This document shows, in pieces, positions 1 to 64,000 of a DNA stretch of 64,000 nt (positions within the stretch are counted from its first letter, which is position 1; the number at the start of each line of letters is the position of its first letter). The position numbers and the translations under genes are program-made. The notes under the pieces were generated by a model. That model made no database searches and was not told where the DNA came from. It worked only from the letters and a program-made list of their open reading frames with translations. Location of the stretch: contig OX485804.1 of assembly GCA_950295325.1 (NCBI GenBank), forward strand, positions 994,001 to 1,058,000, written 5' to 3'. The DNA is from Polytrichum commune. Taxonomy: Eukaryota > Streptophyta > Polytrichopsida > Polytrichales > Polytrichaceae.

Positions 1-339
1 CATCTGTTACTTCTTGGTACCCATACTTTTCCTTACCTTTTGTGTTAGTTTCTCAAGTGAACCTCCTTGTTGGCTCTCATGCACTTTCTTCCTCCTAACT
101 CTCTCACTATCTGCTGTAGTTTTTTATTACAGTTTTTGTTCATGGTTATTTTACCTACTAGCTATAGCATTTTTGACAAATAGATGAAATAGGAGAGATG
201 AGAATGTCACCAAAATTGCTGGATTCCTACAACGCCATTCACTTTGTTATATAGTTATCCTCTCTGCTACATATCATCTCTCACTATGGAGCTGTTTTAT
301 TGCAGTTTTTGACACAGTGATTCCTGTTGATTTTTGCAG
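1..339 (+). other. Intron of the DML1 gene (3' part)
   Basis: No coding frame resembling DML1 is seen before the acceptor at 338-339, where a T-rich tract ends in gcag. The stretch is therefore taken as the end of an intron whose 5' exon lies outside the window. It holds an imperfect internal duplication: 'ctctcactatctgctg' near 102 is echoed by 'ctctcactatggagctg' near 279, each followed by a T-rich segment with an acag or gcag. Confidence 0.6.
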
Positions 340-3300
340 GTCTGGACAGTTGGTTACACACAGACAAGAGCCTATTGAGAAAAGTGACTTTTTAAAAAGT
401 CTTGATGAAGAATCAGAATGTGGGACTTCTGAGGATTATCCTGTCCAGCCAAGTGTGTCAGGTACTGCAGAGACACTCTCAGAAGCAGCAAGAGAGAGGA
501 ATTTGGTGCAGTCTTTAGATAATTCAGTCCAGTTCTGGACTGATTATCTCAAGTCTTATTTACACCCTCGAAGTGTTTACGAGCTTCCCAATACGTGGCA
601 TGGTGTTACCGACTTTGAAAACTATGCAAGTGGTCAAGGGTTTTTCAAAGAGCAAGAGCAACGAGAGGAGATAGAGAACCGATTACGCTTCTTTGTTGAA
701 GAGTGCGACCATCTACAGGTTAGCCTTGTGTGATTTTGAGGCATTTGAAATTTAGAACAAAGTTGACGGTTTTCTCCCTTTCTGATTATCTCCTTTCTCT
801 GCCAAGAGTTGTAATTTTGATGACATGTAGCTGCTTAATTGTTCTTTGTGTCTCTTTCGAATTCAGCATTGTGTACCAACTTTAGACTATTTTAGTAAGT
901 TAATTGGTGGATGCACTGGTGTAGGGTTTTCAATTTCTGGTTGACAACTCAGGCGGCTTTGGTGCAGTTGCGGCTGAGTTTCTAGAAGAACTTGGGGATG
1001 AATACAATCGAAGTCCTAAGCTTTTATTTGCCTTGCGGCCCCCTTGGACCCCTCTTGCAGTCAATCACCGCAATTCAGTTGTTTCTAGCCTTCAGGAATC
1101 AGTATCCCTCGCTCGTCTTTCTTCTCTCACAAACCTGTTTGTTCCAGTGGGTCTCCAGCAACTTGCCTCAAGTAAGTAAACTTTGCAGTCAAGAACTACT
1201 GTGCTTTTTTCTAAATTTCCTCTGAAGAAACTTAGGTCAATTTTGTCAGTGTATCAGGGAATCACTTTAAAAGCGCATGGATTGGACACAGAAATATTAC
1301 TTTCGTTTTGCACCTGTGTGATATCTATCTGGTGGGTTTTGGTGGTTGGTGGTTGGTGATTGTAGTTTACTTTCTTTGACTCTATTTTAGAGGGACAAGG
1401 AGGGATGGGCGCATCAATGACAATCACAACCAAGCCTACCCTCTTACTTGTCCAACTACAATACAAGGTGTAGTTGGAAGTAGTCGCGATGGTTGTGGTT
1501 ACTATGTGATAATGGGAGAGAATTTGAAAGGCCAGAGCATGGGAGAGGATTTTTATGAGGCAATTCCTCTCAGGCTAACTTTTCACTGAAATCCATTAGT
1601 GTTTGTCTCCACTCCACGGATAAAACTAAATAGGAGGGACAACCATTGAGGCCAATTCCACTCATCAACCACCAGAGTAGTTGTGTAAACAAAAATATGG
1701 TAGTTGTGGTTGAAAGTGGGTTCAACCACAACCATAACCACTTGACTACTTGGGTGTGGATGCACCTTTCTGTAGACATCCAGCCAACCTTGGGCTTCTA
1801 GAATGCATTTCTTTGTTTCCAGGTATGGGTTTCATTATTGTTGATGGGTTTTTTTGTGTGATCTGCAGGCCCATTGTCAAAGTATTTGAGTGTGAATGAT
1901 TCAAAGCTCTTTCACACAAGTGCTGTCTATGCTATGGCATTGAACACAGTAACTTTACCCTTCAGGATGGAAGTATCAGGACCAAATGCAAGCTCTCGAG
2001 AATTTGGCGTTGGGAGCAGTGATTTGAGTGACATGGTCAGACTTGTCTCTTGCTCACAGCAGAAAAAGCTCGCTCTCTTAGAAGCCTCACTACCTGGACC
2101 AGCTGTACCTGGCAAGTCACTTTATATTGTGTTTCTTATATTTGATCACATACATCTGCATGTCTTGAAGTTTTCATTTTTTGATAACAATTGTCTACAT
2201 AGTATACATGCTCTGTAATGTTGTAAACTACACTAATTACTCCTATTAGTGTAGATGGGAAACCAAATTTGGAAATAATTTAATGTGGGCCACATGCTAA
2301 TTGTCTAGTCAGGGTGTGGGCCACAGACCCCGGGTCTTCTCTAAGTCTTCCTGGAGCTTTCGACCAGCCTAGAGTATTAGTTTAAGGACAAAAAATAGCA
2401 TAAATAAAATAGTCACCCACATCAATTTCCTAGAAAAATAATCAATGTGGTCCACACCAATAGGACTATTTAGTGTACTGGAGAGAGTGCTCAAAGCCCA
2501 GTGGTCGACTTGTAAGTCAACCACAGTGGGGGGCGCCAAGTCCCCCCACTCATCTCCATTGAGTATCTCACCTGTGCCAGATTGTAGGTTCCATGTGGAA
2601 TTCAAGTGGTCTCAACCAATGTAAGAATCACACGTGGCATATTTTGAGGGGAGAATAATCTATATTTGTCAGAATAGAGAACGGTCTTCAGTACCAATTT
2701 TCTGTCAACTTATACTCTGGTACTGTACAAGCCCAAACAAGCGACAATTTGTATTGGGTGGAAGCTGCAGCTGAATCTTTTCGAAACAAGTTACTTAAGG
2801 TTGTGTATGTATCTTGCAGTTGACAGGAAGCACAATGGCCTTGACCTAACATCATTGTCATCTTTGACCCCGGATGTGGATCATTCTGATTCTGGAGCAC
2901 AAGCAGCTGAGGCTTTAGTTATTCAAGGCGCTCGATTAGCAGGTTAATTGCTCTTCCATTTTGCAAAATGTCACCTAAGAATTCTTGTTGCTTCCTCCTC
3001 TCATGGCACATCCTTGCTCTTACACTGAAACAATGATCTGCTTCAGGAGCCTGAAGTATAGCAGTACTTAAATATGAAACTTAGAAGAAGTATTACAGTT
3101 GCAAAATGAGTTGGCTACATATATATCTGATTTAGTGTGGCATTTAAATAGATGTGCCATCTTAATTAAAGCGGCCTTCATGACTCATCATGTAGCAGCA
3201 AGTGTCCCTTGCACCTTCTACTGTTGCCACCCAGTGATTGCAAGATCATTTACGTGGGTTAATGATGAAAAGCGTGGGCCACATTAAATCAGATCTATAG

Positions 3301-4384
3301 TATGGTGCTTGTATGGCCAGATAATCTTAATGTTAAGAAAGAGCATGTCAATCCTTTCAGTTCAAAACTTGTAGATACACCGGACTCTTCCTACTTGGAA
3401 CTGTAATTTCTAGCCTAACCCAGTTCCAAGAGCAGACTCTGGTAACACACAGATCACAATGTTAGTTATGCTCACACATGAAAAATATCGGTCATTAGAG
3501 TGACCCTCTAACTCCACATGAAATTTGTTCGGAAGTTGGCTGTTTTGAATATAACACCTTCTATGTTTGGTACGTTTTTGGTGCATGCTTAAAGGTAGTG
3601 GAGGTTTGAACAAAAACCATTCTAAATCGGTTCATCAAGGATCAAACTCATTTTGGCATTCCAAGAGGTTGGAAACCGAGTTTGACCCTCATTGAACCAA
3701 AATAGGTTGGTCTTCATTAAATTAAATCGCTACCTCCGAGCATGCATCACACGAGGAAAGAAATTATTGATATTGTATGCAAGAAACCAATGGAGAATCA
3801 CAGGAACCAACTCCTGATGAAAAGTCCCATTGAATTAAAAGTACAATTCTAATTTGGATTAAAGTTTCCCCAACTGTCTTTAAACCATATTACCTTCTTT
3901 AACTGCTGGTTATTTGTCTCATGCAGGTGGAGGAGGCCCAGCCTCTGTAGCACAGGTGTTGGAGTGCACCTATACAGGTCGGACAGCTGTTCGGAGAGGG
4001 GCACTTTCTCTTTGTCAATTGTCAGTATTTCCAAGCCCATTGCCAATCCCATTACCATTTCCTTTTATTTTTGGTCCCAACATAACCCTCAAGGGCGACA
4101 TAGTGTCGAGTCCCATCTCAACTGTGGCAGGGAGAGGGGGAGTGGATATTATTTCCCTACCAATGGCAGCAAGACTGAGCAGCAGCGAATCCCTATTACC
4201 GTATGCAAAGAAACGATTGACAAATTATCGCAAGCTGGGTCTTTCAAGGGCATCCTTGGGAGGGGATGTGCTTGCAGACTGGGGATTTGATAAGGAGGAA
4301 GCTCAGGATTTGTCTGAAGCTTTGGGTAACTTGACTGCAGCTTACGATGATAGAATGAACGATACTTCAACAGATTCTGACTGA
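340..4384 (+). CDS. DML1: DML1/Misato-family tubulin-like protein, 3' five exons (5' end outside window)
   Basis: Exons are 340-718, 925-1171, 1869-2111, 2820-2942 and 3927-4384 (stop TGA 4382-4384). All junction phases agree. The 483 residues follow plant DML1 closely: a WTDYLKSYLHPRSVYEL segment, RLRFFVEECDHLQ, FLVDNSGGFGAVAAEFLE, LARLSSLTNLFVPVGL, SAVYAMALNTVTLPFRM, then PLPIPLPFPFIFG and a C-terminal WGFDKEEAQDL. Misato proteins resemble tubulin/FtsZ but do not build microtubules; in animals and yeast (DML1) they affect mitochondrial distribution and chromosome segregation. The N-terminal tubulin-like segment lies upstream of position 1. The intron 2112-2819 begins GC rather than GT (ggcaagt) and ends tgcag; it is the only frame-preserving choice found. 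Introns are 0.2-1 kb, and two hold dispersed repeats. Family call is firm; exact borders are inferred. Confidence 0.9.
2229..2477. mobile_element. Small TIR element (family B) in a DML1 intron
   Basis: The left end reads TACACTAATTACTCCTATTA and the right end, reverse-complemented, TACACTAAATAGTCCTATTG, giving inverted ends of about 25 bp. A related copy lies at 47188-47508 and a decayed one near 30220. It is non-coding. No clear target duplication was found, so the superfamily is open. Confidence 0.6.
3120..3290. repeat. Dispersed repeat, copy 1 of 2, in the last DML1 intron
   Basis: The stretch containing 'gtagcagcaagtgtccc', 'gtgattgcaagat' and 'gtgggccacatt' matches 26880-27040 in the same order and orientation with many substitutions. 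No coding content or terminal repeats were recognised. Confidence 0.5.
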
Positions 4385-7300
4385 GGGGCTTCTGACTGGG
4401 GTTTGGTTACTAATACCTGATACAATAGAGTAATCTTCAAAGTTCCTTGAAGAGGGACCAAATTCTAGGAGTTGGGTGCCTCTTTGAGGGTCTTTTCTAT
4501 TAAGAGCTCAATACAGCATATTGTGTTAAAGCCAATTTTTGAAACATGGGTGAAACTCGGACCTCCTCTTTCAATCTAAATTATTTCAAGAGAACTGTAG
4601 GATCTAAATTAGGGTCTGACTCATGGGACTTGCCACCTTAAATCTTGGCTTGGCCTATGCAAGGCTAGCTTGGCCCACTGATCCTAGCATGACAAATTAG
4701 GAAGCCAGTTTTTTTTTAGCCCTGCCCCGCTCTTTCAACATGTTAAATTAAGGCTTATGAGAACTTGGGTGACTTTATGCATGAGCTCTCAAACTCACCA
4801 CCCAGCCAACTCACCCAGAGTGTGACTGTAATGTGTATGTGCTTTGAGCTACAATAGTACAAATTTTGGAGTATATATTGAGAGTTTGAGTGTGTAATGT
4901 GTTGTTGTAAGATATGAGCAAACTTCATTTTACTTTGTAGTAATGGCTGCAAGATTTCCAAGGTTGGCAAGATGTGTATTGTGCCTCTTCGTGTGAGGTA
5001 AGTGGTGGATAAGTGGTGGATTGGCCTTTCAAAGTGGATCAGTCAGAATTTTCCACATACCATTGTGGTCATATAGGGAAACTTGTTTCTGCTGCCCATC
5101 TTGTTCATCCTTCATATTTTGCATGGGAAAGAGGTGCTTCTTGACTAAACTATTATGGTTTTGTGTCTTGCCCCAAAACCTCATAATTGTGAGATTGTGA
5201 GACCATACCAACTCACTTTGATAAATTAAACCAAGACAATTCAAAAGTGTAATAATCTGTTTTTTAATTCATGTTGATAGGCAAAATTTAGCCCCTGCCT
5301 TCAATGAGTTTGGCTTACAAAATATACATACATAATGGGTATTGTTCCACCTAGTTTTGTAGAAATAGATAAGGTAGTTTGTACTTTGAAGGAGAGGTAA
5401 GTGTATCTTAAGGCCCTCCTAAGCCTTCTCACAAGACACATTTATTTCATTCATATACATCTTATACCCTCTAAGAGTTCATATACGTTCACCCTTGAAG
5501 CAAATTCGTAATCTCTTGTGTCATATTTCAATAAAAAGTAATCTATGAACGTACATATGTGGATTGTTCAGTTTCCTCCCTCTCAAATTGTTCATTTTTT
5601 GTATACATAATCGAGGCAATTCACCATAGGATTTCAACATTGCCATATACATTCACGAGACTGTTACATAGGCTATGATTTGCATGTACAATCTTTTGTT
5701 TGGTGATGAAAATTTAGTACATAGGAGGTTATCATAAGGTGTCCCACACACATATAACCTCCCATGTGCAAATCCTAGTCTAATTGAGGTGCGAGATGAG
5801 TCTCTACAAACCCTAGGCAAACTTGGCCCAACAAACATCTAATGGCAAATCCAACAAGAATTTCTAAGCGTACCAACCATGCTCCTAAAGTTCTCATCAA
5901 CAATAGATGATACGACATCCAAAAAACTTCATCCAACCAATCTTAGACAAAATCCAATGCTAATTTAGATTTACCAATTTCCCTACTACTTCCTCTTTAC
6001 ATCCATCCTATAAGAGCAACTTTGAATCAAATATTCAAATATTCATTTAATTCCAAAACTAGAAACCAACAAAATAAAAGGTCAGAGTTTTCCAATCACT
6101 CTTGACCATTTTAATTTCTAAAAATAGAATAATGAAATTGTTTTTTTTTGTGAAATATAATAATTTCAATTGAAGACACCTAGGTAGGATGGTACATAAC
6201 ACTAAGTAACAATGCTAGCAGGGTACCCTTTGAGTACCCACAATATTACCTCAACAAAAAGGAAAAAAATTGATCCCACTAACTTTTCACATTGCTTTAT
6301 AGCTATTTAGATTTGTTTAGATTCTAATTTAGCCTAGATTAGAACCTTTTAATTGGTATTAGTTTTGTCCTAGAAATTGACATAATTAATTCATAATAGT
6401 GAAAGTAATTATTCAAATAGACTAAAAGTAGCCCAAGAAAAAACTCAAAGGTATTGCCATTTTTGCTCTCAAAAGAACATCAAACTTACACACGCCAATT
6501 TGATGCTCTTTTGAGGTGGTCTTTCCGGGCTTGTTACTTAATGTTATGTTACATTTCAAATTTCTTCAACCCTTTTTTTGGAACCATTGGTGGCCCATAA
6601 TACTAGTGGATGAGTCACAAGAGGATTTGGCCATGGAGAGAGAGGTTGTGGAGCATACATCTCCTGAAAGCAAGCACATCACCAAATCATTGGCCACCGG
6701 GTGCCAAAAAAACTAAGGAGGATTGACCAATGCACAACTAGAGAGCACACATCATGTGCACAAGCTCAAGCTTCATTGAAGATGGCGCGAACAACTTGCA
6801 TGAAGGCCCAAATCTTGCAAGACACTGCCGCCCAATAACTCTTTGGAATCAATATTGATTGCATAGTGATCCAATGGCACATGAGCATTGCATCTTGAGA
6901 CAATATGAGGAAGTTGCAAAATAAAAATAAAAATAAAATAAAAAATTTGACGAAGCTAGATTTGATATTTCCTACCGAGTTCGAGACGAACGTTTTGACG
7001 AACCTTCTTCCACACTCACCTCCTACTCAGTCACACTCCTCACCCAATACAAGGATCATTCCAATTGCCAAAGTGTGTGATGACATTGTTTAAAAAAAAT
7101 GTAGTCCAAAAATGATGAGGATGACAATGATGAGCATGAAGGCTATAATTGCAATTCAGATGAGGGAGTCATTTCTCCCCACATGTGGGTTGATGATTCA
7201 TTCGTTGAAGAAACACAAGACATTCAAATTTGGGTGAGAGAAGTGTTGAACCCAAGGAAGTGGCCACAATACTAAACGCCTAACTAATAAAACTCCCCTC

Positions 7301-9102
7301 AACATTTGACTTTGCTACATGACATGTGATCATGCTATTAACCTATCCAACTTTAGTTGCTAAGTGGTACCGTTGTACCGTGGTTCGTCAGACCCGGTGT
7401 GCCCCACCTTGCCTTGGTGGCAATTGCCTCCTCTAGCCCCCATACCACATAAGACCACCAAGGCCCTTGGACGGGCCTTGGTGGATCGACAACTCGGATG
7501 CACCATGGTAGCGACTACACAAGGCCCATTCACAACACCTCAGTGCAGGGATCATGAGATTTTTGAGCTCAACCAGCTAAAATCCATCCCTTCACAACTT
7601 CTACCGATTTTTTCAGGATTTGACCGGTTACAAACTTGTTGCCATTAATTTGGACCGGCCAATATCCTATATTTTTTTCCAAGTGCTGGCTAATTTCCTC
7701 TTCATTGTAATGACAACAGGCCAAAAACTTGGGCATTGATAAGTAAGCCGGTTTTCCAATGTAGCAAAATTATATCTACAAACAACATACATCATTCAAC
7801 AACAACGTCCAAAGAACATATCAACATACAACAATAATATGTAATGATATCAACGTCCAACAACAATGATCAACAATTTATCCATAGCAAGAGCTGAACC
7901 TGAAATAACCCATCAACCGGTTGATGGCCATGGATTTACTCTTCTATCATACCTAGGTCTTGAAACCTCATATTAGATTTGAGGCCACAACATGATAAAA
8001 GAGTAACCTAACATACCATACTATATACAAAAATGAAATTCATCAACTGTTAGAGTAAAAATTAGCAATATCATCTTCACCTTCAAGAAGGAAACGCCCT
8101 GAAAGGTATCTTTGTGGATGTGAAAACAACCATCTAAACTTTGTACAATTCCTCATAAAGCTATGGCTTCCATTAGTATGTTATCAAGATCACCACGAAG
8201 ATCTTCTATAGACACACTCATAATACATTCTAAACGCTAGCCGTCAACAATGAAATGCAATAATGAAGCAAAAGCTTCGCATGTCCGCCATTCACCAAAT
8301 TGCTTCAAGCCTAAAACGAACACATAACCTAAACCCTAGAACCAGATGATATCCGGCCCTAGATGAATCAAACCAGATGAAATCCGGCCCTTTCACAATT
8401 CATCTGGGTAAAAATCCTCCTCAAAATGGTTGCCGGTTGAAATCCGGTTTTTTTTTAAAAGCATCGGTTTCACATCCTCCACTTTCCCAATTCAACCGGT
8501 CTTTTCACAAAACCAACCGGCCGCCATTACACTAAATACTGGTTCTCCCCGGACATTGCCTCAGTGACACAGGCCACAAGGTGTTAAAAATCTCACAATC
8601 GACGGAACCATTTTGCAAACATCTTCTGGCAGTTGAGTCTCTTTAAATAGGCACACCCAGTGAAAGGTGCCACAATGTTTTTGCACAACAAAAATGAAGA
8701 GCATGTTTGGTACCTCAGTTCCTTTCTTTTCTGGAAGGCAACTCAAACAGTTTAGCAAGTCTGTACCCAAATAAAAATTACAAAACTGTGGCAGGAAAGC
8801 CACCAAAGTTGGTCTACTTTACACTGGGGAGCCAATATTGTAGCGTAGAAAAGGATCTTACCACCTCTCAAGTGGAAATCCAAATCCTCACCTACAGTTG
8901 CTAAGAAAGGAAGTACTGCCAAGCTTGGGCTTCAACCTGCTCTGCATAATCCTCAGATTTGAACTTCAATCCTCTAGATTTAAAAGTCTGTTAAAAGTCC
9001 ATCATAATATACAATGAGGGTTGAGGCTGTACTAAACATAAAGGAAGGGTGGTTGTGTGGAGTAGGGCTACTACATAAAATGTGAAAGTTACATGGTTTG
9101 CT
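4385..9102. other. Intergenic region, no gene recognised
   Basis: It holds the 3' flanks of the convergent DML1 and EF-hand genes plus AT-rich DNA. Open frames here are short and resemble no family I know. 7360-8540 is richer in GC and repeatedly uses ACCGG-type words, including a 16-bp perfect palindrome (catcaaccggttgatg near 7910) and two copies of AACCAGATGA-ATCCGGCCCT near 8341 and 8372. It may be an old transposon, but no ends or domains were found. Confidence 0.5.
6468..6515. repeat. Short inverted repeat (hairpin)
   Basis: Arms 6468-6484 and 6499-6515 pair at 15 of 17 positions (CTCAAAAG-CATCAAA against its complement) around a 14-nt loop. No flanking duplication or function was recognised. 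Confidence 0.5.
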
Positions 9103-12100
9103 CTACAGGTGGTTATTGTTACATGGTTCAGGCTCCTCTTCCTCGTTCTCGACACCGACCCAGTCTGTGAAAGCAAACAGAAACTCCTTGAATGTGATCA
9201 TACCATCTTTGTCCCAATCCATTTCTTCTGCACAAGGGTAAACAACAATAACAGATTATACTTTGATCCATCCTCTTTTTCAAAGATTATGCAAGTTTCA
9301 AGCATTTTTACACATCAATTCAGCAACACAAAACAGCTGGAATTCAAAATAGAAATGGATGCTGGGAATTTAGTAACCCTTTCCAACAGAAACTTCTACA
9401 ATCGAACAAAACAATTTCGATCCAAGAATTTTCTCATGGTTTTCTCATATTTATTGCCTATGATTCCTGGCAAGTTTGTTTTGAAAATTTGTAGTTGACA
9501 AGCATCAGTATAAACCCAAACTTGACAAGGACAAAACTGGGGTAGAGGATGACCAAATCTCTGAACACCAATCTTTGTCCCTTGCCGCCCCGGTGATGCC
9601 TCGTTGATTGCATAAATCATTTCCTTCTTACTCACATAGCCATCTTTGTTACGATCAAAGAACACGAATGCCTCCACAATCTCGTCGAATGTGGCTTCCA
9701 AATCTGGAAGTCCAATTGCAGATTTCTGATTGCCAGTTAAGATCCACTCTTCAACATAGTGCCCACTCAGATTGCAGAGCAATATTGGTAAATACATGTT
9801 GGATTGATTATGTAAGTGTAGGCCAGATTCAAACAAAATAAATTGATAGGTAAAAAATTAATATAAAAGAGAGGATACAGCCCCTGTATGTGTTGGTCTG
9901 CCAAGTAGGTAGATGAGAGCCAACACTACAATAAACTCCTTGAACTGGATCCCATGGCTAGAATCCATGTCACTCTCATGGTGAAACTCCTCAATTTCTT
10001 CATCTGAGTATTCTACTTGGAGCTCCTGCAAACATAGCTTCAATTCCTCCATGTCGACTGACCCATTCCCATCTTTATCTGGGAAATAAAATAAGAAACC
10101 ACACAAGTACCTTGTGTTAAACAGTCGGAAGAGTTATCTGAGTGAAACTCATTAGATGTGTGGTTTAACCTGCATAACAATATTAAGCTTCACAAGAATG
10201 TTCTGTCAGAATCAACGACACGTCTAAGAGAATATCATGTATTTTGAGCCTTAGTCTGAGAATATGTGAAGGCTTCTCATCTTAAGAGGAGGCTTATAAA
10301 TGGGATGAAGACTAGTAGAAGGCTTAATAATGTTATTATTTGACCCACGCAAATGATACCCAGTTCCAGAATGGCCAGAAGCATGGAGAAAAAATGGAGG
10401 GTCAGTAGGCATAGCTTTTTCAGTAACATGGACACTCTGTAGTCTGAAACCCTTATTGATGAAATCACGTGAACAGGATTCTACAGAGATTCTAAAATTC
10501 TGTCAAGGTTCAGGAACAGGGGACATAACCAGTGCACACAGAACTCATTCAAAATGAGCAAAGAGAAGATTTGCAGACAATAGAAGCACTTTCTTCCCAA
10601 CTGCATTATGGCCTCTAAGTCCTCAAGATCATACACCAGTAGATAAAACCTAGGAGCTTGTCCTAGACACGCTCCTCGCAATCTCTCCTTCAATTCAGTA
10701 TCGATTGATGCACCATGTGGATACAGCAGATACACGTAGGGTGTTGTTTAGTTTGACAAGTACTTTACCACGTGTAGTATTCAGATTGGCCAAGACCCTC
10801 TTGAAACCCACATGGACATTTCCTTTCGGAATTCTGGACAGTGTTGAACAAGACAACACTCTACTGGTACCTAGTTTTGTATATGTGCTATCTTGGTAAT
10901 TGAGGATGTCCTTGTTTGGTCCTCTTAATTGCAACTCAGTTCATTAGCACTAGAACCCCTTTCCTATGCTAAAAAGATTTAGCAACAGGAAAACAAAAGA
11001 GGTATCCACGTCATGACTAAAGTAGATACTTCCCAGCCACATGGCTCAAAGTGCGAGCTTGTGATAGCATTAGTGCCGAGGAGAAGTCCTTTTGAATGAA
11101 GCTGCTCTCTTACATGTGTGTACACAACCGCCTCCCATTTCACAACCATATCCAAGTGTTGCGGTGGATAAATTACATGGTTAAATGAACCGACAAACAA
11201 TTGGAGATTGTTTTTATCTCCGCTTCTAGTGCTCCCATTTATAAAGCTCCCATCTCATATTGCCCCCTATTGGTGTTCAATAAGAACATCAGCTGCATAC
11301 ATAAAATTATTAAGTATTATCAAGTGGGGAGATCCTGTTCTCCTCTTGCCCTGGGGAATAATCCAAGTTGGTTGCACTTTGATTCTAGGATAAAAGTGCA
11401 GGATAAAAAATATTGCTTCAATTTCAACCTTAATCTGAAGTGGATGGGAGTGGGTTATAATAGGATTAGCAAGAGAACTTGCTCCATAGGGCGAGTACTG
11501 TTATGTTCTAGATACCAAGTATGGATTCTGCAAAAGTGGTACCGATACATACTCAGAATCCATACTCGGTATGTAGTACATAACAATACTCACCCTCTGG
11601 AGCAATGTCGCTTTCTAATCCTAATAAGCAGTGTGTTGAGAGAAGCATTAGCCGAAAATGCCAGCTCACCATCTCTGTGTGAAGCCTACAGCTACACTCC
11701 CATCTACTTCAGATTGAAGCTGAAATTGAAGCAAGATTTTCAAATATTAATTTATGAATCCATACATAATATAACATAACATAACATAACATAACATAAC
11801 ATAACATAACATAACATTATGTAATGTTATGTTATGTTATGTTATGTTACGGTACTTTATATTCGTTTGGTAAAGTTATGTACCCGATCCCGAGTACTGT
11901 CCGCAAATGACATGGATTCGCAGAGTTGCCCTAACTATGGTGTGCTTGTCAATGCTAATGACTAGACGGTCAATCCGAAACAGCAATCCTTCTCTTGCAG
12001 ATGGGTGTATAGTTACATGAGTACCTGCTTTGTTGAAGACTTCTCGGACAGCCTCGAAGGAGGCGTCGATCTTGGGGAACTTGAGGATGAAGGTGTTGAA

Positions 12101-12211
12101 CGTCTTGAGTGTGACGTTGGCCTTTTGCGCCCTTTCCGCCATGGCCTGCACCATCCTCTTCTCGATCTTCGTCAGCTGCTCCCTCTGATCCCGGCTGTTT
12201 ATCAGCCCCAT
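9103..12211 (-). CDS. Calmodulin-like EF-hand protein, CML21/CML22 type, 227 aa
   Basis: Exons on the minus strand are 12211-12025, 10078-9879, 9725-9554 and 9227-9103. Phases agree throughout, giving 227 residues, close to the length of Arabidopsis CML21/22. The N-terminal QAMAERAQ...KTFNTFILKFPKID segment is the family's pre-EF motif. EF-hand loops lie at about 63-74 (DKDGNGSVDMEE), 153-164 (DRNKDGYVSKKE) and 190-201 (DWDKDGMITFKE), all with good calcium-ligand patterns. A fourth, near 99-110, is degenerate (DMDSSHGIQFKE). An acidic tail follows. The start MGLINS has Gly2 and Ser6, which fits N-myristoylation, so membrane attachment is plausible but unproven. The protein is expected to be a calcium sensor; its target is unknown. 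Donors after exon 2 (gtatcc) and exon 3 (gtcatc) are weak, but only they keep the family sequence. Intron 1 is about 1.95 kb and repeat-rich. Confidence 0.88.
10736..10880. repeat. Dispersed repeat, copy 1 of 2, in intron 1 of the EF-hand gene
   Basis: Words such as 'gtgttgtt', 'gtagtattcagattgg', 'caagaccctcttgaa' and 'cacatggacatt' recur in the same order at 29108-29250. The mobile-element class is unknown. Confidence 0.4.
11770..11850. repeat. (ATAAC)n hairpin
   Basis: About ten tandem ATAAC units run to 11814. They are followed, after a two-base centre at 11820-11821, by the complementary GTTAT units to about 11849. The right arm of roughly 28 nt can pair fully with the left. It lies in intron 1 of the EF-hand gene. 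Confidence 0.85.
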
Positions 12212-12421
12212 TATGATAATGATTATACTTATGCCTTCTTCTTTTTCTTCTTCTTCTTCTTCAATTCTGCCCCTTCAATCCGCTCTTCAGTCTGCTGAAC
12301 TCAATCTGCTCAACACATCAAATAACAATCATTATCATAATCAACCAATTTACCATCGTCCCCCAATTCAGCAAGTCCTCCGAACGATCGGCATTGCATG
12401 GTGCAGGAAGCTCAAACGATT
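12212..12421 (-). promoter_or_regulatory. Presumed 5' UTR / promoter-proximal DNA of the EF-hand gene
   Basis: It lies directly upstream of the chosen ATG. It contains a CTT/TTC-rich microsatellite at 12229-12265, which is GAA-rich on the gene strand, a common plant 5' UTR composition. No TATA box was identified with confidence. Confidence 0.35.
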
Positions 12422-13135
12422 CCACCTTGTGTTAGATTTTCGCACTTCATTCCCTGAACCCTACGAGGTAAATTTCCGCAGGGAACCCTTCACCGAAATA
12501 TGGAACCCAACAAACTCCGAATACACATAAGGTAACACTTTTGCTCAGTGCGCACACAAAACCTTATTAGTTTTGAGGAGGCGGCATTGGAGCAGAGTTT
12601 CACAAATACAACTTGAAAATGGAATCTACAATAGTGGAATCCACCTTGTGCTAAATTCTTGGACTTCTTCCCCGAAGCCCTCCAAGAAAAGTTGCACCTT
12701 GGCTCTACCTAAGCATCGAGCCGTGAGGATCAGAGCAACCCAACAAAATCCCAACACAGACAGGAACTTAACCCTGTTGATTGCCACGCACTCCACAAAG
12801 AGGTGCTAGTCCTCCTAAGAAAATCATTGAAAAACTGATTAGTATTGAGGCAGTGTCAATTGAAGAGCAGAGCTTCACAAAACAAACTTGTGAATGTGAA
12901 TGCCACCTTGTGCTAAATTTTTGCAATTCATCCTCAAAACCCTCCGGCCTGGCACCTGCCCCCACCAAGGAAAGCACTCTGCAGGGAGCGTTTGCTCTAC
13001 CTACGCCATCAAACTCAACAAAATCTCGATACACATTCATAACATACTAACTCAACCCTGTTGCTCATTGCGCACACACAAAATATATTGCTAGCTAAGT
13101 CCTTACAGAATCATTCAAAAACTTGTTAGTTTTGA
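12422..13135. repeat. Degenerate tandem repeat, about three units of 220-260 bp
   Basis: Units are marked by 'ccaccttgtg' plus a conserved 40-bp block near 12422, 12642 and 12901. Each is followed at a fixed distance by an 'aacccaacaaa/aaactcaacaaa' block and a 'ttgttagttttga'-like end. On the minus strand the conserved block stays open in the later two units and encodes EGF(G/E)(E/D)E-Q-FSTRW-like residues. The first unit has a stop there. No protein family was recognised, so this may be a decayed repeat-containing gene or simply a minisatellite. Confidence 0.6.
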
Positions 13136-14824
13136 CTCGGCAGTGGCAGCTTCGGCACAAGAGAAGGTGAACATGGCAATAAGGTCGAACCTGGGGCGAA
13201 GTCATGAACTGCGCAGATTGAGGAGGTCCAAAACAAAAGCGGGGCGGACGTTTTTGGCTTGAATTAGGTTTGCGCCCGCCGTCTGGGGCGAGGTAGAGGA
13301 GAGGCAGGTGGAGACTGGTGGTTGGTAGCAAGAATATCGATTGGATGCTTCGAAATTCGGTCTGTAATAATAATAATAAGTTTATGAAATCATCCCACAA
13401 AACTACCCACAAGTGACAAGCCTTCGGATAGCGCTCAAAATTAGGTCTGTCATGTCGGATCCACCGAGTTCCGGCGGTTTCTAAGCCGGTGGAAGAATTG
13501 GGCACCCTGTCGGCAGGTGTACATAATAATTGGGTACATTTATGGTGAAGGACGTCTAATAATTTGCTGGTCGCATTTATATACGAAGACCATGGGTACA
13601 TTGCATTCAAGCCTGGTGGTGCTGAATCCTGATCATTGATGAATTTGCTCAATGAATTCTGGCCACGAGATTCCAGAGTTTTTGATTACTTCATTAAATT
13701 CCAGCTGCCAACGGAACTTCCACCATTGATTGTAGAAGAAAGCAGAATTCAAGAGTTGACGAGTCATCACTTCTAGGCCTCGTAAAGTTATTATTAGAAG
13801 AATTGCATGTGGTCCTCTATGTTCACGCCATAGAGCTCACCTCGTGACGTTCACGACCTTCTTAACACTACTCATGCTCGTGTCATTCTAGTCACTTTGT
13901 GTCGAATTGTTGTGTTGTGAAACTATCACATTTCTAGTTAGTGTAACTTGGAGTTGGGACAACATTAACCTTGCAATCTATTCAGTTCGAGGATGACTTT
14001 AAGATTTAGTTTTACCATTCTTAAAGTCAAAGTATGCATCAAAGTGCATATCATTTGTCAATGCCCATCAAGTCTCATTATATTAACAAAATTATTTTCA
14101 TTTGAAAGTCCACTTGTTTTTTATTCATCATTGGCGCCATCTCTCTCTCTCTCCACACACACAAATATGTTTTTACTTTCAATTTTAATATGTATTTTTT
14201 GATACAATATTGAATATATATATATGAATTTTAAGATTTATTTTTGACATTTTGGTTGTGTAAAATATCTAGATTACATACTTTGGCAAAACTTACTCCA
14301 AATTCATCGTGGGTTATCGATAACACGTTCAACGCAAACCAATATTTTTTGCCTTTTTATGATGATCTTTATGAAACTATAAAAAGTTCGGTATATACAT
14401 ATGATACCACCTCATGTTATGTCCCAGTGCTTATAGAAAAGTGCACGGGGCAATAGCATAGAGACTCACATTGCAAAGTGATGTGAGAAAAAAAATATGG
14501 CTTAATCATACTAAATGCATTAAGTCATTGATAAAAGTATGACAAAATATAAGGCTTTAATGGTTGTCAGTGATCAAAATCCACGGTGTTGGTTTGACAA
14601 TGAATGGCCAAATGATGAATACCAAGTCACTTATCAATTGCTTCTCTGTTGGTTTGAGCTTGTTGAAATGCTTCTTCAATCCCATCTTTAAGCTTGCCAA
14701 TCTCATTGCATGCTTTATGTCATCCCTGTTCTAGGCAAACAAAGATGTGAGGTGACCTCCAGGTTTTGTGCCTAATTAGCGCAATCTTGGCTCCTAGCTC
14801 TAGGTTTTGGTTGAGGAATCATTT
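13136..14824. other. Intergenic region, no gene recognised
   Basis: A 185-residue minus-strand frame at 13095-13652 is of low-complexity character and resembles no family I know. Otherwise this is AT-rich DNA with a CT/CA microsatellite near 14140-14162 and a short AT run near 14215. Confidence 0.5.
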
Positions 14825-14832
14825 GCAAGTGC

Positions 14833-15553
14833 CCCAAGGGGTGGACTATTCGTTGGGAACCTAAATGGCGTGCATGGGTCACTATGAAATCAAACCCCCT
14901 ATAAACAAGAAGTTTATAAAGAAAAACAAATGTATGTGTATTAATTGTAGGCTAGAAAATGGACTCATATATTTATATTACGTTTTTCAAGTTAATATGA
15001 TGAATGCTTCCACCACATAAACAAGATCTAATCCACGAATTGAATATGCCTTTATTACATATGAAATCCACTTTCACTTTCCAGTGAGAAAATCATAATT
15101 CTTTTTTTCAACCACAACATGTAACTCAACGATTGCATAAAACAAACAAAGACAAAAGCAAAATAACTTAGCCACAACATGGAGAGCGAAACTTAAGAGA
15201 GCCCATGGGCACTCCAAGAGCCTTCAATTGGTAAACACTTAGAACCCAAAATGCAAACCCTATCAAGAATGAACATGGTAGTCATGTAGGACTACTACCC
15301 AATGACAATAGTGGATGCAAACATGAATTGGATGAAACTAACACATCTATTGTCAAGTTTTTTCTCTAAACCTTAGGGTCCCTTGTGTACATCTACCTTT
15401 ACTTCAAATTTCTTGATAGCCTTTTTGGATGTATAAACTAAAGATATACAATACCTCTTCCTTATGTATACTATGTATGCTAATACCTGAAAATAATACC
15501 CCTCCTTACACTCACCTTAATTTGTACGTGGTATGAAGAGTCCACCCCTTGAG
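14833..15553. mobile_element. hAT-like TIR element, copy 1 (721 bp)
   Basis: Exact 8-bp direct repeats GCAAGTGC flank it at 14825-14832 and 15554-15561. Inverted ends: left CCCAAGGGGTGGACTATTCG, right (reverse complement) CTCAAGGGGTGGACTCTTCA. The right half, from about 15320, is repeated at 43905-44130. No transposase frame lies inside, so it is non-autonomous. Length and arms resemble the 741-bp element at 16263. An 8-bp target duplication is typical of hAT elements. It interrupts older transposon-like sequence. Confidence 0.8.
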
Positions 15554-15609
15554 GCAAGTGCTTTGAGCAAACCACCCTGCCACCTAGTGCCCGCAAGACA
15601 AGCATCCTT

Positions 15610-15832
15610 GAGGTGCAATAGGGCACCCCTAATACCTTCATGATAGTAAAGATGGCCAATATAGATTCTCCAACTCTATCTCGCATAATGATATTCGCAT
15701 CAAGGCATCCGAAGTGTCCAACTTTAATGAAGCTTGCAAGTGACTCTTGACAAAATCTTGTTTTGAAAATCCTCTTTCACAAATGGCAATCTTTTGCAAC
15801 CTGCTCCCAAACCCCATGGTGAGTTGACACAA
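15610..15832 (-). pseudogene. Decayed hAT-type transposase fragment (C-terminal dimerisation region)
   Basis: Minus-strand translation from 15832 gives a segment with ICERGFSKQDFVKSHLQ, LDTSDALMRISL and ELENLYW. This follows the pattern (C)ERGFS..N.IK...R..L....DALMRIS....E of hAT transposases and zinc-finger-862-like proteins. The frame stops after about 55 residues and no upstream catalytic or zinc-finger parts were recognised. Element copy 1 is inserted directly downstream, so the source transposon was already present when that element arrived. Assignment rests on motif memory. Confidence 0.55.
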
Positions 15833-16262
15833 AATTCCTCATATGCAGAGCATTTCATGTAACCTTGTGTGGGCCCACCATGTGGTCTCGCATGCATGAG
15901 CCATTTCCTACCAATTTTCCAAGATGATCTAACATCCTTTCATATGTCCGTGCCTAAGCTCTTGTAGGTGCAGGTTGTTCAACTTCTCGGTTTAGGTGAA
16001 TGTTCACTTGAGTTTGTGGTGCAATTTGTACAAACCCATCCTTGATTGATTAAAGTGTAAGAAAATGAAAGCTAAAAGACTTTTGTGAAAATAACACAAA
16101 GTGAAAGAACACTTTTGAAAAAAAACTTGTGGGGTATAATCTTAATAAGTAAGATAATACAAAGTAAAATTATTCTTTGCATTTTATTCACAATTCAATC
16201 ATATATATATAAATTCATCATAGTCAATAACTTCAAAACATACATAGCTTGGTGGAAACGAT

Positions 16263-17003
16263 CTCGGGGGGTGCACCTTTCATTAAAACCTAGAATCACG
16301 TGCGTTCACTGCATACTCTAAAAACCCCCTATATACAAGTTATTTTTTGTGAAATGAAGTAATACACATACAATTGCAACAATAAATATACAAGTGACAA
16401 TATGTATACACAAAAAAACATCCATTCATATATAGTCATTAACATAAGTATACAAATATACTTTTGAACAATAATCAACCCCTATAATATGTATAACAAA
16501 ATATCCTAGCTTTCATCAGCAAAGTCGTTGAAAACTTTTTCATCTCCCGGATGTAACTCATAAACATTTGATTCACCAATATATGTCATTGTAGCCAATG
16601 CAATTATTGTCTCTAAGTCTACCATCAAATGATCAGTAAGATCATATGTCCACTTGTTGTTAGCCCCTTTTTGATACCAACATAAACCAATCTCCACGTT
16701 TGATGGACAGTCCATCACGTCAATTGGATCCCTATACTCCACCCAACGATTACCAAACTTCCTCCGCATCCTATAAACTCTCCCAACAAACCAAACCTTA
16801 TGAAAACTTATAATATGTAGTATAGTAACAGTACCATACAAGTACAATTATTATATACTTTTTAAAGGCCTTCCATATATGTACTTAACTATAAATTATA
16901 ACATGTATACCATATGTATACGTAATATGGCAAGGTCCAAATCAATACCCCTCTTGTGCACTCACGTATACTCGTACATGTTTAGTACAATGCACCCCCC
17001 GAG
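16263..17003. mobile_element. hAT-like TIR element, copy 2 (741 bp), with internal coding-like segment
   Basis: Exact 8-bp direct repeats GAAACGAT flank it at 16255-16262 and 17004-17011. Ends are CTCGGGGGGTGCAC on the left and its near-perfect inverse on the right. A CACGTGCG box lies at 16297-16304, about 35 bp inside the left end. It carries a minus-strand open segment (16506-16814), described separately. Confidence 0.85.
16506..16814 (-). CDS. Unidentified exon-like open segment inside TIR element copy 2
   Basis: On the minus strand an acceptor-like ...ttttcataag precedes an open frame of about 100 residues ending at 16506. It opens VWFVGRVYRMRRKFGNRW, continues with VEYRDPIDVMDCPSNVEIGL and later YDLTDHLMVDLETIIALATM, and ends YELHPGDEKVFNDFADES. 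The composition looks like real folded protein (many W, Y, charged residues, no low complexity). I do not recognise the family. It lies wholly within the element, so it is either the last exon of a gene fragment captured by the transposon or what remains of an element-encoded protein. No start codon with context is evident, and expression is unknown. Confidence 0.35.
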   Translation of the reverse strand: MISFHKVWFVGRVYRMRRKFGNRWVEYRDPIDVMDCPSNVEIGLCWYQKGANNKWTYDLTDHLMVDLETIIALATMTYIGESNVYELHPGDEKVFNDFADES

Positions 17004-17011
17004 GAAACGAT

Positions 17012-18408
17012 TTAAAAATATGCACCTCTTGAGAAGGCTCATGTCTATGTGAACCTTGAGAACCAAATAAAGATGTCATGACAAGTCCGTGAGGATCCCA
17101 CTTTGGTTTGTTGAACCTTGAATTACGTCCTGATGCCATCTTGAGGTTGATTTGATACTCTAGTGATATAGAGTTACATATTGAGCAATTATTAGCACCT
17201 GGATAATTGCCAAAATGCTGAACTTTAGCTTCATTTTTTTCATTATACTTATCCTCGGAAGAATCAGGGGCTGTGAAGTTTGTGCAACAAAAAGAAATGA
17301 GTGTTGTACAAACCAGAGTACAAAGTGTAGTTTTTAACAAATTAGGAACCAGCTTGCCTGATTGAATGAGCTTGCCACTTTCTGATTCAAACACCCTCAA
17401 TGATCTCCCCTTCAGCACTTAAATCCTCTTTGCAAGCAATACTATTGTAAAAGAAAACAGAAGCCAACATGGTTTGTTGGTGCATCATCCTCAGTGAAAG
17501 AACCAGATTGATTTTGCTCAAATCGACTACCGAATCAGTCTTCTTCATTCTTCGAATACAAGACATGTACAATAGTTGCACTTCCTGATGATGCAAAGGG
17601 GGGTTCCCAGTATGAGATGGCTTTAGTTTTTATTTTTATTTTTGAATGGAGGAAAAATCAATCTCCTATCGGTTATCGGTTTACTTATTTAACCATGTGA
17701 TGCATCACGCAGAGGAAGCGCCACTTGTTGGTGCACTTGAACCAACATCTGGACACTTGTCTGTACCGAGTGGAGAAAGTGACTCCGAAATAGGGTAGTC
17801 ACTGGAACAATTAGATGCTTGAGGGATGGGAAGGCGATTGTGTGCGCACATATAATAAAAGAGCAGCCTTCGTCAAGTGACTCTTCCTTTGCATTGGTGT
17901 AATGACAAGGTTGCACTTGAGCAATGTGGCCAGGGAATGTAATACTTCACTTTTGGTCATGACGTGAATTCTCTTCGTTCCTTTCCTTTTGCTGATTCTT
18001 TTTGGCATGGGAGAGGGGTACTAAAGCTAATGAATCAAGATTCAATAAGGAACCCAACAAACAACCTCTTTAGCTCCATTCTCGAGCATCCAGTGTTGTT
18101 GTGACTGAACCTAATTGGGAACCCCCTAATTCACCCCATGGGAACCAACAAACAACCTAGCATATTCAGCTCCATTCTCAAGCATCTAAGTGTTGCGGTG
18201 ACTAACCTATTTTAGGGAACCCTAATTCACTCCCTAATTCACCATTCACAATCAAATGGCCAGGGAGGAAGGAAGGCATGGAACTCTCACTACCTTGATT
18301 TTGAATCACCTTCTCTGAATGATGCACAATGGTGAGCTGTGGTGGAGGAAAGACTTGACGTGTGAATGCAGTTGCCGAAGCATCAATCAATTATAGATGT
18401 AAGTAGAA
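17012..18408. other. Intergenic region with a short tandem duplication
   Basis: A segment of about 100 bp is duplicated at roughly 18047-18140 and 18141-18235. The words CAACAAACAACCT, AGCTCCATTCTC-AGCATC and CCTAATTCAC recur in order. A minus-strand frame at 16942-17418 spans the right edge of element copy 2, so it is unlikely to be a native gene. No family was recognised. Confidence 0.5.
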
Positions 18409-18775
18409 ATCTGGACCTAACATATGCTGCTCTTGCTCTTGCTCATCACGTCATCGGTGGACATGGCCATCGACAGTTGTTTTGCAAATTTCCTGCAAAT
18501 TTGGCACTGCATGATCTTAGACATCTTTGAGAAACTTCATCGGCGGTGCACAGATGAGCGATGTGCAACACTCTGAGCATCTTGGCATCCCAGCCTGGTT
18601 TGGCATCATTTTTGACAAGCTCAGGGTTTAAGAATTTTGTGTGCTTATCGCTTCTTTATCATCTGCTGCACCCAGCCAACCAAATTCCCACCCTCGATGT
18701 CCTTGAACTCATCCCTCATCGATTTCTTTTCCCATTAAATGCTCAAGCAAGATGATGCTGTAGCGGTTATATGGT
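18409..18775 (-). pseudogene. Decayed partial tandem duplicate of the receptor-kinase 3' end
   Basis: This stretch repeats 18933-19325, the last 125 or so codons of the adjacent EMS1-like kinase. Matching words include gaaatctggac, acatggccatcgacag, gatgtgcaacactctgagcat and attaaatgctcaagcaagatgatgc. It lacks about 40 bp in the middle (the part encoding the R-R-P-T-M motif region) and has frameshifts and stops on the minus strand. It cannot encode a kinase. Confidence 0.85.
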
Positions 18776-18929
18776 ACTCCCTATTCAATTCCCTCCATTT
18801 TTGCCCACATTATCTCCCCTTCCATGTCAACGAGGCCTTTTATCTGGAAGCTTGCTTATCTCCCTTACCGCGTTCGTCTTCTCCTTCCCGTATTCGCACC
18901 GTTCCTGGATGTGGTACGTGGCTGTACAC

Positions 18930-21900
18930 CTAGAAATCTGGACCCAAGATATGTTGCTCTTGCTCATCATCACCTGATCTGTGGACATGGCCATCGACAG
19001 AGCTTTTGCAATCTTCCTGCAAGTTTGGCACCGCATCTTCAACATCTTTGAGAAACTTCACCACCTGCAGCATGGTGGGACGCCGCACGGGATCATCGGA
19101 TGTGCACAAATGCGCGATGTGCAACACTCTTAGCATTTTGGCATCCCAGCCTCCTCCAACACCTTCTTTGACAAGTTCAGGGTCGAGAATTTTGTGTGCT
19201 TCCTTCTTCTTGATCATCTGCCGCACCCAGCCTACCAAATTCCCCCCCTCGATCTCCTTGAAGTCATCCCTCGTTGGTTCTTTTCCCGTTAAAAGCTCGA
19301 GCAAGATGACACCATAGCTGTACACATCCCCTCGAGTAGTTGCCCTCCAGCTCTGCCCATACTCGGGTGGAATATACCCGAACGTGCCTGCAATGTCGGT
19401 GCTCACATGCGTTTCGTATGCAGAAATCAACCTCGCAAGCCCGAAGTCTGAAACCCTAGGTTCGAATTCACAATCGAGAAGGATGTTGCTAGCCTTGATG
19501 TCGCGGTGAATGATGTGTGGGACGAAGGCGTGGTGGAGGAAACATAACCCTCGGGCTGATCCTAATGCAATCTTAAACCTTACAGGCCATGTCAAAGCTT
19601 CTAGTGCATCTGCTCTGTTTCGCAACCAGAGATCGAGGCTGCCTTTTGCCATGTACTCGTACACCAGGAGCTTCTCCTCTCCGAAGCTGCAGTAGCCTAG
19701 CAACGGAACGAGGTTTTGGTGCTTCACCTTGCCTAGAGTTTCCATCTCAGCAAGAAACTCACGGTTCCCCTGGGACAAACCTTGACCTAATTTCTTGATG
19801 GCAACAATCCGGCCATCTGGAAGCTCAGCCTTGTACACAGTGCCAAATCCACCATCCCCAACGATGTTGCGTTTGCAGAAGCCATTTGTGGCGAGCAGGA
19901 CATCGGCTAGAGTCAGACGTAACAAAGGCTGCTCGAACATGGCAACGTTGATGCTCAGTGGCTCCTTCAGTTTGTCCAAGCTTGGGTTAGAAGCTGATCT
20001 TGAGTTAGAAGATGATGATTGTTTCAGTTTTGCCTTCTCCAAGTCTTTACAGGCTTCCACTTGCTGCTTCAAATGCCGCAAGCGGAGAGCCACGAACAAA
20101 ACCACGAGCATGACAATGATACACCCTACCAGGATCCCTAAAATTCCTGCAGGATTGAGAGCTTCACCGGTGGCTGTTGAGGCACAGACCGTATGGATGG
20201 CATCTCCGCAAAGTGCCATGTTGTTGAGAAAGGATGATGAAGTGAAGGAAGCGCATGCACCTTCATTCGGAATTTCACCATACATCATGTTGTCGGAGAC
20301 ATTGAGAAACTCAAGGCCCAGGAGATTGCATAAGTCGGCTGGAAACTCGCCGCTGAGGTCATTCTCGGACAAGTCCAGGTAATTGAGCTGTGCCAAGCTG
20401 CCGAATTCCGCAACAATTGCTCCGGTGAGCTTGTTGCCTCGAAGGTCGAGATAGGATAACCCTGAGAGGTTGCCAACAGTGGAGGGGATGCTGCCACTCA
20501 AAGAGTTGTAGCTCAGGTTGAGAGTTCGCATTTGATGCCACACTGAGCTTTCAGAGAACAAACCAACCAGGGCGCCGGAGAGATTGTTTTTGGACAAGTT
20601 GATGCTCACAACAGACACAAGGTTCGACATAGCCGCAGGGATGCTGCCATTAAGTTGATTCTCACTCAAGTCAATGTGCCAGAGGAGGGTTAGGTTACCA
20701 AGTGTGGATGGCACCGAACCTGACAGAAAATTGTTTGAGAGGTTCATCGTCACTAAGTTCTGCAGATTGCCAAGCTCCGGTGGCACCGAACCTGAGAGCA
20801 TATTAAATGCCAGGTTCAGTCCTTGAAGCAGCGAGCTTGCACCTAACTGTGCAGGAACACTTCCATTCAGCCTGTTGCTTGACAAGTCCAATGTGGTCAA
20901 ATTGGTGAGGTTTGCAAGCTCTGCGGGTATGGCACCTGTGAGCAGGTTTCCATTCAACCTGAGCTCCACAAGCACCGCGCAATCTCCCATTTCAGGTGGA
21001 ATCCTCCCACTGAGACGATTGTTGGAGAGGTCCAGGATGCCATGGTGCTGCACAAAGCTGGACTGCGGGAGGGTCAGAATCCGGAAGTCGTTCCCTATTT
21101 CAGCAGGAATTTCTCCACTCAGCTCATTGTCTGCAAGCACCAAGTAGTCCAGGTTTACAAGTTGCCCTATCTGCTTCGGAATGAACCCGGTCAGAGAGTT
21201 GTTCCCTAAATTTAGCGTTGTGAGGTTCACGCAGTTACAAATCTCGGGGGGGATATCTCCCATGAAATTGTTTCCGTTCAATGACAACACAGTAAGATCT
21301 GTCAATTTTCCAATTTCAGCCGGAATACGTCCACTGAAGTTGTTGTTGTCAAGCTTTAGGTACTGCAATCCGGTCAAGTTACCAATCCGAGAAATAACCC
21401 CACTCAACCGGTTATACGAGAGCACAATCTCATACAACGTTGTTGAGCTCCACAACTCATCTGGCAAAGTTCCAGACAAATCATTGTAATCCAAGGAGAG
21501 GATGGCAAGCTTTGGCAGATTTGCAAGGTACGCTGGCACGGTGCCTGATACTCGATTCTCACTTAGGTCAATCTCTGACAAGTTTGAGCAATTGGTGAAA
21601 GTTGCAGACAAGGTGCCAGAGAGGTTGTTCTCGTTCAAGGAGAGTGTGTCAAGGTTGAGTGCATTGCAGAGCGATGAGGGAATCTCTCCTATGAGATTGT
21701 TGTTGTCAAGGGCTAGGGTTCGAAGGCTGGTGCAGTCACCTAGCTCCGGTGGGATGGATCCAGTGAAACGGTTGTTGGAGAGGAGCAGGGATGTTGTCTT
21801 CTTCCAGTTGCTCAGCCATGGGGGGATGGTCCCTGTGAGTTGATTGCCTCCCACTGAGAAGGAGATGATGTTCCGGAGGCTGGAAAGGGATGCAGGTATG

Positions 21901-24580
21901 GTGCCGTTCAGCTTGTTGAATGCCAGGTCCAGCACCTGCACTTGCAATTGCGATGACCATATATCAATCCGCTGGTGCGAGCATCACTTTCTTTCATTCT
22001 AACAAACTACGTGCAGCAACAATATGGCCACACAAGACTCGTTATTCCTTTCCGGATGGCCGTCACTGTGAACGTCATTCTCAAATTCTGCGTTTCCTGC
22101 TGAGCGGATTGATGCATCGATGAACTTAAAGCCTGGCAGCATCATTTTCTTTATGCAAATTGTGCAGCAACAATGGAGCAGGACTCGTTTCCTTTCGGCA
22201 TGACCGTCATTGTGAATTTCATTCCCAAATTCTGCGAACTTTTCTGCTGAGCGAAATGATGCATCGATGAACTCAAAGGCTGTGGAACATTACGCAACCC
22301 TAACCCTACAACCGGCAGAATTGCTTATCGACATCGACCTACTGTACTTGCAATGCATGAAAACGCTCACTGTCAAATTCGAAAGGTTTACTTCGGCGAC
22401 ACCAATTTGACCTCAGAGACCCTTGAATCAAGCGTCCTAGTCGTCCGTTCGGTGACCCAACTCAATCTCTGACATTAAGAGTTGCAAAACCTTCAAAAAG
22501 CTCCTAGTAATTGATTCTACCCTCCTTGTTGAGCGAATTTTAGTAATTGGGGATCCAAGCCACTCCTTGTACCCAAATTTCAAGGAACTTGAGTGGCGAG
22601 TAGAATATTATATTCAATGTTGGTGTTGGACCTTACTGTAAATGCTTTAGGTCCAAAACCAAGCCTCTTTGCTTATGATCCCAAGAAACCACTCTCAAAT
22701 GCTCAGCTGCTCAAAGCTTAGCCGATCTTTGAATACCGATTTTGAAGTTATTTCTTACCCACATCAAGCAACTGATTGCTTTTAATCTTGCAGTACAATC
22801 ACTATTCAATGAGCTATCAGTCTTCATCTTCCGTCGAGCCTCTTGCACGCAGTAAGCTTCCAAGTTTAGGTTCTTTGCAACATTCATGTCGAGCTCAAAT
22901 GTTGTTCAAATGAAATAAATAAAGAGTCTATTTCTCTCAAGAACTTTCCAACGAGCAGTCGGATTGAACAAAGTCAGCCTCCAAGTCCAGGTGTGCATTA
23001 AAACCCTACAACTCCTACAACTTCTATGGTCATAATCTTGCCAACCAACGAAACCGCTGATCGACATCGACCTACATGAAGAAAGTGCTCATTTCTCACA
23101 TTCTTTATGTTTATTTGGGCGATACCAATCTGACCTCAGAAACCACCTAATCAAACAGCCTGTAGCTAAGGATCCTCGTCGTCCTCTCGGTGACCCACTT
23201 ACAATGTACTCAACCGAGCTGCCCATTTCGAAAGAAATGCAAAACCTTGACAAAGCTCCTACTCCTTGGCTCTACCCTCCTGGTTCAACAGCAAAATCGA
23301 ACCCATTTCGGGCCGCCATAGCCAAGTACTCATCAACATCATCAACACTTGCAACAACCAGGTGCAGAGGTTTGACGCTCTCTTACCTCCAGTTTGGTGC
23401 AGTTTGCAAGAGATGCAGGAATGCTGCCGCTGAGGTTCATCTGCGGCAAATTGAGGGTGACGAGATTTTTGAGCTCACCGAGTGACTCCGGGATGCTCCC
23501 CGAGAATTGGCTGCCTCCCAAGTCCAGCTTCTCCAGCAGCGTACAATTGGCGAGTTCGGGAGGAATGCCACCACTGAACTCGCCATCGCCGAGATACAGA
23601 ATTCTCAAGTTCACCAAACTCCCAACCTCACCCGGGACACTACCCGAGAGTTTGCAGCTACCCAAGTCGAGCTCCACCAACGATTTCATCGTCCAAATCT
23701 CACCAGGGACGGATCCAGTGAATGAGTTGTTGCTGAGGTCCAAATGTGTCACCAAAGGCAACGAGGCAATCAACGGTGAAATCTCCCCCGAAAATAAGTT
23801 GGAGCTGAAGTCGATGTACTCCAGTTGGGTTAACCCTTGCAGCGCTGGGAGGCTCCCGGTGAGGGAATTCGAGCTCACTGCGATCTTTCGCAGGTTCGTG
23901 AGCCTGGCCAGCTGCGGTGGGAGAACTCCTTCAAAAGAATTTCCACTCAAGTCCAGCAACTCCAAATTTTTCAAATACTCCAACTGCGGAGGGACTGCAC
24001 CACTCAACGAATTTCCCACAAGCAGAAGGGTAGTTAAGTTTCCCAAACTCCCCACATGCGTTGAAAGCTCCCCGGAGATGGCATTGTAGCTCAAATCCAA
24101 GTACTCGAGGTTGGTGAGGTTGGTGTAAAACTCGGCTGGGATGGGGCCGGTGAGGAGGTTGTTCATGTTGAGGTCGAGGAACAGGAGGTTGTGCAGGTTG
24201 CCGAGCTCTGGGGGTAAGGCTCCGGAGAAGGAATTGAAGCTTAGGTCCAGATATTGTAAGCTTTTCAGAGAACCAAGTGTTGGAGAGATTGAGCCTGAGA
24301 GCCCAAAGTTGTAAAGAGAGATGTTGGTGACCTGGTGCATGTCGTTGCAGGTTATACCGGTCCAGTTGCATGCAGATGTGTCGGTGGTAACCCAATCGGA
24401 AAGCGGGTCCGGGGAGCTCGAGTCGATGATCATACCCTTCTTGAACGCCATGAGAGCTGCAACTTCGGTGGTGGTGATGGAGCTCGCGAAGATGAAATTC
24501 AGCGGTTGTTGCATGCAGAGTAGCGAAAGGGTGCAGATCAAAGCCGTAAATCGCTCCATCTCATAATAAGTTTGCGGCAT
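18930..24580 (-). CDS. EMS1/EXS-clade leucine-rich-repeat receptor kinase, about 1,399 aa
   Basis: Two exons, 24580-23387 and 21935-18930, joined in phase across a 1.45-kb intron (gtaaga...gcag). The join rebuilds an LRR: NCTKLE then VLDLAFNKLNG. Order: signal peptide (about 1-32; a second ATG at 24559 would shorten it by seven), a CNWTGITC cap, about 35 LRRs, and a break with FVQHHGILDLSNN as in EMS1. A membrane span follows near 994-1014, then the EPLSI-VAMFEQPLL juxtamembrane motif. The kinase has GDGGFGTVYKAEL, Lys about 1112, HRD near 1208-1210 and DFG near 1228, so it is an active RD kinase. In Arabidopsis EMS1 perceives TPD1 in anther cell fate; this lineage may differ. It is some 200 residues longer than Arabidopsis EMS1 (1,192), mainly in extra LRRs. 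An in-frame stop two codons before ATG 24580 supports the 5' limit. Confidence 0.93.
21936..23386 (-). repeat. Receptor-kinase intron with two internal duplications
   Basis: 21965-22135 and 22138-22290 share 'gtgcagcaacaat', 'gaccgtcattgtgaa', 'caaattctgcg', 'tgctgagcg' and 'gatgcatcgatgaact'. A longer unit at 22300-22560 recurs at 23000-23300, marked by 'aaccctacaac', 'atcgacatcgacctac', 'gacctcagaaacc', 'cggtgacccac' and 'gcaaaaccttgacaaagctcct'. The copies are direct and diverged. No coding sequence is apparent. Confidence 0.65.
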
Positions 24581-25446
24581 TTCTCAACCATCAACTTCAA
24601 AACTTTGAATTAGTAGCAGAGGCTGATGATGCAAATATGGCAAATTTCAATCCGATCATCGACATAAATTCACGTTTCGGTGGTGGTGAACATAACCCAG
24701 TCAGTGAAGACAACCGTATTACAAACGCCAGAGATTCAGACTCCGGGCCGCTTACATACAGTAGCACTCAATCCATCACAACTCTTCCAAAACTCTCCCA
24801 AACATTCCCCAGAGCTCAATCAATTCTTTAATTACTGAAACTACAGCCCAACCCAGGAATTTCTCCTCTCCCACGTTGCAGAAATCACTCCAGGAAGAGT
24901 GTCCTGCAGCTTCACCCCCGGTGGTGATGATCTGAAGTAGTACGCCATCAGCTCTCTAACCCCCTGCACAGTCACAGATCCCATTTCCCAACATACAAAT
25001 ACAAATCTCCCAATATCCCTGCAAATCACCCTCCGTTCAACCTAATACAGAATAAATCCCTCAATCCCTCCCGACCCACATAACCTCGACTGCAGCAACA
25101 TGCAACACTACAACCTTGACAACACAAACGTATACCCGGGGACATGAAACTTAACCCAAGAAAATATCCTGGAAAATTATAAGCAGTTGCACAGCTAGCT
25201 GCTTCACTAGAGGATCAGCGAGCTATCCCTCTCTGAAGAAACTTCCTGCATGAAGAATCATCAAGATCTTGTGATGAGAGCGTGACTCCGGAGAGATAGC
25301 CAAGAATTGATCATCTCCTGGAACTGCTTAACATGCAGCTGGCTGCAGCTGGCTATATTGTGAGTAGTACTAATTGGACACCTATAAGATCCTGTTGATC
25401 GATCTCAAGAAACTTAGGAGTAATGTGTGTGAAGAAATGTAAGGAA

Positions 25447-25454
25447 ATATTTAT
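25447..25454 (-). promoter_or_regulatory. Candidate TATA box of the receptor-kinase gene
   Basis: The minus strand reads TATAAATA here in a mixed-composition context. It lies about 870 bp upstream of the first ATG, so the 5' UTR would be long. Sequence alone cannot confirm use. Confidence 0.35.
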
Positions 25455-25610
25455 ACGAGTGAAGACTGTGATGGGAGGAGGGACGATCATAATGTGGACC
25501 AGCATCCATCGATCAGTGTGCAGTGTGACAACCGCTGCATCTTCATCTCCTTAGGCTTCTTCATCATCGAATCATATTGGTGATCTTCTACATACATATG
25601 TTACAGGGAA

Positions 25611-26105
25611 CCAACACGGGCCGGGTCTGGTATGGACCCGGCCCGCGATGTTTTACCCAGCCGGCCTTTGTTTTCATTTTGTCTCTACTTACCTTATGTC
25701 CTTTGGGTTGCGGGGGGGGCTTCCTTTTCCCTTTTTCCTTTCCTTTCTGAAAACTTTACCTGTTTGGGGCTTTTTTTAACTTTTATGGGGGCAGGTCACT
25801 TTTTTGAGGTGGGTGAGAGAAAAGGAGTTTGTGTGTGCCCGGACACGGTATGTGTGCGGATGTGTGTTGTCAGAGGGGAAGAGGACGATGTTGTCGGGAC
25901 AAGGGGCCAAGGACTTGAAGCACAGATTCACATGGTTTCCTTTTCAACGAGCCAATCTGCTACTAGTTGGGAGCTTGAGCAAAGGATGATTATTAAAGGA
26001 CCCGACCCCACCACACACATGTGTGTGGTGGGCCCCGCCCTCGGGGTTGTGGCGGGACGCACGTATGTGAGCTCAAACCCAACTTCAAGGGGGCAGCCCC
26101 ATAAA
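25611..26105. repeat. GC-rich anonymous block with two perfect palindromes
   Basis: This 500-bp block is clearly richer in GC than its surroundings. Arms at 25617-25627 and 25635-25645 (CGGGCCGGGTC) form an 11-bp stem with a 7-nt loop. A 26-bp perfect palindrome centred on ACATGT lies at 26007-26032. The open frame across it looks like a composition effect. A decayed mobile element is possible, but no terminal repeat pair was found. Confidence 0.5.
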
Positions 26106-27640
26106 GGATAGGTCACATTTAATGTTTCAAAGTAAGGGTTATGAATGTATTAGGAAAAAGATTAGAACATTCATTTTGAGAATATAATAGATGTGTTTCA
26201 AGAATATTCATCAAAATATGCATAACTTCATAGGCCCCCTGAAAATACCCCAATATCGCATTCATATACTAACAAAAGAGTTTATCCCCCCCCCCCCCCT
26301 CCCATTGCCCAAACATCTTAGAGTACATGATTTAGTCAATGATGTAGGTTGAACATACTTTCTAGAGTCAAAGGTGCATGTAGTGAATGGTTGGATGTTG
26401 TTTGACATAACATAGCTAAACGTCATGCTCTCTCACCCTTATTATATAAAAGGGATAGCATGTTCCATAAGGACCTCATCATGACATTGAGAGCTTGACC
26501 GTTGTATTGTGAGAATCACAACATGTTTATGCCCAAACCTTCGTTGTATTATTCTTGGCCTAGGGTAAGTGGCAGGTGGAGGTTAGCGAGGATATGAATT
26601 TTTGTGTGAGATGGGTGCATTAATTGTGAATTGAGTATGAAATAAGTAGGTGTGCGCATATATTTCTAAACCGTTATTATAGTTTCATGATGAGATACAA
26701 TTGTTGTTCAGTGTTCATACTGTGATAAGGTACTAATATTGTGCATGGTGTTTCTAAATTAAGTACCATGATAGTTTTCTGCAAATGAACTACCGTGAGA
26801 CATCTATCAATTTCATAAAACTTACACAAACCTATGCACACACCTAATGCCCTAATGATCGGAAGACAATGCGATTACATCAAATATGTCATTGGCATTA
26901 AAATTTAAGTGCCATGTTGAGTAGGGTGGCCTCTAGGTATTGTCGTGTAGCAACAAATGTCCCATGCCACATTCTTTGGTTACCAGCTCATGATTGCAAG
27001 ATGTCTCAATGATGAATATTGTGGGCCACACTTCGTCATATGCATAAGGTAGAAGCACCTATTGCAAACACTTTGAGCACTACAGTCCCTTACCTAACCC
27101 AAACAAATTATTCAATAACTTATTTGGATTAGCAAATACATTGTTTGGATTGCAACAACATTGAAAGAACATGAATTCAAGCATATATATTTGGTATAGA
27201 AACTTCATTTGACCCTTCCAAGCCATATACCCCCCCCCCTTACCCAACAAAAAAAAATGAACGGTGTTGATCATTGATAGTTGTCATAATATTATTCAGT
27301 TGCTTTCATATGTTCCATTCTAATAATATTAATGACATTGCTTCACCCGAGTTTATCAGGCTGAACATGCTCTGCTAGGAGAATAACCATGGGATAGATT
27401 CCAAATATTATTTGATAGATTCACGGCCCCATCCACCCTCCATACTTCAGTTGGATGATGTTATGGTCTACTTCAACCAATGAGGTGCATTTTTTGTCCC
27501 TAAAATAATACAATGACATTCATGTTGAAGAAAGTACACAGTTGTCCACTTTGAAAGAAAAGTACGTGTCAAAATTGGGATCACTAATGGAGTTGAGCGC
27601 TCCTACCCTAGTGTGATTCCCAAAGATGGGAGTCCGAGGA
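26106..27640. other. Repeat-derived intergenic DNA
   Basis: It holds the second copy of the dispersed repeat seen in the DML1 intron (about 26880-27040) and C-runs of 9 to 14 bases near 26288 and 27231. No gene was recognised. Confidence 0.5.
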
Positions 27641-28060
27641 ACAATGAACAAGAAGAACCAACCGCTCGTTACAGACAAGATTAAACGGGTTGAGTTTGAG
27701 AAATAACCGGTTGAAATTCTAGACTTCATAAAAATTAATGTATCTATGGAATATACCTTGAATAATTAAAGAAAAACCCAAAGGATCACAACATGTAACT
27801 GCACCAGTAGAAAAGGTGGGTCTACATGACACGTCAATCGAACACGAAGTGTCTAGAATGACATCGGTTGGTGTCATTTCAGACACTTCGCGTTAGATTG
27901 GTGTGTCATGTAGACCCACCTTTCCTAGTAGTGTTGCTTGGACTTGGAAACTCTAGGATCTTGACCGATTATGCTTAAGAATCTCAATGGACACTATGGA
28001 GGGAGTCCCTTCATTTATGGAACCTGGATAGATCCTCAATGGGTAATTGACATAATAACA
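27640..28060. repeat. Dispersed repeat family R, copy 1
   Basis: It shares with 30975-31185 and 31640-31865 the ordered words 'gttgagtttgagaaata', 'caacatgtaact', 'ttggacttg-aaac', 'ctaggatctc' and 'cgattatgc'. Copy 1 is interrupted by the hairpin element at 27802-27933, and the uninterrupted copies show the empty site. It may be part of a retroelement interior or LTR; no domain was recognised. Confidence 0.6.
27802..27933. mobile_element. CACTA-like hairpin element (132 bp)
   Basis: The ends are CACCAGTAGAAAAGGTGGG and, reverse-complemented, CACTACTAGGAAAGGTGGG, resembling the CACTAGTAGAAAA-type termini of plant CACTA (En/Spm) elements. The two halves are complementary over almost their whole length (GGTGGGTCTACATGACAC and inverse). 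It is inserted in repeat family R; the 3-bp flanks (ctg / ttg) match imperfectly. It is non-autonomous. Confidence 0.65.
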
Positions 28061-29456
28061 ATTATTCTATGCAATCCAATGTAAAAAATAAATATTTCTA
28101 TAGTGAAGAGTACCATAGAGGGCTCCCTATTTCATCTGTACGTGTGCCGAAATGTAGTTTCCACTATGGGATACAAGTGGGTCTTGACAAATGTGAACAT
28201 GACACATGGTAAATTTTGAAGGGAAAAAAATCATTCATATGTGTCGGAATAGGAAGCCCTCTACGGTACAATGATACCCATTTCACAATTCATCAATTGT
28301 TCCAACTTCCACAACCTCAAATGACCAAAATCTCATTGTCATGCCAAGGACACATTTATAAAATAGGTCTCCATTGCAGTTTCCTTTCTTCTTTCCTTAA
28401 AGTTATGTCATGGGCTCACAAAGTCATACAAAGGTCTTCTCACAGATGCATAAAAAGCACTTGTTCAGGTATTTAGCCTTCGGGATTCCTGACACATGAG
28501 GGATTTCCCCTCCCATTCAATTGACTTTGTTTCGTCAAAAAGATCCGAAGGGAGAGAAGGAAAGGGAAAGGGAAAGGGAAAGGGACCCTTGTTGCCCATT
28601 TTGGTCACCTTTTTCCCAAAACGTTTTCGAGCTACATGCCGGCATAAGGTGCCAACTGCTTGAAATCGAAACGCTTGCGGACACCCAAAGGGACGAAAAC
28701 CCCTTTGTCGGGGGCTAAGATACCTTGTTGCTTTGGAAAGACACAACATAAGTGTCTCACAAGCCATGAGGTGAAACCAATCTTTGTCCTTTCTACTTAC
28801 AAAGGCATCTTGACCCTAATTTGTGTCAAGTTTATTGCTCCAAAAATTATTCATGCATAAGTTAATGGCCCCATCGACAACCCCCCCCCCCCCCAATCTA
28901 CTATTGAAGACAAGTGTTTTCAATGCACCCAAGACATATTATGACCTATTTATCGAGCGCAAACTTGCAAGAGGTGGAGATGAAAGCTTCATTCTTTTGT
29001 AATTTGGCTTCGTATCTTATGATTGAGGTTGGTCTGGTGGAACTTCCAAATGCGTATTTTGGAGCTATTTTGATTTCTTTTGATTCTTGTGTTTCATCAA
29101 AATCAGAGGGTGTTGTTTGATTTGACACAAAAATATTATGTTTTAAGAGAATTTTGTTGCGTGTTGTATTCACATTGGTGAAGACCTCGTTGAATCACAC
29201 GTGGACATTATATTTGGACAACTTGAGTATCAAGCGATACCTCACTCTATTTATAATAATGTGTGTCAAGTTAGAGTGCATTGGTGTTGTAGCACTGGAG
29301 ACCCATAATCCAGCCTACAATAACTTTAACATGATAAAACCCAAACTGACAAAATAAAAATATGTGTCAATCATTTCTCACTTGGTTTCTCAAATTCCCC
29401 AACATGTGATTGGACAACCGCAATACATCAATGTAACTTTCTTTCTAACAAGGATC
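28061..29456. other. Repeat-derived intergenic DNA
   Basis: It contains a (GGGAAA)n microsatellite near 28560-28586, a 14-base C-run near 28880, and the second copy (29108-29250) of the repeat found in the EF-hand gene intron. No gene was recognised. Confidence 0.5.
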
Positions 29457-29954
29457 CACGGGTAGATCACTTAGTGCATTTTAAAAACAACGTGCGGCAT
29501 AATATAGAGAGGATTAAAATCATTTGAAATAAAAATTATAAAGGAATTACAAGTAATGAAGGGGCCATTAAATGTAGACAATCCCATTATAAGTAAGTTA
29601 AAGGGACATAAAACATGGGCCATTATTTTTTTGTAAAATTAATATAGGGGCTGAAGATAAGGATCCTAGAAGGTATGTTTAGTATGGTATGTAAATGGGT
29701 TTAGGACTCACGGGGATGGATGATAATTGGGATTTCCGTCTGTCCAAAAATGGCTTAAAAGGAATATAGAGTACAAAAAATTGCAGTGACTTGGACAATA
29801 TAAGTAATGGAAGGGTGCAAACAAATGGGCCACTTTTGAAATCTAAGTAATTATAGGGAGGCTTTAATTCAGCCCTTGAAGGTAAATAGCCCCAAAACAA
29901 AAAACCCCCAGCCGCACGTGGTGCACAAAAATGCCTTAGAGTGATCTACCCGTG
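29457..29954. mobile_element. hAT-like TIR element, CACGGGTAG type (498 bp)
   Basis: Exact 8-bp direct repeats CAAGGATC lie at 29449-29456 and 29955-29962. Both ends begin CACGGGTAGATCACT and both carry an inward ACGTGCGGC box about 40 bp inside. The first 245 bp and the last 200 bp match the element at 45959-47091, but the middle differs. No coding capacity was seen. Confidence 0.9.
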
Positions 29955-29962
29955 CAAGGATC

Positions 29963-31974
29963 TCAATTTTGGGGATTGACTAGAAATACCAACTAGCACC
30001 ACAAAATCGTTCTCTGCCCCAAGTTTCCCAAACGTTCAAATCTCAAACACGTAACTTCATTTGAAAAAAGTTACATCGTCCAACATGTTGTTTACAAAGT
30101 TTGGAATTGATGTGCACATAACTTCAACTCAACAACCTCATCGTGCTTTGTGGGTCCCAAGAATAACACATCATTGAGATCAAATTGTATCCTCGTTATG
30201 TGAATTATGTGAATTTAAGGCGACTAATTTATTCTATGTAAGATGTTGGTCAGAAGTCTAAGTCTCAAAGCATATTGAAGGAAAGACCCCATGTCTTCAC
30301 CCACGTTATTTCCACCCAAGTCTTTAACCCACAACTAATAAGATCAAGTCCACTCTAATTTTCCACCCACATTAATAGAATTAATCAGTGTCCATGTCAT
30401 TAATGAGTAATCGTATGCAATTTTTCCTCATGGCTTGACATTAGATAATGGCCATTGGGTTGCTTCATCTCTTCGTCATCACATGCCGCTCAACCGGGGT
30501 CAGGTCTAAGATACCCACCTCTTTGAGTTGAGCACCACCACTATTACCTAAAGTGAGAATGCAACCAATCATATTATAATCCGAGTTTTCAAAAGATGAT
30601 TTGATCCTGGAATTAGTGCCAGAATCCCATAATTAATCTAGAAGGTTGAAACTAAGATGAATTAATCGCAAGTTTACGGGGACATGTTTTTACTAGACCC
30701 CCTTTCCCTGGGCCATAGTGGTGGCGGTGGAGGGAGGGGGGGATGGGGTGGGGTCCAACTCAAAGAGATGGGTTGTCTAGCCATGGCCCCCTCGAATAGG
30801 GCCCACCCAATGACCAATTCTCCAACAACCATGCCAACTATCACAAGTAGTTGCGAGTATATAATATGTGAGACGTCCCCTATACAATTGTGTACTCCAT
30901 CTTGCTATCTCTTATGGAATAGTGAATCATTGGGCTCGGGTGACGGCACCCAATGATTCGGGAGAGCCCGACTGCTAACTTAGTTGCAGACGAAGCGGTT
31001 GAGCTCGAGAAATAACTGGTCGAGGTGCAAGGACTTGAAGGAAAACTTACCCATCATTTTTAGAGGAATCTAATAGACCGATGCCTCCAATCAGTAAAGG
31101 AGAGGACAACAAGCAACCGGTGGGAGTTGGGAACACTAGGATCTCGACCGATAATGCCCAAAAATCTCCCCGGACACTACCCGAGTCCCAACGTCCTTGG
31201 GTGACTTAACGAATGCCGACGGTTTTCACTCCCGATCGTGTGGGGTGGGGTGGATGATCAAGTGGCCCCGATATATATATATATATATCTAGAACGGATG
31301 AAGATTGACTTAGTCTAGAGGTGTCATAGAAATGATTGAGTGGCAGTGGGAGGGAGCGTCCTTTAATTCCTGACTCCCTAGAAGCCTTGTACAGGAACAC
31401 CAACACCAGCTGCACCGTTGTGACACACCCGGAAAAAGGCGAATTTAATGGCTATATGATTGACATGTCCGGCAGCCAGCCCCTGCTTGCTTGCTTGCTA
31501 GCTAGCTGGCTGCTGCTGCTGCCAACTTAGTAAGCCCCCCTTCCCTTGCCACCCTTCTTCCACAAATCATCTACACTACTCCTCCCCAGCCCCCCATTAC
31601 CATTATCGACGGGAAGGAAGCCGCTCCTCCACGCCTATGATCGGGGAGAACCGGCAGTTAGTTACAGATGAACCGGTTGAGTTTGAGAAATAAGCAGTTG
31701 AAGTTCAAGACTGCAGGAAAATTACCGATCATTTTAGAGGAATCTATAGACGAATATACCCCAATTTAGTAAAGGGAAACCGAAGGATGTCAACATGTAA
31801 CTAATTGGACTTGCAAACACTAGGATCTCAATCGATTATGCTCAAATATCTCCCCGATCACTGTTCCACATTCGTCACTGATGATATGAACCATATGGTG
31901 GGACTCCGGAGTCTCATCAACTCCTGGCTCTCGCATAAACTTTGTAGCACCGTCAATATAACTCTAATTCTTTC
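29963..31974. other. Repeat-derived intergenic DNA with copies 2 and 3 of family R
   Basis: Family R copies lie near 30975-31185 and 31640-31865. A decayed family B TIR element lies near 30220-30393, in inverted orientation relative to 47188; it shares 'cccacgttatttccaccc'. An AT microsatellite lies at 31269-31288. No gene was recognised. Confidence 0.5.
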
Positions 31975-33878
31975 TATGAAGGCGGCAGTCGACTGCTCAC
32001 ATCATGAGCTACACAGAGACATTCAAATCGAATTTCCTTTAATGGTGAAGCAATTAGTCATTTTTAGAGATATCATGCTCATTTTTTCGAAGGGTTTTTT
32101 TGGAGAAATGAGTAAGAACAAAATTTTGAGAGGACCTTGGCTTTCTTCGGGCATCCTAGCCTTGCCTTAACTAGTGCCGATGCAGACTTGGCCATCGCTT
32201 CGACCGCTACACACTGGCGCTTGTTCTAGCGCGTGGTCGGGGGTTGAACTCCGTCATTCTACTTGTTTTAAATTTGAGACAGACGAGCTACTGGAATTGC
32301 CGGATAGCATGGTAGGTTCTGGGGCGGGATGGAGAAGTACTTCTTACCGAGCGAGACCAACTTCTTGTTAGTAAGCGATATAACAAGTGCAATCGGTAAT
32401 GACTTCTAGCCAAACATCTACAGACGCAACCACGGACACCGCAGTCCGCAAGTTGCAACATAAACACTCCAACAAAATAAATCATTAATGACGTTTTGAG
32501 ACGGAGTCTATGCGGACCCCCGGGGTCCCGCCATAAGGTTCATATGTGCCATTTGGTTGCCCCAGACTCATGTATCGACATCCCACCCTATTTTGGAATG
32601 TTCCTTATCACAATACCACAATACAGCATCCTTACTCCGGTGTCTGTATGGATGAGTGAATGAGGTTGTGGTGATGAGAGTCTACTACCTCGCTCAACAT
32701 GCTCGTTCGAAAGCTCTTGAGATCCCCAGCAAGAATCTCGAGTCCTCATCTGCTTCATTTGAGAAGGATTCTAGCATAATAATTCTAGCATCACAACACC
32801 CTAAACTTTGATAAATTCTTTGCATTCAACGACTCGGCAAAATTGGGACGATCGGCCACAAGTATGTTGGAATTTGTGGTCCCTGAATCCATAAAATCGC
32901 GCATCAACCGGGTGATGCACCCTAGTGTCCGGAATTTTGGGAGCATCATGCTTGACCACCCCAAAATGAGTGGTGTTCAACATGAGTATTTTGCTCACTT
33001 TGCAAGGTCGAAGTGGTATTTGGACATAACCGTTGCTTCAGTGACTAAACATACATTTAGATTGTGGTTTTGAGAATAAATACATTTTGTCGTGCTAGGC
33101 AGCTAGTATGCTGGGATTGCACATGGAGCTTGGCACCGGTCGACCAGGTTAATGTTGACGGCAAAATAACATGGGGCATGGAATCATGTGCAATAATCAT
33201 GCAGAGTGGGGCCGTACTAGCCTACCCCCTCCCCGTTTAGAAAGGGTGCAAAGAGGTAGGCTAAATAATGTTATGTCTTTCAAAACGCTATGAAATTTAT
33301 GAAAAGTATTAGTATATGAATTACATCACTCTAAATACCCAATCTCGCCAAATTGACGGGAATGGGCGCAATTACCTTACGTGTAGTTAGATTGAACAAT
33401 TCTGACCCAAGCTGGAATGAATGCAAAGCCATCAAATGTTCTACCGAGTCAAGTTGTGAAACCTCAACTAACATCAAACCCCCACCCAAGGGTATTTCAA
33501 CTAGAGACACCCCAATCAATGTCCCCGAGAAGTGTCGGTGAGGGGGCCTCCTATGGTGGGTTGTTTGGTGAAGTGGTGCATTGGTTGTAGCATGCTACTT
33601 TGCCAATTGGGTCGGAATCTCGGCTTGGTAAGCACATGTCCCACTCCATGCTCTTGCCAAGGGCCAAGGGTCGTGACCATGTAATTGTGAGGGTTTTTGA
33701 TTCTTGTCCAAGGATGTATCACTGACACAGTTTACTGGAATTGCATAAGGCCTACCTCTTGAAGGTGAGCTTGATGCAAATTCCAGCAAACCATGAAACA
33801 TTATCTATAGTCTGTCATGTAGAATCACATGTAATTTCATCCATGGATTTTTATTTTCAATAGTCAACATAAAGCCGG
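31975..33878. other. Intergenic DNA, nothing recognised
   Basis: Short open frames only, none resembling a known family. A GGACCCCCGGGGTCC near-palindrome lies near 32514. No terminal-repeat pairs were found. Confidence 0.4.
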
Positions 33879-34060
33879 GGGGGGGGGGTTATATGACCAT
33901 TTAACAAGCACAAGAATCTTTGTTTTGCTAATAAATAAAATATTTATACGAGCTCCGAAAATGATGAGAAAAGCGACAATGAACTCGATTTGGATTTGAT
34001 AAACCATCTCATATTAATCGCGTATTTCATATCCTAGGAGAAACGGGCTAGTCGAAAAAA
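33879..34060. repeat. Dispersed repeat family G, copy 1 (second copy at 52624-52805)
   Basis: Both copies share 'tatatgaccat', 'aagcacaaga', 'atatttat', 'ttttggatttg', 'accatctc', 'tttcatatcctaggagaa' and 'gggctagtcg' in order. This copy starts with an 11-base G-run. Conserved words hint at a former reading frame, but stops interrupt both copies. Confidence 0.6.
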
Positions 34061-34109
34061 GTACCATCTAGGACTCATCGACCTTATCAAATATAATTTT
34101 TCACGTGGG

Positions 34110-34151
34110 ATGCCCCCCCGGCACGTGCCCCACAAAACTAGGTGATCTACA
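34110..34151. mobile_element. Relic end of a CACGGGTAG-type element
   Basis: 'ggcacgtgccccacaaaactaggtgatctac' in pieces matches the right end of the 29457 element (GCACGTGG-GCACAAAA...GTGATCTAC). The terminal CCGTG is lost. No left partner was found. Confidence 0.4.
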
Positions 34152-34473
34152 TTGCCAACCTTGAAGCCGGAGCCAAACCCAAGGCAGGCAGGCGGGGTTT
34201 TATTGGCTAGCAAGGGGACAACTACATCACACCAAGATGGCCTAGAAAGACTCTACATATTGATGAGTTCGCCGAGAAAGAGGCCCAACTCCCGATTCGC
34301 ATGCACTAACTTACACACGATGCACAATTATTGTGTTTAAACGATCCAAGCTAAGTGCCGCTCTAGGCCCGTTGACATCGACCTATTTAATACGCATTCA
34401 TCTCAAGTGGGTGAAAATTAACAAGGTAACAAGTAACAAGGACATGACATTGGTGTGATGTGGCGGGCTTCAA

Positions 34474-35415
34474 GTGCCCACTGACACACACCTAAGCAAG
34501 TTACTTACACCAAGAGCTCTTTCTCTCTCTATATATAACTTAGAGAGAGAGAGCGAAAGGCCCATTTCTCACAAAAGAAATGGGGGTTTCCAACATCTAG
34601 GAGAGATGGACATAAATGAAGATACCCATGTTAATGCAGCATTCATGGTAGACAAGAACATGAAATTGAGACACGGTCAATATATGGGGAATGCCAAGAA
34701 ACAACTGTTTTTGGGTAAGGAAGCCTTTCCATCAATCACATGTTTCATATGTAACTGCGCAGACCGTGATACATGGCTACATGTATTTCTAAAGTGAAAC
34801 CAACACCACATACATGTCCTCCAAACCAAAAGACACAATAAAGCAATATGGGAATCAAGAAAACTTATAATGACATCAAAAAAGTCAAGATGCTATGTTC
34901 TCATGAATGCAAGCACATTCAATATTGACCCCCAAAAGAACATTGTCCCTCCATGGCTATTACCTTGCACGTGTGGCCAACAAAGATGCCACTGCAATGC
35001 CAGATTCAAACCAGACCTTCTATGTGTGAAAGGACTACCATATCAGTCTCCACCACCAATAGAACCTAATGATAAGCTAACAATACAATTCATTGAATTT
35101 ACATATTATAATGCTAGAATACTAGATGAAACTATAATCCAAAAAATAGAAAAATGTAAACCACTAATAGACAATGTTATCAACAGAGGCTAGAAGGTAG
35201 ATCCACTAATAGTCATCATAGCATGTGCTAGGGCAACCACACACATTCCTTCTATGGAAAGTATTGAAACAACATTCAAAATCCCTAAGCTAAGCATCAA
35301 ATACACATTTGAGGCAATCAATGTCATCGCCATACAACATGCTATGTTCATAATTCTACACAAAAGGAGGATAGAAAACAACGAATCACTACCAATAGAC
35401 ACACAACTACCATAG
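34474..35415 (+). pseudogene. 3' end of a non-LTR retrotransposon ORF with restriction-like endonuclease domain
   Basis: One reading frame runs from about 34606 to 35415, broken by TGA at 34795-34797 (where a cysteine would complete the zinc knuckle) and TAG at 35191-35193 (probably a former tryptophan codon). Order: MGNAKKQLF, a C-x2-C...WLHV knuckle, KRHNKAIWE, MNAS, PWLLPCTCGQQRCHCNARFK, KPDLL, IQFIEFTY, then GWKVDPLIVIIACARATTH-like residues with the stop replacing W. This layout (zinc knuckle, RHN, KPD, acidic core strand) is that of the restriction-like endonuclease at the C-terminus of R2/CRE/Dualen-type LINEs, not the apurinic endonuclease of common plant L1 elements. Reverse transcriptase is absent upstream, as in a 5'-truncated copy. 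It is a dead element. Confidence 0.75.
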
Positions 35416-35574
35416 CAACCCCAAATATCCACCAACCAATAAATAATTAAGATTACAAAAGAATAAATGCCAACACTGGCTAAGGAACCGTCACAACTTA
35501 CAGTAGGGGCTAGTGGCTATAGGATACAACTTTCCTACCAAGTCACTCACATCACAATACAATGCTCATTCAAG

Positions 35575-35665
35575 GCCGTCAAGGATTGAACCTGGACCAC
35601 TAAACATGTGATGCAACAATGAACCACTGCGAAGTCTTATGACTTGGCGGCCACCTCATGAAGAA
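35575..35665 (-). repeat. tRNA-like / SINE-like fragment
   Basis: On the minus strand TTCGCAGTGGTTC (35633-35621) resembles an RNA polymerase III A box. GGTTCAATCC (35592-35583), 28 nt downstream, fits the B box. No cloverleaf forms. It could be a SINE head or a chance match. Confidence 0.3.
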
Positions 35666-36594
35666 AAATGATCATATACCCCCTACAACACCACAACCAC
35701 AATAACCCCACCACTACAAAGACCATCTAGTCACTCAGTTCCCATGGTTACTTTGGTCACCCTAGTTATTATAGTGTCCACTCCAAGAGGGGTTAGTAGT
35801 CCTACACCACTGATATTATGTCCAGTGGACATAATACCAAGAGTGGGTCGAATGGACATTTCAATCACGTTGATCTCACTAAGTTTAGCGTTTCTTCTCT
35901 CTAAACGAGAACACGTGACTCATTGCAGTTTTTAGGGTGGGTCTACACTAGGGTCCAAGATATAAGAAACTTTCAAGCGATATACTCTAACCTCCCTAAT
36001 ATCATGCATGTGGTAATCGAAGTGCATGTGATATTAAAGGGGGTTGTAGTGTTAACATGGATGCATGATACTAGAGAATTAGTGTAGCATGTGACATTAT
36101 GGAATAACACAAAGTCAACATTGCAAATAACAACACAATGCATGTGAACATGTGGTTTGATTTCTTTGGTGAACTATTTAAATGTCAAAACCCATGATAT
36201 ATGAGAGGGAAATGAGACAACAAGGAGGGAGACTTAAACTAAGCACATCCGTTCTCTAGGGTTTTGGGAAATAAGAGAAGAAGTGACATTACAAAGGGTG
36301 ACATTATGGAGGTTAGGGTGTATTCCTATTGGTTGTAGGCAAAATTTCAGACCCAAGGACGTTATATATACAAGGGTCCACATCCAAGGCATAAAAAATG
36401 AAGTGGCCAGGATTTGGCAACACTTTACCACCAACTCAAGAAAATAATTCCACCTAGATTGTGTAGCCATTCTCCAAGTTTGGGTCCAATCTTGAGTTTG
36501 AAAGCAACATCCATTAAGGGGTGTATTGGACTCAAGGGAAGCTAGCATGTGAGTAATGAACAACAACATAAGAGAATTGTTGTTAAAATATACC

Positions 36595-36874
36595 CTCGGG
36601 GAGGACACTTAGGAAAATTAGTAAACATGGTGCGTTAAAATATAGGGTGTATTTTATTCATGAGCAATAAAATTTAGAAAAAATTAGATGTAATATAGGA
36701 TGCTTAAAATTCAAGTAAGGAATAATTAGAGAATATATCAAGAACATACCTGGAATATTATAGACTATTTGATAATATACCTCAAATATTCCAATTATGT
36801 GATAGCCTCATTTAAATACCCCTTTAACGCACGTGTTCACACAAAGTATAGTGAAGTGTCCCCCCCCCCCCGAG
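36595..36874. mobile_element. hAT-like TIR element, CTCGGGG type (280 bp)
   Basis: Exact 8-bp direct repeats AATATACC lie at 36587-36594 and 36875-36882. Left end CTCGGGGAGGACACTT; right end, inverted, CTCGGGGGGGGGGGACACTT with a 12-base C/G run. A CACGTGCG box is at 36829-36836 in inverted sense (cgcacgtg). It is non-coding. Confidence 0.9.
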
Positions 36875-37502
36875 AATATACCAATTTCACATATAGTTCA
36901 TATAAATTGGTTGTAAATGAAACGCACATGTGACGTTTCATAGTCGGAAAATGGGACCTATTATCATGGAAATCATGCTCTATGGCTAATTACGGTTATA
37001 GATACTTCATTGGAGCGCTTGTAACATTTAGTGATTTTCAAAACAACAAGATATGGATATTTGCATGTTAAGAAAATTGAATGGAAAGGAAGCTATGCAT
37101 GACTCAATGACGATGAAGCAACAAACATATACAAAAGAACATGTGGTTCATTGTTGATATCCACATACATTGATTTTATTGTTGATGAGGGAGATGCCCA
37201 ACATTACAACAAAAATAGCAAATTGCCAAACAAATCCAAAGTTGGGTTGATGTCATCATCTTAGTCATTATGACCATTACAAACTCTGTACTTAGTTCTA
37301 TCTTGGTTTGTCAAAAATCATATCAATGCCTTCATCTCGAACTGCAGCAACCCAATGCCCCCATACAAATTGGCAAACCATGCCATGGAAATCATATATC
37401 ATCCCTAGACTTCTTGGCTAGTACAATTTCACTAACCTCCTCATTTTGCAAGACAATTATTGTCCAATATTCATAGTGTCAATACAAAAGTTGAACTCTA
37501 AA

Positions 37503-37663
37503 CATGGGCGTCGCCAGGCCTAGGCCATGTGTCCAAAGGGCCCACCTGATAGCCTAGGTCATATACAGAAGATGATAATTTATCCTTAAAAAAAACATGC
37601 ACTGGATAAAATTTGATTTCCTGAACAAGCCTACCCTGAAAATCAAGGTTGGTGACGCCCCTA
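37503..37663. mobile_element. hAT-type MITE with GGGCGTC ends (161 bp)
   Basis: Exact 8-bp direct repeats ACTCTAAA lie at 37495-37502 and 37664-37671. Inverted ends are CATGGGCGTCGCCAGG and TAGGGGCGTCACCAAC. These ends differ from the CTCGGGG/CACGGGTAG family, so this is a second hAT-like lineage. Confidence 0.85.
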
Positions 37664-38153
37664 ACTCTAAATCCAACTTATTATATCTCTTGGACTAGAT
37701 TGTCCGCTCTTCACCTAAGGCAAAGCCAACAAGATAGCAAGCCTAGATGCACAATGCCATGAGGATTGCAATTGACGAAGCTTAAGTATAACTAATTGGG
37801 GATATGAAGGAGCATAACTGAAGACAAACATACCACTTAGTTTCATAATTCCATGCATTATTTGAAAAAAAAATTGGTGCTCACGTTTCCTAACTTGTAG
37901 GGTCAATTGAAATGGTAAAACTTGATGGCAATGGTTGAGTAGGCCTAAGTAATTTCGTTTATTGTAATTGAGTAAAGGCCACCACAATAAACCTGACAAG
38001 GAAATTAAGTCTTGAACTAGATAATGTTTGATGGTCTTATCCTGGTCATTGGGAAGTTGTGAATGAGACCACCTAAAGAGGTTTCATCACTAGAATTTTT
38101 TTTTATAAAGAAAATTTATTAGCACAAAATGGTGTAATGATTTGGTTCATCAC

Positions 38154-38502
38154 CTCGGGGGGGGGGGGGGGGGGGGGTAGTCATTGGTTGGAGTAGCAAT
38201 ACACGTGCGAACAAATGATAGGGTATTTAAAAAACATGAGGGCAAAAAATTATAATTGGACTTAAGAGTAATATAGGGTATCAAAAATGGCATTGGACAT
38301 CTTTAAAGTACTTTAGGGTATGAAATAATAGGTAATTTGGAATTATAAGTAAGGCAAGCCATTTTTCTATTAACCCAAAGTAGAAGTTTACATAATGATA
38401 GCATGTGAAAAAAAGAAGTGAATTGAAAGTAATACCTCCCTATAAAATAGTGGTTGTTCGCACCTATATCCTTAACTTTTTAACACACTGCCCCCCCCCG
38501 AG
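38154..38502. mobile_element. hAT-like TIR element with long G-run ends (349 bp)
   Basis: Exact 8-bp direct repeats TTCATCAC lie at 38146-38153 and 38503-38510. The left end is CTC followed by a run of 21 G; the right end is a run of 9 C then GAG. CACGTGCG lies at 38202-38209, and a matching GTGCGAACAA lies in the inverted right arm. It is non-coding. Confidence 0.9.
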
Positions 38503-39165
38503 TTCATCACTAAACCATTTTTTTATAATCTTTTGGAAAATATGGCTTTCTTCCTCATAGAATGTTCCTCTTATTAGCCTATTAAATAGACTACACTGCC
38601 CCAAAATATTGCATTATCTTTTATACGTGAATCATGATCAACACAAGGGGAACGGACTCTCAACGTTCATGTTGGTGCCAAAACATTGATGTTCTCTTTT
38701 TATTTCCCCTGTAATTATGTGCCACTAATTTGAGTGTTACATATAGACATGTTTGTTGTAGTTTAACATGATGGTCAAATTCATCCGTGTGACTCTGACC
38801 TAAGTTGAAGTACATTCATGATGAATTCCCAATCACAACAACCTACCCTATCACTCTATGAAACTTACTAGAACAACAAGTACATGGGGGAGCACACCAT
38901 ATGTATGTTTGTGTGTATAGTATATATATACATGACTTCAACACCATCTTGACTATTCTACCAAGTTCCAAAGTTTCAAAAGGTTTGAGACGTACCAAGG
39001 AATTTCACTCCGCCACCAAAATTCCTTGTGTACCTACAAAATGATTACATGAGACCACCTTCCAATTCATGTACTAGAACTCCGTAGGCCACAAGTTTTC
39101 AAAGTTCACAAGAACTAACCAATAGTTTATGCAACCCATATTAACCCCTAAGCTTAAACCCTAGA

Positions 39166-39568
39166 CACGGGGAGGTCACTTCATTGTCAAGTTGACACCA
39201 CGTGTGGACAAAGTTTGCTACCCCTATATTACATGCCATATATAATTTTAAAATTTATGATATTTTTTCTACATATACATAACCATTGATAGTATCTTTT
39301 GTATATTTTTTTGAAATTTTTAGTTATTTTTTTAGTAATTGTTTTAGTTCAATTATGTGTCATTCTAGTTAGAAACGGTATGTTTTATGAAAAAAACAAA
39401 TCATCAAATTTAGTTACCACTTTTAACTATGTCATAGGTATTGTGTATATCTACTCATGAAAAACATTTGATAAAATTTTGACCCATTTTGGTGGTGCAA
39501 CTTACCAAAAGAAGATTTTTTTTGGTCGCACGTGGTGTTCAACTTGACAATGGAGTGATCTACCCGTG
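39166..39568. mobile_element. hAT-like TIR element, CACGGGTAG type (403 bp)
   Basis: Ends CACGGGGAGGTCACTTC and, inverted, CACGGGTAGATCACTCC, both continuing ATTGTCAAGTTGA and a CCACGTG box. Flanks ACCCTAGA (39158-39165) and ACCCTATA (39569-39576) match at 7 of 8. It is an older copy than its relatives and is non-coding. Confidence 0.85.
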
Positions 39569-39576
39569 ACCCTATA

Positions 39577-42500
39577 GGCCTAATTTAAGCCTCTCCATCC
39601 ACAAAGATATGTATTTGAGCTACACAATTTCAGTTTGCTAATTATGTCAAAAGTAACCCTATCTAAAATCAACACATTATTTAGCGTTCTTTTAAAAATC
39701 AGTTGATTATCTTAATTTTCTTGAATATTTAGATTCAATTACACTACGCTAGTATTCATGGATGTAAACACATACATAGTATTTCCATGATCGATGTCAC
39801 ATGTGAGGTATTTATATTGGATCCTCAACATCAGATTATGTACAAAAACAAAGACTCAAACCCATAAGTAAATAAATATAGGAGGTTTAAAGTTAATGAG
39901 GCTTATAGAAAATTTGTTTATGGCCTTACATTGAGCTCCTTGTTCTTTTAAAGGCAAATTCAGACAATTTTTGAGAGCATTAATTCTTTTCATTTTCTAT
40001 TAGTATGAATTCTAACACGCAACTTAAAATCATATGTATAGTGTAGTGTACAACTTTCTTTGGTAACTCATCCATTGCTCCCAGGATAAGGCCAATTAAT
40101 GCTAGAGTCTGTGGCTTGGGATGTGGATACTTGCTCACTCCCATATGCCTTGGCTAGTCCACCATCCAAAAGAAGAAGAAGAAGAAGAAGAAGAACCCTG
40201 ATCCTTGGCGAGGGCTAGAGTGAATAAAATGTATGTTTGTAGAACATTTGTAGCCATGCTCAGGAGCAATGATGTGGGATGTGTCCACCATCCCAATATA
40301 GAAAGCTTGCATCAAATAACGTTCATAAATTTTAATTGACATAATGATGTGAAGGTTCTAGTGATACAACATTGCAATCATATTCAAATTCTAGTCGTGA
40401 ATTAAATGGTCTAGTTTTTGCTTCATTGGGAGCTCACCTATCAATGATTGTTATGTATATTTTCAAATTTTGACCATGTTACATTGTACATTAGACATGC
40501 AGGTCGTTCTCCCAATTTTACATTCCATTTAGTAAGGAGTCTATGAAATATGATATGATCATTTTTCTAATATTGCTATAACTGGTATATATAATTATTC
40601 AAACATAGATAGAGTTATCTTTTTATTTGAAATGGTCTACTTTTGGTCACAATTTCATTGTTTTTCATGTAAAAACTTTCCATGCTTGGTGAGTTTTGGT
40701 GCATCCTTGGAGTTGGGGTGAAGGTTTGAGCCCAAAAAAAAAATCATGTATTGTTCCATTGGGGGCCAAACTTGTCTTTATCCCCAATGTTCGATTATAA
40801 CGAGTTTGGCCCGCAATGAACTGTATAGAATTTTCTTCATTCAAACCCCCACACCAACTCTGAGCCCCAACATAGTTTCCATCACTATTCTTGAATACAC
40901 GAGCTAATTATGGCCATGTCAAAAATGGCAAAGCATATCACCTCAGGGACCCATACATGTAAATGTCCGTATTCTACACAATAATTACACAAATTAAATG
41001 TTTTTATTTTTGAATGTTTCAGTGTTTTAGAGTTGAGCAAAAATTCAAGGGACTTGATTATTTTTAAGATTTGGGATGCTTTAAAATACAACATTTGTGT
41101 GAAAATGTATTTTCATATTTTAGAAATGCAAGTGTAGGTGGCGGGATTTGAACCTACATTTTTGTCCTCCCAAAATTTATTCCAACTTTGCTATAGACAT
41201 ACTCTTAAAGAAGATGATGAGAATTTTCACACTTTTATATAATCATAAAGAGCAAGGTGGGAATGGATCAAAATCTACTCTCACCTTGTTCTCTATTATT
41301 GAGACCCTCTAGGGAACATTGATTTACCATGTACACTTATCACGATTCTGAAACATTTGTAGATTGTAATAATAATAATAATAATAATAATATTAAACAC
41401 CATAACATTAAAACTTTACTATGGATAAATACCCATGCAGGGTCCCCAAGACAACTATTTTTGCATATTTGACAACCATAATTAGCTTGTGCATTCAGGA
41501 CCAGTGATAGAGACCATGTTAGGGAACTCTAAACATGCACCAAAAACTTGCCGAACATGAAAAAAATTGTGTATGCAAAATAAGTCATTATATTCATTAA
41601 TCACAAACTTTGGAAAGTCTCAAAATAAATGCAAGTGATTTAAAATCTAGTTTAATTTCTTGTTGTGACAAAATGTATTTGTGCCAAATTGATTATTGAT
41701 ATAAGCAACTCCGGACCAACACCAAGACGGAATTAAAGGATAACTTTAATTCAAGAAACCCATGTAATTGGTGTGGAATGGCTAGACTTGTGTGCTTGAT
41801 AAGTAACTTAGGGTGCACATCTTGAGGTGGGTTGTGTTTGTAAACCGTCATAAGTAGTATCCGCCATATCCTACGCACTTCCTTCCGTGTGCAATTCAAG
41901 CGTAATCATCACCATGTGAACGTAGCTTCACTTATGTGTCAAGCTTCAAGGACAAGTTCAATGACCAAATCAAGTAGATCAATGACCTTGTGGTTGCTTG
42001 TGAAGATTGTGCACCTCTCATCCTAGTCGATGTCACCAAGAGCCCTTCCAAAAGCCTTTCATATGAGGGCTATTTTACACACGTGACCGACGGCCATGAG
42101 AGAAAATAGTTTAGGTCTTCTATTGGTCATGGTTGGCGGTCCGAAGTTATGATCACAAAAAAAATTTATCTTTTTATTTAAGAAAAAAATGTGGTTAGGA
42201 GACGTAGTGTAAAAGGGACTTAGATTGGGATGTAGTGTTTTTCATGGGAAACTGTGGAATATGTTACGGAAAATATATGTTCTTCAAAATGGTCATTTTC
42301 ATTGGGAAAATCTATTCAATCTTTGATGTTTTGTTGCAAAATCTAAGCAACTATAAAAAAAACATTATCCATTTATGTGCATTCAGGATACCATGTCACT
42401 TCTCTTGCATTTTCTAACATGGCCAATCTTATGTTTTGTGACATTGTGTAAAGCAAAAAGTGGAATCGCCACTTGTTTCTCAACCAGTAAGAGGATTTTG

Positions 42501-43904
42501 AAAGTGGAGGTCATGGTTTGTGGTCCAATACACACATGCCCTTACTGTATGTTTAATATTGATACTCCTACTACCTACAATCTAGAGCGGTAAAAGTTTA
42601 ACACCTACCATTGAGGGCGTGGTAACAAAAATAAGATGAAGAGTTTCTCCCTTTGATCTCGAAGCAAAAGGGAGACAAGGCATAACATTATTAAGCAAAA
42701 TGCATTCGTTCATGTGGCCCTGAGAATATAATTATGGGATGCCACATCTAATGTAGCTTAATAATATTATGAGGCCCTTGCCTCAAGAGGTCTACTTAGA
42801 GTAATTGTGCAAAGAAGGCACACTAGTATCTGAAACTTGGTGCTTATAATTAGTTCAAAAGGAGGCTTCTAGACATCTCCACTACTAGGCATCACGTTTA
42901 CAATATGGACAAGATATTGATATTAAGGTAGACATGCCTAAATCTAACACAACATTGATTTACACACATATATTTAAGTGGTAAGGTAGATATACGGAAA
43001 ACAATGAATTTAAGTTGATTCGGCCATAAAGAGTGGCTTGAAATTGTACAATACTTTTCAAAGATAGAGAAGAGGGAATGATGAGGAATGCAAGTTGTTT
43101 CATAATTTTATTCCATGTAAATAAATAGTTACATGTTCCCTCGGGGCGATCACATCCCCTTACGTCTTGTAACCACGTGCGATAATGGGGTATTTAATGG
43201 GGGGATATTTATGCACCTCTCAATATCTTTTCTTGCCCTATTTGTAGATATAAAGCTATTTTGACGCATTTTTTAGCACCCTATATTTATTTGTAATTAT
43301 TTAGAGAGGCTAATTTTTTGGCACCATATCTTTTTTATAAATCATACAAGTACCAAATAGTGGACGGAATACTATAGCATTGCAAAATTGACTATGTGAG
43401 CAACAAACATTCCATACCATCCATCTTGTCATTCAATTGACTTCAATTAGTTATACCAATCCTAAACCATTCAAAGTACCATTCAAAACACAACCAATAG
43501 CATTTGGGTACTAGTTAAAGGGTTACCAATAAACATGGAGATAACAAAATATACAAGCTATAAAGTTGTAAACATGGATAGAACAAAACAAGAATTACAA
43601 TAAGTTATGACAAGACATAGAATTTTGCACAACTACCTACTCCCCAAAAAATATTGCATTCAAATACATGAAAGCGAAATACAAAAGCCATAATTATTGT
43701 ATTGATCCTACTACATACTTTTAGGGGGATCCAATATCTATAACCCTATTTTTTTCTACTGATTGCTAAAATGGAGGAATTATTCACCACCCTATTTTAC
43801 ATATAATCATGTAGGAGACATATTTCCAATGCTAACCCTACACATGAATGAATAGCGTAGTTATTGAGGACTATTACCATATGACAACGATAGATGAAAA
43901 TATA
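39577..43904. other. AT-rich intergenic DNA with simple repeats
   Basis: Microsatellites are (AAG)n near 40173-40196 and (AAT)n near 41368-41392. A CTCGGGG-type end followed by CACGTGCG lies at 43139-43190 without a detectable partner. No gene was recognised. Confidence 0.5.
41136..41208 (-). repeat. tRNA-like fragment
   Basis: On the minus strand TAGCAAAGTTGG (41193-41182) is A-box-like. GGTTCAAATCC (41154-41144) is a perfect B box. The T-stem and acceptor stem pair poorly, so this is a decayed tRNA or SINE head, not a working tRNA gene. Confidence 0.35.
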
Positions 43905-44130
43905 AATTGGATGAAACTAATACATCTATCCTCAATTTTTTTCTCTAAACCTTAGGGGCCCCCTTTTGTACATTTATCTTTATTTAAGAATATTAATAGC
44001 CCTTTTAAATGTACACACTAGAGAAAACCAATACATCCCCCTTATGTTATGTATGCTAATGCCTCCAATACTACCCCTTTCTACACTCACGTTAGTTAGT
44101 ACGTGGTATGAAGAGTCCACCCCTTAGGTT
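43905..44130. mobile_element. Partial copy of the 14833-type element
   Basis: It matches 15325-15553 in the same orientation: 'ttggatgaaactaa-acatctat', 'ttttctctaaacctta', 'tatgctaatgcct/acct', 'acgtggtatgaagag' and 'tccacccctt'. The left end and target duplication were not found. Confidence 0.65.
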
Positions 44131-45950
44131 ATTCGGGCCAACACTTTTACAATTAGCCATTTTGGGTCCACACAAGAATCATTCTACCCCTGATCTTTGA
44201 TTATTTTGATGAAGGAAGGATGATACAAAAATATAGTAATTTGATTGTATAGAACTCCCTCAAAAGAAATATAAATAAAATCTTGAATTTGGGTAAAGTT
44301 TCAAGATCTTCTTCTTCCAGAACAAATAAATGTTCCAATCCCATTGTAACATATTTGCTATCGGTTCTTAATTACAAGCCTTGTCATATATGACTTAAAT
44401 TTGTCCAATTAAAAAGAGTGACCACATAAGAGCCACATACATGAGATGTCCAACTTGCAGCTTCTAGAAAATGCCCATCTCCTAATCGCCCAATGTAATG
44501 GTTTAAAATGGTGCAAACAAATCAAGCAAATAGTATTAGAACCCATCATTTGGAGTCATCATCAACCAACATCCAACAACACTAATTAATCATGTGGATT
44601 TTAAACTTGAATTCATCCATCCATCCATCCATCCACATATTCCTTTGCATTCCAATCGGATCCATGCCCATGCATGGGTCATGCGTGGGCCATGCATTTA
44701 TGGATGATGCATGATCCTTTGACCGATATTTCACCCATTGCCACCCACCCACCACTCCTTAAGCATTGGATTGGCTCGCCCTTGAGAACCAAAACACGTT
44801 ATTATAAAGTGCATTTGGCATTCAATTGAGGCACATGCCAACATGCATGAATATAGCACCCCCCCGCCATCACAAGGGGCCATCCATGGGAGCGAATCTT
44901 TGTTCTTTTGTTGTTGTTGTTGTTATGGCCAATCGAGTTTGTTAAATGCATCACATTGAGTGGGTGGGTGGGTGGGTGGCACGGGTGGGCCGGGCATGTC
45001 ATGTGGGTTCCCATGTGCGTGCCCGCCACCGTTTTGGGGTCTCCAATTAAGGTGACCTGCTATACGTGACTCGTATTTAAGTAAAAGTGAACAGAGGATT
45101 AGTCCAGGACGAAGATAGATGGGTCTTGAATGGTTAGTTTTTTCAAGCAGCCCACACCTCTTGGGATATTAAACATCTCGATTGCGACCAGATGATTAGC
45201 AAATTCAAACCGGGGGTTGTAGCCACTTTCCTCATAGTTTTCGGAGCTCCTATGAACATCTTTTCATCATCAAAGTGAAGCTATTCGTGCTGATTACATG
45301 GTCATGTAGCCCCCCTCCCCTCCTCCAAGTATGATGTTGACTATTGAGCTTAGAATGGTTAACATATTTTGAGCATGTACTCGAATCTCTTTTAATCACA
45401 TGTCTTTTTAGTCACCATTCTTGAAGCCACATTTAATCATGTACCACTCAAAGAAAGGTGTCCAATTCATACAAGTAGTTGTATTAGGCATGTCTACTTT
45501 AGATAGATAGGCACGCCGGTCCCTATGAGGACAAGCACATGTGAAGAGTCTCTTCACCTAAGGCAAATAGAAAATTTACTATGTGGATAGCTACACTGAA
45601 TGTTGTGTTTAATGTCACTTACTATTTGAAATTATGCAGTGCTACAATTGTTTTCTATTAATGCACTTTTTTTTTTACCAAGTAAAGACGTCGGTGTCCT
45701 ATAATGTCCAAACAACCAATTTGATCTTTGTTGGCAACAATTGAGAAATATAGTAAATAGTATAGCATTGCGTAATTCTAAACACCATGAATCCTTGGTC
45801 TTGAAAGTTGTTTGATGCAGCGCACCACCTAATACTGCATATGTTAATGTTTCTAACATATGAGTACGTATTCAAGTTCAAACCACACATATCCAAAAGA
45901 AATTATGTAAGATTTCTACTTTATTATCAAACCCTTCAACTTCATATACC
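44131..45950. other. Intergenic DNA, nothing recognised
   Basis: Simple repeats only: (ATCC)n near 44616-44636, (TTG)n near 44908-44926 and GGGT repeats near 44961-44980. Confidence 0.45.
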
Positions 45951-45958
45951 AAAGCATT

Positions 45959-47091
45959 CACGGGTAGGTCACTTAGTGCATTTTAAAAACAACGTGCGGC
46001 ATAATATAGAGAGGATTAAAATCATTTGAAATAAAAATTATAAAGGAATTCCAAATAATGAAGGGGCCATTAAATGTAGACAATCCCATTGTAAGTAAGT
46101 TAGATGGACATAAAATGTGGGCCATTATTTTTTTGTAAAATTAATATAGGGGCTGAAGATAAGGATCCTAGAAGGTATGTTTAGTATGTTTACTACACGG
46201 GTAGGTCACTCTAAGGCATTTTTGTGCACCACGTGCGGCTCGGGGTTTTTTGTTTTGGGGCTATTTACCTTCAAGGGTTGAATTAAAGCCTCCCTATAAT
46301 TACTTAAATTTGAAAAATGGCCCATTTGTTTGCACCCTTCCATTACTTATATTGTCCAAGTCATTGCAATTTTTTGTACTCTATATTCCTTTTAAGTAAT
46401 AAAAGCTAATCTACTTCCTAACGCATTGACGAGTGTTAAGGGAAACCATGGAAACAAAGAAGGGTGCAAACAATAATATCATTGCAAACAAAATTATGAA
46501 GAAAACACATAGGAGACCATAGCAAACATTATACTAAACATACCTTCTAGGAACCTTATCTTCAGCCCCTATATTAATTTTACAAAAAAATAATGGCCCA
46601 CATTTTATGTCCATCTAACTTACTTATAATGGGATTGTCTACATTTAATGGCCCCTTCATTATTTGGAATTCCTTTATAATTTTTATTTCAAATCATTTT
46701 AATCCTCTCTATATTATGCCGCACGTCGTTTTTAAAATGCACTAAGTGACCTACCCGTGGTTTACTATGGTCTCCTATGTGTTTTCTTCATAACTTTGTT
46801 TGCAATGATATTACTGTTTGCACCCTTCTTTGTTTCCATGGTTTCCCTTAACACTCGTCAATGCGTTAGGAAGTAGATTAGCTTTTATTACTTAAAAGGA
46901 ATATAAAGTACAAAAAATTGCAGTGACTTGGACAATATAAGTAATGGAAGGGTGCAAACAAATGGGCCATTTTTTAAATTTAAATAATTATAGGGAGGCT
47001 TTAATTCAGCCCTTGAAGGTAAATAGCCCCAAAACAAAAAACCCCCAGCCGCACGTGGTGCACAAAAATGCCTTAGAGTGACCTACCCGTG
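45959..47091. mobile_element. hAT-like TIR element, CACGGGTAG type, interrupted by a second copy
   Basis: Exact 8-bp direct repeats AAAGCATT lie at 45951-45958 and 47092-47099. Ends begin CACGGGTAGGTCACT, with ACGTGCGG boxes about 40 bp inside. The body is split at 46195/46760 by the nested element; without it and one target copy the element is about 560 bp. It is closely related to 29457-29954 at both ends. Confidence 0.92.
46196..46759. mobile_element. Nested hAT-like TIR element in inverted orientation (564 bp)
   Basis: Exact 8-bp direct repeats GTTTACTA lie at 46188-46195 and 46760-46767, inside the outer element. It is the same family in opposite orientation and nearly collinear end to end with the outer copy, including 'gaaggtatgtttagtat' and the (a)taggggctgaagataagg block in reverse. 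It is non-coding. Confidence 0.92.
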
Positions 47092-47187
47092 AAAGCATTT
47101 CAAGTTTCACTTCCTAACACATGTTAGTTGTGTGAGTGTGTGTTAGTATGAGGGATCACATCCTCGAATGACATGTAGGGTCAAAAC

Positions 47188-47508
47188 TACATTATTAAAT
47201 AGTCCTATTAGTGTGGGCTGAAAATTTGCATGGACATAATTAACGTGCGCCGCTCTAACTATCTAGTTGGGGTGGAAATAACGTGGGTCCAAGACACTGG
47301 GTGTTTCCTTTAGTCTTCCTTGACATTTCCGACTAGCACCTTATTCAAAATTAAATAATCAATTTACATCAAAAGCAAAATAAAACAGAAATGTTCACCC
47401 ACATCAATTTCGTAGAAAAAAAGTAGTGCGACCACACAAGTTTTAGCTTGGAGATTTGATATAAGATGAAAATTAGCATGGCCCACACTAATAAGAATAT
47501 TTAGTGTA
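47188..47508. mobile_element. Small TIR element, family B (321 bp)
   Basis: Left end TACATTATTAAATAGTCCTA and inverted right end TACACTAAATATTCTTATTA, both continuing TTAGTGTGGGC. The interior shares 'ttcacccacatcaatttc-tagaaaaa' with the copy in the DML1 intron. Target duplication is unclear. Confidence 0.65.
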
Positions 47509-48775
47509 GCAATGGCAATATTTTTCCTAATTTAATGCAATAATACATTTAAAGCAAATGTTTTGGTCCAATGTTACAAGTAGCATCACAAACAAATAAT
47601 ATCTAAGATAGGGCTTGAAGAGAGCTTGGATTGCTATAAATCATTGGGAAATTCATGTAATTCGCACTAATGGGCCTAGTATAGATGGACGTTGTATCAT
47701 AAATAGACATGTCTCCTTGTTAGGAGTGGCTCAACCTGACCAAGTGGCAAATGAGGTTTGTGACTTTGAAGACTTCTATAAATATTAGATATGTTATGGT
47801 TCATGCGATCTTATTATTGGTGTGCTCAGAACATAATTGCCAATCCAAATAAATTATAGGATAATTTGTGCAAGTTGGATGAGGGACCGTTGTGCTTGAA
47901 GGGATTTTCATTCCTAACACCTACCATCATGGGTGCAGTAAAAACTTGCCCCTTTGAATTCACTGCTGATTGATACTAAATTAATCACAAAAGTGTAATA
48001 TGGGGTCTTTGATTGTGATTTAGGGGCTCTATTATCTTTAAAAAAAATTAATATCTAGGTTCCACTTACACTTCGACGTTTTTACCTTCCCCTAGTGATA
48101 GGTGCTATCAACATGTACCCAAACATGTCCTCAAAAGTGTCTGCAACTAGTGCTCCTACCTTGAATTATATCCCTATTACCACGCAAACATGGATAAGAG
48201 CCCGTAAACAAACATTACATACCAGTACACAACGAACATTGAAATTCCTTTTCCTTTTCCTTTTTTCTACCACCAGCCTCTGGGAATGGTCATGAGTTAC
48301 ATAGTGAGTGGCACTTGCAACATCTTCTATTATTATTTGTAATAATACTTTATCATTTATTTTATTTATTCATTTAAAAAAACAACTTTCTATTGTACAA
48401 GAATTGAATTGCCACAAGGACTTGTGTGCGCTAAGTTGTGAGGCCTTGGGAGTCTTGCAAGCCAGGCTGCCCTTCACGTGGGAAACTCGGGCCTCCCTCT
48501 TTCGATTTTGAACTTTCCTCTGACCGTTTATTTCTTTGGGGGTACCACGTACAAGGCGCGGATGCCCCACCGCCATCATTTGCTCAATAATTCCAAAGAG
48601 ACACCCAACACACAATAACACCAAGCCCTCGCGTCAAACAAAGCCCGTCACCAAACGACATTATTTGCGCACGTTGACTCGTGGCTATGGTGGTGGTGGT
48701 ACCCTTGGATCATGTGATACGCTATCGCCACGCATTCTTAGTGCTCACCTTGAAGAGGCTACATTAAGGTGCTAA
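47509..48775. other. Intergenic DNA, nothing recognised
   Basis: AT-rich, with short open frames only. None resembles a known protein. Confidence 0.4.
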
Positions 48776-49287
48776 TGGCCCCTCTCCACTTGACATTAGC
48801 AAATAACCAAAGACTTCCCTAAAACCTGGGTAAAGCTCCCTCGGTTATAGCAGACATGTCCGGCTATCCCAATGCACCTACAAGAACTTGCTCTGGAGAT
48901 TTCCAAGTAGGTTTTAGTTAAGTAGCTTTCACACATGTTCGTTGTTTTCATCTACCAACCAATGAATGTTGGATAGTTTTTGTCCCATCCCCAAATGCCT
49001 TAATACTTACCGTCAGTTTTTGTTAATGGAGCTCCTCGTGCCCTCATAGCTAAGACTAAAAGCAACCAATCACAAGAGCGGGAGGCGACACTTTTAGAGG
49101 TCCTACATTCTTGCCTCATGTCTAGGTACCGATGGGAGGGTCGGTAGTTTTAGCTTAAAACCTCCACTTTTAAGCCATGCCACATCATTTGCCAACTAGG
49201 CTCGGCATTGGATAATGTCGATGGTGTGAACGCTCATTTTTAAGAACCCACTTTTAGGCTTAGCTAATGTCAAGTGGGGAGGGGGCA
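48776..49287. mobile_element. Tourist/PIF-Harbinger-like TIR element (512 bp)
   Basis: Ends TGGCCCCTCTCCACTTGACATTAG and, inverted, TGCCCCCTCCCC plus ACTTGACATTAGC. TAA flanks each side (48773-48775, 49288-49290), the usual 3-bp target of this superfamily. It is non-coding, so mobilisation would need an outside transposase. Confidence 0.65.
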
Positions 49288-49361
49288 TAAGAAACATAGT
49301 GCCCCAATACCCTCAAACATCGACACTAGTATGTATGTACCACCACCAAACATTTGGGCAC

Positions 49362-49727
49362 TTTCGTGTATGATAGTGGTAACATAATGCGGGTCTCAAG
49401 TCATGCAATGGTTTTGGGTATGGTTATCTATCTCAAAGTGTTCTTAGTGGAACACGTTGTTATTGTTCGTGTCAACCAACCTCGACGGAAATTTATTTCT
49501 GCGTGTTTTTGGAGCTCGAGTTGGGCCTCTCGTACAAACGGTATTTTGGAACTGTACAACGTGACTATAGATTCTAATGTGATTTTTTAGTAGATAGTGT
49601 GTGATATTTTAGTGGTACATAGTGTGGGTTTTAGGTCATGTGATGGTTTTGGGTATGTCTACCTCAGACGGCCCTTAGTTGAAGACACTCTTATTGCTCA
49701 TGTCAACCGACTGAAAAAAAATTTGGG
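49362..49727. repeat. Two-copy diverged tandem duplication
   Basis: 49362-49495 and 49589-49727 share 'ggtaacataatgcgggt/ggtacatagtgtgggt', 'gtcatg-aatggttttgggtat', 'cttattgctc/gttattgttc' and 'atgtcaacc'. The spacing is about 228 bp. No function was recognised. Confidence 0.55.
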
Positions 49728-52623
49728 TGTAATAATATACTAGATTTGTCCCGATATATGAGTTAAATAGGCTTGACTCTTTATTAGCATGCAAATTATC
49801 AAAAATCTAATGAGAGTCTCTCAAATTGATTAAGGTTGAGGCATCTGTAACCGATAAAGTAAGAGACTTTGCATCTGTTTAGGAGGAGTGGTAGCGGGGG
49901 CATTATTTTTCTTGCAAAGAGAAACAAATTCTAAGAAGAATGCAAATATTTATAAACAAAATGATGAATATGGAAATTGCTACAAGTTATGAAGCGTAAA
50001 ATATAGGGGTACAACATAGTCCATCTATAGGTTAACGCATAACTGCTCATCTCAAATGTTACCCCTTGGTTACGACAATAGTCACAACTCTTACAAGGAT
50101 AATCAATCACAAGCCACCATCACATAACCTTTAACTTTGTTCGCCTAAAAAATACATACCTCATCTATGTCGGCATTGCATGACCCTAATGAGCAGTTAA
50201 AGGGACTTGGTCAACTTTAGATGCCTCAATCTTATCATATATGGATGCAAATGACACGTATGTTCTTGTATGCATGGATGCGTAGCATCCATGTCCAACC
50301 TCTAGATTAATGGAGAAGTGCATGCCAACATTATGGATAGGTGTAAATGGTGGTTCTATTTATAGGAGCATACATAAATGAAGTACCTCTTTGCCCACAG
50401 ACTATGCACCCTTTCGAAGGTAGGCTCTATCCCCAAGTAACACGATACGTCGATTGTCAGGCAACTATGTGTTAAGTAAATCTAGACTTCTTCATGAGTT
50501 ATGGACGTAGTAAAATTTCACATGTGTACTTCTATAGGTGGACCTTGTGACAGAAAAGACAAATACTAGTCCTACATGTGGATTGCGTCACTTGTTGTAG
50601 CACGTGTTAGTTGCATGCACACTGTGTTATTTGTGGAAAAAATACTCATCTAGAGGGCCATATTGCTTCTCAACATATGTATAATTGGGGTTTTCATCAT
50701 ATTCTTCTAGTTTCTTTCTCCAATTACTTTGTCATATAATGTGCATGTCTCAACTATGCAATGAATACTCTCAAATGCATCAACAATTATGGACAAGTCT
50801 TTTGTCCATATATACTTAAATCCTAGGTCTACATGGTAAGGTCGAGTGGAGGGTTGAAATATAAGGCAAAAGTGGTTGGATGGGGGGCAAATCAAGGGTT
50901 GGTTGAATGGTTGGTGAGGTTGAGGATTTGAGTGAGGTGGTGGGCCATGTTCGAACCCCATGAGGCACCGGTATTATGATGCATTATATAATTATCAAGT
51001 GAATATGAGGAAGCGCTTTATAGCACTCTTAAGCATGTGTAAGGACGTTCTCCTCCTATTCTTGCTTCAAGACTAAGTTTCCAAGAATCAAGGTCCTTGA
51101 TGCATGCATGAATGCCAAGGATACCTAATCAAGTCGCAAGCTCTCATTACTTGACACCTCATTGTTGCCTATCTTCGGACACAAAGTCTTCCCCTATCTA
51201 CCATGATTCAATTGAAGAGGCATGCCCTTTATGGAATCAAGGTGGAACCATTCTTAGGTTATCCGGATATTCTAATATTGTTGGCATCGCACCTCAGGCT
51301 AAATAGGCTAAATGTTAAGAATGGCAAGTTGATGTCAAGTCATAGGTTGTGATTTGTGAAGTAAAATCTCATGTCATGGTTACCAAAATAGCTTGAATTT
51401 TTTTATAGTCCTTATTTGAAGATGCTCCACATGATTTTTATCAACATTAATATTGAGATCATTAGAGGTGGGTTGGGGAGGGGGACTCCATTATTTCAAT
51501 AAGAAAATTACACAAGTGTTCTCCTTACTTGTAAGATGAAATGATAGGTACTTTTTGTTTCTTGTGTTTCTCAATCCATTGGCTATATCTACCCCTTAGG
51601 GGACCAACAAAAATGTGCATTTTTTCATCAAAGTTTTGGGCTTAGGTTTGTTGTCACTCTAGCTTAATTTGTCTACAATAGGTCTATCATTACCTTGAAG
51701 GACATTGGATGTAATCAGTTAGTCAGTTCAATGTTGCCTTTGAAGACCATCATTTCGATAATTATACACGAGAGAAAAGCATATTATGTAGGAGACTCTT
51801 CCAATCATAAATCGTGGGTAAATCGTTAACAAAAACAAAAAAATAACAAAAAAAAAGTTCTAAAGTATTCAATAACTCTTTCTTAACGATGCGGGACTCT
51901 CTTAAACAATTTGCTTGCCCTTTGTTCACATGGAAACTTGCAAAATTGGGCAAGGATGTCAATAAATGTATAAAGGGGTCTCGAAAATCTCTCCCACATC
52001 CAAAATCAAGTTCATTGTAGTAAACTTGGACTAGATAGTTTTAGTCTAGTCAACAGATAATATTGAGTACTAGCTTCAGAATATTATCCTCTTTGAAATT
52101 TTATCTCAACTATGCTCTACTAAATCGCATTATTATTATTATTATTATTTACAACTTAGCATGAGTATAATGAATAGTCATGATAATTTATAAAAATAAT
52201 GACCTTGTAACTAGTATTAACTACACAACTTACATCCAGTAGAATTAAGCATGTGCATGTCATCCAAGGATTAGGTGGTCGACATACAAGAGTTGCAACA
52301 TACTTACCATAGATGGCACCCATAAACATTGAGCAGTCAGCTATGCCCTAGTTTTCCTAATTATTATAGACTACATAACCAACAAGAGGTGAGTAGATGA
52401 TGAGCTGGGAAAGCATCAAGACACTCACCTACTCAAGTTATTTATGAGGAATATGGTAGACAACCCTTATTAGGTTACTTTTCTTAATTCGACACCTATA
52501 TTTGACAAGTATGTGATTAGGTGGTGCTCCTAAATCGGTTACCGAAAAGATGTGTGTTTGAAAGAGATTGGACTACATTGTCAAAATATAATAACCATTG
52601 TGGACACAGTAGTCAACATAATT
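49728..52623. other. Intergenic DNA, nothing recognised
   Basis: AT-rich, with an (ATT)n microsatellite near 52131-52150. No gene or terminal-repeat pair was found. Confidence 0.4.
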
Positions 52624-52805
52624 AAGGGGACCTATATGACCATATACTAAGCACAAGAAATTGGACTTTGATAATAATAAGATATTTATCTACACTCCAA
52701 ACATTATGAGGAAAGTGGCTATGGCCTCATTTTGGATTTGCTAACCATCTCGTATCAATCTTATGTTTCATATCCTAGGAGAAGTGGGCTAGTCGGAAAA
52801 CGCAA
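52624..52805. repeat. Dispersed repeat family G, copy 2
   Basis: Collinear with 33879-34060. It retains a frame fragment SYVSYPRRSGLVGKR-like on the + strand, disrupted elsewhere. Family unknown. Confidence 0.6.
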
Positions 52806-54071
52806 ACCGTCAGAGACCCATCTACCTTAACCGGTCTGCTTAATTATAGACCAAAATTTGAGGTCATGGATGAAAATGCTCCCTGCTTGCATGCAAAAGC
52901 ACAAGGGAGTTGCTGGAAGTGCTGTCTCCACTTGGATGAGTGACCGGACATGGTTCTTTTGAGCACGAATTTGCACCTCTCAGTCTGGAGTTCTGCAATT
53001 GCGCGCTCACTCAGTTGCACACAATGATGTGAGAGCACAGCTTATTATTGCATTGTATCCAATGCAGTTATGACCAATGTTACCACCCCACAACAAAAAC
53101 TAAGGACACGCTACGACAACAATTACTGATACATGTCAGCCAATCTTCTTTACATTGAAGCCTACACAGGATGAATGACGATGATGAGTGAGCCCTTTTT
53201 AGTCACCCGAAAAAGCTTCCAGCTCTATATTCATCGAGATACTACGTCATACATTATGCCTGCCACCAACCAGCCACCTCGAATCTAGTATAAGTTATGT
53301 GGCAATGCAATTCGAAAAGCTACTCAGAAATCTTACATTGACCTGCTGAGAAAAATGCAAATGTGAGACAGCAAAAATGCCATTTCACGGTGGAATCCGT
53401 TTTGTGAAGCGTTCAACCTGAAAAATGCACAACTTGTATTCAACAGTATTGAGAGCACCATAACTACCTTTTCCACATGCTGAAAGGTGCAAAAGTTGAA
53501 ACATGTTGTAAAGTCCCAAGAAGTAGGATTGAGACGACACCTACAAAACTTTTGATCTTTTTACTTCAGCAGCAAATGTGGAACAATGCTTTGTAATGTC
53601 AAAAAATATTATGCAAGGATTGCCAGTTTATACATATAGTACAAGGGGAATCCAATTCTGCAGGGCTCTCACAAATTTTTCTCTTACACCCACAGGGTTG
53701 ATCGAATGTCGCATTCGATGCTTATGGCACACATGCAAACTCATGTACATTGACAGCAATCCAAAGACACCTTGTATCATTGTCTCGTGGTGTTTGGATA
53801 CAAAAACCTTGATCCCCAAGTCCACTGTCAATTCTGAATGTGACTGGTGTTGCGTTACTCCGCGACATGTACAGCACCTTGATACAACCTCCCGATAAAA
53901 GCCATTTGTCCTGGAATTAGGTTCTAACTCCAGAGATCACATCTATGTGTCCATCATTCTGGTGCAGGTCATTCTCTGCGACCGGACCTGCAGATGCCTG
54001 TAGTTGAAAACTTGGAGCAATGCTGAGCCTCCCTTCAATATATGGTGTTCTCCATGTCCCCACCAGTGTTG
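52806..54071. other. 3' flank of the H+-ATPase gene
   Basis: No independent gene was recognised. An alternative last ATPase exon (54028-53917, minus) would fit the reading phase but has a poor acceptor. The 3' UTR probably lies here. Confidence 0.45.
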
Positions 54072-57000
54072 CTAAAACCCCCTTCCCCTCTTTTTATGAC
54101 CCTCTTTCTCCTTGAGAACCCTGCAAAAACAAGCTATTTGTTGAAACTTGAGGTTTGTGTTTGCTTCCTATTGTTTCTGATCGCAGAATTTCATACTCTC
54201 GTGCTTGAAGATGGAAAATATCTCATGGCTTTGACTTGAATCTCTACTGCAAGACAATTTCTGCATTGCATGATATTTACAAATATGACTAAGAAACTAT
54301 AGTACATCACATCAGAAGCCAACAACTTACCGAGCAATCTCTGCCCGCCTTTGGGCTTGGGTGGCAAGCTCATGGCCTTTGGAAGTAGGAAGCGCATTTG
54401 CCTGATGTGCACCTTTGACTTCTGTAGGATGGAGAAATACAAAATATTAAAAAATATTAAAAAATCCTTTGTTAGTACAGTAGGAAAAGTGTTCCTCAAA
54501 ATGCTACATAGATGGTGGAATGTTTTTGCAATTTTGACCGAGACATGGTTGTAGAATCTTTGAGATCAGAAACATGCAAATTAATTCAACTATTCTCTAG
54601 ACTGAGTTACCTTGATTGATGAAGAGGACAGAAGACAACTACATTTGTTTTCTACAAGGAAAAAGCTTGAGCTTGTATACCTTGTATAAACGATTTAGCT
54701 TTGTTGAGCTTGGCTCCCTTATTTTTGGGGTCAACTCTTGAAGCACTGCGAGAAATAGTTGCCCATTGGGCTTGTTTATGATCTCGCCCATAATTCTTCT
54801 TGCGAGTGAAGAGCACTCTCTGCTCTGTCATCAGTGCCCATGCACGACCGCTCAAAATGTAGCGAGTTATCAACTTGATGACATCCAATGGAAAATACCA
54901 TATTAAACTGCCACAATAAAAAAACATGTCCACAATCAAGAGCATTCAGAAAATGAAGTTCAGCCACTACAACAAACAATGGATACACCCCATTACGTTG
55001 AGAAGGTTTCGGTCCAGAATTAGCCTTCACTTAATGCTCAATTTGGATCTGCAGCAAGAAACACTTCATGGAGGGCGGCAAAAACAACATTCTTTCATTG
55101 ACTTGTGCTTACTCGTATAGCCACACGATACCAGCCCAACCCCATCCGCACCCCTGCATTCTTGCAAAAGTCCAATGCGCGTAGACTGCAATGATGGTGG
55201 CAATCAACTGGGCTATACAGAAGGCCACCATCAACCATGTTCCGGGCCTGTCCTTGAATGACCATGAGCGTGCGCGTGTAACAAATATAAGAGCCTGGCT
55301 CTGTATACTCACTTGCAAGTAGATCACAGCCACTTCTTGAAAGGGGCTATCTGAAAGCGGAACGACCTACACAGAGAACAACATTGGTCAAACAGACCCC
55401 ATTTTCAGACTTCAGCAAGCAGCAAGAAAGTATTCCTTCACAATGTTCTAGTTAATCCAAAACTGAAAACTCAGGAGAACACCAAGTGTTATCATGTTTC
55501 CCAGTAGATAGAGTCCCTCAAAGTTGTTCTTTGCAATGTGCATACAATACAAATTGCTGCGTGTGAAGCTAGAAGACAGTGAAAGATAATGGTTCCTGCC
55601 GAATTGTACGTCAACTGCCTTGGTACAAGAGGTGGACCCTCTTATCTGCTGAAGCTGGGGTCCATTATTTGTTAAATCTAAGAAACCAATATCCCTTAAC
55701 ATTGGAGAAATGTCTTACCTATTGACCATCAATTTCAGAGCTAGATTGACGATCTACACTTCCAGCAGTGGGGAAGGTTTGAGAGTACATGGAAGGTCCT
55801 TTCGAACCATGTTGTCTTGTGCATAATGTAGAAGAAGATGATAGTCATAATCGCTTGGTAGGTTCCCAAGCAAATTCCCTGAATGAACAAATCTCCCAGC
55901 TTCCAGGAATCTGGCTTCTTGGACGGGGTCACAATGTCCTGTCCCCAGGTAGGATACAACCTTTTAAGTCCAGATTAACCTCAAAGCCTGTATTCTTATC
56001 CTGCTAAATTGACGTCATACAGTAATGGGCTATCCACTTGAAACATATTTGTTGACTGTAATTTGATGTCCATCACTAGCTTAATGAGTTGCACAAGGAG
56101 TAATAATTATTACGATTGAAGAAATAAGTATCGAACCTTAGAGATAGTCATTATGGTGCCATCGTTGAGAACGGCAATAACTAGGATCATGAATGGGGAG
56201 AAGTCAAACTGCCAGATTAGAGCGAGGAGACAAAACCCCACAACAATACGAACTGTGATTGACACAGCATAAATGGTGTAGTTCTTCATTCGTTGAAAGA
56301 TGCAGCGGCTTGTGAGTATGGCCGATATGATTACACTTAGCCCTGTCATACTTGCCTAGTATGAGAGATGTGCCTTTTTATATATGAAGATTGTATTTCA
56401 AAAGATTCACAAGAAGAATACAAGTTGCTACCTTAATACAATCTTGAGGCAATCTTTCTCCAGTGACATAATCAAATACTGTTGTGGTCACGATTGGGCC
56501 TTTGTATTTTGCATTCTCTATCCTTTTCAGTGAATTTTTTTGATGTAGCAGTGTCTTACCTGGCTCAGTGAGTACAATATCAGCTGCATTGCGAGCAGCA
56601 TCAGTTGCATCGGCAACAGCAATTCCAATGTCAGCCTTCTTTAAAGCAGGTGCATCATTCACACCATCACCAGTCATCCCACAAGTATGCTTTCGCTCCT
56701 GCAACATCTTCACTATTTGAAACTTGTGCTCTGGAAACACGCCTGCAAGTTCCTGGGAACTCATGTTTCTTAGCTTACAAATTGGAGAAGAGACAGACAC
56801 ACATGGACTCCCTCCGGCCCACCCCTAGCAACAGACCTGTAGACTCAACAGTGTGTTCACATTCCTTTAAGAAAGTGTCAACATATAAAGAGAGCTCCAT
56901 ACATTAGCAACGCCAAAGCGATTTTGCTTTCACAATTGTATCACCTGCAAATCCGTCAGCTTGCTCAATCAAGTCATGCTGGTCCATGCCAGCAATACCA

Positions 57001-59241
57001 ATGTCTTCTGAAAGTTCTCCTTTCTTACTAAATAAGGAAGAGGAAGGATACATGTTGATACCCATTCCCAGGCGTCGACCAGTCTCTTTGGCTATGGCAA
57101 GCTGGTCTCCCGTGATCATTTTTACTGATACACCAAGCTCAAGTGCTCGTCGCACTGTATCACCAGTGTCATGGCGGGGTGGGTCAAAGAGAGGGAGCAA
57201 TCCAAACATGTCCCATGGGCCCCCTGGAGAATCCTTCTTACCCTCTGGTACTTCCTGCAACCATTCGAGCCCAGGAGTGTCAACTAACATGAAACATCTT
57301 TCATACTTCAGCCTAATTCTTAAGTGTAACATTAAGGCAGAGTCTTACATGTGAGTTAAGAGTATTATTCAATAATAAATCATGAAGCAGGTGGCAAAAA
57401 CTTTGAGCAACTAGCATCCTGGTGATTATATATGCGCTTGCTTACATGCATACATGGTTTTAAGTCTAGCTATGAAGACAGTCACAGGAGAAAAATAGGA
57501 GAACCATTAAGGAGTCACTAATTTTAGATGAACGGGAATGTCAAAGCGTTGACAGAAATAAGTTAGCTCAATGGAATGGCCAAGATGTAAGAAGTAGTGT
57601 TTTTTTTCTGCAAAAGATTACTCACTTGATAAGCAACACCCAGGCTTCTCAAGCCACGCTCAGCAAAACGGTTGATGATTTCGTTCACCCTCACTTCAAT
57701 CTCAGAACGATTTGCTGCGAGCGCCAGGATCTGCTCTGGAGCCCCCTTGGTTGCTCGGTGCATGGCGCCATCAGGGGTGGTGTATGTGATGGCTGTGCGC
57801 TTGTCAGTGGGATTGAAAGGCAAGAAGTGAACTTCAGTGATCCCTCGTCTTGCCTCTCTTACATTGCCAAGCATGCTGCATATTGCAAGATCTATTGGAT
57901 CCTGAATCACACAAGCAATCATGCTATAGCACTCTCAAGGCTACATTATTCTAATAGTTAAGTCATTCCAAAGTCACCAAATCACTGCAGTAACGAGGAT
58001 ATGAAATCATAAAGCAGCAATAAAATAAAGTTCGCCACTTATAACAGTTCCTGAATAACAGGGCAGTGGATTTCAACCTGGTTCTCAACCCTTGATGCAT
58101 GTGCTGCCGTGAGCAAAAGGAGGTCCTTGTTGGCATTTGGTGAAGTCACTTCAATGACAGTTTTGTCAACAGTGAGACGATTTAATGTCAATGTGCCCGT
58201 CTTATCGGAACAAAGGATATCCATGCCTGCCATCTCCTCAATTGCTGTCATTCGCTTTACTATAGCACCCTTTGTGGCCAAATTATGTGCACCAACAGCC
58301 ATCGTGACAGACAACACCGTAGGCATGGCTATTGGGATGCCCCCGATAAGGAGGATCAACATGTTGTCGATGCCAGACCGATACTTACGATGCTGGACTC
58401 CATAAATCACAATGATTTCAATAGTTATTCCAATAGCAATCGTCACAATGCAGAAATTCCCAATCCTTGTTAGAACTTGCTGAAAATGGCCAGTGTGATG
58501 GGTTGAGTCCACCAAGTGAGCTGCTTTACCGAAGAATGTGTGGATTCCTGTGGCGATTACCAAAGCCTCAATCTCCCCCTGCTTGCAAATGGATCCTGAA
58601 AAGACTTCGTCTCCTGGCCTCTTTGTCACAGCCACAGATTCACCAGTGAGTGAGGATTGGTCAACCATGAGAGGGTCGCCATCTAAGAGCCTCGAATCAG
58701 CAGGGATGATGTCTCCCAGCTTTATAGTGATAACGTCACCCGGAACCAATACTGCGGCATCCTCTTCTTTATACGAACCATCTCGAAGCACTTTAGCCTT
58801 GGGAGCCAACGCTTGCATTAGGGCTGCAGCTGCCTCCCCTGCATTGCTCTCCTCTACGTAGCTCACTGTGGAGTTGATTAGGAGAAGTGCAAATATGCCC
58901 ACAAAGTCTTGCCAGTCTGGGGGTAGGCCATCCCCATTATCTAATACCAAGGCCATCATGGCAGCAAGCTCCATCACCCATGACAGCGGGTTCCACATGA
59001 ACATCAAAAACTTCAGAAGTTTATTCTCTTTCACTTCCTCGAGCTTGTTAGGACCAACAAGTTTGATGCGCACGTCAGCCTCTGTGGATGATAAACCTGA
59101 CCGCGTGCATTTAAGCTTCTCAAAAACCTCGTTGATAGGAAGGTGCTCCAAATCTGCTTCATCATCCTGTTGATCGTAATCGTTGTAGCCGCCTCGGTAG
59201 CCGCCTGTGTCCTCTTCTTCTGGTGGTTCATAGTTATCCAT
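54072..59241 (-). CDS. Plasma-membrane P3A H+-ATPase, 10 exons, 969 aa, C-terminus without YTV
   Basis: Exons (minus): 59241-58078, 57901-57626, 57254-56945, 56742-56560, 56342-56137, 55938-55789, 55366-55113, 54907-54681, 54421-54331, 54120-54072. All phases agree. It pumps protons out of the cell using ATP. Landmarks: TGES at 199-202, PIAMP in M4, CSDKTGT with phosphorylated Asp346, KGAPEQ, TGDGVND at 607-613, and Arg676 and Asp705 of the transport site (AHA2 R655/D684). The first 30 or so residues are unusual: acidic, Tyr/Gly-rich, replacing the short AHA N-terminus. The regulatory tail keeps [10 protein letters not shown], then ends 15 residues later in KKRGRGF, with no penultimate Thr (YTV) for 14-3-3 binding. 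The last exon follows a strong ttttgcag acceptor. Splice forms with another last exon are possible; the alternative noted also lacks YTV. Confidence 0.92.
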
Positions 59242-61882
59242 CCTTGTTTCTCAACAAACCCACCTGCTACCCAAAAGATAGTCAAGTCCTCTTCACAGTA
59301 CATCCCCAGAGCCACCTCCTCATCTCGGCTCCAGCCCTCTCTCAATACAGGGTAAAGGAAACACCTCTAGCCTTGATCGTAAAGGTCAATGTCTATTGTC
59401 CCAAGATGACTCGGGAGTTTCTGATTCTGCTTTCGGCATCTCCTCCCCATCCTCACCACTTTCTTCAACTGCACGCACCAGTCAGTTAATGCTCCGATTT
59501 GACTTCCAGATGTGTAGTTTGTCCATAATCAACCACCATACATGGCTGGCAGCACGTGGAACTTGGACCTACATGTGACTCATGTAAATTGCATCATTAA
59601 CTCCTAAATTCGTCAAACAGGATGAACTCGATAAATTGCCTATATCTATCACAGTGGTCTAGAAATGGATTGGATGGTGTCTGTATCAATCGCTCAAGCC
59701 GGATAGTACTGAAAATTGGCTACTGTTACATTAAAATGTGTAGGTACTCACTTCCATGACCATTTCCCATAACGAGCAATTTAAAACATTTTGGCCTTCC
59801 ACGGCAGAAATCGAAGTTTAAGTTCCTGAGACATAGTGAGCTGGGAGCTAGGGCAAAAACATGTTAGGGTAACCCTAACCACTTGCCTGTGCTTTGTGAT
59901 TTCTCAAGAGCCTTGCGACCTTAATAGAGATTGCAATATCCTGGTCCTAATGGAGAGGATGCACTTGTGTCTCAAATAGTAAATCTCTGCAAAGAAATAA
60001 AAAAGATGTGAAAATTTTCTCCTGACTCTTGGCCACACTTCGTTAAAATACGACTGTTTTGCCCGCATGGCGATACTATGAAAGCATACCTCTTCAGCTC
60101 TGGAAGCCATGTTGATGAGAGGTTTCGCCATGCCTAGGTAAAACTACCCTAATATCACTGTACCGAGTCCCTACCCAAATAACAACTTGGTGTAAAAATT
60201 ATTCGGCTCTCATCTCGTGATAATTACCCATTCAGTATCAATATTTGATTGTAATACAGTGTTGACATTGGTCCACGACTGAAAGTTGCTTACCAATCCA
60301 TCACAGTAACTACGTCCATTCATCCGGTGATGCGCAGCACTTCCAAAGAATCATCAACAGCATCTTCAAAGGCGAAGCGAAGAATAATCCCCAATGACTG
60401 GCCGCCTCATTCAAGCTCCTAGTGATCGCAATCCTTTACAATCTCGTCAAGGGGCATGAAATACAGTTAAGAATGAATTATCTATTCCGCAGCCTGTCCG
60501 TGCTGAAAGGACTTCTGTTGCAATTCTTCCCCCATTGCTTCCATGACTGACTTGCTTACTTTTGCATCTTAGACCGAGAAATGTACCTCTCCGGATTCCT
60601 TGGATCAAACTGACTCATAGCAACAGCATTCACGTCACAAGCTAACAAAGAAGTGGATTCTCTGCCCCGAGTTCAGCACGCACATCTAATTACAAAATGG
60701 TCAATTTCTTCACCAAATTCGGGTACATTGAGCTGCAAACGAGACTCCCAGTGAAACCTAAGCTCCCGTTGGCAAAAATCTCGTCAAAAGGCAAACAATG
60801 CTGCCTCCTATAACCTTCCATTCTCACTCAATTCTCCAACTTGAAATCAAGAAACACCAGACTCTGAATGCCTCAGGTATAATCGTCTCATACATATCAC
60901 ATCACATCACATCACAAGCTCCCGAGGATCATTCTCTTCCCTGCAAACAAAACATTGACCATAGCGAAACCTCTTATCAGAATCCCATTGAGCCGAACCG
61001 AAACCCTCCGAACATATGACCAGAACAAATGCCTTAAAGCATATCATTTCCAAACCCAAAGGCTAAGAATGCTAGCAATTACCTAACTGAGCTTATGCAC
61101 GACAGAAGTGGATGATACGATTGACATGTGTGAGTGAATGAGTAGATGGTGAATGTGAGCTCACTGGCCACCAAATTCAAGCTCCCGTTGGCTGCAAACT
61201 TTACAATCTCGACGAAACGCAACCAATGCTCCCCTACTATGACCACGCATTCTCGAGTAAATTCTCCAACTTCAATCAAGGAACACAATAAATTCTTTGT
61301 GCACTACATCACATCACATCACATCACATCACAAGTTCCCGAAGATCGTTCTCTTCCGGGGCTGCAATCACGATCCCTTACGTACAACTTGCAAAACCTT
61401 TCATCAGAATGACATTGAACCGAAACGAAACCTTCAGCGCACGCCGCCATGGCAAATCTCTTGCAGCATATAATTTGAGAAACCAAATGACGCCAATTGG
61501 CCAGGCTTAGGAACGGGAGAAGTAGACGGTACGCTAATGTATAATTTTTTTGCGCAAGTGAATTGAGTAGTAGGAGCGATGCATGATCGGCGGAGGAGGG
61601 GAGATTCGAAGGGCGATTGGAGGCAAAGGAAAGGTGCCGAAGGATGCATTAGCTTCTCCACTCCATGACAAAACTTCATTGGCTAAATTTCTTTCCGAGT
61701 TCCCTATATATATTTCACAGTGTTGGATTTTCCCAAATGGGGGCACTAGAAATGGAGGGGAAAAAAACTATTTCTCACTGGTCATGGCTTCATTTAAACA
61801 TATGAATCACGTGGGTGGACCGACATGTGGAGACCTAATTGTCAGACTGAATGAGCGAGTTGGTTAGTCATTCCGACGTTTA
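59242..61882 (-). promoter_or_regulatory. 5' flank / probable 5' UTR of the H+-ATPase gene, with a duplicated segment
   Basis: No coding gene was recognised. Two direct, diverged copies of a 250-bp segment lie at about 60760-61015 and 61178-61440. They share 'aagctcccgttgg', 'attctccaacttgaaatcaag', an (ACATC)n tract (60895-60922 and 61302-61332), 'gttcccgaggatc-ttctcttcc' and 'tcatcagaat-ccattgaaccgaa'. A weaker third trace ('ttcaagctcctagtg...tttacaatctcg') lies near 60412. A 75-codon minus frame at 60131-59904 could be an upstream ORF if this DNA is transcribed. Confidence 0.45.
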
Positions 61883-62859
61883 AGGGCCACTTCACACACC
61901 GAGACTGAGAGCCCGTGACCATACACTTCAAGCACTTTCATTGCTGGAAAAGGCGGAGCCGGTCCAAGTTCGCTTCACACTACGCTTGAGGGACCAACGG
62001 AGTATGTGAATGCAAGATGGATGTAAAGTCTACATGGATTCCTGCATGGCATCAAATGAATCATGTTTCATGGTTATTTAGACTATTTTCAAAAACCATC
62101 TCTTGGGGTAGGTCTAACACAAAATTAAGAGATCTTGACACTCCGAATATTCAGAACCGTAGATTTATTTTATTTTATCATGAGTGAGGATCCACATGAA
62201 TAGAAATATATTGAAATAGCATTTGGCTAAGGGTCCAGTCAGATACGACTTCACACTACACTTGAGGGTCTATGACCAAACTACATGATTTTGGAGGTGT
62301 CTTGGGACAACCTTTGAACACTTTTTTGGGGGCTCTCAGAATTTCATGGTCATGGCTCTTGGCTTGTGTGTGAAGTGGCCTTGAGATCCCATGACCATTA
62401 CATTTCAAGCACTCTCATTGGTGGAAAAGGTGGAGCCGGTCCAAGTTTGGTTCACGCTACGCTTGAGGGACCAACGGAGTATGTGAATACAAGACGGATG
62501 TAAAGTCTAGATGGGTTCCTACATGGCATCAAATGAATCATATTTCATGGTCACTTAGACGATGTTCCAAAACCGCCTCTTGTAGGTAGGCCTAACACAA
62601 AACCGGGAGACCATGGCGCTCCAAATGCTTACAACCGTTGATTTATTCTATTTTATCATGTGTGAAGACCCACATGAATAAAAAGATATTAAAATAGCAT
62701 TTGGTTGAGGACTTGGTTACATATGGCTTCACACTACACTTGAGAGTCCATGACCACACTAGATGATTTTGGAGGTGTCTTGGAACAACCTTTGGACACT
62801 TTCTTTTGGGCTCTCACAATTTCATGGTCACGGCTCTTGGCTCGTGTGTGAAGTGGCCC
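61883..62859. mobile_element. TIR-flanked element made of two tandem 480-bp units
   Basis: Outer ends AGGGCCACTTCACACACC and, inverted, GGGCCACTTCACACACGAG, with TTA on each side (61880-61882, 62860-62862). The inside is a head-to-tail duplication: 61900-62384 and 62385-62850 match throughout ('ggagccggtccaagtt', 'gagggaccaacggagtatgtgaa', 'gattttggaggtgtcttgg'). At the internal junction a single GTGTGTGAAGTGGCC end remains. It is non-coding. The TTA flanks suggest a PIF/Harbinger relation, weakly. Confidence 0.7.
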
Positions 62860-62862
62860 TTA

Positions 62863-64000
62863 GAATAAAATTGGAAGTAAGTGAGTGCACTGTAAGGTGC
62901 AACACCTAGATGTTCAAGAATAATATCGGAAGGTGGTCTTCACGTAGTTGAATCTTTGCTAGGTACTCATTTGTTGACCATTCATCTTGTACGGGCCTCG
63001 AGCTTCAGATGAGTGTGTGTGATTGTTTGAAAAATGGAGGAAATAGTATGGTTTTTAAAGGAAAACTTTTTGCATTTCAAATATAAATTGAGGGGTACTT
63101 AGGGGCATGGGTGAGCCATGACTGTCACGTTAAATGGAGTGAGTTCAATTGTGGAGCTTACAATAATTGGGGCACTGCATGTGAAACTTTAACAATCTAA
63201 ACTCCCATTTTATTCTTATTAATTCTTCGCTCATTTAGATTTGTTAGTATGCTCATACAATTTAACCATGTACGTGTTGAAATGCATACTAAGTCTAATG
63301 GCCATTTTTAGAGGTGCATTAAACTTAGCATCAAGTTTCTCTTGAAAGTCAGTAGATAAGCTCGTCCAGCATCCTGAATCAATATATATTTAATGTTTCC
63401 TTTACAATGTAATCACCTTTCAAATCTCCCCTACTCCAATCATCATACAATAAAATCACAATATGTGCTTTAAGGTGGTAAACTAGGAAATGAATGTGCC
63501 CATCAAAACACCAACAATGACCCTAAAATTCTGCACAACAACACATTTATCTTAAGAGTGTCTACCACCTTAACATCATGCTAAGTCTTGTGGATTGAAT
63601 TGGATGTTTTTGGGTCATCTACCAATAAAACATCAAATCTCGTATTAATAACTCCTACATACATAATTTGAATAAACATAGTACTTTGACGCATGGATAT
63701 CCCCCTTTTGGATTGCTAATAAGATCCATCACTTAAAATGTTCTCAGTCTAATAATAATATCTATAATTAGCATGTATATCCCAACACCATGTTTTGTCC
63801 ACTTCATTGACGCATGTCTTCCTTGTGAATCGTATTTGAAAACATATAAAAGGCGTCTTAGAAATGAACTTTTCACAGAGAATTGACAATGCGCTCACAT
63901 GTTCTTCCGAGTTTTGTAGCTCCATGACCAATCACAAATAGAACCTTGCAAATCCATTGGACCGCCTGCTATTGTATTATGAAAGCCACAAATCTATAGT
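62863..64000. other. Intergenic DNA, nothing recognised
   Basis: AT-rich to the window end. Short frames only, without family resemblance. Confidence 0.4.

Follow-up and report, generated by a model that had tools for sequence, protein, structure and literature searches.

The eight short insertions E1 to E8 in the window, i.e., the whole 64-kb stretch of Polytrichum commune DNA that was analyzed, are in all probability (about 90%) non-autonomous copies of a diverse group of cut-and-paste transposons, whose full elements are 5.8 to 9.7 kb long and contain an open frame of about 1,500 amino acids. An earlier sequence-only reading had reported these insertions, and all eight were present as claimed, with an exact 8-bp target duplication in seven cases and a match at 7 of 8 bases in the remaining one, E6. 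Their termini are inverted, with 9 to 15 matching bases among the first 15. For random pairs of the same lengths in the window (200,000 draws), an 8/8 match occurred at a frequency of 3.5e-5 and a match of at least 7/8 at 7.3e-4.

Five insertions are internal-deletion derivatives of coding elements: in E2, E3, E5, E7, and E8, both ends align to coding elements and the middle is absent (the insertions are located here without strand). E2 (16263..17003; 741 bp; duplication GAAACGAT, 8/8) derives from the L013/L011 coding family and matches the L013 element at 98.7% over 539 bp and 96.1% over 205 bp. It retains a 113-aa open frame (16506..16847, minus strand), a C-terminal remnant of the transposase-like protein of about 1,500 aa, which was matched by tblastn with seven family proteins as queries (E values of 5e-9 to 3e-15); an AlphaFold model of this fragment was uninformative (mean pLDDT of 40). 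E3 (29457..29954; 498 bp; CAAGGATC, 8/8) is of the CACGGGTAG type and comes from the 9.7-kb L049+L024 element, and E5 (38154..38502; 349 bp; TTCATCAC, 8/8) is of the CTCGGGG type and comes from the 8.4-kb L014+L048 element. E7 (45959..47091; CACGGGTAG type; AAAGCATT, 8/8) is an L024-family derivative, split by a member of the same family, E8 (46196..46759; 564 bp; GTTTACTA, 8/8), that is nested inside it. Alignment of E1, E4, and E6 to the coding elements revealed no coding parent. E1 (14833..15553; 721 bp; GCAAGTGC, 8/8) is bounded by CCCAAGGGGTGG and CTCAAGGGGTGG; its end assignment had to be corrected, to CCCAAGGGG/CTCAAGGGG. E4 (36595..36874; 280 bp; AATATACC, 8/8) is of the CTCGGGG type, and E6 (39166..39568; 403 bp) has the ends CACGGGGAGG and CACGGGTAG, with ACCCTAGA and ACCCTATA as its imperfect duplication (7/8). 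Being short, non-coding or remnant-coding and present in many copies, with inverted ends, target duplications and, for the five derivatives, a same-ended parent, the insertions have the characteristics of MITEs. Their non-autonomous nature, already proposed, is supported, a coding parent being demonstrated for those five only.

Of 17 coding loci analyzed, six harbored a complete coding element with matching ends and an 8/8 duplication. The stop-to-stop frame comprises 1549 aa in L018 (5,802 bp), 1493 aa in L019 (6,351 bp), 1518 aa in both L014+L048 (8,426 bp) and L015+L050 (8,423 bp), and 1502 aa in L049+L024 (9,703 bp); in the sixth element, L027 (7,004 bp), it is cut by a stop (964+572). L014 and L015 are 99.5% alike over 6.7 kb and have different target duplications, indicating recent movement. 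Ten of the 17 loci showed one end or none within the fetched stretches, which were lengthened for L014, L015, and L024 only: an end was present on one side only at L017, L020, L021, L022, L025, and L026, L011 and L012 had one end each, L016 had a single end, its 5′ part being replaced, and L023 had none. These ten loci and the parentless E1, E4, and E6 weigh against the proposed origin of the insertions.

The ends recur in the genome more often than expected by chance. The pattern CTCGGGGN{20,45}CACGTGCG gave 503+539 matches in the genome and its reversed form 1+0, and CACGGGTAGRTCAC gave 1501+1486 matches (2,987, all exact) and its reversed form 2+1. We sampled 20 CACGGGTAG pairs shorter than 1 kb, out of 28 pairs recognized by eye among 100 listed places on contig 1. 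Fifteen of them were flanked by an 8/8 duplication, four by 7/8, and one by 6/8, while shifted controls reached at least 7/8 in 0 of 400 cases. One pair located within L006 was left out of the sample (flanks, 5/8). Three longer CACGGGTAG pairs gave 8/8 (L005), 1/8 (L006), and 0/8 (L007), and the missing duplication in two of these three is a further point against our reading. The CTCGGGG and CACGGGTAG end types belong to one group, as had been suggested. Bases 12 to 42 of the right end of E6 are identical to those of one CTCGGGG end elsewhere, and L027 has CCCGGGG at one end and CACGGGG at the other.

A subterminal box, CACGTGCG, had been described as present in several of the insertions. The window contains eight occurrences of it, one in an end of each of E2 to E8 and one in an additional element that begins at position 43140; E1 lacks the box. 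The occurrences lie on the plus strand in E2 (16297..16304), E5 (38202..38209), the additional element (43174..43181), and E8 (46230..46237), and on the minus strand in E3 (29913..29920), E4 (36828..36835), E6 (39527..39534), and E7 (47050..47057). Within the box, GTG[ACT]G is the constant portion and starts 36 to 43 bp inside 25 of 27 ends, a count reached after the motif, itself picked after viewing the ends, had been widened from GTG[AC]G (23/27), and with close relatives among the 27 ends. In 2,000 shuffles of the ends, GTG[ACT]G was found 0.6 times on average and 4 times at most. The conserved distance makes it plausible that this box is a putative transposase-binding site. The suggestion that its core might act as a G-box is weakened by the presence of CACGTG in only 11 of the 27 ends, compared with 25 for GTG[ACT]G; in four complete coding elements, CACGTG was found in 1 of 8 ends. 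The word said to follow the box, GGGGTATT, proved not to be constant, 9 of the 27 ends having GGGTATT in their first 90 bases, and box and word separated by a fixed 6-base gap had a single exact match in the genome.

The protein of about 1,500 aa is most likely the transposase. Its phylogeny is followed by the end type of the elements. Comparisons between families (20 pairs) gave pS values of 0.81 to 0.86, which are saturated, and pN values of 0.16 to 0.39, and the protein looks to be under purifying selection by this sequence measure. The differences between L014 and L015 (pS of 0.005 and pN of 0.004) are too few to inform on selection. Searches of Pfam and PDB, by sequence and by profile, returned no significant match, and no relative was confirmed in IMG/VR or in prokaryote genomes. 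The sub-threshold Pfam names Sushi, AT_hook, CoV_NSP2_N, Cas_Cas1, Gemini_AC4_5_2, Thioredoxin_4, and Polysacc_deac_2 were considered unrelated noise. KDZ/Zisupton, Merlin, MULE, Sola, and other families had no credible Pfam match at E≤10, a search by HMMER that by itself misses remote kinship. Residues D757, D876, D923xxH926, and E1118 (L018 numbering) are invariant. A zinc-finger-like C/H pattern is visible, by eye only, in the N-terminal part.

These features suggest how the group might move. The N-terminal zinc-finger-like region, recognized by eye only, would bind GTG[ACT]G some 36 to 43 bp inside each end, and a catalytic core arranged as in P elements, comprising an insertion domain and an acidic triad of the RNase H type, would cleave at the C(T/A/C)CGGG termini and attach these to target strands with an 8-bp stagger. 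Short copies would arise by internal deletion, perhaps through incomplete gap repair; retaining both ends and the box, they could be mobilized in trans.

The insertions had been assigned to the hAT superfamily, an assignment that an autonomous relative from another superfamily would overturn. As far as can be judged from sequence, such relatives, with matching ends and 8/8 duplications, are present, which leaves that assignment unsupported. No Dimer_Tnp_hAT, DUF659, or Hermes domain was detected in the coding elements in Pfam at E≤10 (E≤1 in one of the scans), and hhalign comparison with six hAT proteins of the same genome gave probabilities of 0.3 to 0.4%; the same hAT profile matched Hermes at 8.5e-58. 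It is very unlikely that E1 to E8 are ordinary hAT MITEs moved by a hAT transposase of the genome, with the 1,500-aa frame as cargo. In favor of this reading, 8-bp duplications, short inverted ends, and numerous MITEs are also features of the hAT superfamily (Ac/Ds, Hermes), and the genome contains at least 150 matches to the hAT dimerization domain (150/1,060 candidates scored). A block S..CE.FFS..GGM also loosely resembles, by eye, the hAT ER.FS motif, and we counted it in favor of hAT. In a survey of RNase H-like proteins, P and hAT transposases group together (PMC3985635), so that the protein may be remotely related to hAT. However, seven of the 150 hAT loci (L001 to L004 and L008 to L010; 8 to 9.9 kb each), searched with exact end words, contained no pair of these ends: L001 has a single CTCGGGG end about 5.8 kb away from the hAT frame, and L004 a single CACGGGGAG word. 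Moreover, the second-longest frame in the four complete elements that were read from end to end has 247 aa, and it is the tree of the 1,500-aa protein that the end type tracks. The latter two observations also oppose the highly improbable alternative that the frame represents a family of host genes taken up by the elements, as does the fact that elements differing in end type and length share it. In favor of this alternative, L016 has a different repeated sequence, also present in L007, in place of its N-terminus, showing that capture or insertion does occur here.

The affinity of the coding elements may lie with the P superfamily, which is mainly known from animals but occurs more widely. A very divergent P lineage in a land plant has, in our estimation, an even chance of being the correct description. 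The elements share 8-bp duplications and internally deleted copies with P elements, and the putative sites near their ends may correspond to the internal transposase sites of the latter (9 or 21 bp in addition to the 31-bp repeat; PMC7776569). The acidic residues occur in the succession typical of P (D, D, D(2)H, insertion, and E). D(2)H and E are 195 residues apart here, compared with 192 in the Drosophila P protein and 199 in THAP9 of humans, according to residue numbers in PMC8230255. By the same source, an invariant Asp in the insertion lies at +102 versus +105 in both proteins, although it was chosen post hoc among several invariant Asp residues, and the first-to-second D spacing is dissimilar, at 119 versus 73 (P) and 70 (THAP9). 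The P-like RNase H model of Pfam, PF21787, touched the expected first-D block in L018 and L019 with 12.1 to 12.7 bits, far under the 24.6-bit cut-off and no better than unrelated families. This hint, which arose after the P-like reading and PF21787 had been chosen, was obtained with one of five N-terminal core segments in one scan and with two of ten in another, and with none of the full-length proteins. A six-frame genome search with PF21787 gave no match, and neither did control genomes. Being sub-threshold, the match does not establish membership of the P superfamily. Against it also stand the lack of a THAP domain match at E≤10 in five full-length proteins and a protein of about 1,500 aa that is far longer than the 87-kDa P transposase. 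The elements further differ from P elements in their CTCGGGG/CACGGGTAG ends and in their plant host. Alternatively, and somewhat less probably, the elements could form an undescribed superfamily of their own, with a tie to P no closer than that to the remaining RNase H-like transposases. The absence of a usable Pfam or PDB family and of a confirmed IMG/VR or prokaryote relative would fit, as would a land-plant review, which names six TIR superfamilies with P not among them (PMC9033089). The P-like motif order and partly P-like spacing speak against this alternative, and the comparisons behind it covered Pfam, PDB, IMG/VR, and prokaryote genomes.

We would put at one in two the chances that the coding elements represent either an undescribed superfamily or a first deeply divergent P branch of land plants, with short copies that would be misfiled as hAT in plant annotations. 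Titles and abstract openings found in searches of open-licence literature mention neither a P-like transposon nor a new one of this type for mosses or other plants. According to PMC12550479, TIR and target duplication are the basis on which MITEs of plants are classed into superfamilies, of which there are five, and the insertions resemble such families in being short and numerous, with inverted ends and target duplications. The 8-bp rule would probably file them under hAT; unlike hAT MITEs, they have parents that are non-hAT. If our reading is correct, the 8-bp duplication is unsafe evidence for hAT in plants, since this large group of MITEs has parents that are non-hAT by every test run, and another lineage of transposases has to be named. 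The group is a handy study system: its coding copies are long and uninterrupted, its deletion derivatives are clear, and its two end types track the protein tree, which allows a direct test of how the transposase recognizes the ends.

The additional element of the window, absent from the sequence-only reading, spans 43140..44128 (no strand assigned). Its left end is CTCGGGGCGATCACA, followed by the CACGTGCG box, and its right end is E1-like; no target duplication was found with either candidate right end, by script or by eye. The window also encodes an LRR receptor kinase and a plasma-membrane H+-ATPase; among PDB entries, the latter matches 'ATPase 2, plasma membrane-type' best, at 598 bits versus 247 for the next.

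Eight short insertions with inverted ends (E1 to E8) are present in the window, with starts at 14833, 16263, 29457, 36595, 38154, 39166, 45959 and 46196, as the sequence-only reading had described them. E8 is nested within E7. Seven are flanked by exact 8-bp target duplications, and the flanks of the remaining one, E6, match at 7/8 bases, also as claimed; random pairs of the same length in the window match at 8/8 with a frequency of 3.5e-5. A box, CACGTGCG, had been assigned to several copies. This word occurs exactly eight times in the 64-kb window, always within element ends: each of E2 to E8 contains one, but it is absent from E1, the ends of which are CCCAAGGGG/CTCAAGGGG. The eighth occurrence marks an additional element missing from that list, at 43140-44128, with left end CTCGGGGCGATCACA, the CACGTGCG box, and an E1-like right end and interior; no target duplication was found for it. 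Across the ends of E4 and E5 (36595-36602, 36860-36874, 38154-38177 and 38485-38502), the run of G that follows CTC is anywhere between 4 and 21 bases long, and its length also differs among the genome copies listed for the CTCGGGGN...CACGTGCG pattern, a variation that resembles slippage at a terminal repeat.

The end pattern is strong genome-wide. In the 408 Mb searched, CTCGGGGN{20,45}CACGTGCG yielded 1,042 matches versus 1 for the reversed pattern, and CACGGGTAGRTCAC yielded 2,987 versus 3. Among the 100 matches listed for the latter, all on contig 1, we counted 28 CACGGGTAG pairs shorter than 1 kb and examined 20, which had duplications of 8/8 in 15 cases, 7/8 in four and 6/8 in one; 0/400 shifted controls reached at least 7/8. 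A pair inside locus L006, left out of the 20, has flanks matching at 5/8, and three longer pairs gave 8/8 (L005), 1/8 (L006) and 0/8 (L007). At 2125-2780 of L006, for which no fitting target duplication was found, the flank ACACAAAGGGGTGGTTTC comes after the CACGGGTAG right end at 2622 and again after the next one at 2780, a repetition that hints at tandem duplication or a rearrangement of the locus.

Full-size coding elements were reached through E2, which contains a 113-aa open frame with at least 150 scored genomic matches (2,904 candidates), some within frames of up to 796 aa; upstream extension of these matches revealed ~1,500-aa frames. Of the 17 coding loci read (L011-L027), six yielded a complete element flanked by an 8/8 duplication: L018 (5,802 bp, AATCTAGA), L019 (6,351 bp, AAAGAAAC), L014+L048 (8,426 bp, GTGATTTC), L015+L050 (8,423 bp, GCAATGGT), L049+L024 (9,703 bp, CATAGACT) and L027 (7,004 bp, GGGATGGC), in which the long frame is split by a stop. 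L013 is a 2,982-bp coding copy with an internal deletion and, by eye, a 7/8 duplication, and the other 10 loci show one end or none within the fetched stretch, which was extended for L014, L015 and L024 only. After the ~1,500-aa frame, the next longest is 247 aa (four complete elements scanned whole, with a 110-aa minimum). L014 and L015 are 99.5% alike across 6.7 kb and occupy different sites with different duplications, which points to recent movement. Between families, pN is 0.16-0.39 with synonymous sites saturated (20/21 pairs, L014-L015 being omitted for too few differences), a substitution pattern as would be expected under selection for upkeep of the protein.

Sequence comparison shows the short copies E2, E3, E5, E7 and E8 to be deletions of such coding elements. 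E2 is made up of the two termini of L013, which it matches over 539 bp (98.7%) and 205 bp (96.1%), E3, E7 and E8 of the two termini of the 9.7-kb element (92-98%), and E5 of those of the 8.4-kb element (89% and 85%), with its junction at bases 180/181. E1 and E4 matched none of the coding elements. The sole match of E6, a stretch of L020, lies next to a further CTCGGGG end and is not part of the coding element. Short elements also lie close to coding ones: a CACGGGTAG element at 144-643 of L015 is flanked by a separate duplication, read by eye as TCTAAACC, and the 8.4-kb CTCGGGG element ends ~13 bases away from it; an E5-type CTCGGGG element at 4265-4602 of L012 is close to an incomplete coding copy from the parent family of E2.

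The proposed joining of the two end types in one group was borne out by mixed ends, shared sequence and the protein tree. L027 has CCCGGGG on the left and CACGGGG on the right, and the E6 right end is identical to a genomic CTCGGGG end from base 12 to base 42. In a core-protein tree of 12 rows, built after end types had been assigned, one branch (99/100) has all eight CTCGGGG rows to the same side, and both rows with CACGGG ends group with L027 and with L017 (known end CCCGGGG); the 12 rows include near-copies (L018/L021 and L014/L015) and six with one known end only (L011, L017, L020, L021, L026 and L022, the last with CTCAGGG). The GGGGTATT-like word said to follow the box proved not to be constant: GGGTATT occurs within the first 90 bases of 9/27 ends, and box and word at a fixed 6-base gap have one match in the whole genome.

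These 27 ends were drawn from the eight window insertions (16), the 43140 element (one), four complete coding elements (eight) and L013 (two). GTG[ACT]G, a motif picked after viewing the ends, several of which are closely related, starts at 36-43 in 25/27 (mean 0.6, maximum 4, in 2,000 shuffles beyond base 15), and the narrower GTG[AC]G is found in 23. The two exceptions are the left ends of E1 and E5, that of E5 being displaced to 52 by a long G run. CACGTG occurs in 11/27 ends, the displaced one included. Among the eight ends of the four complete coding elements it occurs in one; L018 and L019 have ATACGTGAGA, ATAGGTGAGA or ATAGGTGCGA instead. What the elements share throughout is thus GTG[ACT]G; the data do not support a G-box function of the CACGTG core, though single copies may have one.

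The family had been assigned to hAT. A coding relative with matching ends does exist, but its ~1,500-aa protein is, as judged from the tests run, not a hAT transposase. No hAT domain was detected in full-length proteins or core segments (Pfam, E up to 10), and none of seven hAT loci read had a pair of these ends (exact words, fetched stretches). When six hAT proteins encoded in this genome were combined into a profile, its comparison with the family gave a probability of 0.3-0.4%, whereas it recovers Hermes at 8.5e-58. No PDB match was found, and no relatives were confirmed in IMG/VR or prokaryote genomes. Distant kinship with P and hAT alike is possible, since a survey of RNase H-like proteins describes the two as grouping together (PMC3985635).

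The layout recalls that of P elements. D757, D876, D923, H926 and E1118 (L018 numbering) are invariant in the family alignment, with spacings of 119 and 242 identical in the five proteins measured (L014, L017, L018, L019 and L020); L024 has the same motifs, with CEVFFS instead of CEIFFS. The P signature is given as D230, D303, D339 of [C/D](2)H, and an insertion with essential D444, then E531, equivalent to 304, 374, 414, 519 and 613 in human THAP9 (PMC8230255). Against these, the D(2)H-to-E distance is 195 versus 192 and 199, and an invariant insertion Asp, D1025, picked post hoc, lies at +102 versus +105, whereas the D-to-D distance is 119 versus 73 or 70. The Pfam P-like RNase H model scored 12.1-12.7 bits on the first-D block of L018 and L019, below its 24.6 cut-off, and matched 1/5, then 2/10 N-terminal segments in two scans and 0/5 full-length proteins, a hint only because unrelated families score equally high. 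P elements are described as making duplications of 8 bp, as having copies with internal deletions, and as carrying internal transposase sites of 10 bp that lie 9 or 21 bp past the 31-bp repeats (PMC7776569), sites that the candidate box may parallel. Given the shared layout, the mismatched spacing and the sub-threshold score, the moss elements seem P-like in layout and are not filed in the P superfamily.

According to a 207-genome survey, the classification of plant MITEs relies on their ends and duplications (PMC12550479), and a review table gives Tc1-Mariner, hAT, Sola, MuDR-Foldback, PIF-Harbinger and CACTA as land-plant TIR superfamilies (PMC9033089). We found no earlier report of such a transposon in the literature searched; as Repbase and Dfam lay outside the comparison, novelty of the group is provisional.

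The genome also encodes a plant-type H+-ATPase and an LRR receptor kinase. In three hAT loci (L001 3466-5021, L002 7645-9243 and L003 599-2962), long transposase frames of 867-1,084 aa occur together with additional frame(s) beginning SSRLELETTIW...; those of L002 and L003 matched no confident Pfam family (one RING-like match, below cut-off), and the three are possibly two-gene hAT elements. In the long frame of L016, a repeated sequence (TPPIEV...SPRHEL...) stands in place of the N-terminus; the same sequence is present between CACGGGTAG ends in L007 (1132-1449), which suggests that another repeat was captured or inserted.
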